Shown here in pieces: positions 1 to 40,114 of a stretch of DNA of 40,114 nucleotides. The stretch's first letter is position 1. Each line of letters starts with the position of its first letter. Made by a program: the position numbers and the translations under genes. The notes under the pieces are model-generated. The model was not told the DNA's origin and ran no database searches. It saw only the letters and a program-made list of their open reading frames with translations. Source of the stretch: a virus. The stretch covers positions 1 through 40,114 of IMG/VR virus record IMGVR_UViG_3300042946_000698. One strand, written 5' to 3'.

Positions 1-288
1 TCCTAATTCAACCGCGTGTTTCCAACTCCATTTTTTCTCTGTGATAATTATAACCGGTAAATCACCCCTTCTTTGAGCGTCAGCCGCCGCTAAAATCATC
101 GCAGTTGTTTTTGATGAGTTTGAATGTCCCAAAAACATATTGATTCCACCCATAATAGGTCCCGGTAAACCACAAGCCTCCATGAATGCTTCTCCACAAT
201 TATAATAACTTTCGTCTTTGTATTTTGTTTTGGTAGAATACTTACTTTTAATATCCTCCATTGAGAAGGTTTTGTTTTTTATCCCCAT
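1..288 (-). CDS. uvsX: UvsX-like RecA-family recombinase, N-terminal 96 residues (cut by window edge)
   Basis: The frame is open from the ATG at 288 to the window edge, so only the N-terminal 96 residues are present. The fragment holds a RecA-type P-loop at about residues 54-62 (GHSNSSKTT). The second glycine of the classical Walker A is replaced by serine, a kind of deviation also known in UvsX-type recombinases. It is preceded by MGGIN and followed by a strand reading LPVIIITEKKWSW. UvsX catalyses strand exchange in T4-type recombination-dependent replication and works on gp32-coated DNA; here gene 32 lies directly upstream on the same strand, 97 nt away. No good promoter is visible in the gap, so co-transcription with gene 32 is likely. 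A DnaB-type ATPase is a less likely alternative because the N-terminus is short and the gp32 context is strong. Confidence 0.8.
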   Translation of the reverse strand, partial: MGIKNKTFSMEDIKSKYSTKTKYKDESYYNCGEAFMEACGLPGPIMGGINMFLGHSNSSKTTAMILAAADAQRRGDLPVIIITEKKWSWKHAVELG

Positions 289-327
289 ATGTCCAAGTTA
301 ATTTTTGTTTTTGTTAGTTTTTAATAG

Positions 328-362
328 AACTAGGACATCGTGTCTTAGTTGATGTCCTAGTT
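328..362. repeat. 12-bp perfect inverted repeat between gene 32 and uvsX
   Basis: AACTAGGACATC (328-339) and GATGTCCTAGTT (351-362) form a perfect 12-bp stem with an 11-nt loop. On the minus-strand transcript the stem is followed by CTATTAAAAAC rather than a U-tract, so it is not a typical intrinsic terminator. The element TGTCC(A/T)AGTT also recurs at about 289-299, 353-362 and 366-375. It may be an RNA stem for processing or for translational control of uvsX, or a protein operator. Confidence 0.55.
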
Positions 363-385
363 AATTGTCCAAGTTCTAATTTATA

Positions 386-1234
386 TTAGAATGGTAAATC
401 TTCATCCGGTTCTTGACCTGATTGTGGGTCTGAAGGAATATCATTTGATTTTGAACCACCAAATGATTCAGTACCTACCGTATCATTTTCATATACATAG
501 CCGCCCTTTTCAGAATCCCACTTTGGTGTCTCACCACGAGCAATCGCTTCAAGGTATTCAACCGGTTTTTTAGAATAAACATCTAACCAAGTTAATTCAT
601 CATCCATCCATGATTTCGCCAATGATTGGTCTTCGTGTAAAGGAGCTTTGTCCTCATACATAATTGTAGACACCGTAGTATATTCTTTCCCTTTTGGTGT
701 TTTTGCTTTAACCAATTCGATGATTAAATCTCTACCTTCTTGAGCATCGGTTACATCACCTTTATTTCTCCAAATTGGAATGATTTTATCTAAGATACCG
801 TCGTTTTTGTAGTTATGTTTGAATCTCCAAAACTTTGGTCCATCCTCTTCTTTATCTCTGTCGATAACCTTAACAATATAAAATTTTCTTGATTTATATT
901 GTGACGCCAATAATTTGTCCGATTCTTTTCCTGTTGATATAAGTTCTTCGTGAACCTCGTTTAAAGGTGAACGTTCATTGTCATTTTTTCCCGGGTCATA
1001 GAATTTTTGCCATTGACCTCCTACTTGGATTTCGTGGTACCAAGCCTCTTTGAATGGTGAAGAACCATCTCCTGTTGGTAAAATTCTAATTCTTCTTTGA
1101 CCCGAAGTTTCTTTGTCACCTAAAATAAGTGCAAAATATTTTTTCATTCTTTCGTCTTGCGACATTCTTCCTTGGGAATTCCCTGATTGTTGTGATTTTT
1201 CGTACTGCGCCAATACGGCATCTAATGAACTCAT
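386..1234 (-). CDS. 32: gp32-like single-stranded DNA-binding protein
   Basis: A 282-aa protein, close to the 301 aa of T4 gp32. The N-terminus is short, basic and Gln/Ser-rich. The core holds RRIRILPTGDGSSPFKEAW followed by a YHEIQ strand, the kind of OB-fold start seen in gp32 proteins. The C-terminus is a low-complexity Ser/Gly/Asp linker ending in EPDEDLPF, the acidic tail with terminal Pro-Phe through which single-strand binding proteins recruit partners. The protein contains no cysteine, so the zinc site of T4 gp32 is absent. It should coat single-stranded DNA during replication and recombination with UvsX and the gp43-like polymerase. The ATG at 1234 is the natural start, and a host-type promoter lies at 1269-1300. 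Confidence 0.85.
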   Translation of the reverse strand: MSSLDAVLAQYEKSQQSGNSQGRMSQDERMKKYFALILGDKETSGQRRIRILPTGDGSSPFKEAWYHEIQVGGQWQKFYDPGKNDNERSPLNEVHEELISTGKESDKLLASQYKSRKFYIVKVIDRDKEEDGPKFWRFKHNYKNDGILDKIIPIWRNKGDVTDAQEGRDLIIELVKAKTPKGKEYTTVSTIMYEDKAPLHEDQSLAKSWMDDELTWLDVYSKKPVEYLEAIARGETPKWDSEKGGYVYENDTVGTESFGGSKSNDIPSDPQSGQEPDEDLPF

Positions 1235-1268
1235 GTGTTTAAATTTTAATTGTTAAATATTTGTTTCA

Positions 1269-1300
1269 TAAACATAATTGATAAATGGTGTGAAGTCAAA
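1269..1300 (-). promoter_or_regulatory. Host-type promoter of gene 32
   Basis: Read on the minus strand, TTTG (1297-1300), a 20-nt spacer and TATGTTTA (1269-1276) fit the Bacteroidota -33/-7 pattern TTTG-N17-23-TAnnTTTG with one mismatch. It lies just downstream of the preceding unit's terminator and about 35 nt before the gene 32 start. Confidence 0.55.
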
Positions 1301-1328
1301 TAAAAAAGGTGTCCTTTCAGACACCTTT
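1301..1328 (-). terminator. Intrinsic terminator at the end of the baseplate gene unit
   Basis: AAAGGTGTC (1305-1313), a 6-nt loop and GACACCTTT (1320-1328) form a perfect 9-bp stem. On the minus strand it is followed by a U-rich run, TTTTATTTG. It begins about 10 nt after the stop codon of the 232-aa gene and separates the structural unit from the gene 32 promoter. Confidence 0.8.
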
Positions 1329-1338
1329 GGATTTTTTC

Positions 1339-2037
1339 TTATCTTCTAAATGATGTTTTATAGTCATCATCTTGAGAACCAGGTTGGAATGAATTTTTAA
1401 TATCATTCACATTTATATCTTCAACTTCATCCGAAGTTAAAACATAATCATTTTTTCCGGTTTTTTCCATCTCCTCTTGTTTGTCATCAAAAAATTGTGA
1501 TAATTTTTGATTGAAGGGATATGAATCATAACTTCTTAATTCAAGTTTTTCCTCAGGAGTTTTTTGTCGATATTTTTCAATCTTACTTTCAAGAGAATTT
1601 AATTTATTCATAATGTTATCCATTTCACCTAATTTACCTTCTAAATTAGATAATTGATTGAATAAATTTTCAAAATATTCTTCTTGTTTTGTTTCAATAT
1701 TTTTTTGAGAATCAACTAATTCCGTAATATCTAATTCTTCACTATCACTACCTTCGTCAGTTTTTTCCTCAGATTCACCTTCATCATCAATTTTTTCAAT
1801 ATCAGGGTCATTCTCAACATCAATAGGTTGAGGTGCGGTATCAGTTGGTGCTGCCGGTGGAACTGCTTCAGATGGTACCGGTGCTGGTGGAACATCTCCT
1901 CCCTCAGCCGGTGGTGGCGTTAACGCATCTAATCCAGCAGTTGGGTCTTCAGGCTCAATCGCCTCTTGCTCCATAATATACTTATTAATATTATGGTATC
2001 TACTAATCTCACTAATTATTTTTTTATCTAAACTCAT
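1339..2037 (-). CDS. Acidic, proline-rich coiled-coil protein with cargo-like N-terminal tag
   Basis: A 232-aa protein of unknown family. The N-terminus MSLDKKIISE-ISRYHN carries an I-S-E motif like the tags of other accessory proteins in this window. Residues about 25-75 are a Pro/Ala/Val-rich linker (PPPAEGG, PPAPVPS, PPAAP). Residues about 75-105 are very acidic (D/E runs). Residues about 105-160 have the heptad spacing of a coiled coil (NLFNQLSNLEGKLGEM). The C-terminus is polar and ends in arginines. Such acidic, low-complexity, coiled-coil proteins often serve as scaffold or internal virion proteins, but the function is not established. It follows the 74-aa gene by 6 nt and is the last gene before a terminator. 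Confidence 0.6.
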   Translation of the reverse strand: MSLDKKIISEISRYHNINKYIMEQEAIEPEDPTAGLDALTPPPAEGGDVPPAPVPSEAVPPAAPTDTAPQPIDVENDPDIEKIDDEGESEEKTDEGSDSEELDITELVDSQKNIETKQEEYFENLFNQLSNLEGKLGEMDNIMNKLNSLESKIEKYRQKTPEEKLELRSYDSYPFNQKLSQFFDDKQEEMEKTGKNDYVLTSDEVEDINVNDIKNSFQPGSQDDDYKTSFRR

Positions 2038-2043
2038 CTCTTA

Positions 2044-2268
2044 TTAACCATTTAATAATTGTTTAATTCCTCCCGCAGTCTCAACTCTAACTTTTCTGTT
2101 AACTGTTGTTTGATGACCCGCTCTCTCAATAAGTCCATCTCTTTCTCTGATTGTATAACAATCTCCGGTATCCAAATCACAAACCTGTTGTGTTCCGTCA
2201 CCATTATCCACTTGTGAAATTCTTGATGATTTTCCAAGATAATTATCTAATGCTGATTTAATGTTCAT
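2044..2268 (-). CDS. Small conserved-looking protein of unknown function
   Basis: A 74-aa protein. The middle, VDNGDGTQQVCDLDTGDCYTI, alternates Gly/Asp turns with short strands and has two cysteines five residues apart, suggesting a small beta domain. The flanking segments are an N-terminal amphipathic helix (MNIKSALDNYLGK) and a charged C-terminus ending GGIKQLLNG. I do not recognise the family. It lies between the giant hub gene and the acidic coiled-coil gene, has its own TATTTAT motif 15 nt before the start, and is probably a virion or assembly protein. An overlapping 61-codon frame in the same strand is a shadow. Confidence 0.6.
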   Translation of the reverse strand: MNIKSALDNYLGKSSRISQVDNGDGTQQVCDLDTGDCYTIRERDGLIERAGHQTTVNRKVRVETAGGIKQLLNG

Positions 2269-2283
2269 AAAATTGTTTTTATT

Positions 2284-2291
2284 ATAAATAT
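2284..2291 (-). promoter_or_regulatory. Late-type promoter motif before the 74-aa gene
   Basis: The minus strand reads ATATTTAT followed by AATAAAAA, ending 15 nt before the ATG at 2268. No TTTG or TTG lies at the -33 position. The core, the following AATAAAAA and the 15-nt spacing match the copy before the 1679-aa baseplate gene. Confidence 0.5.
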
Positions 2292-2317
2292 ATCGTTATG
2301 TTATAAAGTGAATATCA

Positions 2318-5300
2318 TTATTGATTCTCATATCCACCAGGTGATGATGTTTCATAAGGTAATAATGTAGGGTCATAAGTATATTGGTCAATTGTAGTGT
2401 ATGAACCAAAGTCAGTTGTAACCACAATATAACCTTTATTTACAATATCACTTGGTAAAAATTTAGGTGTAACCACTCTCATTGTTGAGTCATTGAATAT
2501 TGTAATACCAGTTAATCCAACCTCAACCCCATTAACTTTAACAGATTTGGTGGTGTTAAAATTTCTACCATTAAGTTGTATTATAGTACCTGTATTCCCC
2601 GACAATGGAGAAAATGATGATATAACCGGTGGAGGACAAGTTTGACCGGGTAGTGAAGGTATCGGTGAAGGTGTTGGTGTCACACTAGGACTACTTCCGT
2701 TTTTTTCAATCTCATTTATCTTGTTTTTTAATTCAGAAACAATTTCTTTGGTTGCAACACCAACTTCAAGAGCTGATGCCAACGCCCTATCCATAGTATT
2801 TCTAATTGTTTTAAATTCATCTATATGTTTATCGTAATAATCTGTTTGTTGGAAATTTTGTTTAGGATAATACGTCACATAATATTTAACCAAACCATTA
2901 TCTAATATTTGTTGAGTTCTATTTTCTAACCTAACTTTCATGAAATTAGTATAGTCATCCACACTTGAAAACCCAACAACAGGTAACGAATTATTTGTCG
3001 ATGGATTTGTCTGTACATTCACACATGAATATGTTTTCAAAAATGATGAAGATGTTGCCCCATAGTCAACATCTAACGAAACTGTTGCAAAATTATTATT
3101 CCAACCATTAAAAGTTCCCGCTTTACTATTATTAATTTTTTCAAATGAACGAACATATGAAATACAATAAACGATTGTTTGTAAAACTTGAGAATTAGGT
3201 ATTAATCGTTTTAATGTTGACGCAAACTCTTTCTCAGTTAAAGTCGTACTAATACCATCTATCACACTATACCCGTTGTTTTGATAAACAGGTAAAACTT
3301 TACTTTCACAAGTATTACTAGCCGCTTTTGTCGAATTCGCAGATTGTTGTGTATTGTTACTCTTATTTGAATCAGTTGACGCTGAAAATATATTAACTTT
3401 ATCTTTTTTAATTTTTAATAAACTTTCAATTTTTGTTAATAAATTTTGATTAATACTTTGAATAAAATTATCAATTGCAGGTAAATCATATATACCTTGT
3501 CTAACCCCATCAAATTGTGTTTGAAAATTACCAGGTTGTATAGAATGCGTAACATTGGTAATCATATACGGACCATTAAACATCGGTACATGCCTCAAAT
3601 TAAAATACATAGTAGGTTGTAGTAATGCATTACCTAATGATGTTACATTACATTTATAACTTCTTTGTTTATACAAGTTATACAATGAAGCATTTTGCGT
3701 CGCAACATTTTTACCTGACGATTGCTCAACCATATTAAGCTGAGTATTTATCGATTCTGATGTCGCAACTCCATTGTCTTGGGACACCGCAAAAGAATAA
3801 AATACACTTTGATTTCTGGTTCCAATATCAACATTAAAACCAACACATTTATTAGATAACGCCCAATCTTTTTTACCTTGTTGGTTCTCAATCAATGGGT
3901 TTTCCGATGCACGTCTCATCTCAAAACCATCATCCCTAAATCTAAAATTACCCTTTGGTAAATCCAAATATTGTGAAGGTTTACCCACATAAAAACAAAC
4001 CATTTTTGGACTTGATTTTCTATAATCAACATCTAAAAAAGTACCCCACATATTATTCGCAAACTCTAATGACCCTTCAGCTCTGTTTGGAATTGTAGTC
4101 CCATCAACATCTTGAACATTATAAAAATTGATATACGCAGGTAAATTCATAACCGTAAAGTTATTTTTAATCAATAAACCACTAATAAACGTATAAACGC
4201 TCATCGCCTGATTTAACGATTTTTTACTAAGCATACTTCTTAAATCGAAGATATCCAATAATATTGTTTCACCAATATTTCTTGATGCTCTATCTAAAAA
4301 TAATATATCTTCAAATAAAGTTTTTGTTTTATAATCACCACCGGCAATCCATTTATCATTTAACGATTTGAAAACTTCATAATTTTCAACTTTAGATTGT
4401 TCACCATCAATAGCACTTCTAATAACACTCTCAGGTAATTGTTGTTGGTTTGGTAATTTTTTTCTAACACCACTCAACACTAAATTCAAAAAATTATCTT
4501 GTAAAATATTTTCATTTGTCAAATACAAATTAATTTGATTTTGAAATTGAGCAACATTAATTGATGGATTTTTTAATTTTTGAGTCGCATACATTTTAAT
4601 AATTGGAGATAATAATGTCACATTATCCACATTAAATTCAATATTATTATCTATGAAAAAATCTGTAATATATGAACCATTATCACTATATCTCACATTG
4701 TTAATCGTTGAAAAACCAACCTCTGTTTCAAGTGCAATCCAAGCATTAGGATTCAACCCTTTTGATTGTGAAACGGTTAATCCACCACCATTAGTAGGTA
4801 ATGTATTCGTAATATATGGTCTAAACTTAATTGGGTCTACAACTTTTTGAGTATTATTATGTGATAAATAAGAATCAAAAATTCTTCTTTTATAATTTGA
4901 CGGATTTCCATACTTAAATAAAACATCGTAATTTATAAAGTTTTTAATACCCCCTTGAAAAACATTATACTGATTATTAATCGCGTTATTAAAATATTCT
5001 TCCTCTGTTTGGTTTACAGATTTTGCAGGAATTTTCATTAATGTTCTAAATAATGATTGAAAATTTCTATAAGTCGCACTACCATCAACCGTTGAGGTAT
5101 AGAAAGAAGATACCATATCTTTAGATGAAGTATCCGTAATTGGTTTACAAAAATTTAAAAATTCTTGTTCAAATGTATCCAATATTTTTTTCTCAAAAAC
5201 CGAAAATATTTCCTCAATTTTACTATACTTATCTTCATTCAATAATGACATTGGTGATTGTGTATCACCAGTGTTTATAAAATTCAAATATGATTCCGGA

Positions 5301-8300
5301 GATGGATATTTAATTTGTCCATTATCAAAATAACCATAATTTGGAGAAGACCATAATGTTCTTATCGACCCATTGTAAACTGAAGGGTTTGATGTTAAAT
5401 CAACTTTAGTGTTATTAGTCGATGTTAAATTTTCAATACAAGAATTTCTTGTTTGATTATAAGAAGTACCAAATGATGGTGTCACATAATATTCAATACC
5501 TTTGGTGTTATTTGTCGGGTTACAATCAATATCATCACCAAAGTCCCTATCTTCTAATAAAATTGAATAAGTCTGTAAATTAAGAGATTTACCATTTTGA
5601 TTCGCAGTAATATTTGAGTCATCAAAATTAAATATTTTCATACCTCCATTTACACTACTTTGTATTTCTTCATTTGTATAGTCATTATATAACTCATACC
5701 CTTTATAAAAAACGTTAAAATCATTAACGACTTTAGGGTAAAACCCAATTTGCATGTTCACATTTGATGAGGTTTCTTGTTGTAATGTTATCGTAGTATC
5801 AATACCATTATTTTTGAATTCATATGTTTGAGTAATTGAACTCAAAATTGGACTATAATTTGTCTTATAATCAAAATTTTTCCAAGCACTCTCTAAAATA
5901 TCAACATTAGATTCTTTATATTTTTTATAACGATGCCATACCGAACCATATTTCAAAATCCATGCATACGGTAATTTATGTATTGCACCAAATTTTTTAA
6001 AGCAGGTCGCAATATAATCTAATTCTTCAACAAATTCACCTGTATTTGTTTTATATCTTTCTCTTAATGATGCTAATGGTAATGAATTTAAAAACAAATA
6101 AGCCGATTGAACAAAAGGATATGGGTCACTCGTTCTAACATTTTGAACACCATTTTGAATTGAATTGACAAAATATGGAGTATTCAAGATTGAAGTTGTA
6201 GTTCTAAAGGGCAAAGCATTAGTCGGAGTTGTAAAATCACAAAATCCTTCGGTTGCGACAAAATTTTTAGGTACTCGACTTTCATAAAACCCATTCAAAC
6301 CCAACAATGCAAATGCCGAAGGATTTTGATTTTGATAAAACGAAAAATTAGTCACAGGTCTATTAGTTGTATAATTATACACATCAGTAAAGTTTGCTAT
6401 AATTTTTCTAGGTTCAAAAACTTTCAATGTTTTTTTAGTATCATAAACTTGATTACCCAATGATTTATTACTTGAACTTAAGTTTCCAAGGTTCCAAGTA
6501 GCATCGGTAAAAGGTAATGTATCTATCACTAATGGTTCATTAGAGGCATTCGATAATAAGGTTAATAACGCATCAGAAGTTGTACTTGTTTGAGGTTGTT
6601 TACCAATATCATCAACACTTAATATACTATAAGAATTTTCGGTTAAATTTTTAATATATGGTGTAACAAAGAAATCTCGAATATAATCTTGATAAGCCCG
6701 ACCAGTACCTGAATTTGAGATATTACTTAAAAATGCAGTATAATTAGACGCGTTTAAATCATAATTTTTTAATTTAACACTTAAAAATGGAGAACTAATT
6801 CCAATACCATTAACAATATTATTAACCTCAGCCTCAGTATTTAATTTAATCAACGAATCAATTTGATTTTGATTAGCACGAGTTAAATTAGAATAGTGAG
6901 AAGTTAAAAATTGTCTTTCCCATATCTCAAAAAAGAATTTAACCTCTTCTTTATTAACATATGGTAATCCTTCCGATGGAAATTCAATTGCATTAATATT
7001 TATTCTATCAGTATCTCTTTGATTATCTAATGGTGGAGGTGCGGATGGTTGACTAAATTTTTGAGTTAATCCAATCATATATTCCTCAACAAATTCAACC
7101 TCAGGCCATTTATCATATAAATAACCTTGTGTTAAATCAACAACTGATGGGTCTGCAATATATTTTAATTGAAACCTTCCCTTATTATCCTCAGGACTTT
7201 CAACAAAAAATAACGGCCAAGGATAAACAGGTTCTTGAGAATTACTTAATCCTTGATTTGATTCTTGAGCACTATTTGTTATAGTCACATTACCTCTTGT
7301 TTCAGTACTTGGTGCCGAAGAAGGATTATCTAAAATAGCTCGTTTTCTAACCGGGTCATATTTAACATTCCAAGCATTAGTATGAACATCATCCATCAAA
7401 CGAATAAACGCTTCTGCTGACGCCATAACAACTGCAATCATATTTCGAACGGTTGGTTTAAAACCAATACCAGTATCTGTATCCTCAATTTTTCTTAATA
7501 ATTCTGAAGAAATAATACTCTCATATTCAGATAATTTTTTATTTGCTTGAGATTCAATTAAAGAAATTTGATTATCAAATCTATTATTACCCTCAAAAAT
7601 GAAAAAATTTATTTTAGATGGTTCAATTGTTGTTCTTCCGTTAACCTCTTCCTTAACAAGTGCCGGGGTATTACCATTATAATATAGTTCTTTAACTTTT
7701 TGAATGTCTTCAATATTAGGTAAGACTTTCCCTGTTTGTAATCTAACAGTTTCTTCCCAATTTATCGACCCAGGACTTGGTGGGTCAACAACTATCATAT
7801 CATATTTGATAGAATTTTTTATTGGACTTTCACCTTTATCACCTAACGTTGCATTCTCAGCAAGGGCTTTGTTCCCCTTACTTATACGGTCTTTAAGTAA
7901 ATCCAAAGCCTTTAATTCATCTTCACGACTTAATTTTTTGAAAATATAGTATTTTTCATTATTAGTTGTCACAAAAGGCTTGGGCTCAATATAAGTTGTA
8001 AACCAAGAACTATTAGAACCCCTTATAGCATTAAAATATTGTTTTAAAGCCTCTTTGTAATTCCTAATATTAGTCAATGGGGCGACTTTCACCGGAGGAA
8101 ATGATTCCATTATACGGTTTTCAAATGTTTCAAGTTTTACTATTAATTGAAATAATGTTAATTCAGGAAAGTCAGGTGGGATTAAACCTTTTGATTTATA
8201 TTCACTATAAATTTCAACAATTTTTTGATATCCTTTCTCAGAAACAATTTGAGTTACTACGTCATCTTGGCTTAAAGAATTATTTTGAGAAACTTGTCCT

Positions 8301-9145
8301 TCAACTTTAGATTGTGATTCGGCTTGTTTATTAGACTCTTGTGTTCCTGTCGGTGATGTTGAAATATCAAATCGTTTACCATACATATGAGGAACAGCCA
8401 AAAGATGTCCCATTGCAACCTCATTTAACACATTAAATTTATAACCTTTGAATTCTAAACTAACTTGATAATTCCCACTAAAAGAATTAAACCTCGCATT
8501 AAATTTTTCAAGATTCAATTGATATCTAATCGCTTGTCCATAATACCCTTTAAGGGTTAAATAAAAAGGAGGATATGGTAAATTAAAAAAAGCAGCATAT
8601 GGTGAATTATTACCTAACTGAAATAAAGCACGACCTTGAACATCTTCTAATTCCATAGTAACAGATGGAATAAAAGATGAATTAGTTGTAACATTTATTT
8701 GAGTAATCCCTAATAACCCATTATCAAAAACATCTTTCAAGTTAGCCGGTGAACTTATAATATATGGTGTATCACCATTTTTAGGAACAACTGATTTTTC
8801 CATCATTTGATTATCACCTTTAAACTTGGTAGTGTTTTCCCCCGTCAATTCATCATAATAACCAACACCCAAAAAATTATCTTTGGTTGGTTTTAAAAAA
8901 TTCATTTTTGCAACAGAAATCGTTCGGATTCTGTCTTCAGGACTTGCACCAACTGCAAGTTTTGTTCTAGGTAACACCTCCGCCTCTAAATTAGCATACA
9001 TAACCAAACTTTCGTGGTCTACTAATCTTTCTTGGATTCTACCTTGTGAATCAATTGTTTTGTTTGGGTCAACCACAATAATATTATTGTAGTCAAACTC
9101 CACTAATATATCTCCGTTGTTGTCTGCTCGTAAATTACCTGCCAT
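2318..9145 (-). CDS. Giant baseplate hub-type structural protein with C-terminal IPT/TIG domain
   Basis: A 2275-aa protein. The N-terminal region (about residues 150-270) has strands such as YPPFYLTLKGYYG and YQVSLEFKGYKFNVL, like tail-tube or hub beta domains. The middle, about residues 300-1750, is Asn/Ser/Thr-rich with no family I recognise. Residues about 1825-1880 (YKCNVTSLGNALLQPTMYF, then FNGPYMITNVTHSI and FQTQFDGVR) look like the conserved end of phage baseplate hub proteins (gp27/gp44-like). A Pro/Thr/Ser linker (about 2145-2165) leads to an IPT/TIG immunoglobulin-like domain (about 2168-2255, with FSPLSGNTGTIIQLNGRNF). I infer a hub fused to a surface-binding tip. The start overlaps the previous gene by 11 nt (ATGGCAGGTAA), implying translational coupling. 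Exact domain limits are estimates. Confidence 0.65.
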   Translation of the reverse strand: MAGNLRADNNGDILVEFDYNNIIVVDPNKTIDSQGRIQERLVDHESLVMYANLEAEVLPRTKLAVGASPEDRIRTISVAKMNFLKPTKDNFLGVGYYDELTGENTTKFKGDNQMMEKSVVPKNGDTPYIISSPANLKDVFDNGLLGITQINVTTNSSFIPSVTMELEDVQGRALFQLGNNSPYAAFFNLPYPPFYLTLKGYYGQAIRYQLNLEKFNARFNSFSGNYQVSLEFKGYKFNVLNEVAMGHLLAVPHMYGKRFDISTSPTGTQESNKQAESQSKVEGQVSQNNSLSQDDVVTQIVSEKGYQKIVEIYSEYKSKGLIPPDFPELTLFQLIVKLETFENRIMESFPPVKVAPLTNIRNYKEALKQYFNAIRGSNSSWFTTYIEPKPFVTTNNEKYYIFKKLSREDELKALDLLKDRISKGNKALAENATLGDKGESPIKNSIKYDMIVVDPPSPGSINWEETVRLQTGKVLPNIEDIQKVKELYYNGNTPALVKEEVNGRTTIEPSKINFFIFEGNNRFDNQISLIESQANKKLSEYESIISSELLRKIEDTDTGIGFKPTVRNMIAVVMASAEAFIRLMDDVHTNAWNVKYDPVRKRAILDNPSSAPSTETRGNVTITNSAQESNQGLSNSQEPVYPWPLFFVESPEDNKGRFQLKYIADPSVVDLTQGYLYDKWPEVEFVEEYMIGLTQKFSQPSAPPPLDNQRDTDRININAIEFPSEGLPYVNKEEVKFFFEIWERQFLTSHYSNLTRANQNQIDSLIKLNTEAEVNNIVNGIGISSPFLSVKLKNYDLNASNYTAFLSNISNSGTGRAYQDYIRDFFVTPYIKNLTENSYSILSVDDIGKQPQTSTTSDALLTLLSNASNEPLVIDTLPFTDATWNLGNLSSSNKSLGNQVYDTKKTLKVFEPRKIIANFTDVYNYTTNRPVTNFSFYQNQNPSAFALLGLNGFYESRVPKNFVATEGFCDFTTPTNALPFRTTTSILNTPYFVNSIQNGVQNVRTSDPYPFVQSAYLFLNSLPLASLRERYKTNTGEFVEELDYIATCFKKFGAIHKLPYAWILKYGSVWHRYKKYKESNVDILESAWKNFDYKTNYSPILSSITQTYEFKNNGIDTTITLQQETSSNVNMQIGFYPKVVNDFNVFYKGYELYNDYTNEEIQSSVNGGMKIFNFDDSNITANQNGKSLNLQTYSILLEDRDFGDDIDCNPTNNTKGIEYYVTPSFGTSYNQTRNSCIENLTSTNNTKVDLTSNPSVYNGSIRTLWSSPNYGYFDNGQIKYPSPESYLNFINTGDTQSPMSLLNEDKYSKIEEIFSVFEKKILDTFEQEFLNFCKPITDTSSKDMVSSFYTSTVDGSATYRNFQSLFRTLMKIPAKSVNQTEEEYFNNAINNQYNVFQGGIKNFINYDVLFKYGNPSNYKRRIFDSYLSHNNTQKVVDPIKFRPYITNTLPTNGGGLTVSQSKGLNPNAWIALETEVGFSTINNVRYSDNGSYITDFFIDNNIEFNVDNVTLLSPIIKMYATQKLKNPSINVAQFQNQINLYLTNENILQDNFLNLVLSGVRKKLPNQQQLPESVIRSAIDGEQSKVENYEVFKSLNDKWIAGGDYKTKTLFEDILFLDRASRNIGETILLDIFDLRSMLSKKSLNQAMSVYTFISGLLIKNNFTVMNLPAYINFYNVQDVDGTTIPNRAEGSLEFANNMWGTFLDVDYRKSSPKMVCFYVGKPSQYLDLPKGNFRFRDDGFEMRRASENPLIENQQGKKDWALSNKCVGFNVDIGTRNQSVFYSFAVSQDNGVATSESINTQLNMVEQSSGKNVATQNASLYNLYKQRSYKCNVTSLGNALLQPTMYFNLRHVPMFNGPYMITNVTHSIQPGNFQTQFDGVRQGIYDLPAIDNFIQSINQNLLTKIESLLKIKKDKVNIFSASTDSNKSNNTQQSANSTKAASNTCESKVLPVYQNNGYSVIDGISTTLTEKEFASTLKRLIPNSQVLQTIVYCISYVRSFEKINNSKAGTFNGWNNNFATVSLDVDYGATSSSFLKTYSCVNVQTNPSTNNSLPVVGFSSVDDYTNFMKVRLENRTQQILDNGLVKYYVTYYPKQNFQQTDYYDKHIDEFKTIRNTMDRALASALEVGVATKEIVSELKNKINEIEKNGSSPSVTPTPSPIPSLPGQTCPPPVISSFSPLSGNTGTIIQLNGRNFNTTKSVKVNGVEVGLTGITIFNDSTMRVVTPKFLPSDIVNKGYIVVTTDFGSYTTIDQYTYDPTLLPYETSSPGGYENQ

Positions 9146-9458
9146 AATAATAAAAATGATTTTCTAATGATGCCTTATAGTCTTGTAAAGAAGGTAGTAA
9201 CGGGAATGGGATAATCAATATAGCTCCGTCATAAATGTTATTTTCTAAACCACCAAATTGTGGGTTTGCCTGTAAAATTAACCAACTAAAATATGGTGAG
9301 TTATAATATTCTTGTGAAACCTTATCAAGTCTACTTCGAGCAACTTTATATATATAAGCTTTATCTGTCGTTTTTTGAGGTAATTGCACATAGGGAACAA
9401 CGGTTTGTTCACCGTTTATTAAAAATTCACTATATCTGTTCCAATATTGAAAAGCCAT
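9135..9458 (-). CDS. 53: gp53-like baseplate wedge protein (LysM-like fold)
   Basis: A 107-aa protein. The central segment, RLDKVSQEYYNSPYFSWLI, then LQANPQFGGLENN and DGAILIIPF, has the spacing of LysM-like baseplate proteins of contractile systems: a helix with a Tyr-Tyr pair, a Trp, Asn-Pro, then a G-x-x-L-x-I-P ending. T4 gp53 is the wedge component of this kind; it joins wedges and helps fix the hub. The start overlaps the stop of the upstream giant gene by one base (TAATG), and its own end overlaps the next giant gene, so the three are almost certainly co-translated. The protein is shorter than T4 gp53 (196 aa), so it may hold only the LysM-like part. Confidence 0.6.
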   Translation of the reverse strand: MAFQYWNRYSEFLINGEQTVVPYVQLPQKTTDKAYIYKVARSRLDKVSQEYYNSPYFSWLILQANPQFGGLENNIYDGAILIIPFPLLPSLQDYKASLENHFYYYGR

Positions 9459-12400
9459 TAGTTAAGTTTTACTTTTGATATGTAAGCTCCCGAAGACACT
9501 CCATCTTCAGAATTCCATTTGTTTATTTCGGTATTTCTATTTGTAGTATCCCCCAATGATGAAATCATTGTCTTTTGAGATTTAACTCTATTCTCATCCG
9601 CATTTGTTTCTGTAGTATATGTAAACACTCTACTTTTCTTATCAAAAGGAGTATAAATTATAAAATTTTTCAAAGGAGTTTTTTCAATGTTTTCTACAAA
9701 TGATTTTGTAATATTATTTTCATTTTCAAATAAAGGTTTTGATTTAACTAACCAATACTCGTCAAATTTTTTCTCAATGTCATCAAATCCGGTTCCAATA
9801 ATACTCGGATTATTAATTATATTTCCAATCATTAAAGTTTTAAAACTTTCATATTTTTTACTATCAAGTATGTCATCTGAAATTATCATATAAACTCTTT
9901 TGAATATATTATCATTCATTTCATTGTTTTTACTGAATGGTATGAATACATTTTCAATAGTTGTCGAATCATCAGGTAGTGTTTTACCATTAGTATCAGT
10001 TGTATAAACTAAAATACCTGAATATTTTTGACTATCACCTGGATATGTAAATTCATACGGAGTCGTAATAACTTTGTTAAATTCAGTTATACCCGATTTA
10101 ATTTTAGAAACATCATCTATCAATTCAACAAAAGTATTTGTAACACTATTTGATGTTATATTAACATCCGTAGTTCCACTAGTATTATAAATTCTAACAG
10201 GACCTGATTTCGCTTGATACCCATCAGTACCCATATCAGTCATCCCTTGAAATATTATTGTATTTACTCTACCTAATGTTTGAATATATGATTGTTCCTC
10301 ATTAACAATATCTTGAGTTATTTTAGTTATCGCATTTTGAAATGAACCTCTTTTGTTTTTAACTAAGTTAATATAGTTATCTTTCAATTGTCTTATAACT
10401 TTAGTTGAAAACCCAAATGATGGTGAGGACATCCATTGAATTAATCCTTCGTCACCATCTTTAATATTTGTTTGTAAAGTCTCAAAAATATCATCGAATC
10501 TTTTTTCCACATTATTAGGTTTTCCAAATAAAACTGTTGATATCTCAGAAGTCGCAATTTTCCCTTGAGTATACGACCTTTCTAACATCCATTGTTGACG
10601 AACTGCATTATTGTATTGATTTACACTTTCTTTAGTTTTATTAACAACTGTTTGAAAGTACGTTTGAGTATCTTTTACCACTTTTACCATAAAATCTGAA
10701 TAACTCAGAGTTCCGGTTTCCCCTGTTGACGATACAATGTTAGTTATTATCGTCCCAATAGCACTGTTATTACTTTGTCCATTTTCAACCGCAGCCTGAT
10801 TCAATGTTGGTGGCGATGGAGGACTTGCCATTGATAAAAATTCTTTGTCTAAAACTTTTAAGAATTCTTCATTTGCCGTCACATCAGCCCTATCATCCCA
10901 TATCTCAGTGTTCGCATAATAATTAAAAGTTAAAGCATTTTGTAATTTATCAACCGATTCTTTAAGTCCACTACCTCCAACAAATTTGAAACCCATTTGA
11001 ACTGTTGCAATCATTGGTTGAACACCAATACCTTCAGGGTTAATATCTAAATGTTCATAACTAATGTTTAAACTTTCAGGTATTATTTTAGTATTATAAA
11101 AATCACCAATCCTTAAAATCAATACCGGAGGTGCACCAAATGATGTATTTGTTGCATTATTATATTGTAGTTGTTGAGAACCATTAACGTCTTTAATAGT
11201 CGGAATAGTATCACCAGGTCTCATACATTGTTGTAAGAATGTAAGACGAGAATTTAACCCTTCCGGTGTCATCGAATGAAAAGCCGGTTGGAAAAATTTT
11301 AACTTATCTTTCAAGTTATCATAAACCATTGGTGTTTCAGATTTAATTGTTTCAAAATAATCACACTCCGATAATAAAGCTCTTAAAACTCTTTTGGTTA
11401 TATTATCCTTTGGTTTATACTCTTGAGTAACCACTTCTTCATTAACCGTTTTTAACACTTTATTTTCCTCAACAACTGTTACTGTTTGAGGTGGTGGTAA
11501 TGGAGTAGGGTTATTTAAGGTTGACGTTATTGATTTAATATAAGCACGTCTACAAGCCATCGCCCCATAAGTATAAACTTCTTTAGCCCCTACTTGAACG
11601 TCACCTCCAACAACACTAGTGTCTTGGTCAGTACAATTTACACTTGTTTTACTAACAAATGGTAATTCATATGGTGTTTGTCTTGTTTTTGAAGCCAATG
11701 GTAAAGTAACCGTTTGCTCACCTAAACTCTTACCTTCATTAACAAATAACCTTTTACCAAACCAAATTTTAGTATTTTCATTATCTTGGAAAAATTTTAT
11801 AGAAGATTCAATTCTTCTTTTAGCCAATTCAATATTGTATGTTTGACTTGCAGGTGCCGAACAACTTGCATCAATAGTTATCGTGATATTACCTTCACTA
11901 TTAGATTTAAGTTGGTTATTAATATCAATCGCCAATTGTTTCATTACCTCATAATTAGGTGTTACAACAGTTTCAAAAACTTCAGTAGTTTGGGTAGCGT
12001 TTGGTTTTGTTTCATAAACACCCTTATTATTAATATACAAATCGTATTGAGAAGGATACGAACTTACGTTCCCTTTTTTTGGATAATCGTTTTCAAAATA
12101 AAACCCTAAATCTTTGTATTTCCCAAATAAATCTTGGCTACCGGATTGAGCAACATTTGTATTAGCACCTGTTGGTGAATTATTACCTGTTTGAATAGTT
12201 TTTTTAATATACTCAGTTTGTTCTTTAGTGGTTTCTTTTGAAGAAATTGCTTGCTGTAATAAATACAAATCATTTGGGTTAACAGTATAATACTTTTTAG
12301 CCAACTCATATAAATCATATTTTCTACATCCAGCAAAAAATGATTCTAAAATACTATCAACTCTAGTCCGATTTGTCTCATTATTAAGTATTTTATTTAC

Positions 12401-14497
12401 AATTACATTCAATGAAGACGGATGGTCAACAACTATCTTCCAACTTAAAGACCCACCTCTTGTTGTACTTTTATAGGTATATATTGGTTCGGGTCTACCA
12501 AGAAATTCAGATGAATTCCAACTTGCATTAACTGTTTCACTAAAGGTTAAATCATACGGAGGAAACCACATAACTCTACCACCATTTGGTCCTCTTTCAC
12601 AAACTGCCAAATCGGATACTGAATAACCCGGAGTACTTGATGTCCTCCACGCCAAATTCTCCAATGAAAACATATATTTTTTAGCATAAGCATTATTGGT
12701 AGTTCCAATAATATTTGTAGAATCTTGACCACCTTCCTGTTTGTTTGGTACAATATTAAGGTTATATGTATTATCTAACACAGAATCTGAAAATCTTCGA
12801 CCTGATGTTGTTATCCCGTCAGTTTTTTGAAGGTCATTATATTGAAGATATGGTATATCTTTTGCAAATATACGACAATATTCTGTCCCAACTTCTTGTC
12901 CAATGGCACCAACATATCTATACACTTTAGAACCTTTAGTTATTTCTTTATACCCATCGTGGAACACTTTACTAACTTGGTCAATAGCGTTTCCAACGTG
13001 TTGTAGTCTTCGACCCCCTTGAGGTTGACTATTTATAATTCTTTGAGTATCGTCAAGAATAGAACCACCCTTAAATGTTCTGTTTGTAGATTCAGTTGTG
13101 TTATAAGACGACGGTTTGAAATCCTCATCTTCATTAGTTACAACACCACCAAGACCTACTTTTTTTCCGGCATTTTCTTTATACTTAGGTGAAACCCAAG
13201 TAAATCCACCTTCAACACCTCCACCATTACCATAAGTCGGACCATTAGCACCTAATCTAATATCTTTACTAGGTCCTTCATATAATTGAGCCAATTCTTG
13301 AGGACCATAAACAGGTGATTGTTGTTCTTTACCAAATTGGTCAACAGGTAAATCCCCTCCAGGAGAAAATACTCTTGATGGTTCTGATGTAATAGAACCA
13401 ACATAATAATTACTATTATCTGAAAGAGTTCCTGTTATAGCACCTTCTAATCTATCAAATACACCTCTAACAAAATTTGGTTTATATTTGTTATAATCAA
13501 TGTTTTTAAATAAACGAGATTTTTGACCGGCACCAGTATTATTATAAAAAATTTGTGAACCTGTTTGTGTTCCCCCTAATAGTTGATTAAAGAAATTACC
13601 AATACCTGTACCGGCAATTGCATTAGTAACCTGTTGAATAGTTGTTGGCAGCCCCGGATTAATTGTCGGGTCAAAATAAGAACCCGGTATTAAAGAAACA
13701 GGTAAAATACTTCCACCTAATCTTAACGCAAAATCTGCCGCAGCGGTTATTGGATTTGCGGGTACTGTTATTTGCCAATTTGGTTCTAATATCGGAACTT
13801 GTCCTGATAAAATATTAACTAAATCAGTACCACTTGTTACATTTAAAATGTTGGCTTGTCCTATCGTTTCAAGTCTTATTTTAGCAGCAATTCTCTCCTG
13901 AAACTCATTTCTAAGTGTTTGAGCCCCCAAACGAGCAATAAACGAATCTTGACTTAATAATCCATTACTACCTGATGGGTCAGGTGATAATAAAATCGAT
14001 AATGGTGAATAAGATGAGTTAACAATAGACCCCGGATATGGTTGTCCATTACCTTGTCTATCTTGGTCAGGTCTAACCGTTTCTAAACTTGAAAATGATT
14101 CTGCAGAGTCAAAAACGTTTAATCCATCAGCATAAGCATTCAAAGGTCTCCATAATCTAACCGCATCATAACCCTCATCAACAATATGAGCGTCTTGTTG
14201 ACCAGGTCCATATTCACCTTGATTTGAAATTGTATTTGTAAGTCCGTTTGGGTCAGGTACTTGTTCATATCCACCCTCATTACCATATCTATTTAACGGA
14301 TATAACTGATTCGCAAATGAAGGCACGTCAATTAATTGGTCAGGACTATCAATTACTGATAAATCTGACTGAATATGTTCGTAAGGTACTTGAACCGAAG
14401 GTCTATTCGGAGATTTAGCATATGGTGTTAAATTTCTCGTTATAAGTTTCTTTCTAAAAGCATCCGAATTTACTAAATCTAAAGGACTATTTGTCAT
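9458..14497 (-). CDS. Giant baseplate structural protein with OmpA-like peptidoglycan-binding domain
   Basis: 1679 aa from the ATG at 14497; a TTG directly upstream is in frame, but the ATG is the more likely start. Residues about 605-700 contain SWNSSEFLGRPEPIYTYKST and SLSWKIVVDHPS, a pattern seen in tube-like baseplate proteins of contractile tails (gp48/gp54-like). Residues about 840-907 contain TITIDASCSAPASQTYNIEL followed by AKRRIESSIKFF, resembling an OmpA C-terminal domain, which binds peptidoglycan. A Pro/Val linker follows near residue 995. The first about 600 residues are Gly/Asn/Pro-rich and unassigned. I infer a fused baseplate protein that contacts the cell wall on contraction. 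It lies between the tape measure and the gp53-like gene, with a TATTTAT motif 15 nt upstream. Confidence 0.65.
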   Translation of the reverse strand: MTNSPLDLVNSDAFRKKLITRNLTPYAKSPNRPSVQVPYEHIQSDLSVIDSPDQLIDVPSFANQLYPLNRYGNEGGYEQVPDPNGLTNTISNQGEYGPGQQDAHIVDEGYDAVRLWRPLNAYADGLNVFDSAESFSSLETVRPDQDRQGNGQPYPGSIVNSSYSPLSILLSPDPSGSNGLLSQDSFIARLGAQTLRNEFQERIAAKIRLETIGQANILNVTSGTDLVNILSGQVPILEPNWQITVPANPITAAADFALRLGGSILPVSLIPGSYFDPTINPGLPTTIQQVTNAIAGTGIGNFFNQLLGGTQTGSQIFYNNTGAGQKSRLFKNIDYNKYKPNFVRGVFDRLEGAITGTLSDNSNYYVGSITSEPSRVFSPGGDLPVDQFGKEQQSPVYGPQELAQLYEGPSKDIRLGANGPTYGNGGGVEGGFTWVSPKYKENAGKKVGLGGVVTNEDEDFKPSSYNTTESTNRTFKGGSILDDTQRIINSQPQGGRRLQHVGNAIDQVSKVFHDGYKEITKGSKVYRYVGAIGQEVGTEYCRIFAKDIPYLQYNDLQKTDGITTSGRRFSDSVLDNTYNLNIVPNKQEGGQDSTNIIGTTNNAYAKKYMFSLENLAWRTSSTPGYSVSDLAVCERGPNGGRVMWFPPYDLTFSETVNASWNSSEFLGRPEPIYTYKSTTRGGSLSWKIVVDHPSSLNVIVNKILNNETNRTRVDSILESFFAGCRKYDLYELAKKYYTVNPNDLYLLQQAISSKETTKEQTEYIKKTIQTGNNSPTGANTNVAQSGSQDLFGKYKDLGFYFENDYPKKGNVSSYPSQYDLYINNKGVYETKPNATQTTEVFETVVTPNYEVMKQLAIDINNQLKSNSEGNITITIDASCSAPASQTYNIELAKRRIESSIKFFQDNENTKIWFGKRLFVNEGKSLGEQTVTLPLASKTRQTPYELPFVSKTSVNCTDQDTSVVGGDVQVGAKEVYTYGAMACRRAYIKSITSTLNNPTPLPPPQTVTVVEENKVLKTVNEEVVTQEYKPKDNITKRVLRALLSECDYFETIKSETPMVYDNLKDKLKFFQPAFHSMTPEGLNSRLTFLQQCMRPGDTIPTIKDVNGSQQLQYNNATNTSFGAPPVLILRIGDFYNTKIIPESLNISYEHLDINPEGIGVQPMIATVQMGFKFVGGSGLKESVDKLQNALTFNYYANTEIWDDRADVTANEEFLKVLDKEFLSMASPPSPPTLNQAAVENGQSNNSAIGTIITNIVSSTGETGTLSYSDFMVKVVKDTQTYFQTVVNKTKESVNQYNNAVRQQWMLERSYTQGKIATSEISTVLFGKPNNVEKRFDDIFETLQTNIKDGDEGLIQWMSSPSFGFSTKVIRQLKDNYINLVKNKRGSFQNAITKITQDIVNEEQSYIQTLGRVNTIIFQGMTDMGTDGYQAKSGPVRIYNTSGTTDVNITSNSVTNTFVELIDDVSKIKSGITEFNKVITTPYEFTYPGDSQKYSGILVYTTDTNGKTLPDDSTTIENVFIPFSKNNEMNDNIFKRVYMIISDDILDSKKYESFKTLMIGNIINNPSIIGTGFDDIEKKFDEYWLVKSKPLFENENNITKSFVENIEKTPLKNFIIYTPFDKKSRVFTYTTETNADENRVKSQKTMISSLGDTTNRNTEINKWNSEDGVSSGAYISKVKLN

Positions 14498-14512
14498 CAA
14501 TATTTTTTTATT

Positions 14513-14519
14513 ATAAATA
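14513..14519 (-). promoter_or_regulatory. Late-type promoter motif before the 1679-aa baseplate gene
   Basis: The minus strand reads CTATTTATAATAAAAA, with the core ending 15 nt before the ATG at 14497. There is no -33 element. The motif lies in the short gap after the tape measure stop. Confidence 0.5.
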
Positions 14520-14524
14520 GATTA

Positions 14525-16321
14525 TTAATATGTTTTTGGGGTAGGCTCTTTCAAATCTTTAGGTGTCACCACTCTCATTATATAATCTTTGAATTTAGGT
14601 CCATTGAAAGTTTCATCCATGAATTGTTTCATTTGTTCGGTTGTAACTCCTGATGGGGTAGAAACTTCTATTTGAATTTTACCTCCAACATCGACAGTAC
14701 CTTTAGTATTAAATGTTTGATTATTTTGGATAATGTTTTCAGTAATAGTTTTATTATTAGATACCGTTAATGGTTCAACACTTCTGTTAACTTCATTTAT
14801 ACCACCAACTTTACCCGCACTTTCTTTAACAAATTTTTGAACATATGTTTCATCACCTATTTTATTATAGACATTTTCAGTGTATTCTTTCATAGACTGA
14901 CCAAATCTTTTTTCCATAGAATTCATTTGGTTTCCAACTTTTTCCAAATATTGTGATAAGGATTCAGTTGCAGGTTTAGCACTATCTTTAAAGTCTTTAA
15001 TTAAGTCTCCTAAATCGGATAACACCTTTTCCGTTTCTCCTCTAACGGTTTTAGTGTCTCCAAATTTTTTGGACGCCTCACCACCTAAAACATCAACAGT
15101 TCTTTGAGCCCCAACAATAGTTTGAGTAACTTGTTTCGCAGAAACCCCTCCACCAACTAAAGCATTTCTAATCGCACTCACATCACTTTCAATTGTTTTT
15201 GAAATCCCCATTTGAGCCCTCGCAATATCTTCCATTGTTTTTGGAGTCTCTTTTTGTTCCTGTATTAACTTATCAAATTGAGTTTGAGTGATTTCAGACA
15301 ATTTTTTAGTTTCAACTTTACCTTTATCGTCTTTAATCTGAACTTCATATTCACCACCTTCACCCATTTTTGCAATATTCGCTAAAAATTGTTTGTCTTC
15401 TTCACTTCCAATCGACAAACCAGACATGTCAATCACAGATAATCTTTGGTCTAATTCTGCAGCCGCCAAAGCCATCTTACTCATTTCTTGAGCACTAACA
15501 CCTGTTTGTTTTTCCATTTCCCTAAGGGTTAACACACCTTGAGGATTTATTTTAAAGGTTTTAGTCTCTTCGTCAAAATAACTAAATTGTTTTGCAACAT
15601 CAGCCAAACTATTTTGTAATCCTGATGGGTCATTAATTGACATATTCATTAATTGAAATGGGTCAACAAGATTACCTGCCGATACACCTAACCTTTGGAA
15701 TGCTGAAGCAACTTCAATTGCACCCTCAGGGTCTAAAACTTTATCAGCTAATCTAAATGTTTCACCCATGTCAAATCTTAACATAGATGCTTGAGCCGCC
15801 ATCTTAGTTAACCCTGCAACACCACCTTCAAACTGATAACGATTCATTTGAGACATGTTGGATTGAACATCCTTCATCACTTGTTTCGCATTACCACCAA
15901 TACTTTGAACGTAATTTATCGATTTTTCAAGTTCTTCAGGAATTTTTTGTAACCCAATACCAACATCTAAAAACGAATTTGTTAATGTACTCGCACCAAT
16001 TTCTAATATTTGCTGAGCAGCATATAATTTTTCAACTTCTTTGGTACTAGCAATTAAATTACGATTAGATGCTTCTGCAATATCACCCATAACTTGAGCA
16101 ACATCTTTCATGGACCCACCCAATCTATTAATTTGAGGAGTCGCATCAGCAATACCTGTAATAAGTTCAGATACTCGTAGTCTTCCTTGAGTGAAAACTT
16201 TATTCACTTCAATTGAAGATTCTTGTATTTCACCTAAGTACTTTCCTAATTCATGGGCTAGGTCAAGTGACCTCAATAAGGAGTTTTTATATTCTTCCGG
16301 TGATTGTTCAGCTGCCTGCAT
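14525..16321 (-). CDS. Tail tape measure protein
   Basis: A 598-aa, largely helical protein. The N-terminal 130 residues are predicted coiled coil. Residues about 165-230 contain GGVAGLTKMAAQASMLRFDM, then FRLADKVLDPEGAIEVASAF and QRLGVSAGNLVDP, the conserved core I associate with tape measure proteins of T4-like and other large myophages. The C-terminal third is again helical and ends in a small beta segment (IQIEVSTPSGVTTEQM) with PTPKTY at the end. Tape measure proteins set tail length and lead DNA ejection. The position directly after the tail assembly chaperone gene fits the usual order. T4 gp29 is 590 aa, almost the same length. Its promoter motif and the preceding terminator lie just upstream. 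Confidence 0.75.
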   Translation of the reverse strand: MQAAEQSPEEYKNSLLRSLDLAHELGKYLGEIQESSIEVNKVFTQGRLRVSELITGIADATPQINRLGGSMKDVAQVMGDIAEASNRNLIASTKEVEKLYAAQQILEIGASTLTNSFLDVGIGLQKIPEELEKSINYVQSIGGNAKQVMKDVQSNMSQMNRYQFEGGVAGLTKMAAQASMLRFDMGETFRLADKVLDPEGAIEVASAFQRLGVSAGNLVDPFQLMNMSINDPSGLQNSLADVAKQFSYFDEETKTFKINPQGVLTLREMEKQTGVSAQEMSKMALAAAELDQRLSVIDMSGLSIGSEEDKQFLANIAKMGEGGEYEVQIKDDKGKVETKKLSEITQTQFDKLIQEQKETPKTMEDIARAQMGISKTIESDVSAIRNALVGGGVSAKQVTQTIVGAQRTVDVLGGEASKKFGDTKTVRGETEKVLSDLGDLIKDFKDSAKPATESLSQYLEKVGNQMNSMEKRFGQSMKEYTENVYNKIGDETYVQKFVKESAGKVGGINEVNRSVEPLTVSNNKTITENIIQNNQTFNTKGTVDVGGKIQIEVSTPSGVTTEQMKQFMDETFNGPKFKDYIMRVVTPKDLKEPTPKTY

Positions 16322-16343
16322 AATTTCGATATTGTATTATTAT

Positions 16344-16350
16344 ATAAATA
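16344..16350 (-). promoter_or_regulatory. Late-type promoter motif before the tape measure gene
   Basis: The minus strand reads GTATTTATATAATAATAC, with the core ending 22 nt before the ATG at 16321. It sits immediately downstream of the hairpin terminator of the chaperone unit. Confidence 0.45.
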
Positions 16351-16351
16351 C

Positions 16352-16378
16352 AAAAGGACTGAGTTTTCAGTCCTTTTT
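16352..16378. terminator. Perfect 11-bp hairpin terminator after the chaperone extension
   Basis: AAAAGGACTGA (16352-16362), loop GTTT, then TCAGTCCTTTT (16367-16377) form a perfect stem. On the minus strand the stem ends in CCTTTTG, a short U-run. The stop codon of the frameshifted chaperone extension (TGA, 16367-16369) lies inside the stem. Confidence 0.75.
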
Positions 16379-16522
16379 ATTTTCTTCAATCCATTTATCT
16401 AACAAATATTTTCTAATAAACAATGGCATAGTCATAAAATCTTGATAGGTAATCTTCATTAAAGTGTTCAAATAGAAAAATTCATCTAGTTGTCCTTTTC
16501 GATAATTAGAAGAAAGGGCGAA
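16367..16522 (-). CDS. Out-of-frame C-terminal extension of the tail assembly chaperone (probable programmed frameshift)
   Basis: This 51-codon frame follows directly from the end of the 247-aa chaperone in another frame and ends at TGA 16367-16369. It reads from FALSSNYRKGQ through MKITYQDFMTMPLFIRKYLL to DKWIEENKKD. The Tyr-x-x-Met-Pro-x-x-x-Arg-x-x-Leu pattern is the sort seen in second domains of tail assembly chaperones. The switch point is the T6 run in GAC TTT TTT CGC (16521-16526). A +1 step, or a -2 slip with Phe tRNA re-pairing on TTT, joins the two frames. The fusion would be about 292-293 aa. A free-standing 30-codon gene from the ATG at 16459 is the alternative, but no ribosome-binding site is evident. 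Confidence 0.6.
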   Translation of the reverse strand, partial: FALSSNYRKGQLDEFFYLNTLMKITYQDFMTMPLFIRKYLLDKWIEENKKD

Positions 16523-17249
16523 AAAAGTCCACCCCAAATCCGACATTAACTGTCATTCTTTCTCCTGATGGGGTGCTAACAACTCGACTCATGTCTAATC
16601 TTGGTTCATTTTCATTCATAAATTGTCTGATATACTTTGAATCAGCAATTGGCATAGTTTCAACAAATTTCGCGATTTCAGACTTATCTGATACACCATT
16701 AACCTCAATAATTTCTTTTTGTAACCTCCAAGTTATTTTGGGAACAATTCGACCTTGAGGATATGAAGATTCTAATTTTGATATCTCCGTAATTTCACCA
16801 TAATTTAATGGTTTTAGTTTAACCGTTGTGTTTGATTTTGGTAAAGTAGTAACAAATGTACCATCCTCTAATGGTTCTTGACCTTTAATAACTGATAAAG
16901 TGTCTAATAAAACCGTAACCTTAAATGGTTTTTTAGTTATAGGGTCAATTAAATTCAAATTCATTTCAGGACCAAATGCAGTATTTCTTAAAAATACTAA
17001 AACAGCCTCCACATCACCCTCTAACATATCTTCAATCCTAAGGTCAGGTTCGTAGATTTTATTTCTTAATAAATTAGTGGTTACATCCAAACCACCTGCC
17101 ATTAATATATTTTCATCCGAAGCAGTCAAATAACCAACTTTGATTGATTTTTTTTTATTTTTATAAAAAACACCACTTGATGGTAATGGTACCACATCAT
17201 GAGGTAATGTAAAATTTTGTTGTCCGTATTCTGTTGATTGATTTTCCAT
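16506..17249 (-). CDS. gp26/gp51-like baseplate hub or tail assembly chaperone protein
   Basis: A 247-aa protein. The N-terminal part, VPLPSSGVFYKNKKKSIKVG followed by YLTASDENILMAG, is the pattern of the T4 baseplate family that includes gp26/gp51-type proteins. The middle (PITKKPFKVTVLLDTLSVIK and LKPLNYGEITEISKLE) is mixed alpha/beta. The C-terminus ends in VDFFRPFF at the frameshift site. The gene lies between tube and tape measure, where tail assembly chaperones are made in most tailed phages, and it has the out-of-frame extension typical of them. I infer that the short form and the frameshifted form together chaperone the tape measure during tube assembly. A purely baseplate role, as for T4 gp26, remains possible. 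Confidence 0.6.
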   Translation of the reverse strand: MENQSTEYGQQNFTLPHDVVPLPSSGVFYKNKKKSIKVGYLTASDENILMAGGLDVTTNLLRNKIYEPDLRIEDMLEGDVEAVLVFLRNTAFGPEMNLNLIDPITKKPFKVTVLLDTLSVIKGQEPLEDGTFVTTLPKSNTTVKLKPLNYGEITEISKLESSYPQGRIVPKITWRLQKEIIEVNGVSDKSEIAKFVETMPIADSKYIRQFMNENEPRLDMSRVVSTPSGERMTVNVGFGVDFFRPFF

Positions 17250-17258
17250 ATAATAAAA

Positions 17259-17288
17259 TAACCGTAAAGTTTATTGTCTTTACGGTTA
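17259..17288 (-). terminator. Hairpin between tail tube and chaperone genes
   Basis: TAACCGTAAAG (17259-17269) and CTTTACGGTTA (17278-17288) form a perfect 11-bp stem with an 8-nt loop. On the minus strand it is followed by TTTTATTATATG. It may attenuate tube transcripts before the chaperone gene, giving more tube than chaperone. It is only 9 nt from the chaperone ATG, so it could also mask translation. Confidence 0.55.
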
Positions 17289-17311
17289 AATATAATTGAA
17301 TTTTGTTTTTT

Positions 17312-17318
17312 ATAAATA
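17312..17318 (-). promoter_or_regulatory. Late-type promoter motif before the chaperone gene
   Basis: The minus strand reads GTATTTATAAAAAAC between the tube stop and the hairpin, 62 nt before the ATG at 17249. If active, its transcript would carry the hairpin in its leader. Confidence 0.35.
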
Positions 17319-17323
17319 CTATA

Positions 17324-17812
17324 TTAGTAAACTAATACACATCTATCCATACGAAGTGAACAAGTAATGTCTGCCAACGCATCTTGACTATAAGACAACG
17401 CACCAAAATTAACATCTGTTAAAAAAGTACCATATAATATCCATTTTTCAACGACTACTCCCGTTGGGTCTAACATTTCCAAATCAATATCTTTTTTATA
17501 TCCCGCAGCATAACCCATACGACCTGTTACAGACTCTGCATGTAAACGAACCCACTCCATAAGAGCTTGAGCCGCAGATGGACCGATTGGGTCTCTAAAT
17601 TTAACTGAAATTGGGTCCCAGTTAAATCTTCCCGCAACGAAAGTTGAGGTATTTAAAAATTGTATTTCAGTTGAATTAATTTTTATCGTTGGTCTTGATG
17701 CACTTTCCACAAACCACTCGTTAATCCCTAAACTTGATGGAAACCTTAATATAAATCGATTCTGTCTTTTCGGTTCATAAGGAATCGGCATTTTCATCAA
17801 TAAATCAGCCAT
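17324..17812 (-). CDS. 19: Tail tube protein, gp19-like
   Basis: 162 aa, essentially the length of T4 gp19 (163 aa). The sequence has the tube fold signature: a polar N-terminus with PYEPKRQNRFILRF, an early strand with SASRPTIKI, FVAGRFNWDPISVKFRDPIG in the middle, a helix ALMEWVRLHAE, and a C-terminal strand TCSLRMDRCVLVY. It forms the inner tube of the contractile tail and polymerises on the baseplate. The gene lies downstream of sheath and HAD genes, and upstream of chaperone and tape measure. The start ATG at 17812 has no Shine-Dalgarno sequence; a TATTTAT motif sits 34 nt upstream, the same distance as for the sheath gene. Confidence 0.85.
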   Translation of the reverse strand: MADLLMKMPIPYEPKRQNRFILRFPSSLGINEWFVESASRPTIKINSTEIQFLNTSTFVAGRFNWDPISVKFRDPIGPSAAQALMEWVRLHAESVTGRMGYAAGYKKDIDLEMLDPTGVVVEKWILYGTFLTDVNFGALSYSQDALADITCSLRMDRCVLVY

Positions 17813-17846
17813 ATTGTATTAAATTAGTTTTTCTTTGTTTATTATC

Positions 17847-17854
17847 ATAAATAT
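17847..17854 (-). promoter_or_regulatory. Late-type promoter motif before the tail tube gene
   Basis: The minus strand reads ATATATTTATGATAATAAAC, with the core ending 34 nt before the tube ATG. The sheath gene has the same motif at the same 34-nt distance. No -33 box is present. Confidence 0.5.
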
Positions 17855-17916
17855 ATCCAAACGGAAAATATTTATGTTGACTTTTTGAAATTATTTTATT
17901 ATATTTTAATTCCAGA

Positions 17917-17971
17917 CTAGTTTAATTAACTAGTTTATATTTTTTATTTATTTCTAGTTTTTTATAACTAG
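17917..17971. repeat. Cluster of four CTAG-centred palindromes in the HAD-tube intergenic region
   Basis: In the otherwise featureless, very AT-rich 181-nt gap 17813-17993, CTAG occurs at 17917, 17930, 17954 and 17968. Each is embedded in (A)ACTAGTT or TTCTAGTTT, and ACTAGTTTAATTA is repeated directly. The copies can pair with each other (CTAGTT-TAATT-AACTAG). They may be an operator array or weak terminator stems for the HAD gene. No protein-coding frame is apparent in the gap. Confidence 0.4.
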
Positions 17972-17993
17972 TTTAATTATTTTTATAAATATT

Positions 17994-18827
17994 TTAATAT
18001 TCTTTTTTTATTCCTCCTGCTGTTGAATAAGTTTTTACAATATTGTCCGGTTTGTCTTTGAAATGTTTTTTCATCACTTCCACGTTTCTAACATCGTCAT
18101 CAGAAAAACCAATTGTTGGTTCTTTTGGAATAAAATTGTTACTCACATCTTTTTTAAGAAACAAACTTTTTTTGTTTAAATTTTTAGATATTCCTTTAAT
18201 ATAATCCACAAATTTTTCCATAGCACGAACTTTAGCTTCTTCCGGATTTGCAGCACCTTCAGGGTCATTATATGAAACAGGATGAAATCTACACATATCT
18301 AAATAAGTTTTAATTAACTCATCGTCAGTCATATCTTCTTCATCTGAAATATCCCTATATTTTCTTAAATTTTTAACTAATTCATCTTTATCAATACCAT
18401 TAAAACCTTCTATAATATAATTGTAGACCGCTTGTTTTAATGTATTTGGATTATGTCCTCGAGCCGTGATAATTGAAAATATTGAACCTCCATTTATTGC
18501 TTCTCTAAAATCATCGAAAGCAGGTCCTAACTTGGCTCTCATAGCATCAACCAAAAAATCTTTATCACCTTCGGTTCTAAAATTTCTAAATGGATTGTCA
18601 GAATACCCCACAATAGTGTCACCTTTATAATTAAATGGTTTAACTCCAATATCATGTCGATATTCCGCAAAATCATCTGTACTCATTGTGACTTCATCAC
18701 CTTCATCATTTTTTAAAATGATTTTGGTCGGCATGTGAACAACATTATCATCCCAATCGAATGCGTAATATTTCATGTCCGGAGTACCCTTCTCGTCAAT
18801 TCCTTCGTGTATTCTTATTTTTCTCAT
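17994..18827 (-). CDS. HAD-fold phosphatase-like protein with N-terminal tag
   Basis: A 277-aa protein. HAD motif I is FDWDDNVV (residues 23-30, nucleophile D24 and acid D26). Motif II is SIITARG (about residue 119). A lysine-rich region (KKSLFLKK) precedes motif IV, GFSDDDVRN (about residue 238). All catalytic positions look intact, so a phosphatase or phosphotransferase acting on a small molecule or nucleic acid end is plausible; the substrate is unknown. Residues 1-8 (MRKIRIHE, then G) form a tag like those of other accessory proteins here. A second in-frame Met at residue 18 would start exactly at the HAD domain. The gene lies between sheath and tube, right after a terminator hairpin, so it should be expressed at a low level by readthrough. 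It is not part of any usual tail module. Confidence 0.7.
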   Translation of the reverse strand: MRKIRIHEGIDEKGTPDMKYYAFDWDDNVVHMPTKIILKNDEGDEVTMSTDDFAEYRHDIGVKPFNYKGDTIVGYSDNPFRNFRTEGDKDFLVDAMRAKLGPAFDDFREAINGGSIFSIITARGHNPNTLKQAVYNYIIEGFNGIDKDELVKNLRKYRDISDEEDMTDDELIKTYLDMCRFHPVSYNDPEGAANPEEAKVRAMEKFVDYIKGISKNLNKKSLFLKKDVSNNFIPKEPTIGFSDDDVRNVEVMKKHFKDKPDNIVKTYSTAGGIKKEY

Positions 18828-18833
18828 AATTGG

Positions 18834-18860
18834 CTAAAAAGTGGGGAATAATCCCCACTT
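18834..18860 (-). terminator. Terminator between sheath and HAD genes
   Basis: AAGTGGGGA (18839-18847), loop ATAA, TCCCCACTT (18852-18860) form a perfect 9-bp G/C-rich stem. It is followed on the minus strand by TTTTTAG. It starts about 10 nt after the sheath stop and ends 6 nt before the HAD start, with no promoter in between. Confidence 0.8.
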
Positions 18861-18870
18861 ATGGTTTTTA

Positions 18871-21800
18871 TTAAATATTTTCGAAAGATGCTCCTGTTGG
18901 AGTGATGAAGAACTCAATATCAATGAATTCTAACGCTTTCGTTGGTTTTAAGTAGATTTTACCTGTTAATGTATTTCTATCTAAATCCTCAGGAGAAGAT
19001 GAAACGGTTACACGGAAATCGTATAAACCTCGGTCTCTTCTGATTGAATCTAAGATTGGGTTAACACTATCTAAGAATTGTTGTCTAACGATTTGGTCGT
19101 TTTGTTCGAACAATAATCTTACCGCCACTGCTGAAATCAACTTACGAGCTTGAAGTAATAAACGTCTTACATTCAATCTGTTAAGTGCCGTGTCAGCAAC
19201 TTGTAATGTTTTATTACCCCAAATTACAGTACCAACATCCGAGAAAGTTGCGATAGGGTTGATTCTACCTTGATATAACGTGTCTCTATCCTCTTGAGTA
19301 AGTTTAACTCTTGCTTTAACTGAGTTTACAAGACCTCTCGTATAACCCGCAGATGCGAACCAAGGGAATGCAATGTTATCTGTTAAGGCCAAGTTTCTAC
19401 AAACTTCACCTGTTGGTGGTAAATAGATTTGAGTGTTATTAACAGTATCTCTCACTAGTATCCAAGGGTAATAAGTTGCAGTATAGTTAGAGTCAATTCC
19501 TGTGTTGTCTAAATTATCAACCGCTTCTTGAGAATAGATAATGTCTTGAGGATTTGTTGAATCCGGTGTGTACATTCTATAATCAGGTGTTGTTGTAATA
19601 TAAACAGAATCTGCTCTTTGGAATTGAACCATATCAATAGTTTCTTCAACTAAATTTGAGTTATTAACATAATCAATACTTGCTGTCGCTAATACATTAA
19701 TGTTTGTAGCCTCCGGATTTGCAAATGTTAAAATACCAAGTAAATATGCGTAGTAATCAGTATTCGCGAAATCTTGTGTATTGTTTTCAACAACGATTCG
19801 TTTGAATAAACCTTCACCTGTCGCATTTGGATATCTTGTAGATGCCGAAGCTCCCGCTAAAAATCCTGATTGACCTAATTGGAATCTATCTTCATTTGTA
19901 CGATATTCTCTGTAAATATCCCAACCATCAAATCCACCAGCAAAACATAATGTATATTTTCTCGAATAGATGAAATAATAAGGATTTTCTTGTGTTTCAG
20001 GGTCGTTTCTAAATTCCGCCACACCACACTCAAAAGCCGTTTGACCACCAGTGTCATACGAATTTGAAATAGTTACAACAGTTGCACCTGAATCCATATG
20101 GAAACCTTTACTTACATAATTCCAAGCAGCCCCGTCAACAGGTGTTGGAGAAACAACCCAAGAAGAAGGATTTTGTTTTCCTTTATATGATAAGAAAGAC
20201 TCATCAATACCATATTGTGATGAAAATCCTAAATAAGTTCTTCTAACAATATCTCCAGGTGATTCAACTAAGTTTGAACTTCCCGTCGCATTTCCGAATG
20301 GTGGATTTGCAATAGTTTCTCCCGGGAAAAAATATTTAGTTTTGAACTTTGGAACCGGTGATGGATTAGTAACAGAATCATACTCTCTTTGAATATACCC
20401 TTCAAATCCACAAGGAATTGCATCAATTGGTGCTTCATCCGCCATTTCAATCATTACATACTTGGATAATAATGCATATTCTCCATTTGTAGAACCTATT
20501 TTTTTAGCAACAAAGTTGTTTGAAAATGGGTCCATATTACAATTTGTAAATTTTTCAATAACAACAGGGTTTGAATCTGTATCAAAAAAACTTCTAACCA
20601 ATACATCAAAAGTCATATTATTAAATGATAAGTTAGCGATTGAAACTTTTACTTCAGTATTCGCAGTATCCCCATCAGATATTGAAACAAATTTAAATAA
20701 TTTATAAACTTTATTACCTCTTAATTCAGATACTAAATAAGGTGTACTTGGTGATTGATATCTTTCAACATTATAAGCAATTGAATTTGATTGTTCACTT
20801 CTTGCATCTGGTAATGCAACTAATTCAGTATTAACCCCTCTAATATATCCTTGATTATAAGCATAAGCTAATGAACTTGGATAAATCTCTTCAACAAATA
20901 AAGGAACTTCATTTCTTGATTTACCAAAATTATCAACACCTAAAACTTTTGTTATAAATTTAGATGATGTTGCAGATAAATTTGTTTCAAATGTAAATGT
21001 ATCACCATCTTTAGTTATTCCCGATAATCCAAATGATGCAAATGGGTTTTTATCAATATCTGAGTATTGGTCTGTTGATAATAATGTAACATCAGTTAAA
21101 CCACTTACCTCATATATTGGTCCATGATTATCACTTGATGATGAGTTAGAATATAATGATATACCTCTTGAACGAAGAGTCGCTACCACCATATTATTAT
21201 ATTCAGTATATGCTGTCCCAATAAATGAGAAATATTCTCCTGATATTGTACCACTAAATGTTTGAGAGGAACCTGTTCCTGTTAACTCTAATGCACTAAT
21301 ATTATAATCAAATGAATATCCTGAATACGCATTACCGATGTAGTTATTAAATGTTGCATAAAACCATGGGTCATTTTCAGATGCCGATAAATCATTAGTT
21401 AATAAGTTATTAGTGTCCGAACCAAACTCATTTATAACTGTTGTATAATTATCAACAATATCATAATAATTTGTATCAGGAATTGCTCCATAAATAAATG
21501 CAGTAGTTGCGGTTAATGAATTTGTTGTTACCGCATTAACAACATTTGATGTGAAGTCAGCATTATATGTTGATGTACTACCATCAGATAATCTATATTG
21601 TGTTAATAAGTTTTCTTCGATTGCCGTTGGAAAAGAACCTGACACAAAATTAATTGTACCATTACTTGTTACTCCGGTAAAATTAACATTAAATGTCGTA
21701 ACCGAAGTAGGACTTTGAACTATTGTTGTTGGGTCAACATTTGCCGTAACTCGGATACTCCAAGACGGTCCCGCATCATATCCCGATAAACCTAATATTC

Positions 21801-22092
21801 TCGTAACGAACAATTGATTTGATTGTTGTAAGTAAGATTTAGCGATATATGCTGCTTCATATTTAGGTATTTGTGTGTTTACAAATTTTGTTGGTTCAGT
21901 TCCTCCGAAGAACGCCTGAAATTCATCATAGTTTGTAATGAACACCGGTTCGAACGCTGGTCCTCTTAAGGTCTCACCAACTAAACCTAGGGTTGTAACA
22001 CCCACACTCTGTGCCACGAAAGATAAGTCAGTTTCTGAAGTGTAAACTCCAGGTGAAACGAAAACTTTTTGATTTGCTTGTGCTGTTGCCAT
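18871..22092 (-). CDS. 18: Tail sheath protein, gp18-like, enlarged
   Basis: 1073 aa; T4 gp18 has 659 aa. The N-terminus (KVFVSPGVYTSETDLSFV, then TTLGLVGETLRGPAFEPVFI) is the classical sheath start. The C-terminal about 200 residues (NVRRLLLQARKLISAVAVRL, FEQNDQIVRQQFLDSV, TGKIYLKPTKALEFIDIEFF) form the conserved sheath core that binds neighbouring subunits. About 400 extra residues lie between, roughly residues 110-480, and are rich in Ser, Thr, Asn and Tyr (for example repeated NNYIGNAYSGYSFDYN-like strands); these probably form outward-facing beta domains. Sheath contraction drives the tube through the envelope. The gene has a TATTTAT motif 34 nt upstream and its own terminator, consistent with high late expression. 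Confidence 0.88.
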   Translation of the reverse strand: MATAQANQKVFVSPGVYTSETDLSFVAQSVGVTTLGLVGETLRGPAFEPVFITNYDEFQAFFGGTEPTKFVNTQIPKYEAAYIAKSYLQQSNQLFVTRILGLSGYDAGPSWSIRVTANVDPTTIVQSPTSVTTFNVNFTGVTSNGTINFVSGSFPTAIEENLLTQYRLSDGSTSTYNADFTSNVVNAVTTNSLTATTAFIYGAIPDTNYYDIVDNYTTVINEFGSDTNNLLTNDLSASENDPWFYATFNNYIGNAYSGYSFDYNISALELTGTGSSQTFSGTISGEYFSFIGTAYTEYNNMVVATLRSRGISLYSNSSSSDNHGPIYEVSGLTDVTLLSTDQYSDIDKNPFASFGLSGITKDGDTFTFETNLSATSSKFITKVLGVDNFGKSRNEVPLFVEEIYPSSLAYAYNQGYIRGVNTELVALPDARSEQSNSIAYNVERYQSPSTPYLVSELRGNKVYKLFKFVSISDGDTANTEVKVSIANLSFNNMTFDVLVRSFFDTDSNPVVIEKFTNCNMDPFSNNFVAKKIGSTNGEYALLSKYVMIEMADEAPIDAIPCGFEGYIQREYDSVTNPSPVPKFKTKYFFPGETIANPPFGNATGSSNLVESPGDIVRRTYLGFSSQYGIDESFLSYKGKQNPSSWVVSPTPVDGAAWNYVSKGFHMDSGATVVTISNSYDTGGQTAFECGVAEFRNDPETQENPYYFIYSRKYTLCFAGGFDGWDIYREYRTNEDRFQLGQSGFLAGASASTRYPNATGEGLFKRIVVENNTQDFANTDYYAYLLGILTFANPEATNINVLATASIDYVNNSNLVEETIDMVQFQRADSVYITTTPDYRMYTPDSTNPQDIIYSQEAVDNLDNTGIDSNYTATYYPWILVRDTVNNTQIYLPPTGEVCRNLALTDNIAFPWFASAGYTRGLVNSVKARVKLTQEDRDTLYQGRINPIATFSDVGTVIWGNKTLQVADTALNRLNVRRLLLQARKLISAVAVRLLFEQNDQIVRQQFLDSVNPILDSIRRDRGLYDFRVTVSSSPEDLDRNTLTGKIYLKPTKALEFIDIEFFITPTGASFENI

Positions 22093-22126
22093 TATCTAAT
22101 TATTCTATTGCAGATTTATTTTATAG

Positions 22127-22134
22127 ATAAATAT
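22127..22134 (-). promoter_or_regulatory. Late-type promoter motif before the sheath gene
   Basis: The minus strand reads GAATATTTATCTATAAAA, with the core ending 34 nt before the sheath ATG at 22092, as for the tube gene. It is back-to-back with the plus-strand motif at 22170-22177. Confidence 0.5.
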
Positions 22135-22169
22135 TCAATAAATGATGAAAAAACTTTACTTTTGAATAT

Positions 22170-22177
22170 CTATTTAT
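22170..22177 (+). promoter_or_regulatory. Late-type promoter motif before the plus-strand RHH gene
   Basis: The plus strand reads CTATTTATAAAGAG, 36 nt before the ATG at 22214. The motif again points toward its gene. TACTTTTG, a -7-like element, lies just upstream at 22157-22164, but no TTTG is found at -33. Confidence 0.4.
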
Positions 22178-22213
22178 AAAGAGTATGAATAAATTCTACC
22201 TTTTTTCTACCTT

Positions 22214-22375
22214 ATGAAACAACCAAAAGAAATTAAGAATATTAAAATTGACCCCGCCATCCACGACATACTAAAAAAGTACTGTGAAAAACGAGGTTTA
22301 AAGATGTATAAATTTTTAGAAAAATTAATTGTAGATACCTGTAAAGAAAAGAAAGATATATACGGGGAAAACTAA
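22214..22375 (+). CDS. 53-aa ribbon-helix-helix-type small DNA-binding protein
   Basis: The plus-strand ATG at 22214 opens a 53-codon frame ending at TAA 22373-22375. The sequence starts MKQPKEIKNIKIDPAIHDIL and continues with KKYCEKRGLKMYKFLEKLI. This is the layout of a ribbon-helix-helix (MetJ/Arc/CopG type) repressor: one N-terminal beta strand (KNIKID) that would insert into the major groove, then two helices separated by a GLKM turn. Family members bind DNA as dimers and often repress their own or neighbouring promoters. It is the only plus-strand gene within the minus-strand tail module, is divergent from the sheath, and its stop overlaps the stop of the convergent 345-aa gene by four bases. 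Confidence 0.65.
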   Translation: MKQPKEIKNIKIDPAIHDILKKYCEKRGLKMYKFLEKLIVDTCKEKKDIYGEN

Positions 22376-23409
22376 ACAAGTAGGTTTTCGAACTGAATTG
22401 TTGACTCTAAATTATCATCAATTTTCACAACATCAATTCTTAAAACATCATTTGTTGTTATTTGAATATTTTGAACATCCGTACCAAAAAAATCACCATT
22501 GATATAAACATCGAATGATTCAACATTAGTGGAAGTTGCAAATGATAAGTCCGCAGTATATGCTACCATATCACTCAAAGTATCATTACCAACAACAAAT
22601 AAATAATTTTCCAAAAATTCATTTGGATTTTTTGGGTATTTTTGTCTTTTAGTATTTCCGGTACCTGTTAGTTCCATAAGTTGGGCAACTCTTGCAATTG
22701 CAGGTTTAACCTCAAATTCTTCTTCATCAATTAAATAACCCAACATCGTAAAGTCATAATTTTGAATGTAATATTTTCTTGAGTCTAAACTCATTTGAGA
22801 TTCGTCAGAAATATTATTTAAGATGATTGGAACATATTGACCTTTAATAAAAGTGTACGCTTGTCTTGAGGCAAAAGTTTGCATAATCACTTTATTTAAC
22901 TGATTAAGTTCTCTCATCCTATTACAAATAATCTTAACACTATAATTAATATCTACCGGTACCGGTTGAGGGATTGTGTAGATATCCATACCCTGTTCGT
23001 TTCCATTCCAAGTTGGAACTGACGCATAATAAAATTGTTTCCTATTTGGAATAGTGTATTGTAATGATGGATTAGTTCCAAATTTAACTTCGGGTTGTCT
23101 AACAACTGTTATAAATGGCGGGGATGGGTTATAGTCCAAATCAACAAATAACGCAGTTTCCACATATTGTGACCAGTTTTGTGTTGTGATTATAATATCA
23201 ACCATTGGAATTATCTCACCTCCACTAATCACTTGTAATTCATTTTTAACAAAATCGAGCATACCTCTATCCAAATCAGCATGTAATACCGATTTGGGTA
23301 AATAAGTTCCATCTTTATTAATGTATTCCAACAATTCTTCTCTTCGAGCCGAAAGAGTTTTCTGAGGAACTAACGGTAATGTTGGTATAACTTTCTTTGG
23401 TAAGGGCAT
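22372..23409 (-). CDS. Virion structural protein, possibly tail completion or sheath stabiliser
   Basis: A 345-aa protein without an obvious family match by eye. The N-terminus is Pro/Leu-rich with LSARREELLEYINKDGTYLP. The centre contains PVPVDINYSVKIICNRMREL followed by NQLNKVIMQTF, a strand-helix arrangement like the ferredoxin-like domain of tail terminator or sheath-stabiliser proteins (gp3/gp15 type). The end has a short Ig-like beta stretch (ESFDVYINGDFFG, then DVLRIDVVKIDDN). Its position next to the sheath gene supports a role at the tail end or neck, but this is inference. It follows the LRR gene by 12 nt and probably shares its transcript. Its stop codon overlaps the stop of the plus-strand RHH gene. 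Confidence 0.5.
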   Translation of the reverse strand: MPLPKKVIPTLPLVPQKTLSARREELLEYINKDGTYLPKSVLHADLDRGMLDFVKNELQVISGGEIIPMVDIIITTQNWSQYVETALFVDLDYNPSPPFITVVRQPEVKFGTNPSLQYTIPNRKQFYYASVPTWNGNEQGMDIYTIPQPVPVDINYSVKIICNRMRELNQLNKVIMQTFASRQAYTFIKGQYVPIILNNISDESQMSLDSRKYYIQNYDFTMLGYLIDEEEFEVKPAIARVAQLMELTGTGNTKRQKYPKNPNEFLENYLFVVGNDTLSDMVAYTADLSFATSTNVESFDVYINGDFFGTDVQNIQITTNDVLRIDVVKIDDNLESTIQFENLLV

Positions 23410-23421
23410 ATTTTATAATTT

Positions 23422-25218
23422 TTAATCCATTTCAAACATACCACCACCGAAATCGGTCGCTTTATTTCTAATTTCTTGTGGAACTTCAACATTTTCACTA
23501 CCTTTCAAATTAAGGAATGATAATTTTGACATATTTGCAATACATTTAGGTATTTCGGTTAATTGAGGATTATTGACTAACGCCAAAAATTTTAAGTTTG
23601 GTAATGAACAAACACTATCAGGAATTGAATTGATACAATTATCTAATAAAATCATGTTTAATTGTTTAAATCTACCAATGTCTTCAGGAACTTGTACAAT
23701 TAATCCCGGCGTATTTCTATTTATTATTTGGAATTGTTTTAACGTGTCAGGTAATGATTTGAATAAATCGTTTAATCCGTATAAAGAAACAAATTTACCG
23801 ACAGCACCTGAATCAAAATTATCAATTGTTAAGTTATCCCCACTTTGAGTTATTGATGACACAAATTTAGGTTTTAATTCTTGTTTTAATTGTTTTAACA
23901 TCGGAGTATTTAATAACGCCATATCTTCTTTTGATAAATTATTAATACTATTATCCTTAATTATATCAATTCTCTTTCCAATATAATATTTTAACACTTC
24001 AGGTTCTGATGAGTTTATCATCCCTGAAGTTAAATTCATCCCTAAAGCAATATATTTTTTCTTTAAGTCCGGTGTTAAGTTGGAATATTGAATATCTTTC
24101 AATGTTGGACTATTATATTCTAACCACATTTCAACTTGTTGTGGATTATTAAAATGTTCCATTGGATTATCACCCACTCTAGCATTCTTCACCACATTAA
24201 TCAACTCTCTTTCTTCTTGGGTTAAAGGTTCCGGTTTGAAAATATCTTTCAACCCTTCAAGTTTTGGTATTTTAGATACAATTTCATCCCATGGTAAATT
24301 TGTACTACCACCATATCTTCCCGAATTTGATTTGTCAGCTAACGCCATTCTTCCATCTGGGTCAACAAGGATTACGGACGCAAAATCTAAATCACCAAAA
24401 TCCTTATCTTCATCAATCACATAATAAAGGGTTCTTTCACTACCTAATCTATAATTGTAATACATATTACCACTACCTTCACGGCTCGTACACCAACCTC
24501 TACCATTTTTTAATCTAATACATTGGTCTTTTGTTTTTGGTGCAAATATTTTTAAGTTATTTTGGTCATATTTCAAATCAATATCATCAACACTACTTTT
24601 ATCTTTATTTGTTGCATCTTTTTTACCATCTAAACCATCCAACAAATGTTCCAATTCAGAGAAAGACATTTTATCAATACCTTTAGTTTCAAATGGTATT
24701 AAATCAAAATTTTCAACATAATTATTGATGTAGAAAATAACTTGGTCTTTTGTTAAGTTTGGGTTTTCTGCTAAAAATTTATCAATCATTTTTTTATTTA
24801 ATAATTGATGATACGCCTTATCAATTAACTTAACCACTTCAAGAAATTTAAATTTATTAATATCCTGATATTCCTTTGGTAGTTCAGATTGAATTTCCAA
24901 AAACTTTTTAATGTATTTACTCAACTGAACATTTTCAATTCCTTTTTCTTTTTTCTTAAATTGTTTGAAAATATCTGAAATTGTTTTAGCACTTTGTTTT
25001 GAATCAATTAATGATTTTAATTCATTATATGAATATTTTGTAATATCTCTTTTATCTGATGGTAATCCGTCTTTATATCTATCAAATGAATCGATATATG
25101 ACATTATAACCTCTTGGTCATCAGAAGTATCATCTTTAAATTTTGAATATAATTGGTTTTTTACTTTTTCTGAAACCTCATTCAATATATTTTCATTAAG
25201 GAATTTTAATAATCTCAT
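23422..25218 (-). CDS. Leucine-rich repeat protein with WCTS domain and N-terminal tag
   Basis: A 598-aa protein. The N-terminus MRLLKFLNE-NILNE-VSEK carries I/L-x-E sites like the other tagged proteins. Residues about 20-200 are charged helices. Residues about 240-330 contain GRGWCTSREGSGNMYYNYRL followed by ERTLYYVID, a W-C-T ... Y ... YYVID pattern that I have met in proteins of large phages but cannot tie to a reaction. The C-terminal about 100 residues hold four to five bacterial-type LRRs (LNMILLDNCINSIPDSVCSL, then PNLKFLALVNNPQLTEIPKC). LRRs bind proteins. A tagged LRR protein in a tail-gene region suggests a virion-associated or injected factor rather than a structural part, but nothing here proves that. 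A TATTTAT motif lies 16 nt upstream. Confidence 0.6.
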   Translation of the reverse strand: MRLLKFLNENILNEVSEKVKNQLYSKFKDDTSDDQEVIMSYIDSFDRYKDGLPSDKRDITKYSYNELKSLIDSKQSAKTISDIFKQFKKKEKGIENVQLSKYIKKFLEIQSELPKEYQDINKFKFLEVVKLIDKAYHQLLNKKMIDKFLAENPNLTKDQVIFYINNYVENFDLIPFETKGIDKMSFSELEHLLDGLDGKKDATNKDKSSVDDIDLKYDQNNLKIFAPKTKDQCIRLKNGRGWCTSREGSGNMYYNYRLGSERTLYYVIDEDKDFGDLDFASVILVDPDGRMALADKSNSGRYGGSTNLPWDEIVSKIPKLEGLKDIFKPEPLTQEERELINVVKNARVGDNPMEHFNNPQQVEMWLEYNSPTLKDIQYSNLTPDLKKKYIALGMNLTSGMINSSEPEVLKYYIGKRIDIIKDNSINNLSKEDMALLNTPMLKQLKQELKPKFVSSITQSGDNLTIDNFDSGAVGKFVSLYGLNDLFKSLPDTLKQFQIINRNTPGLIVQVPEDIGRFKQLNMILLDNCINSIPDSVCSLPNLKFLALVNNPQLTEIPKCIANMSKLSFLNLKGSENVEVPQEIRNKATDFGGGMFEMD

Positions 25219-25224
25219 TGTTTT

Positions 25225-25758
25225 TTAATTTATTATAAATATCTTATTTTTTAAGTTAATCATATCAACTTCATTGGCTTTGAATACTGGTTCTTCAGTA
25301 TCTTTCATAACATAAGTTGAGTATTTGTATGGGTTATAAGTAACGATATTACTATTTGGTTCATCAGGTAAATTATCACAAGGATATTTACAATAATCGG
25401 ATAAAGTACCAATTACAAATGAATGAACATTTTTTCGTTTTTCTTTAATTACTTTTTCTCTACCACCCGGTCTCACTCGGAACTCAACATCTTTAAGTTT
25501 AACATAATCTGCATGAATTACGACACGACCTTTATAGATAATTGAAAAGGTATGTTTATGTAAATTATAATATAACATAACCCTTTTACCCACATATTCC
25601 TTTTCTTCATTGTCGTGACCACACTTGTGACATATATATGGGTCGTTTCCTCCATCAGATAAATCCCATGACCAACCACACTCATCACAGATTACTTTAC
25701 CATCTGTGATAGTTTCAAAAATTCGTCTTATTTGTGATTCTAATACTAATACTTTCAT
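25225..25758 (-). CDS. Zinc-ribbon protein with N-terminal tag
   Basis: A 177-aa protein. The first residues MKVLVLE-SQIRRIFE form the short tag seen in other genes here. Residues about 22-50 make a zinc ribbon: CDECGWSW, a DLSDGGNDPY loop, then CHKCGHDN, giving four cysteines in CxxC pairs. The rest (KRVMLYYNLHKHTFSIIYKG, then VRPGGREKVIKEKRKNVHSF) is a basic beta-rich domain with an Arg/Lys cluster that could bind nucleic acid. The exact function is unknown. It sits 4 nt after the first of two paralogous genes. Its last codons contain the promoter motif of the LRR gene, which starts 7 nt further on. Confidence 0.6.
   Translation of the reverse strand: MKVLVLESQIRRIFETITDGKVICDECGWSWDLSDGGNDPYICHKCGHDNEEKEYVGKRVMLYYNLHKHTFSIIYKGRVVIHADYVKLKDVEFRVRPGGREKVIKEKRKNVHSFVIGTLSDYCKYPCDNLPDEPNSNIVTYNPYKYSTYVMKDTEEPVFKANEVDMINLKNKIFIIN
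25235..25242 (-). promoter_or_regulatory. Late-type promoter motif before the LRR gene, inside the zinc-ribbon coding sequence
   Basis: The minus strand reads ATATTTATAATAAATT, with the core ending 16 nt before the ATG at 25218. It encodes the final Ile-Phe-Ile residues of the zinc-ribbon protein, so the motif is conserved inside coding sequence. Confidence 0.4.
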
Positions 25759-25761
25759 TGG

Positions 25762-26157
25762 TTATTGGTCATCTGTTACCGTTGTTACGGGTAAATTAAA
25801 TTTATTTTCAAACCATTCTTTCATAGGTTCTTTCCAATATTCACCGAATAAACTATCCATATTCCAATAATCTCTATACTCTACTGACAATATTGGTGCG
25901 TCTTCCATCCAAACTTCAGAATTTGGTTCTCCTTCATAATACTCCTTTGAATAATACCAAAAAAGAATATCAGTATAAACTTCTCCCTCCCAATCACCTT
26001 CGTAAAATGTTCTAAGATTCTCATCTTCCATATCTTCATCACCAAAAGGGTCATAATCAACACCGTAAGTCCAATTTATTTCTTTAGATGAATACTTATC
26101 ATCTATGAACTTGTAAATTGCTTTATATAATTTTGTTTCAGGTATTATGTACTTCAT
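25762..26157 (-). CDS. Acidic tagged protein, paralogue A
   Basis: A 131-aa, very acidic protein. The start MKYIIPE-TKLYKAIYKFID and the C-terminal FGEYWKEPMKEWFENKFNL match those of the neighbouring 129-aa gene, while the middle (EGDWEGEVYTDILFWYYSKE, YYEGEPNSEVW) is more diverged. The two are tandem paralogues. The stop of the upstream copy overlaps this start by one base (TAATG), so they are translationally coupled. No catalytic motif is visible. The amphipathic N-terminal helix and the Trp/Tyr-rich end suggest a small protein-binding fold, possibly an anti-host or packaged factor. Confidence 0.6.
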   Translation of the reverse strand: MKYIIPETKLYKAIYKFIDDKYSSKEINWTYGVDYDPFGDEDMEDENLRTFYEGDWEGEVYTDILFWYYSKEYYEGEPNSEVWMEDAPILSVEYRDYWNMDSLFGEYWKEPMKEWFENKFNLPVTTVTDDQ

Positions 26158-26546
26158 TAATCCTCTACAATTGTTTTAACTGTTAATTTGAATTTATCTC
26201 TAAACCATTTTTTAAACGGTTCTTTCCAATATTCACCAAACATTGTTTCTAATTTTTCATAATTATTAACAATTAAAATTGGTGTTTTTTTTCTAAAAGA
26301 CCGACTATCAGGTCTATCTTCATAATATTCTTTTACTATATAAATAAATACCATCCCATTTTCATCATAATCACCATCATATTCTTTATTATAAAACTCA
26401 ATAATATGCGGATTTTCCTTATCTATCTCTTCATCTTCATCATATGTTTCCGGATTGAAAAAATCAATTTTATCCATATCGTAATACTCATCAATATACT
26501 GATAGATGGCTTTAAATAATTTACTTTCTGTTATTACGTATTCCAT
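26157..26546 (-). CDS. Acidic tagged protein, paralogue B
   Basis: A 129-aa, acidic protein. It begins MEYVITE-SKLFKAIYQYID and ends FGEYWKEPFKKWFRDKFKL followed by TVKTIVED, both aligning with the next gene downstream. The middle has DEDEEIDKENP and KEYYEDRPDS, shared in outline with the paralogue (KEYYEGEPNS). It starts within the stop of the 170-aa gene (TAATG) and ends within the start of its paralogue, so the three form a tight operon. The function is unknown. The duplication suggests selection for dosage or for two targets. Confidence 0.6.
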   Translation of the reverse strand: MEYVITESKLFKAIYQYIDEYYDMDKIDFFNPETYDEDEEIDKENPHIIEFYNKEYDGDYDENGMVFIYIVKEYYEDRPDSRSFRKKTPILIVNNYEKLETMFGEYWKEPFKKWFRDKFKLTVKTIVED

Positions 26547-27058
26547 TATATTCCTCTAAATTCGTTTTCACTCACATAAGTCGCAACAATACTTCTATAA
26601 AAAGGTTTGTAACCCGCGTACGAATGGCGGTTATCTGACCTAACATATCCGTCATCACTTACCACATAATACCTAACTCTATCTTCAGTTTCGTAGTAAC
26701 CCAAATAATCACCTTGGAATATTTCAACACCCAATTCATCAAGGGTTTTTTGGTATAATGAGAATTTCATATTACCAGGTTCTTGTAATTCAACTCGAGA
26801 ATTTCCGTAATTTTTAGAGGTTGGAGCCATTACTTGAACTAATCCTTGTAATTCAACAGGTGCCAAAAATTGGATTCCATCTTTAACAACTTCTCCATAC
26901 ACATCATCCGTTTTGGTCTTTGTTCTATCTATTCGATAAAGAATGACTGTAAAGTTCATATCTCCGATTAACCATTCCTCACCCATACCGATATCTAAAG
27001 CGTAATCCTCCGCACCGAAAAATTTACCTAACCTTGTTATTGGAACTAATTTTTGCAT
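26546..27058 (-). CDS. Hypothetical protein, probably virion structural
   Basis: A 170-aa protein that I cannot assign. It is beta-rich, with DMNFTVILYRIDRTKTKTDD, then VYGEVVKDGIQFLAPVEL. Later come VEIFQGDYLGYYETEDRVRY followed by YVVSDD, the kind of pattern seen in small head-tail or baseplate adaptor proteins. It lacks the I-x-E tag of its downstream neighbours (it begins MQKLVPITRLG). It starts one base after the preceding stop and overlaps the next start by one base. The operon also encodes two tagged paralogues. Confidence 0.5.
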   Translation of the reverse strand: MQKLVPITRLGKFFGAEDYALDIGMGEEWLIGDMNFTVILYRIDRTKTKTDDVYGEVVKDGIQFLAPVELQGLVQVMAPTSKNYGNSRVELQEPGNMKFSLYQKTLDELGVEIFQGDYLGYYETEDRVRYYVVSDDGYVRSDNRHSYAGYKPFYRSIVATYVSENEFRGI

Positions 27059-27059
27059 C

Positions 27060-27380
27060 TCAATTATCTTTTAATCTATTATAATATGATTCTGATATAA
27101 TGCTTGAATTATTTATAATTACATTAACATCAAAATAGGTTTTTATTGTTTTAATTATTTGGTTATTCCAATAATATCTAGACGGTTTACTAACTTCAAA
27201 TGGATTAATTTTTAAAAATTCACTATCATCAGGAACAACATATTCTACATACATATAATATTCATTTCCATGAATATCTAATGGGTCTAACTTAAACTCT
27301 ATAAAAGAAACACCATTTGGTTTAATGACATTTATCATTTTACCAATCATTTTTTCTAATTGTCGTTGATTCATTTTCAT
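27060..27380 (-). CDS. Hypothetical protein at the head of the accessory operon
   Basis: A 106-aa protein without recognised motifs. The N-terminus (MKMNQRQLEKMIGKMINVIK) is an amphipathic basic helix; MNQRQ at the second Met (27374) is an alternative start. The rest has two acidic beta segments (DIHGNEYYMYVEYVVPDD) and a helix near WNNQIIKTIKTYF. It is divergent from the SNF2 gene; the starts are 54 nt apart. The minus-strand TATTTAT motif at 27387-27393 ends 6 nt before the ATG at 27380. Confidence 0.5.
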   Translation of the reverse strand: MKMNQRQLEKMIGKMINVIKPNGVSFIEFKLDPLDIHGNEYYMYVEYVVPDDSEFLKINPFEVSKPSRYYWNNQIIKTIKTYFDVNVIINNSSIISESYYNRLKDN

Positions 27381-27382
27381 AT

Positions 27383-27414
27383 ATTGATAAATACTCCGTT
27401 ATCAACTATATTTA
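27383..27414 (+). promoter_or_regulatory. Host-type promoter of the SNF2 helicase gene
   Basis: On the plus strand, ATTG (27383-27386), a 20-nt spacer and TATATTTA (27407-27414) resemble the -33/-7 arrangement found before gene 32 and the DNA polymerase gene. A start near 27421 would give a leader of about 14 nt before the ATG at 27435. Confidence 0.4.
27387..27393 (-). promoter_or_regulatory. Late-type motif before the 106-aa gene
   Basis: The minus strand reads GTATTTATCAATATATG, with the core ending 6 nt before the start codon. It overlaps the spacer of the divergent SNF2 promoter, so the two may compete. A second copy in the same direction (ATATTTAT) lies at 27417-27424. Confidence 0.4.
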
Positions 27415-27434
27415 ACATAAATATTTTTGAATTA

Positions 27435-29186
27435 ATGGATGTAAGCTTAGAATCGAAAGCATTGACACTATTGGAGACCTATGATGGTGGTAATAATTAC
27501 CTAATCGAATTAAAACGTAAGTCACAATTAAACCGAAAGTTTTACCCAACAAGAAGTCAATCAGAATACATTATAAATAACCACGATAAACAACCCAAAG
27601 TCGCAAAGAAATGGGTAATACTTGACGCATACTTCGCCCAAAAACTAGCCGACGATAAATTATATACCGAAATTCCACAAAAAATATGGGTCGAAAAACT
27701 ATTGTGTGATAAAGATAAAGCATATCATATTTGGGGTAAAGTATTTGAAAAAGAAGAATTACATCACTTTTGGTTACCAAAAGCGGCAATCATCAAAGAC
27801 AATAGTGTTAAAGATGTTGTAATTGATTATTCCAAATATTCTAACCGTCCTCCTCTTGACCACCAAAAAGAAGCAATCCAAAAATTAGTTGAAAACAAAA
27901 AGTTTATATTAGCCGATGATATGGGATTGGGTAAAACCACCTCAACAATTATTGCGGCATTAGAAACCGGAGCAAAAAAGATTTTAATTATTTGTCCGGC
28001 AACTCTTAAAATTAACTGGAAACGAGAAATTGAAAATTATTCAGACCGAAGTATATTCATATCCGAAGGAAAACAATTTAGTACCGAAGATGATTTTGTT
28101 ATCATTAATTATGATATTATAAAAAATTTCCACGACCCAAAGAAAAAAGATGAGTCGTTAATTTTAATGTCAAAATTTGATTTGATTATTATTGATGAAG
28201 CACATTATATTAAAAATGCTCAAGCCCAAAGAACTAAACTTATCAATGATATAACCAAAAGTGTTGATAGATTATGGTTGTTAACCGGTACACCTATGAC
28301 ATCTCGTCCAATTGATTATTTTAATCTACTTAGTTTAATTGATTCTCCTGTTTCCAAAAACTGGATGGCGTATGCCATTAGATATTGTGCGGGTTTTCAA
28401 TTCAAAGTTGGTCCAAGAAAAATATGGAATGTTCAAGGAGCATCAAACCTTGAAGAATTGAGAGATAGAACTGCGGGTTTAACCCTTCGTAGATTAAAAG
28501 AAAATGTTTTGGATTTACCCGATAAGATTATTACTCCAGTGTATTTGAGATTGAAATCAAAAATGTATGAAGAAGTCATGGGAGAATACTACAATTGGTA
28601 CGAAAAAAACCCTGAGGAGTCAAAATCACTTACCGTTCAATTCACAAAATTAACTAAAGTTCGTCAAATTATTGCAGATGAAAAAATATCTCAAACAATT
28701 GAAATCGCTGAGAATATTATAGAACAAGGAAAGAAAGTAATTATTTTTTGTAATTTTACAGATTCATTAAATAAAATAACAGAACACTTTGGTAAAGTGG
28801 CGGTTAAACTTGATGGTTCAATGTCCAAAGTTGAAAGACAATTTAGTGTTGACCAATTCCAAGAAAATGAAAAGATAAAAGTATTTGTTGGAAATATTAA
28901 AGCAGCAGGTGTGGGTATTACTTTAACTTCCGGTGAAGCGGCAATCTTTAACGACTTATCATTTTTACCTTCAGACCATGCACAAGCCGAAGATAGGGCG
29001 TATAGATATGGTCAAAAAAATAATGTATTAGTTTATTACCCGATATTTGAAAATACAATTGAAGGTATTATCTACGACATCCTCAATAATAAAAAACAAG
29101 TAATCGCAACTGTTATGGGTGATAACCAAAGTACTACGGATACCGCAGAAGAAATTCTTAAGAGAATTAATGAAATGCGTCATTAA
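27435..29186 (+). CDS. SNF2-family DNA helicase/translocase
   Basis: 583 aa from the ATG at 27435 (MDVSLESK). The longer frame from 27360 would cross the divergent promoter region and adds unrelated residues. All SNF2 motifs are present: Q-like HQKEAIQKL, motif I DDMGLGKTTST (about residue 160), motif II IIDEAHYIKN (about 250), motif III LLTGTPM (about 281), motif V around GVGITLTSG, and motif VI AEDRAYRYGQ (about 518). The N-terminal about 130 residues are a separate region with basic strands. SNF2 proteins move along double-stranded DNA or remodel protein-DNA complexes; T4-like phages use such translocases at replication and recombination forks. SMARCAL1-like fork remodelling is a guess from domain layout. 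A 20-nt-spaced promoter lies upstream. Confidence 0.8.
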   Translation: MDVSLESKALTLLETYDGGNNYLIELKRKSQLNRKFYPTRSQSEYIINNHDKQPKVAKKWVILDAYFAQKLADDKLYTEIPQKIWVEKLLCDKDKAYHIWGKVFEKEELHHFWLPKAAIIKDNSVKDVVIDYSKYSNRPPLDHQKEAIQKLVENKKFILADDMGLGKTTSTIIAALETGAKKILIICPATLKINWKREIENYSDRSIFISEGKQFSTEDDFVIINYDIIKNFHDPKKKDESLILMSKFDLIIIDEAHYIKNAQAQRTKLINDITKSVDRLWLLTGTPMTSRPIDYFNLLSLIDSPVSKNWMAYAIRYCAGFQFKVGPRKIWNVQGASNLEELRDRTAGLTLRRLKENVLDLPDKIITPVYLRLKSKMYEEVMGEYYNWYEKNPEESKSLTVQFTKLTKVRQIIADEKISQTIEIAENIIEQGKKVIIFCNFTDSLNKITEHFGKVAVKLDGSMSKVERQFSVDQFQENEKIKVFVGNIKAAGVGITLTSGEAAIFNDLSFLPSDHAQAEDRAYRYGQKNNVLVYYPIFENTIEGIIYDILNNKKQVIATVMGDNQSTTDTAEEILKRINEMRH

Positions 29187-29192
29187 ACCAAC

Positions 29193-29223
29193 TTTGGATT
29201 ATTTATATGTAATGGATAATCCA
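29193..29223 (+). promoter_or_regulatory. 9-bp inverted repeat around a TTATTTAT motif before the SOD fusion gene
   Basis: TTGGATTAT (29193-29201) and ATAATCCAA (29215-29223) are perfect inverted repeats separated by 13 nt and ending 5 nt before the ATG at 29229. The spacer contains the end of TTATTTAT (29198-29205). There is no T-tract, so it is not a terminator. It may be an operator or an RNA hairpin controlling translation. Confidence 0.45.
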
Positions 29224-29228
29224 ATTAT

Positions 29229-30761
29229 ATGAAAAAAACAGAAGAACAAATTCAACAGATTCAAAAAACAATCCTTGAGGGTCACGTACTTAAGGAAAAA
29301 TATATGTTGATTACAGAAATGAAGAAAATAGGAATTGAAAAATTACCTTATTCTTACTCAGCCTTGAAACAATTCATCGACCCCGAAACGATGGAGTTTC
29401 ACTACAACAAACATTATAAAGGTTACGTGGATAAACTTAACGACGCTCTGTCAAAGAAAAAATACGGGGATTTAGAGTTATTACAAATTATCAAAACAAT
29501 AAGTCGATTCGATAAGACTATAAGAAATAACGCAGGTGGTGCCTTCAATCACGCATTATTTTGGAATATGTTGTCACCAACACCAACAAAACTTAAAGGA
29601 GAACTTCATAAAAAAATTATCAAACAATATGGAGGGTTCCCCCAATTCAAAAAAGAATTTGAAAAAATTGCAAAAGAAAGATTTGGTTCCGGATGGGTTT
29701 GGTTGATTTTAACATCAAAGAATACTTTGAAGATTATGTCAACACCAAATCAAGACAATCCACTAATGAATGTTATTGAAGGTGGTGGATTTCCATTATT
29801 AGGTTTAGATTTATGGGAACATGCTTATTATCTAAAATATAGAAACAAAAGAGATGAATACATTTCAAATTTTTGGAAAGTTGTTAATTGGGATTTTGTT
29901 TCAAAATTATATGATATGAAAATGGAAACAAAACTTCTTGAAACAACAAAAATGAAACAAATTATTAGTGAAAGTAAATCCAATATGTGTTCATCAACTG
30001 AGAATGAATTTTATAGAAATTTATTCAATACAAACCAAGATGTTAAATGGACTTATATGCATGGGATAAATAAGATTATGAAAGAGGTTTTTGCTGAAAA
30101 TTATATCAGTAATCCTCAAAGAGACCAAATGCCCGGTGTATATAATTTAGAAAAAGAAGGTAGGTCAGTTATTAATAAGTTAAATACTAATTATACCACA
30201 TTTTGTCTTTTATTGAGTGATTTAAATACTGTAATAACAAAACTTACCAAAAAATCACCAATTAATTTCAAAAACAAAACACCTCAAGAACAAGTTAAAG
30301 AAACTAACCGAATGGTTGCAGCATTAGATTATTTCAAATTTAGAATTTTCGATAAAGATAGTTCAACCTTCCAAAATTTAATGAAAGTTTTAACTGAAAG
30401 AGATGCGGTTGGTTCTAAAAGAGAGGAAATCACCGCGGCAATTTTAAGAAGATTTTTTGGAAAAGGTGTTAAAGTTGAGATTGTCGGTGAATTAGGTAGT
30501 AAAAAAGATGGTATTGAAGGTGTGGATATTGAAATAACTAAGGACGGAAAAAAACAAACAGCACAAGTCAAACCTTATAGAAACAAAATAATAACTGATG
30601 ATGGAATATCTCTTGAAGGTACGGGTAGCGTAAAAAATTATAAAACTGATTTGATGATATTTCAAAAAGGAAAAAGTGTATTAGTTTTCAATGAAAAACC
30701 AATTATAGTTAATGGTAATTTTTTATTTCCACTTGACTCATTAATATATGACATAAATTAA
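29229..30761 (+). CDS. Superoxide dismutase fused to a PD-(D/E)XK nuclease-like domain
   Basis: A 510-aa protein. Residues about 38-235 are an iron/manganese superoxide dismutase with all four metal ligands: H58 (MEFHYNKHY), H108 (AGGAFNHALFW), D194 and H198 (LGLDLWEHAYY). Gln in NQDNPL (Q175) and the AGG-FNH context are of manganese type. The normal SOD ending (KVVNWDFVSKLY) is followed by a second module. Residue 242 starts MKQIISE-SKSN, a tag like those at the N-termini of other genes here. The last part has an E399/E400 helix, GVDIEI (D433) and QVK (446-448), the layout of a PD-(D/E)XK nuclease. SOD removes superoxide; the nuclease substrate is unknown. ATG 29952 could also start the second module alone. 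Confidence 0.75.
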   Translation: MKKTEEQIQQIQKTILEGHVLKEKYMLITEMKKIGIEKLPYSYSALKQFIDPETMEFHYNKHYKGYVDKLNDALSKKKYGDLELLQIIKTISRFDKTIRNNAGGAFNHALFWNMLSPTPTKLKGELHKKIIKQYGGFPQFKKEFEKIAKERFGSGWVWLILTSKNTLKIMSTPNQDNPLMNVIEGGGFPLLGLDLWEHAYYLKYRNKRDEYISNFWKVVNWDFVSKLYDMKMETKLLETTKMKQIISESKSNMCSSTENEFYRNLFNTNQDVKWTYMHGINKIMKEVFAENYISNPQRDQMPGVYNLEKEGRSVINKLNTNYTTFCLLLSDLNTVITKLTKKSPINFKNKTPQEQVKETNRMVAALDYFKFRIFDKDSSTFQNLMKVLTERDAVGSKREEITAAILRRFFGKGVKVEIVGELGSKKDGIEGVDIEITKDGKKQTAQVKPYRNKIITDDGISLEGTGSVKNYKTDLMIFQKGKSVLVFNEKPIIVNGNFLFPLDSLIYDIN

Positions 30762-30772
30762 CATTTAATAAT

Positions 30773-30780
30773 ATATTTAT
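30773..30780 (+). promoter_or_regulatory. Late-type motif before the neck-like gene
   Basis: The plus strand reads ATATTTATAGTTATG, with the core ending 4 nt before the ATG at 30785. The same 4-nt distance is seen before the genes at 35363 and 36543. Confidence 0.4.
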
Positions 30781-30784
30781 AGTT

Positions 30785-31909
30785 ATGGCAGTTATACCGG
30801 AACCAGAAAGAAGTAAAATTTATACGAGAGTAAAACATCAGTTAGGTGCTCCACTAAGAAGTGTTGAGTTAGAAGACGAAATGATGGACTCGTTAATGGA
30901 ATTATCTATCGGAGATTACGAAGAATATGTTCTTCAGTGGTTGATAGATAGTCAGTGGGTTAATTTAGTTAACCTTAACATGAACGAAAAATCAGTTGCA
31001 AAAGCACTGATTACTAGAACTATGGACTTTGAACAACAATTTAGTTATTCATACTCTAAAATTGTTGGTCTTCAAACCGAAGGTCCATGGGTACTAAAGA
31101 AAGATTATTTTATATTAAGTGCGAATACTCAAACTTATGAAATACCTGCAGGTCGAGAAGTGAACGAATTACTTTGGTTTAGTGACCAAGCATGGACTGC
31201 ATTTGGTTTAGGCGGTATGGCAGGAGGATTTGGAGGTGTTGGTCTTGGAGCCAACGAAGCCGGATTCGCCCAAATGGGATACCAAGGGTCATACTTCATG
31301 ATGTCAGGTTTTGACTACCTTATTAGAATGCAAGAGGCAAATATTCTTAATAGAATTTTAGGAGGGTCATTAACTTATAGAATTACCGGATTACCTGATG
31401 GTAAAAAAATGATTCATTTATATAATACACCGGGAGGTAAATTTAATTGGTCTAATTATAATGCATATGTTGGTAAAGCGGTTTGGTATTGGTATTATGA
31501 TGTGACACCTGATAACAGAGCAGATTGTTTAAAAAACAACCCTGATGTTATTAAATTACCAACTGATGTTCCATTAGAAGAATTAAGTTGGGAAGACTTA
31601 AACGTACCGGGTCAACAATGGGTTAGAAGATGGTTTACCGCTTATTGTAAAGAAACCTTGGCAAGAGTACGAGGAAAATATAGTGGTAATCTTAAAACTC
31701 CTGACAGTGAATTAGTTATGGATTATCAATCATTACTTACTGAGGCAAAAGATGAAAAAACAAAATTAATTGAAGAACTCACCGGTGCTGAAGGATGGTT
31801 AACCAGATTAAGACCTGAAAAAGTAATGGAAAGAGAAGCGTTATTGGCTGAAAACTTAAATAAACAAATGAAATTTAGAGCGATGCCTCGACAAATATAT
31901 GTAATATAA
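30785..31909 (+). CDS. Virion structural protein, possibly neck protein (gp13-like)
   Basis: A 374-aa protein. The N-terminus, with KIYTRVKHQLGAPLRSVELE then DEMMDSLMELSIGDYEEYV, has the LGAP-x-x-x-VEL plus acidic helix pattern that I associate with head completion or neck proteins of T4-like phages (gp13). A Gly-rich segment lies in the middle (GLGGMAGGFGGVGLGANEAG). The C-terminal part is helical and charged, ending with RAMPRQIYVI. A neck protein would seal the filled head and receive the tail. It is transcribed opposite to the tail genes; the next small gene starts 4 nt after its stop. I cannot exclude another virion role. Confidence 0.45.
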   Translation: MAVIPEPERSKIYTRVKHQLGAPLRSVELEDEMMDSLMELSIGDYEEYVLQWLIDSQWVNLVNLNMNEKSVAKALITRTMDFEQQFSYSYSKIVGLQTEGPWVLKKDYFILSANTQTYEIPAGREVNELLWFSDQAWTAFGLGGMAGGFGGVGLGANEAGFAQMGYQGSYFMMSGFDYLIRMQEANILNRILGGSLTYRITGLPDGKKMIHLYNTPGGKFNWSNYNAYVGKAVWYWYYDVTPDNRADCLKNNPDVIKLPTDVPLEELSWEDLNVPGQQWVRRWFTAYCKETLARVRGKYSGNLKTPDSELVMDYQSLLTEAKDEKTKLIEELTGAEGWLTRLRPEKVMEREALLAENLNKQMKFRAMPRQIYVI

Positions 31910-31913
31910 TTTT

Positions 31914-32249
31914 ATGGCAATAGTAAAATCAATACCCTCAAGAAAAATTATAAATGGTGAAGTAATTAACACGTCCGAGGTTTCAGTAGTTTCTGAAACT
32001 GAATACAAAACAAATGGAGAAAGTTGTATAATAGTAAGAGGTGTTACACAATCAACCATAACTTTAGACTCAATAACTACAGACCATGTTGTTATAAAAT
32101 GTATGGTTAATACAGTAATAAAACCAGACCTTGGAAAAATAGATGAAGAATATGATGAAATAGGTGCAGATACATTTTCATGTATTGAGTTTAGGTTTGT
32201 ATCGGGAAATTGGTATGTACTTTCATCTGATGGATTAAAACAATCATAA
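31914..32249 (+). CDS. Small protein of unknown function, probably virion structural
   Basis: A 111-aa protein, predicted almost all beta (TSEVSVVSETEYKTNGESCI, then IVRGVTQSTITLDSITTDHV). It begins 4 nt after the neck-like gene and ends just before a bidirectional terminator. I do not recognise the family; the even beta content suits a small virion decoration or fibre-base protein. Confidence 0.5.
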   Translation: MAIVKSIPSRKIINGEVINTSEVSVVSETEYKTNGESCIIVRGVTQSTITLDSITTDHVVIKCMVNTVIKPDLGKIDEEYDEIGADTFSCIEFRFVSGNWYVLSSDGLKQS

Positions 32250-32251
32250 AT

Positions 32252-32282
32252 AAAAAAAGGGTCGAATTCGACCCTTTTTTTT
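32252..32282. terminator. Bidirectional terminator between convergent genes
   Basis: GGGTCGAATTCGACCC (32259-32274) is a perfect palindrome, flanked by seven A on the left and eight T on the right. It works as an intrinsic terminator for both the plus-strand 111-aa gene and the minus-strand DNA polymerase gene, whose stop codons lie within a few nucleotides. Confidence 0.9.
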
Positions 32283-32283
32283 A

Positions 32284-35007
32284 TCACACCATATTCAATT
32301 TTTCTTCCCATCCTTCTTCCGCAAGTTCATACATATAATCGGGAGATAATCCTCTTTTTTCCCAATATTTTAACTCTTGTTCTGTAACATCAAGAACATC
32401 TTCCTGTAATCTATCTTGGTCTCCTTCTCCTAAAGGATGTCCGTTAATCAGTTCACATTGTGATTTTGTAAAAATACCTCTTTTCGATGGGTCATTAACA
32501 ATCAGGTTCTTTCTTACCTCATCTTGAAATACAACCATTAGAGGTTCTATTCTTTTATTAAAAGTTGTGATTGCTCTTGGTACATTATAATCCCCTTTCA
32601 AATCAGGGTCGTTTTCTAAAATGTCTTTGTCCAACATATAACAATTAAGTTGAACTCCATCTCCTTTCTTTTGAACATCTCCGTGAGATGCTCTTAGTCC
32701 ATTATTAACATACATTATTACGTCACCCAAACTCACTTTTAGATTTTGTTGTAGTGCTAATTCCATATGAGCCATTCGAGACATACTATTACCTGCCTTT
32801 GTTTTAGTTGTAAGTCGTTTCTTATAATCTTCAATACTTAATTTTACTTTGGCTCTTTGAGCAATTTTACTTAAAGAAATTTGTTTATCATAAATTTTTT
32901 GTAAATATTCATAATAATATTCCACAAATCCGTGACCATTTCCTTCAAGTAATAACTTGACACCTTTATCCAAAAATTCCTCAATATATAAAGGTAGTTT
33001 TTTAGATTTAATAGTATTTCCGGTAAGTTTAATTTTACCTTTTGAATCCATAACTGCATAATTCTTACGAGCCAAATTTATTGTTGAAGGCCAAACACCG
33101 TCCGTATCCAAAGCCATTTCACCTCTCATAAAAGTATCATTATATTCGGCAACATCCGCCTCAGGACCATAATATTCTTTACCTATTTTAACTTTCCAAT
33201 TTAATCCTCGACCTATATAAACTCTATCTTTAGCCTCATCAGGTGTTGAGAAGTTAACCCCGTCCGTATCCATTACCAGTGGAACATAACCTTTTGACAT
33301 AAAAAACTTAATCATTTGACGAAGATATTGTCTTCCGGTACAAGTTATTTGTTCACCCATATACATGTCACCCCAAGCAAACACCTGTGGAGCCGATAAT
33401 GCACCAAACATACTATTGATGAAAATTTTAATAGGTAATTGTTTATTACCATACGATTCTGATTTTGCCTTATCTATTTCATAATACTCCTCAGCTAATT
33501 GTTTATATTTGATACGAGTATTACGGAAATAAGTTAACATACCTTTCATTGCTCCGGTAACATCACAATCAGGGAATACGTCATGTACTAATTGAATTGA
33601 GGGGTATAGGGAACTAAAGTCAAGTTTTAGTACATTCTTACTATAACCAACTTTTAATAGTCTTGAAAGACCTCCTACGAAGTCAGTTTTAGCTTCTTTT
33701 GCTGGAATTGCCAACCCATTCTTATATGACCATGCTAACATTAACATCTTCCATAGAGTTGCGGTTCCCATGGTTGAAACCCTTTCATATGTCGTTGGAA
33801 TCATTGCCGCCAACAAAAATGAACCTTGATTGAACTCTTGGTCAACTTTAAGAGTTTCATCTAAGTCATCGTCAAGATACTTTTCAACCAATTTATCTCC
33901 TGTAATTTTTTTGTAAATGTCCGTACGTCTTGAACAAACACCATCAATTTTTTCATCGACACCAACTTTCTTGTAATTACCATTAGTAGTATTCATCCAA
34001 AACTCATCTTTATTTGCGTAGAATGGACCAATATCTAAGTGGTCAATATAGACACGACTTGGAGATTCGGCATTAATATATTTGGTGATGTATTTTAATC
34101 CTGCCGCTTTAATACTTGAGTTGATTGCTTGAGCTCTACGAACCGCATGAATAATATCAATTACATTATATCCCCAAATAGAAGTTTGGGTATAAGTTTC
34201 AACCTCATTCGCTAATTTCAACATACCATCTTTACGAGTATATGAATGGTTAGGGTTTAATGATTTACAAACTTTCTTTAAATCAATCCCTAATATCTTA
34301 CTTCTTTCAAATATCCAATGCCAGTCAAAGTTTGCTGAGTTATACCCACCAATAATAGATGGTTTAAGTTCGTTAATTACTTTGAAGAATTCGATGATTG
34401 CACCCTTTTCTTCATTTTCATCAGTACATTCGATTACTCTATGGTAACCTTTATTGGTTTTAATCCCAATCATGAAGATACGACCGTCCTTAGGTTCAAG
34501 TGCTGTCGTCTCCAAGTCATATACCATTCGAGTAACCTCGTTATAGTTTTCAAACCCTTTAAATAATCTCTTTTCTTTGGATACAAGGTATTGTTCCACC
34601 GGAGATAGAAGTGTTATCTTATCCTTAGCTTTGTCACCCCATGGGTCACATCCACCATCCCTAAAGAATTGGATAAGTTCTCGGTACCCTTTCATAGACT
34701 TAACCATAAAGGTTAAACCTTTTTCAAGACGTTCGTTCCCGTGAGTTTCTAATTTCTCAATTAGAATCCCATACTTGGTCATCGCCTCTTTCTGAGCGGC
34801 TTTCGAGTCGTTATAAAATTTTAGATTTTTTAAATCACCTACCCAAGCGAACGGGGTAAAAGTGTCTTTACGGATTTCTTTCCCTTTTCCGGGAATCTCC
34901 TTAATTTTGTAGATACAGTTGTCTCGGTAATCATACTCGATTGCAACTATAAATTCTTCCGGGTCATTCCCATGTAGGAATGCCTCAATTTCTTCACTAT
35001 TAATCAT
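32284..35007 (-). CDS. 43: Family B DNA polymerase, gp43-like
   Basis: 907 aa, close to the 898 aa of T4 gp43. The exonuclease motifs are Exo I VYDLETTAL (about residue 165), Exo II GYNSANFDWHW (about 225) and a likely Exo III region around residues 360-390. The polymerase motifs are A KLDFSSLYPSI (about 459), B KIFINSMFGALSAP (about 524) and C VMDTDGVNFS (about 580). The glycine after motif C's second aspartate replaces the usual serine, as in some phage polymerases. It is the replicative polymerase and works with gp32. The gene has a host-type promoter at 35074-35105, with a long leader, and shares the bidirectional terminator at its 3' end. The length and motifs argue for a complete, active enzyme. 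Confidence 0.92.
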   Translation of the reverse strand: MINSEEIEAFLHGNDPEEFIVAIEYDYRDNCIYKIKEIPGKGKEIRKDTFTPFAWVGDLKNLKFYNDSKAAQKEAMTKYGILIEKLETHGNERLEKGLTFMVKSMKGYRELIQFFRDGGCDPWGDKAKDKITLLSPVEQYLVSKEKRLFKGFENYNEVTRMVYDLETTALEPKDGRIFMIGIKTNKGYHRVIECTDENEEKGAIIEFFKVINELKPSIIGGYNSANFDWHWIFERSKILGIDLKKVCKSLNPNHSYTRKDGMLKLANEVETYTQTSIWGYNVIDIIHAVRRAQAINSSIKAAGLKYITKYINAESPSRVYIDHLDIGPFYANKDEFWMNTTNGNYKKVGVDEKIDGVCSRRTDIYKKITGDKLVEKYLDDDLDETLKVDQEFNQGSFLLAAMIPTTYERVSTMGTATLWKMLMLAWSYKNGLAIPAKEAKTDFVGGLSRLLKVGYSKNVLKLDFSSLYPSIQLVHDVFPDCDVTGAMKGMLTYFRNTRIKYKQLAEEYYEIDKAKSESYGNKQLPIKIFINSMFGALSAPQVFAWGDMYMGEQITCTGRQYLRQMIKFFMSKGYVPLVMDTDGVNFSTPDEAKDRVYIGRGLNWKVKIGKEYYGPEADVAEYNDTFMRGEMALDTDGVWPSTINLARKNYAVMDSKGKIKLTGNTIKSKKLPLYIEEFLDKGVKLLLEGNGHGFVEYYYEYLQKIYDKQISLSKIAQRAKVKLSIEDYKKRLTTKTKAGNSMSRMAHMELALQQNLKVSLGDVIMYVNNGLRASHGDVQKKGDGVQLNCYMLDKDILENDPDLKGDYNVPRAITTFNKRIEPLMVVFQDEVRKNLIVNDPSKRGIFTKSQCELINGHPLGEGDQDRLQEDVLDVTEQELKYWEKRGLSPDYMYELAEEGWEEKLNMV

Positions 35008-35073
35008 ATGTTTTATTTAGGAGTGGTTTATTGGCAATCACTTAGTTGTGAAGTTTACCTTACTCATCGTAAA

Positions 35074-35105
35074 TAAATATAAAGATATTATCCTGATAAA
35101 TCAAA
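35074..35105 (-). promoter_or_regulatory. Host-type promoter of the DNA polymerase gene
   Basis: On the minus strand, TTTG (35102-35105), a 20-nt spacer and TATATTTA (35074-35081) match TTTG-N17-23-TAnnTTTG except for the final A. It lies about 66 nt before the ATG at 35007. The downstream element also contains ATATTTAT, so both promoter classes could act here. Confidence 0.55.
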
Positions 35106-35117
35106 TACCCTTAAAAT

Positions 35118-35142
35118 AAAAAAAAACCTCATCTGAGGTTTT
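35118..35142 (-). terminator. Terminator of the 38-aa protein gene
   Basis: AAAACCTC (35123-35130), loop ATCT, GAGGTTTT (35135-35142) form an 8-bp stem, followed on the minus strand by a T-run (nine A on the plus strand, 35118-35126, partly in the stem). The stop codon of the 38-aa gene overlaps the stem, so the transcript ends immediately after the gene. Confidence 0.8.
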
Positions 35143-35257
35143 ATTTATACGACACTTTCTTGTGTTTATCTTTTCGGTTATATGTCTTTTTACTTTTTTG
35201 AACCGATGGTCTTGATGCCATCCATATCTCTTGCATTGTGAAGGTAATTGTTTTCAT
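35141..35257 (-). CDS. 38-aa lysine-rich protein
   Basis: The minus-strand ATG at 35257 opens 38 codons ending at TAA 35141-35143: MKTITFTMQEIWMASRPSVQ followed by KSKKTYNRKDKHKKVSYK. The second half is strongly basic with eight lysines in 18 residues; the first half is hydrophobic, with a second Met at 8 and a third at 13. A strong host-type promoter lies about 45-75 nt upstream and a terminator follows, so the frame forms its own short transcription unit, consistent with an early protein. It may bind nucleic acid or a host protein. Nothing in the sequence shows a family. Confidence 0.6.
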   Translation of the reverse strand: MKTITFTMQEIWMASRPSVQKSKKTYNRKDKHKKVSYK

Positions 35258-35299
35258 AGTTTCTGTATGTGTTAAGGTTATTGTTTCATTTTGATAGGA

Positions 35300-35331
35300 C
35301 AAAAGTAATTCATTTATTTTATTCTGCCAAA
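35300..35331 (-). promoter_or_regulatory. Host-type promoter of the 38-aa gene
   Basis: On the minus strand, TTTG (35328-35331), a 20-nt spacer and TACTTTTG (35300-35307) are a perfect match to the Bacteroidota pattern TTTG-N17-23-TAnnTTTG. An A-tract (35332-35349) lies upstream like an UP element. The core AGTTTGGCAGAATAAAAT is repeated before the small-RNA unit at 36040-36070. Confidence 0.75.
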
Positions 35332-35350
35332 CTTTTTTTATTTTTTTTTC

Positions 35351-35358
35351 ATATTTAT
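35351..35358 (+). promoter_or_regulatory. Late-type motif before the 163-aa tagged gene
   Basis: The plus strand reads ATATTTATCATTATG, with the core ending 4 nt before the ATG at 35363. It lies just upstream of the divergent host-type promoter's A-tract. Confidence 0.4.
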
Positions 35359-35362
35359 CATT

Positions 35363-35854
35363 ATGAGAGATTTAATTAGACAGATATTAAGGGAATATAC
35401 GGAACCAAAACCAATTTTAGTATATGAGATAGTCGTTAATGATATTTTAAGTGAACAAGAATTTATTAAACAATTACATAGAGACGAAAATGGTTTAATA
35501 AATCTATATAAAAACGCACATTCTATGGATTCTGTTGGGACATCAAGCTCATTTCAAAGAGTTGACCCTGATGAAATAAATGATTCTATAATGGAATTAC
35601 AGAATACAATAATAAAAGCATCTAAAAAAATAATGGAAACTTGTACAGTTAGATGTACAATTAACGTTATCGATAATGTTGCTGGTATTGATTACCATAT
35701 GTGGTTAAATAAAAAACAAAATAGTAATAATATTAAGATAATAATTAATACATCAATACATCATCCTAATCACCTTAAGTTTAGAGTTAACACATCACCA
35801 ACCATAATTGTTGATAAATATGGTGACATATCCACAAGAAATATATATAATTAA
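35363..35854 (+). CDS. 163-aa protein with N-terminal tag
   Basis: The N-terminus MRDLIRQILRE-YTEPKP fits the tag series of this window (I-L-R-E). Residues about 20-60 are a mixed alpha/beta start (LVYEIVVNDILSEQEFIKQL). The middle is a helical stretch (DEINDSIMELQNTIIKASKK). The last 60 residues alternate strands and polar loops (IKIIINTSIHHPNHLKFRVN). No motif or family is recognised. It is the only plus-strand gene between two minus-strand host-promoter units and has its own terminator. The start at 35363 is fixed by the motif 4 nt upstream. Confidence 0.5.
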   Translation: MRDLIRQILREYTEPKPILVYEIVVNDILSEQEFIKQLHRDENGLINLYKNAHSMDSVGTSSSFQRVDPDEINDSIMELQNTIIKASKKIMETCTVRCTINVIDNVAGIDYHMWLNKKQNSNNIKIIINTSIHHPNHLKFRVNTSPTIIVDKYGDISTRNIYN

Positions 35855-35880
35855 AAAGGTTCCCGAAGGAACCTTTCTTT
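35853..35880. terminator. Bidirectional terminator with UUCG tetraloop on the minus strand
   Basis: AAAGGTTCC (35855-35863), loop CGAA, GGAACCTTT (35868-35876) form a perfect 9-bp stem. On the minus strand the loop is UUCG, closed by C-G, and the stem is followed by TTAATTAT after a short U-run. On the plus strand it is followed by CTTTTTG. It ends the 163-aa gene on one strand and the small-RNA unit on the other. Confidence 0.85.
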
Positions 35881-36033
35881 TTGTTTCACCATAAGTTGAG
35901 GTTATTAACCCAAATCATAACACTTGATTTTTAGTGGTTAGGTTTTAGGATTGCCTAACACTCCTTGTCACCATCTTTCGATGTATTCGGGTTTCCGACC
36001 CTCTTTTTCGACATAATCTTTTATTCCTTATTT
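35853..36033 (-). ncRNA. Candidate structured small RNA of about 180 nt
   Basis: A transcript from the promoter at 36040-36070 to the UUCG terminator would be about 180 nt and holds no normal gene. It has several short hairpins: GGGT/ACCC near its start, CATC-GAAA-GATG with a GNRA tetraloop, UUAGG-CAAU-CCUAA followed by a second CCUAA that could pair instead, and GGUU-AAU-AACC. The alternation of UUAGG partners suggests a switch. A 19-codon frame (ATG 36014 to TAG 35955-35957; MSKKRVGNPNTSKDGDKEC) with AAGGA 10 nt upstream is possible and would make the RNA a leader-type mRNA instead. The start point is inferred from the promoter. Confidence 0.5.
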
Positions 36034-36039
36034 GTTTGA

Positions 36040-36070
36040 CAAAGATACGACTTAATTTTATTCTGCCAAA
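36040..36070 (-). promoter_or_regulatory. Host-type promoter of the small-RNA unit
   Basis: On the minus strand, TTTG (36067-36070), a 19-nt spacer and TATCTTTG (36040-36047) match TTTG-N17-23-TAnnTTTG perfectly. A long A-tract (about 36071-36100) lies upstream. The AGTTTGGCAGAATAAAAT core is the same as at 35300-35331, while the -7 region and the downstream sequence differ. Confidence 0.75.
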
Positions 36071-36165
36071 CTTTTTTTAATCTTTTTTTATTTTTTTTTT
36101 AACTTACTTATTAAAGTCAGTTATTATACGGATGAAACATTCAAAAAGTTACAAAAAATAAAATT

Positions 36166-36543
36166 TTAACAACAAGCAGTTTCTGAGATAAAACTTGGTT
36201 GAATGTTAATATATAGTTCTTCTCTAATTGGTAGAATTAAATTACCCTCATCATTTTTTATAAGGAATTGACCCTCATATCTTCCCGGAGTATTAGTATC
36301 CCTAGATGTAAATTTGAAATAAATATAGTATTCCGGGTCAGCACCCTCAGGTAAGATTAAATTAACGATTTGAGCAGGTGCAGATACTATTTTAGGAATA
36401 CCAGTCTCCACATCAATCATAGTGAAAAATATTGTTGATACCTCTAAATCACGCATAAGTTGTTGATATCCGGCTCTTCCGTCCTTCACCACTTGCATCT
36501 TTAAAACAGGTAATGTTGCGTTTTGTTTGATATAAAATTCCAT
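36166..36543 (-). CDS. Small baseplate upper protein-like beta protein
   Basis: A 125-aa protein, all beta by eye. The order YIKQNATLPVLKMQVVKDGR, IFFTMIDVETGIPKIVSAPA, YYIYFKFTSRDTNTPGRYEG, then LPIREELYINI resembles the N-terminal Ig-like domain of baseplate upper proteins (BppU type). In that family the DT-x-x-x-G-x-Y pattern is typical. The last residues are ETACC, a terminal cysteine pair. The protein could attach a receptor-binding protein or fibre to the baseplate. The ATATTTAT core ends 4 nt before its ATG, within the 16-nt gap after the glycosyltransferase gene. Confidence 0.5.
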   Translation of the reverse strand: MEFYIKQNATLPVLKMQVVKDGRAGYQQLMRDLEVSTIFFTMIDVETGIPKIVSAPAQIVNLILPEGADPEYYIYFKFTSRDTNTPGRYEGQFLIKNDEGNLILPIREELYINIQPSFISETACC

Positions 36544-36547
36544 ACCA

Positions 36548-36555
36548 ATAAATAT
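36548..36555 (-). promoter_or_regulatory. Late-type motif before the BppU-like gene
   Basis: The minus strand reads TATATATTTATTGGTATG, with the core ending 4 nt before the ATG at 36543. A TTG lies 18 nt upstream of TATATTTA, so a weak -33 is possible. Confidence 0.4.
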
Positions 36556-36559
36556 ATAG

Positions 36560-38236
36560 TTATGACTCTTTTCTCAACTCTCTATTATAATGTTCAAATC
36601 TGTCGTGTTCTGTTGGTGTCAATAATAGTAAACCAGGTGTTAATTCACCTTTTTTAGTTAATTGATACATATGACTCATCCACGTTTGTTCAAACGGATG
36701 TGCCCATGTAGTATCTAAAAACATTTTTTTATTTCCGGGTCTACTAACAATTTGAGGCCAATTACAATAATAAACATCACCACTAACATAAGGTAATCCT
36801 TTATATGAAATGACTTTATTATAAACTGTTTTTGGTGCGTTAGGGTCTAATCCTTGTTCAGGTAATCTTGGTTTTTCAGGCCAAAATTCTTCTCTAACTG
36901 ATTGAGGTACATTATACCAAGACCATTGAGTTCCATTATCCCCATAAAATTCCGAATAATTTAGTTTAAGGAAATCAAAATCTTCTTTTTTAATAATATC
37001 TAATGATTTTGAATATAAATTTGGAACATAACGATTAAATCCGTTTCGACACATAGTTCCTTCATTCGGGAAGAAAAACATATCGTCTTCAAAAAATAAA
37101 TAATAATCTAAATCGGTTTTATCAAAGTGTTCTGCAATATATTGTCTTCCCCCACAAATACCTAAATTATCCCCCGGAATTATATGGATGAATCCGTTTT
37201 TTTCACATAATTCATTATATTCTCCATATGTAGATTCATCTGTTGAATTATTCAATAAAAACTTGGTTGTTTTTAACAAATAATCTTGGTCGTAAGCATT
37301 CATTGAATCAATCAATGTTTGAAATTGTTTTGGACTATTAAATGTTAAAACATATAACCCAACTTTATTAATGTCTAAATTATTAGGTGTTTTTATAGTG
37401 TTCTCATTTTTTACTTCCAAAGTGTCATTTTTCAAATCTTCAAAAAATTTACCAACAAGTCCGTTGGATTCAATTTGGAAATAGTTAATTAAGTCGGAGT
37501 GCTTATAAGACATAATACTAAAAATTGACTCTTCAGTTCCCATATAACCTTCCTCCAATGTTGATTTTAACAACCCGTAATAAATTGAATTAATGTCGGA
37601 AATAGTTTCTTTAGGTCCACCAAAAAAACCTCCTCTTGAGACCTTATTTACTTTCGAACCTGCAATTGAATTTAATTTTTTGTAATCAAATCCATGTATT
37701 TCAGTTTCGGCACCATATGGGAAACAAATAAATGAGAACTTTGAAATGTATTTTGATAATTTATCTAAAACCTTATCATGTGTGAAATATCCGGGGTGGA
37801 CAGTATTTGTCAATCCACCATCAATCCAAAACAAATATTTAGAGTTAAATTTATCAAATATTTTGGCATCATGTAAAAGAAAAACTTTTGACATAACTAG
37901 TGGGTTATAATTTTTTAATTTTGCCTGAGTTGATTGTTCTAACCATCCAACTTGTGTAATCCAACTTGGTCTTGTCCTAATAACTTGAATCATATTGTAA
38001 AATTCAGAATCGGTGAACCAACTTAAAGGTCTTTCAATAAATTGAGTGTTTGACTCATTTCTTTTTTTGAAAACAAACTCTTTAAGTTCATTATCACCAA
38101 AAATAATCATATTTTCTTGAACATCTAAAAGTTGTTCAAATTTATCTAAATAATGTTGGTATGACCTTGACCATCCTTCAGTTAAATCACCTCTACCAAT
38201 GTCCCATATTCCGGTCACTAATGTTATATCACTCAT
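36560..38236 (-). CDS. Two-domain glycosyltransferase (HtrL/YibB-like plus GT2-like)
   Basis: A 558-aa protein. Residues about 1-280 resemble the HtrL/YibB family: SDITLVTGIWDIGRGDL at the start, the hallmark YLFWIDGGL, then GGFFGGPKETI and YMGTEESIFSIMSY. Residues about 295-558 look like a second GT-A domain: NKVGLYVLTFNSPKQFQTLI, GDNLGICGGRQYIAEHF, and a DxD-type EDDMFFF near residue 390. Glycosyltransferases of T4-like phages modify DNA, their own virion proteins or the host surface. The gene overlaps the upstream one by 4 nt (ATGA), so it belongs to the glycosyltransferase operon. The fusion of two glycosyltransferase-type domains is unusual. The substrate is not visible. Confidence 0.65.
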   Translation of the reverse strand: MSDITLVTGIWDIGRGDLTEGWSRSYQHYLDKFEQLLDVQENMIIFGDNELKEFVFKKRNESNTQFIERPLSWFTDSEFYNMIQVIRTRPSWITQVGWLEQSTQAKLKNYNPLVMSKVFLLHDAKIFDKFNSKYLFWIDGGLTNTVHPGYFTHDKVLDKLSKYISKFSFICFPYGAETEIHGFDYKKLNSIAGSKVNKVSRGGFFGGPKETISDINSIYYGLLKSTLEEGYMGTEESIFSIMSYKHSDLINYFQIESNGLVGKFFEDLKNDTLEVKNENTIKTPNNLDINKVGLYVLTFNSPKQFQTLIDSMNAYDQDYLLKTTKFLLNNSTDESTYGEYNELCEKNGFIHIIPGDNLGICGGRQYIAEHFDKTDLDYYLFFEDDMFFFPNEGTMCRNGFNRYVPNLYSKSLDIIKKEDFDFLKLNYSEFYGDNGTQWSWYNVPQSVREEFWPEKPRLPEQGLDPNAPKTVYNKVISYKGLPYVSGDVYYCNWPQIVSRPGNKKMFLDTTWAHPFEQTWMSHMYQLTKKGELTPGLLLLTPTEHDRFEHYNRELRKES

Positions 38237-38802
38237 ATAGTATCTCTAATTTTATATATTATTTTATCAACAAATTCATAATCTATTATTTTAGACAGAT
38301 TCTCATAAAATAATCCATCTCCAAAAACATCTTCCTGAAACATTGGTAAATTTTTAGTGTTTGGTATTACTCCCATACATTTACCGATATTCCCTAACAC
38401 TATTTCTTTTGTTGTCCAATTTATGGTATCACCCCATTTATGTTTGAAAATGTATAATTTTTTTTCTGTCACATATTTTTTAATATTATCAAATGCATCA
38501 TTAACATAGTAATCATCATCATCCGCAAACATTATAAAATCACCATCAAGATTATTTATATATTTGTTTAATAGAGGATGACCATATTTTCCTAACGTTT
38601 CACCTTCGTTAATGATATGATTCACTTTAAAGTTAAAGTCATATTTAGATAACATATTTTTCACCAAATCATGATTTGTGTCGGATATTATTGTAAAAAT
38701 ATCATTTGATGATAATTGATTTTTAAAACTATCAATCAACCTTGGTAATGTCTCTCTACCGATAGTCGTACAGATGATATTAAAAGAATAATTATAACTC
38801 AT
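38233..38802 (-). CDS. GT2-like glycosyltransferase, short
   Basis: About 189 aa from the ATG at 38802 (MSYNYSFNIICTTIGRETLP). Longer starts at 38811 and 38829 would run into the previous gene by 20 nt or more, while 38802 overlaps by 11 nt. The sequence is a minimal GT-A domain: FNIICTTIGRETLPRLIDSF, then INEGETLGKYGHPLLNKYI, a DGDFIMFADDDDYY metal-binding DxD segment, and a C-terminal ENLSKIIDYEFVDKI. It is short for a GT2 enzyme, so it may need a partner. It lies within the glycosyltransferase cluster and overlaps the downstream two-domain gene by 4 nt. Confidence 0.6.
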   Translation of the reverse strand: MSYNYSFNIICTTIGRETLPRLIDSFKNQLSSNDIFTIISDTNHDLVKNMLSKYDFNFKVNHIINEGETLGKYGHPLLNKYINNLDGDFIMFADDDDYYVNDAFDNIKKYVTEKKLYIFKHKWGDTINWTTKEIVLGNIGKCMGVIPNTKNLPMFQEDVFGDGLFYENLSKIIDYEFVDKIIYKIRDTI

Positions 38803-39637
38803 ACATTTCATCAGTTTTGTATTTCTCAATATCCAATAAATCCATAAGGTCTAAAATACTTTTTTGTAAATCTAACCAATCCCCAAAATTAAAAAATTTA
38901 ACATCATTTGAATGTGTTAGTATTGATAAAACTTCTTGTTCACTAATTAACTTATTAGTTGTTTGATAATATGTTTCAAAAATTGAAAGGTAGTTTGATA
39001 AGATTTGTTTAACTTTTTCATTACTGCCACCAAATAACCCTCCGGGTACTAACCTAAAGTCAGTTTTAAACATATTAACAAGAACGTCTTTTAATTCATA
39101 ATTAACTTGAATCGATTCACCTCTTAAACAAATAAAACCATTTTCAGTTATTTTTTCATTTATTTTTTCCAAAAATAATTTTGTATGTGCAAAAACATTT
39201 ATGTAATCTCTCCATCTATCATGACAACTAGTACCAAATAATCCAGAATCAATCCACACAACATTTTTACCCTCGTCACTTTCATCAAGTAAAAATTGTA
39301 ATTTATTAAAAATAACTTCAATATAATTTTTTACAGAATAAATTCTATCATAAATTTCACCATTAGAAAAATTTAAAGACCTAATTGGATTTATGTTTTG
39401 TGTGTAATAATCCGAGTTTAATTCTTTAAATTTAATTGTTACATTAGGTAAATTAAATTGGTCGAACATTCTATACTTGTCGTAAGTGTATTGGTTAGTA
39501 TATATTACGTACTCAAATCCTTCAAAGATTATATTACGTAATGTTTGAGTTAATAAAGGATACGATTTGTATATCATACCTCCTCGACCATCTTCATAGT
39601 TTAATTCATAAACCGATGTTACAATTTTTAATACCAT
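38792..39637 (-). CDS. HtrL/YibB-like glycosyltransferase
   Basis: A 281-aa protein. It starts MVLKIVTSVYELNYEDGRGG, has the WIDSG motif in VVWIDSGLFG (about residue 125), and ends with RLVPGGLFGGSNEKVKQILS and KLISEQEVLSIL, the same order as in the first domain of the 558-aa protein. HtrL/YibB is a family of putative glycosyltransferases whose substrates are not known. The start overlaps the end of the preceding gene by 10 nt. Confidence 0.6.
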   Translation of the reverse strand: MVLKIVTSVYELNYEDGRGGMIYKSYPLLTQTLRNIIFEGFEYVIYTNQYTYDKYRMFDQFNLPNVTIKFKELNSDYYTQNINPIRSLNFSNGEIYDRIYSVKNYIEVIFNKLQFLLDESDEGKNVVWIDSGLFGTSCHDRWRDYINVFAHTKLFLEKINEKITENGFICLRGESIQVNYELKDVLVNMFKTDFRLVPGGLFGGSNEKVKQILSNYLSIFETYYQTTNKLISEQEVLSILTHSNDVKFFNFGDWLDLQKSILDLMDLLDIEKYKTDEMYEL

Positions 39638-40114
39638 TTTTCGTGATTTGGAATAAGTAAGTTAATATGTTTGTTTGAATTGTTATGTAATTCAATACCA
39701 TTGTGTAGTGCGGAAAAACACATTTCATCTATATTTCCTGCGGGAATGTTAAATAAATTATCTGTATTTTTAATTTCAATACATTTATCCCATGTGGATA
39801 AAAAAGAATAAAATTTTTCTTTATCAATATCTAAAAATTGAATACAATCTTCAGGCATCCACAAATCTTTTTTATTGTAATTAACGTCAAATTTATTTTC
39901 ATAATGAAGAAATCTTCGACCTAACATACTATTACGTTCAATTTCACTCTCAAATAGATAAGTTACTTGTCCTGATACACTATTAGGAATAAAGCAGTCC
40001 ATAACATTACTAGTGTTAAATAATTCCTTACTTGGTATAACATCGGTGTCGGTTAAAACTATTTTAGTATAACCATTATCTAAGGCAAATTTAACTGAGA
40101 ATCTTTTTACTGAA
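39628..40114 (-). CDS. Glycosyltransferase-like protein, N-terminus beyond the window edge
   Basis: The frame is open from the right edge through the in-frame ATG at 40002 to the stop at 39628, so that ATG is not the start. The visible part begins SVKRFSVKFALDNGYTKIVL, then TDTDVIPSKELFNT, a DxD-type sugar-nucleotide motif, and continues SNVMDCFIPNSVSG. The C-terminal part, with NIDEMCFSALHNGIELHN, is typical of a short GT-A enzyme. At least 37 codons lie upstream of ATG 40002 within the window. It is the first visible gene of the glycosyltransferase operon and overlaps the next one by 10 nt. Confidence 0.55.
   Translation of the reverse strand, partial: SVKRFSVKFALDNGYTKIVLTDTDVIPSKELFNTSNVMDCFIPNSVSGQVTYLFESEIERNSMLGRRFLHYENKFDVNYNKKDLWMPEDCIQFLDIDKEKFYSFLSTWDKCIEIKNTDNLFNIPAGNIDEMCFSALHNGIELHNNSNKHINLLIPNHEKWY

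Follow-up and report, generated by a model that had tools for sequence, protein, structure and literature searches.

Tagged proteins in the window

The window, i.e. the whole stretch of 40,114 nucleotides analysed here, contains seven genes whose proteins start with a short peptide ending in [IL]-x-E or close to it, and one further peptide of this kind lies inside a superoxide dismutase (SOD) fusion, Table 1. A first-pass annotation had reported these eight peptides, and all of them are found where it had placed them; the internal one, MKQIISE, has its first residue at ORF position 242 (nt 29952). That the tags are present is confirmed by these positions, by enrichment in relatives and by conservation among orthologues. 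The seven genes had also been described as being of different fold. The peptides stand, their independence does not: a paralogous pair is formed by 25762-26157 and 26157-26546 (39.7% identity), and the window therefore holds six independent families.

Table 1. Tags, candidate cut sites and domains in the window.
Feature	Position	Strand	Peptide, site or basis
Acidic Pro-rich protein 1339-2037, leader	1969..2037	-	MSLDKKIISE/ISRYHNINKYIME/Q, two candidate sites, marked by slashes
HAD-like protein 17994-18827, tag	18804..18827	-	MRKIRIHE, candidate cut before G
LRR protein 23422-25218, leader	25177..25218	-	MRLLKFLNE, candidate cut before NILNE
Zinc-ribbon / Phage_L5_gp82 protein 25225-25758, tag	25738..25758	-	MKVLVLE, candidate cut before S
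Protein 25762-26157, tag (class B)	26137..26157	-	MKYIIPE, candidate cut before T
Protein 26157-26546, tag (class B)	26526..26546	-	MEYVITE, candidate cut before S
SOD fusion, leader	29229..29318	+	30 residues, end MLITE, candidate cut before MKKIGIEKLPY
SOD fusion, Mn/Fe superoxide dismutase domain, residues 31-230	29319..29918	+	Pfam; PDB matches E 6e-57
SOD fusion, inter-domain linker	29934..29972	+	KLLE, TTKMKQIISE, S: candidate sites after each final E
SOD fusion, C-terminal domain	29973..30758	+	Follows conserved linker site
Protein 35363-35854, tag (class D)	35363..35395	+	MRDLIRQILRE, candidate cut before Y

In the alignments, orthologues retain the putative site while the adjacent residues change. 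Both candidate sites of the acidic protein are retained in 4/4 distinct orthologues. Among 47 distinct N-termini of orthologues of the HAD-like protein, nearly all have [ILVF]-x-E (L045 and L052 are without the site) and the lead residues are variable; residues 1-16 of the protein have a pLDDT below 50 in the predicted structure. The earlier assignment of this protein as a HAD enzyme is based on sequence motifs only; the Pfam search gave no match, and in the fold search HAD phosphatases matched weakly (best PDB match, E 0.52). The zinc-ribbon protein matches Pfam PF25735, and its site is retained in most orthologues, being absent from L077 and L021. A relative of the LRR protein (L122:4601-5923) in G003, a genome of the same species as the 321-kb relative G002, begins with a different tag of the same kind, MKFTSLLKDILLE, with the predicted cut before Q.

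The homologues of 25762-26157 carry the tags MEYIITE, MKYTISE, MKIIITE and MKYVVTE, and for its paralogue E7 is invariant across seven aligned homologues. According to the predicted structure of 26157-26546, residues 1-10 have a mean pLDDT of 66 and the ordered fold starts at residue 7. As the helix past the first site belongs to the predicted fold, the removable piece in class B would be only the short one of seven residues. A fold search with the class B protein matched uncharacterised phage models only. The tag at 35363 is similar to the G002 tags MRDLIKKLLRE and MRELIKKILRE, and the orthologue search for this protein found none.

In the SOD fusion, [IL]-x-E is found immediately ahead of the SOD domain in 15/15 distinct orthologues. 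In the linker, [ILV]-x-E followed by [SGQ] is conserved and the spacer is variable. The C-terminal domain has a weak Pfam match to MC4, below the cut-off (E 0.016). A site before the domain and a second one in the linker suggest a polyprotein that is cut inside the head, and the C-terminal domain would presumably be set free as a second protein.

Enrichment in related genomes

Counting each family once, the motif M[KR]-x(2,7)-[IL]-x-E is found 3.5 times in the window, compared with 0.3 in internal windows (maximum 3) and 1.1 in shuffled N-termini (maximum 4). This signal alone is modestly above chance, and the controls reach similar counts at their upper end. The loose form of the motif also matches the N-terminus of a neck-like protein (MAVIPE, 30785), and single matches are therefore weak. 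Both observations fit with loose (I/L)-x-E matches picked by chance from one AT-rich window, an explanation left with almost no probability by the conservation of the sites among orthologues and by the enrichment in relatives. Individual members in the window, in particular 35363 with its lack of orthologues, could have a chance origin; for the lineage as a whole chance is already refuted.

In relatives, the enrichment is far beyond chance. In G002, 50 of 384 proteins have a basic [IL]-x-E N-terminus, the expectation being 6.8 +/- 2.6 (maximum 16 of 500). At the family level, 25.6 are observed against 7.1-9.0 in the controls (maximum 14-17). Such N-termini are found on 12 of 158 proteins in G004 (3.0 expected, maximum 9) and on 13 of 207 in the cultured Flavobacterium phage immuto (NC_055915, host strain LMO8; 3.6 expected, maximum 10), which has its own set of shared tags. 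Its candidate cargo includes the proteins at 102294, 103806, 111675, 113188, 117631 and 118632, with putative cuts after Glu such as KKFLVE before N, QILSE before Q or GIITE before S, and RQIIKE before A.

One peptide on many unrelated proteins

About 45 genes in G002 are tagged according to the class patterns, and many of the tagged proteins carry the class A peptide, MKKxIRLTESDLxRIVKRVIxE. Across contigs, this tag is present on 221 proteins from 147 unrelated clusters, of which 120 are singletons with no detectable similarity past the tag. The motif is located within 14 residues after a Met in 207 of 213 matches, and P3 of the distal site is I, L or V in 196 of 200. Once past the distal Glu and the residue that follows it, information content drops to background at once, and for 108 tagged proteins the consensus is the tag alone. 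Tag leaders have 7-30 residues, the class A tag being longer and with two sites; the classes differ, and their common feature is the ending only.

A shared start might also be a DNA or RNA signal within coding sequence, for the transcription or translation of late genes, or it might be left over from recent duplications. Some tagged genes are true paralogues, and tagged genes are clustered (17 of 42 genes at 200-220 kb of G002). However, synonymous positions in the tag vary nearly as freely as elsewhere, which indicates selection on the peptide, and neither the singleton clusters nor the motif within the SOD fusion agree with such an origin, which we regard as very improbable.

In 257 Gb of sequence from cellular genomes, the tag pattern is matched exactly three times. 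A tblastn search with the 23-residue tag gave no match in 50,697 phage records, so class A is so far found only in uncultured phages. No DNA similarity to positions 1-25000 of the window was detected in the phage collection, and the tag strings do not occur in the searched literature. The conserved N-terminal motif of RaK2 was considered as related and rejected, as it serves tail-spike docking (PMC3622015).

Among the 108 tagged proteins, Pfam gives few matches (PG_binding, C39, M23, MORN). By PHROGs the tagged cargo is mostly unknown or endolysin-like, and PADLOC gave weak, unconvincing matches.

Protease and capsid protein

The first-pass annotation had found no protease gene in the window. 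This holds for the 40-kb fragment, but relatives do encode a gp21-like Peptidase_S77, which was found in G001, G002 and G004 (L097:17417-18133, minus strand, is such a gene). It is present in 12 of 18 tag-bearing contigs, including each of the five that measure 250 kb or more; the six contigs where none was found are all incomplete fragments or possibly so. In the T4 genome, used as control, the known gp21 substrates were recovered. According to the alignment, the gp23-type capsid protein has LINE, with the predicted cut before A, at the T4 cleavage position in all lineage orthologues, and the immuto protein has QIVSE, also followed by A, at the same position; its mature form would begin with ANVTG. 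The capsid protein carries the cut site predicted for the tags. The N-terminus of the gp21-like protease, MKNLRILE (before A), was tried as a self-cut site and dropped, because the following residues are equally conserved and distant homologues are without the site.

The class A helix is amphipathic (2.09 vs 0.96 for shuffled) and the tag is net positive; the gp22-like scaffold has a net charge of -73. Amphipathic basic helices are typical of other targeting signals too, and the tag may address another place (a phage-made compartment, the membrane or the host machinery), the (I/L)-x-E ending being incidental. We find this unlikely, as conservation ends exactly past the Glu, the tag classes are alike in this ending only and the capsid protein has the same site. 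A site between SOD and its fusion partner would also be unexpected for a plain N-terminal address.

Proposed mechanism

The N-terminal peptides are, with good confidence, capsid-targeting propeptides like those of the T4 internal proteins. The T4-like reading, proposed in the first pass, agrees with every available computational test (enrichment, protease, capsid site, end of conservation, selection at the peptide level, near-absence from bacteria); the looseness of (I/L)-x-E, the orthologues without the site, the six contigs without a Peptidase_S77 match and the shortness of the removable piece in class B count against it. The tag, its modular reuse, the site conservation, the protease co-occurrence and the matching capsid site are computed, and from them we infer docking, cleavage, packaging, injection and effector action of the tagged proteins. 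While the prohead assembles, the short, usually basic and often amphipathic segment would take the protein into its core, where the segment probably docks on the highly acidic gp22-like scaffold. Next, the gp21-family protease would cut behind the Glu of (I/L/V)-x-E, the site it would also use in the capsid protein, and the mature protein would stay in the head. Where the motif separates two domains, e.g. in the SOD fusion, the cut would yield separate proteins. The virion would then contain the cargo and probably eject it into the host together with the DNA.

Dozens of unrelated proteins in a widespread uncultured group of large phages, which probably infects Bacteroidota, are probably tagged for head loading and delivery. 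More tentatively, and with somewhat less than even confidence, this may be a general delivery platform for some 40-50 cargo proteins per genome using interchangeable tags, including polyproteins split in the prohead. If so, the host would receive, for instance, an already mature superoxide dismutase as infection begins. Function is unassigned for the majority of proteins in environmental large phages, and a readable head-loading tag would bring more than one hundred unknown families together as a single class open to testing. This class is probably the first to meet host defences, like the T4 internal proteins. The lineage also provides natural tags with which Bacteroidota phages could be loaded with proteins. 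With its own shared tags, immuto makes the capsid-targeting reading testable.

Comparison with known systems

According to the available part of their description, large phages of freshwater Bacteroidetes that encode bS21 share with G002 the head neighbourhood of terminase, portal, protease and capsid protein (PMC9723584). The G002 head neighbourhood contains a small bS21-like ORF on the reverse strand, and G002 is probably a member of their lineage, for which Bacteroidota are the predicted hosts; that part of the description mentions no tag or cargo set.

The ejection proteins of phiKZ and SPN3US are head proteins with N-terminal propeptides, a gp21-related protease and a cut motif ending in Glu, and in SPN3US two paralogues have an identical N-terminus (PMC5694885). 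Their motif is S/A-x-E, and the majority of their propeptides are longer than 100 residues, whereas here leaders of 7-30 residues end in I/L/V-x-E.

Among the closest likenesses is T4, where IPI, IPII, IPIII and Alt have a short N-terminal leader (CTS) ending in (L/I)-x-E and cut by gp21 (PMC9026906, PMC12373910). T4 and this lineage have in common the many unrelated small cargo proteins with a leader, the gp21-family protease and a site of this kind in the gp23-type capsid protein. Packaging is proven for the T4 internal proteins, while here we infer it. Unlike T4, the lineage has several distinct tag classes, and its class A tag is longer and has two sites. Its genomes have about ten times as many tagged genes (some 45 in G002 vs three IPs and Alt), and candidate sites also lie within predicted polyproteins, the SOD fusion being one example.

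Enrichment of the N-terminal motif

The window, a linear IMG/VR fragment of 40,114 bases, comes from an uncultured phage of the contractile, T4-like kind. Besides a tail sheath and proteins resembling tube and baseplate components, it encodes a phage DNA polymerase and a gp32-like protein. Its tube protein shows 88-98% identity in the best 80 of about 600 viral contigs, two of which are 317-321 kb long. The head-gene neighbourhood of the 321-kb relative G002 is that described for the bS21-encoding phages, whose predicted hosts are Bacteroidota (PMC9723584).

All eight peptides ending in [IL]-x-E or close to it that the first-pass annotation had picked out in the window were recovered at their positions. 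The per-family count of its exact motif, M[KR]-x(2,7)-[IL]-x-E, is 3.5, against 0.3 in random internal windows and 1.1 for shuffled N-termini, and the excess over chance within the window alone is only modest. The enrichment sought in related genomes was found. Using a simple longest-ORF, first-ATG gene calling, by which some starts may be wrong, basic [IL]-x-E N-termini occur on 50 of 384 proteins in G002 (expected 6.8 +/- 2.6, maximum 16 in 500 draws), 12 of 158 in the related contig G004 (3.0 expected) and 13 of 207 in the cultured Flavobacterium phage immuto (3.6 expected). T4 has no significant genome-wide excess of the basic form (8 vs 3.8, maximum 12); the general motif is raised (40 vs 23.4, maximum 35), and its matches (among them ipII, ipIII, gp24, gp22, gp67, gp68, gp21 and Alt) cover most known head-protease substrates. 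The motif is thus sensitive and unspecific, and isolated matches require orthologue support.

Tag families

In G002, a few peptides recur as N-termini of many unrelated proteins: class A, MSKIVRLTESDLIRLVKRVLKE; class B, MKYIITEAQYKKLISE/Q; class C, MNLNENISRVKELMGLVSE/E; class D, MRELIKKILRE/A; class E, MNRSYSKIRHIQE (slash, candidate cut point). The class A pattern was found in at least 120 stretches among 2.9 million viral contigs and had three exact matches in bacterial and archaeal genomes totalling 257 Gb. Two of these share a contig, which is filed under a Prochlorococcus single-cell genome and is probably co-sorted or mis-binned phage DNA; at the third there is no tagged reading frame.

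Among the matches listed for the viral loci, 207 of 213 of the LTESDL type lie at most 14 residues after a Met, most commonly 6. When 221 proteins are aligned on the motif, information is high through the distal Glu and the next residue (3.3 and 1.7 bits), then drops to 0.5, 0.4 and about 0.1-0.2 bits. With the tag removed they fall into 147 unrelated clusters, and the consensus of 108 aligned tagged proteins is confined to the tag. At the conserved tag residues, codon choice is almost as variable as elsewhere (serine codons are restricted by the scan pattern itself), so selection acts on the peptide. The class A tag has two candidate sites. At the distal one, 199 of 200 cases have I, L, V or M at P3, and Glu is followed in most cases by Q, E, N, S or D. 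In class B the predicted fold includes the helix that follows the first site, which leaves the first site as the only plausible place of cleavage.

Coordinates of features in the window and in related contigs
Source	Position	Strand	Feature
Window	25762-26546		Two small tagged paralogues (39.7%)
Window	29229-30761		Phage Mn/Fe superoxide dismutase (SOD) fused to uncharacterised C-terminal domain
Window	30785-31909		Neck-like protein, MA[VA][IL]PE/PERSK start in relatives; fits loose motif, probably by coincidence
Window	35363		ORF resembling class D
Window	36560-39637		Gene run resembling glycosyltransferases/sugar-transfer proteins
G002	108711-108896	reverse	Putative bS21-like small ORF, by reading of sequence
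L231	6013-8551		Tandem array of small class B tagged paralogues, MKYLITESQIDN..FKYLDNQDF type; resembles an expanding arsenal (in this and the next two arrays, about eight consecutive members at most)
L262	7736-10762		Same type of array
L238	1186-3200		Same type of array
L097	10272-10742	+	Conserved class A tagged protein (YMFFSNL...) adjoining capsid gene
L337, L338	QCKH01000009.1 (63,985 bp)		Filed under Prochlorococcus single-cell genome; several further tagged ORFs

Tagged proteins of the window

Of 47 distinct N-termini of the HAD-like protein, nearly all keep [ILVF]-x-E, and the lead varies in length and sequence (MRKIRIHE/G, MKRQLRE/G, MKKIIKE/G, MEHKQLVREIISE/I). One homologue that is more distant begins in the class B manner, with MKVKLTE/S, and two homologues lack such a site. 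Judged by their sequences, the orthologues look like one enzyme bearing different tags. AlphaFold2 gives residues 1-16 a pLDDT below 50 and predicts an ordered fold for nearly all the remainder. The zinc-ribbon protein conserves its site in most orthologues, and the LRR protein and its relative at locus L122 carry different tags of the same kind. The ORF at 35363 has no orthologue, and its class D resemblance is what supports it. The seven tagged genes of the first-pass annotation reduce to six independent families because the pair at 25762-26546 is paralogous.

The leader of the SOD fusion ends in [IL]-x-E right before the SOD domain in all 15 distinct orthologues. After that domain, the linker holds a conserved [ILV]-x-E/[SGQ] with a variable spacer. 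Three loci (L041, L046, L049) have an extra N-terminal domain of about 125 residues, and the fusions carry a candidate head-protease site at each join. Most simply read, the fusion is a polyprotein, and the head protease would cut it to release mature SOD.

Few cargo proteins have recognisable domains (SOD, C39 and M23 peptidases, peptidoglycan-binding, a zinc ribbon with a Phage_L5_gp82 domain), and most are short, with a median mature length of 123. Their function is mostly unassigned, as was long the case for the T4 internal proteins.

Head protease, capsid protein and scaffold

The gp21-like protease that the first-pass annotation proposed to seek outside the window is present in relatives. 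A Peptidase_S77 protein is encoded by G001, G002 and G004 (E 1e-22 to 5e-25) and by 12 of 18 large tag-bearing contigs; none of the five contigs of 250 kb or more lacks it. The gp23-type capsid protein has LINE/A in all lineage orthologues and QIVSE/A in immuto; in both cases the motif closes the N-terminal stretch immediately ahead of the conserved shell start. By alignment, this candidate site coincides with the place of T4 gp23 processing.

With a moment of 2.09 (0.96 when shuffled), the class A helix is strongly amphipathic, and its average charge is net positive. For the gp22-like scaffold the median net charge is -73. These properties suggest that the tag may dock on the scaffold. Tag-bearing proteins would be taken into the head core by docking on this acidic scaffold, lose the tag after [IL]-x-E to the gp21-like protease and be injected into the host.

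Comparison with immuto and T4

In immuto, unrelated proteins share tags of three kinds (M.NFDLKKFLVEN-type, n=4; MKKQILSEQF, n=2; MKKS[EQ]L..I-type, n=3), and most of these proteins are encoded near head genes. Their mature parts show no significant similarity. This phage is a practical test case for the tag system. In open-licence PubMed Central papers we found no description of these tags, and the sources consulted contained no virion proteomics for this lineage.

The T4 core takes up internal proteins via 10-19-residue N-terminal capsid targeting sequences, cut off by gp21 after L/I-x-E, and the injected proteins are inhibitors of restriction systems (PMC9026906; PMC12373910). For the present lineage, we infer packaging, cleavage, injection and host effect of the tagged proteins. 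The proposed likeness to T4 holds for every defining feature open to computation. The same parts, a tag, a gp21-family protease and a capsid-protein site, are found here, and the putative T4-like capsid-targeting system is, on this reading of the genomes, real and large-scale in an abundant uncultured phage lineage.
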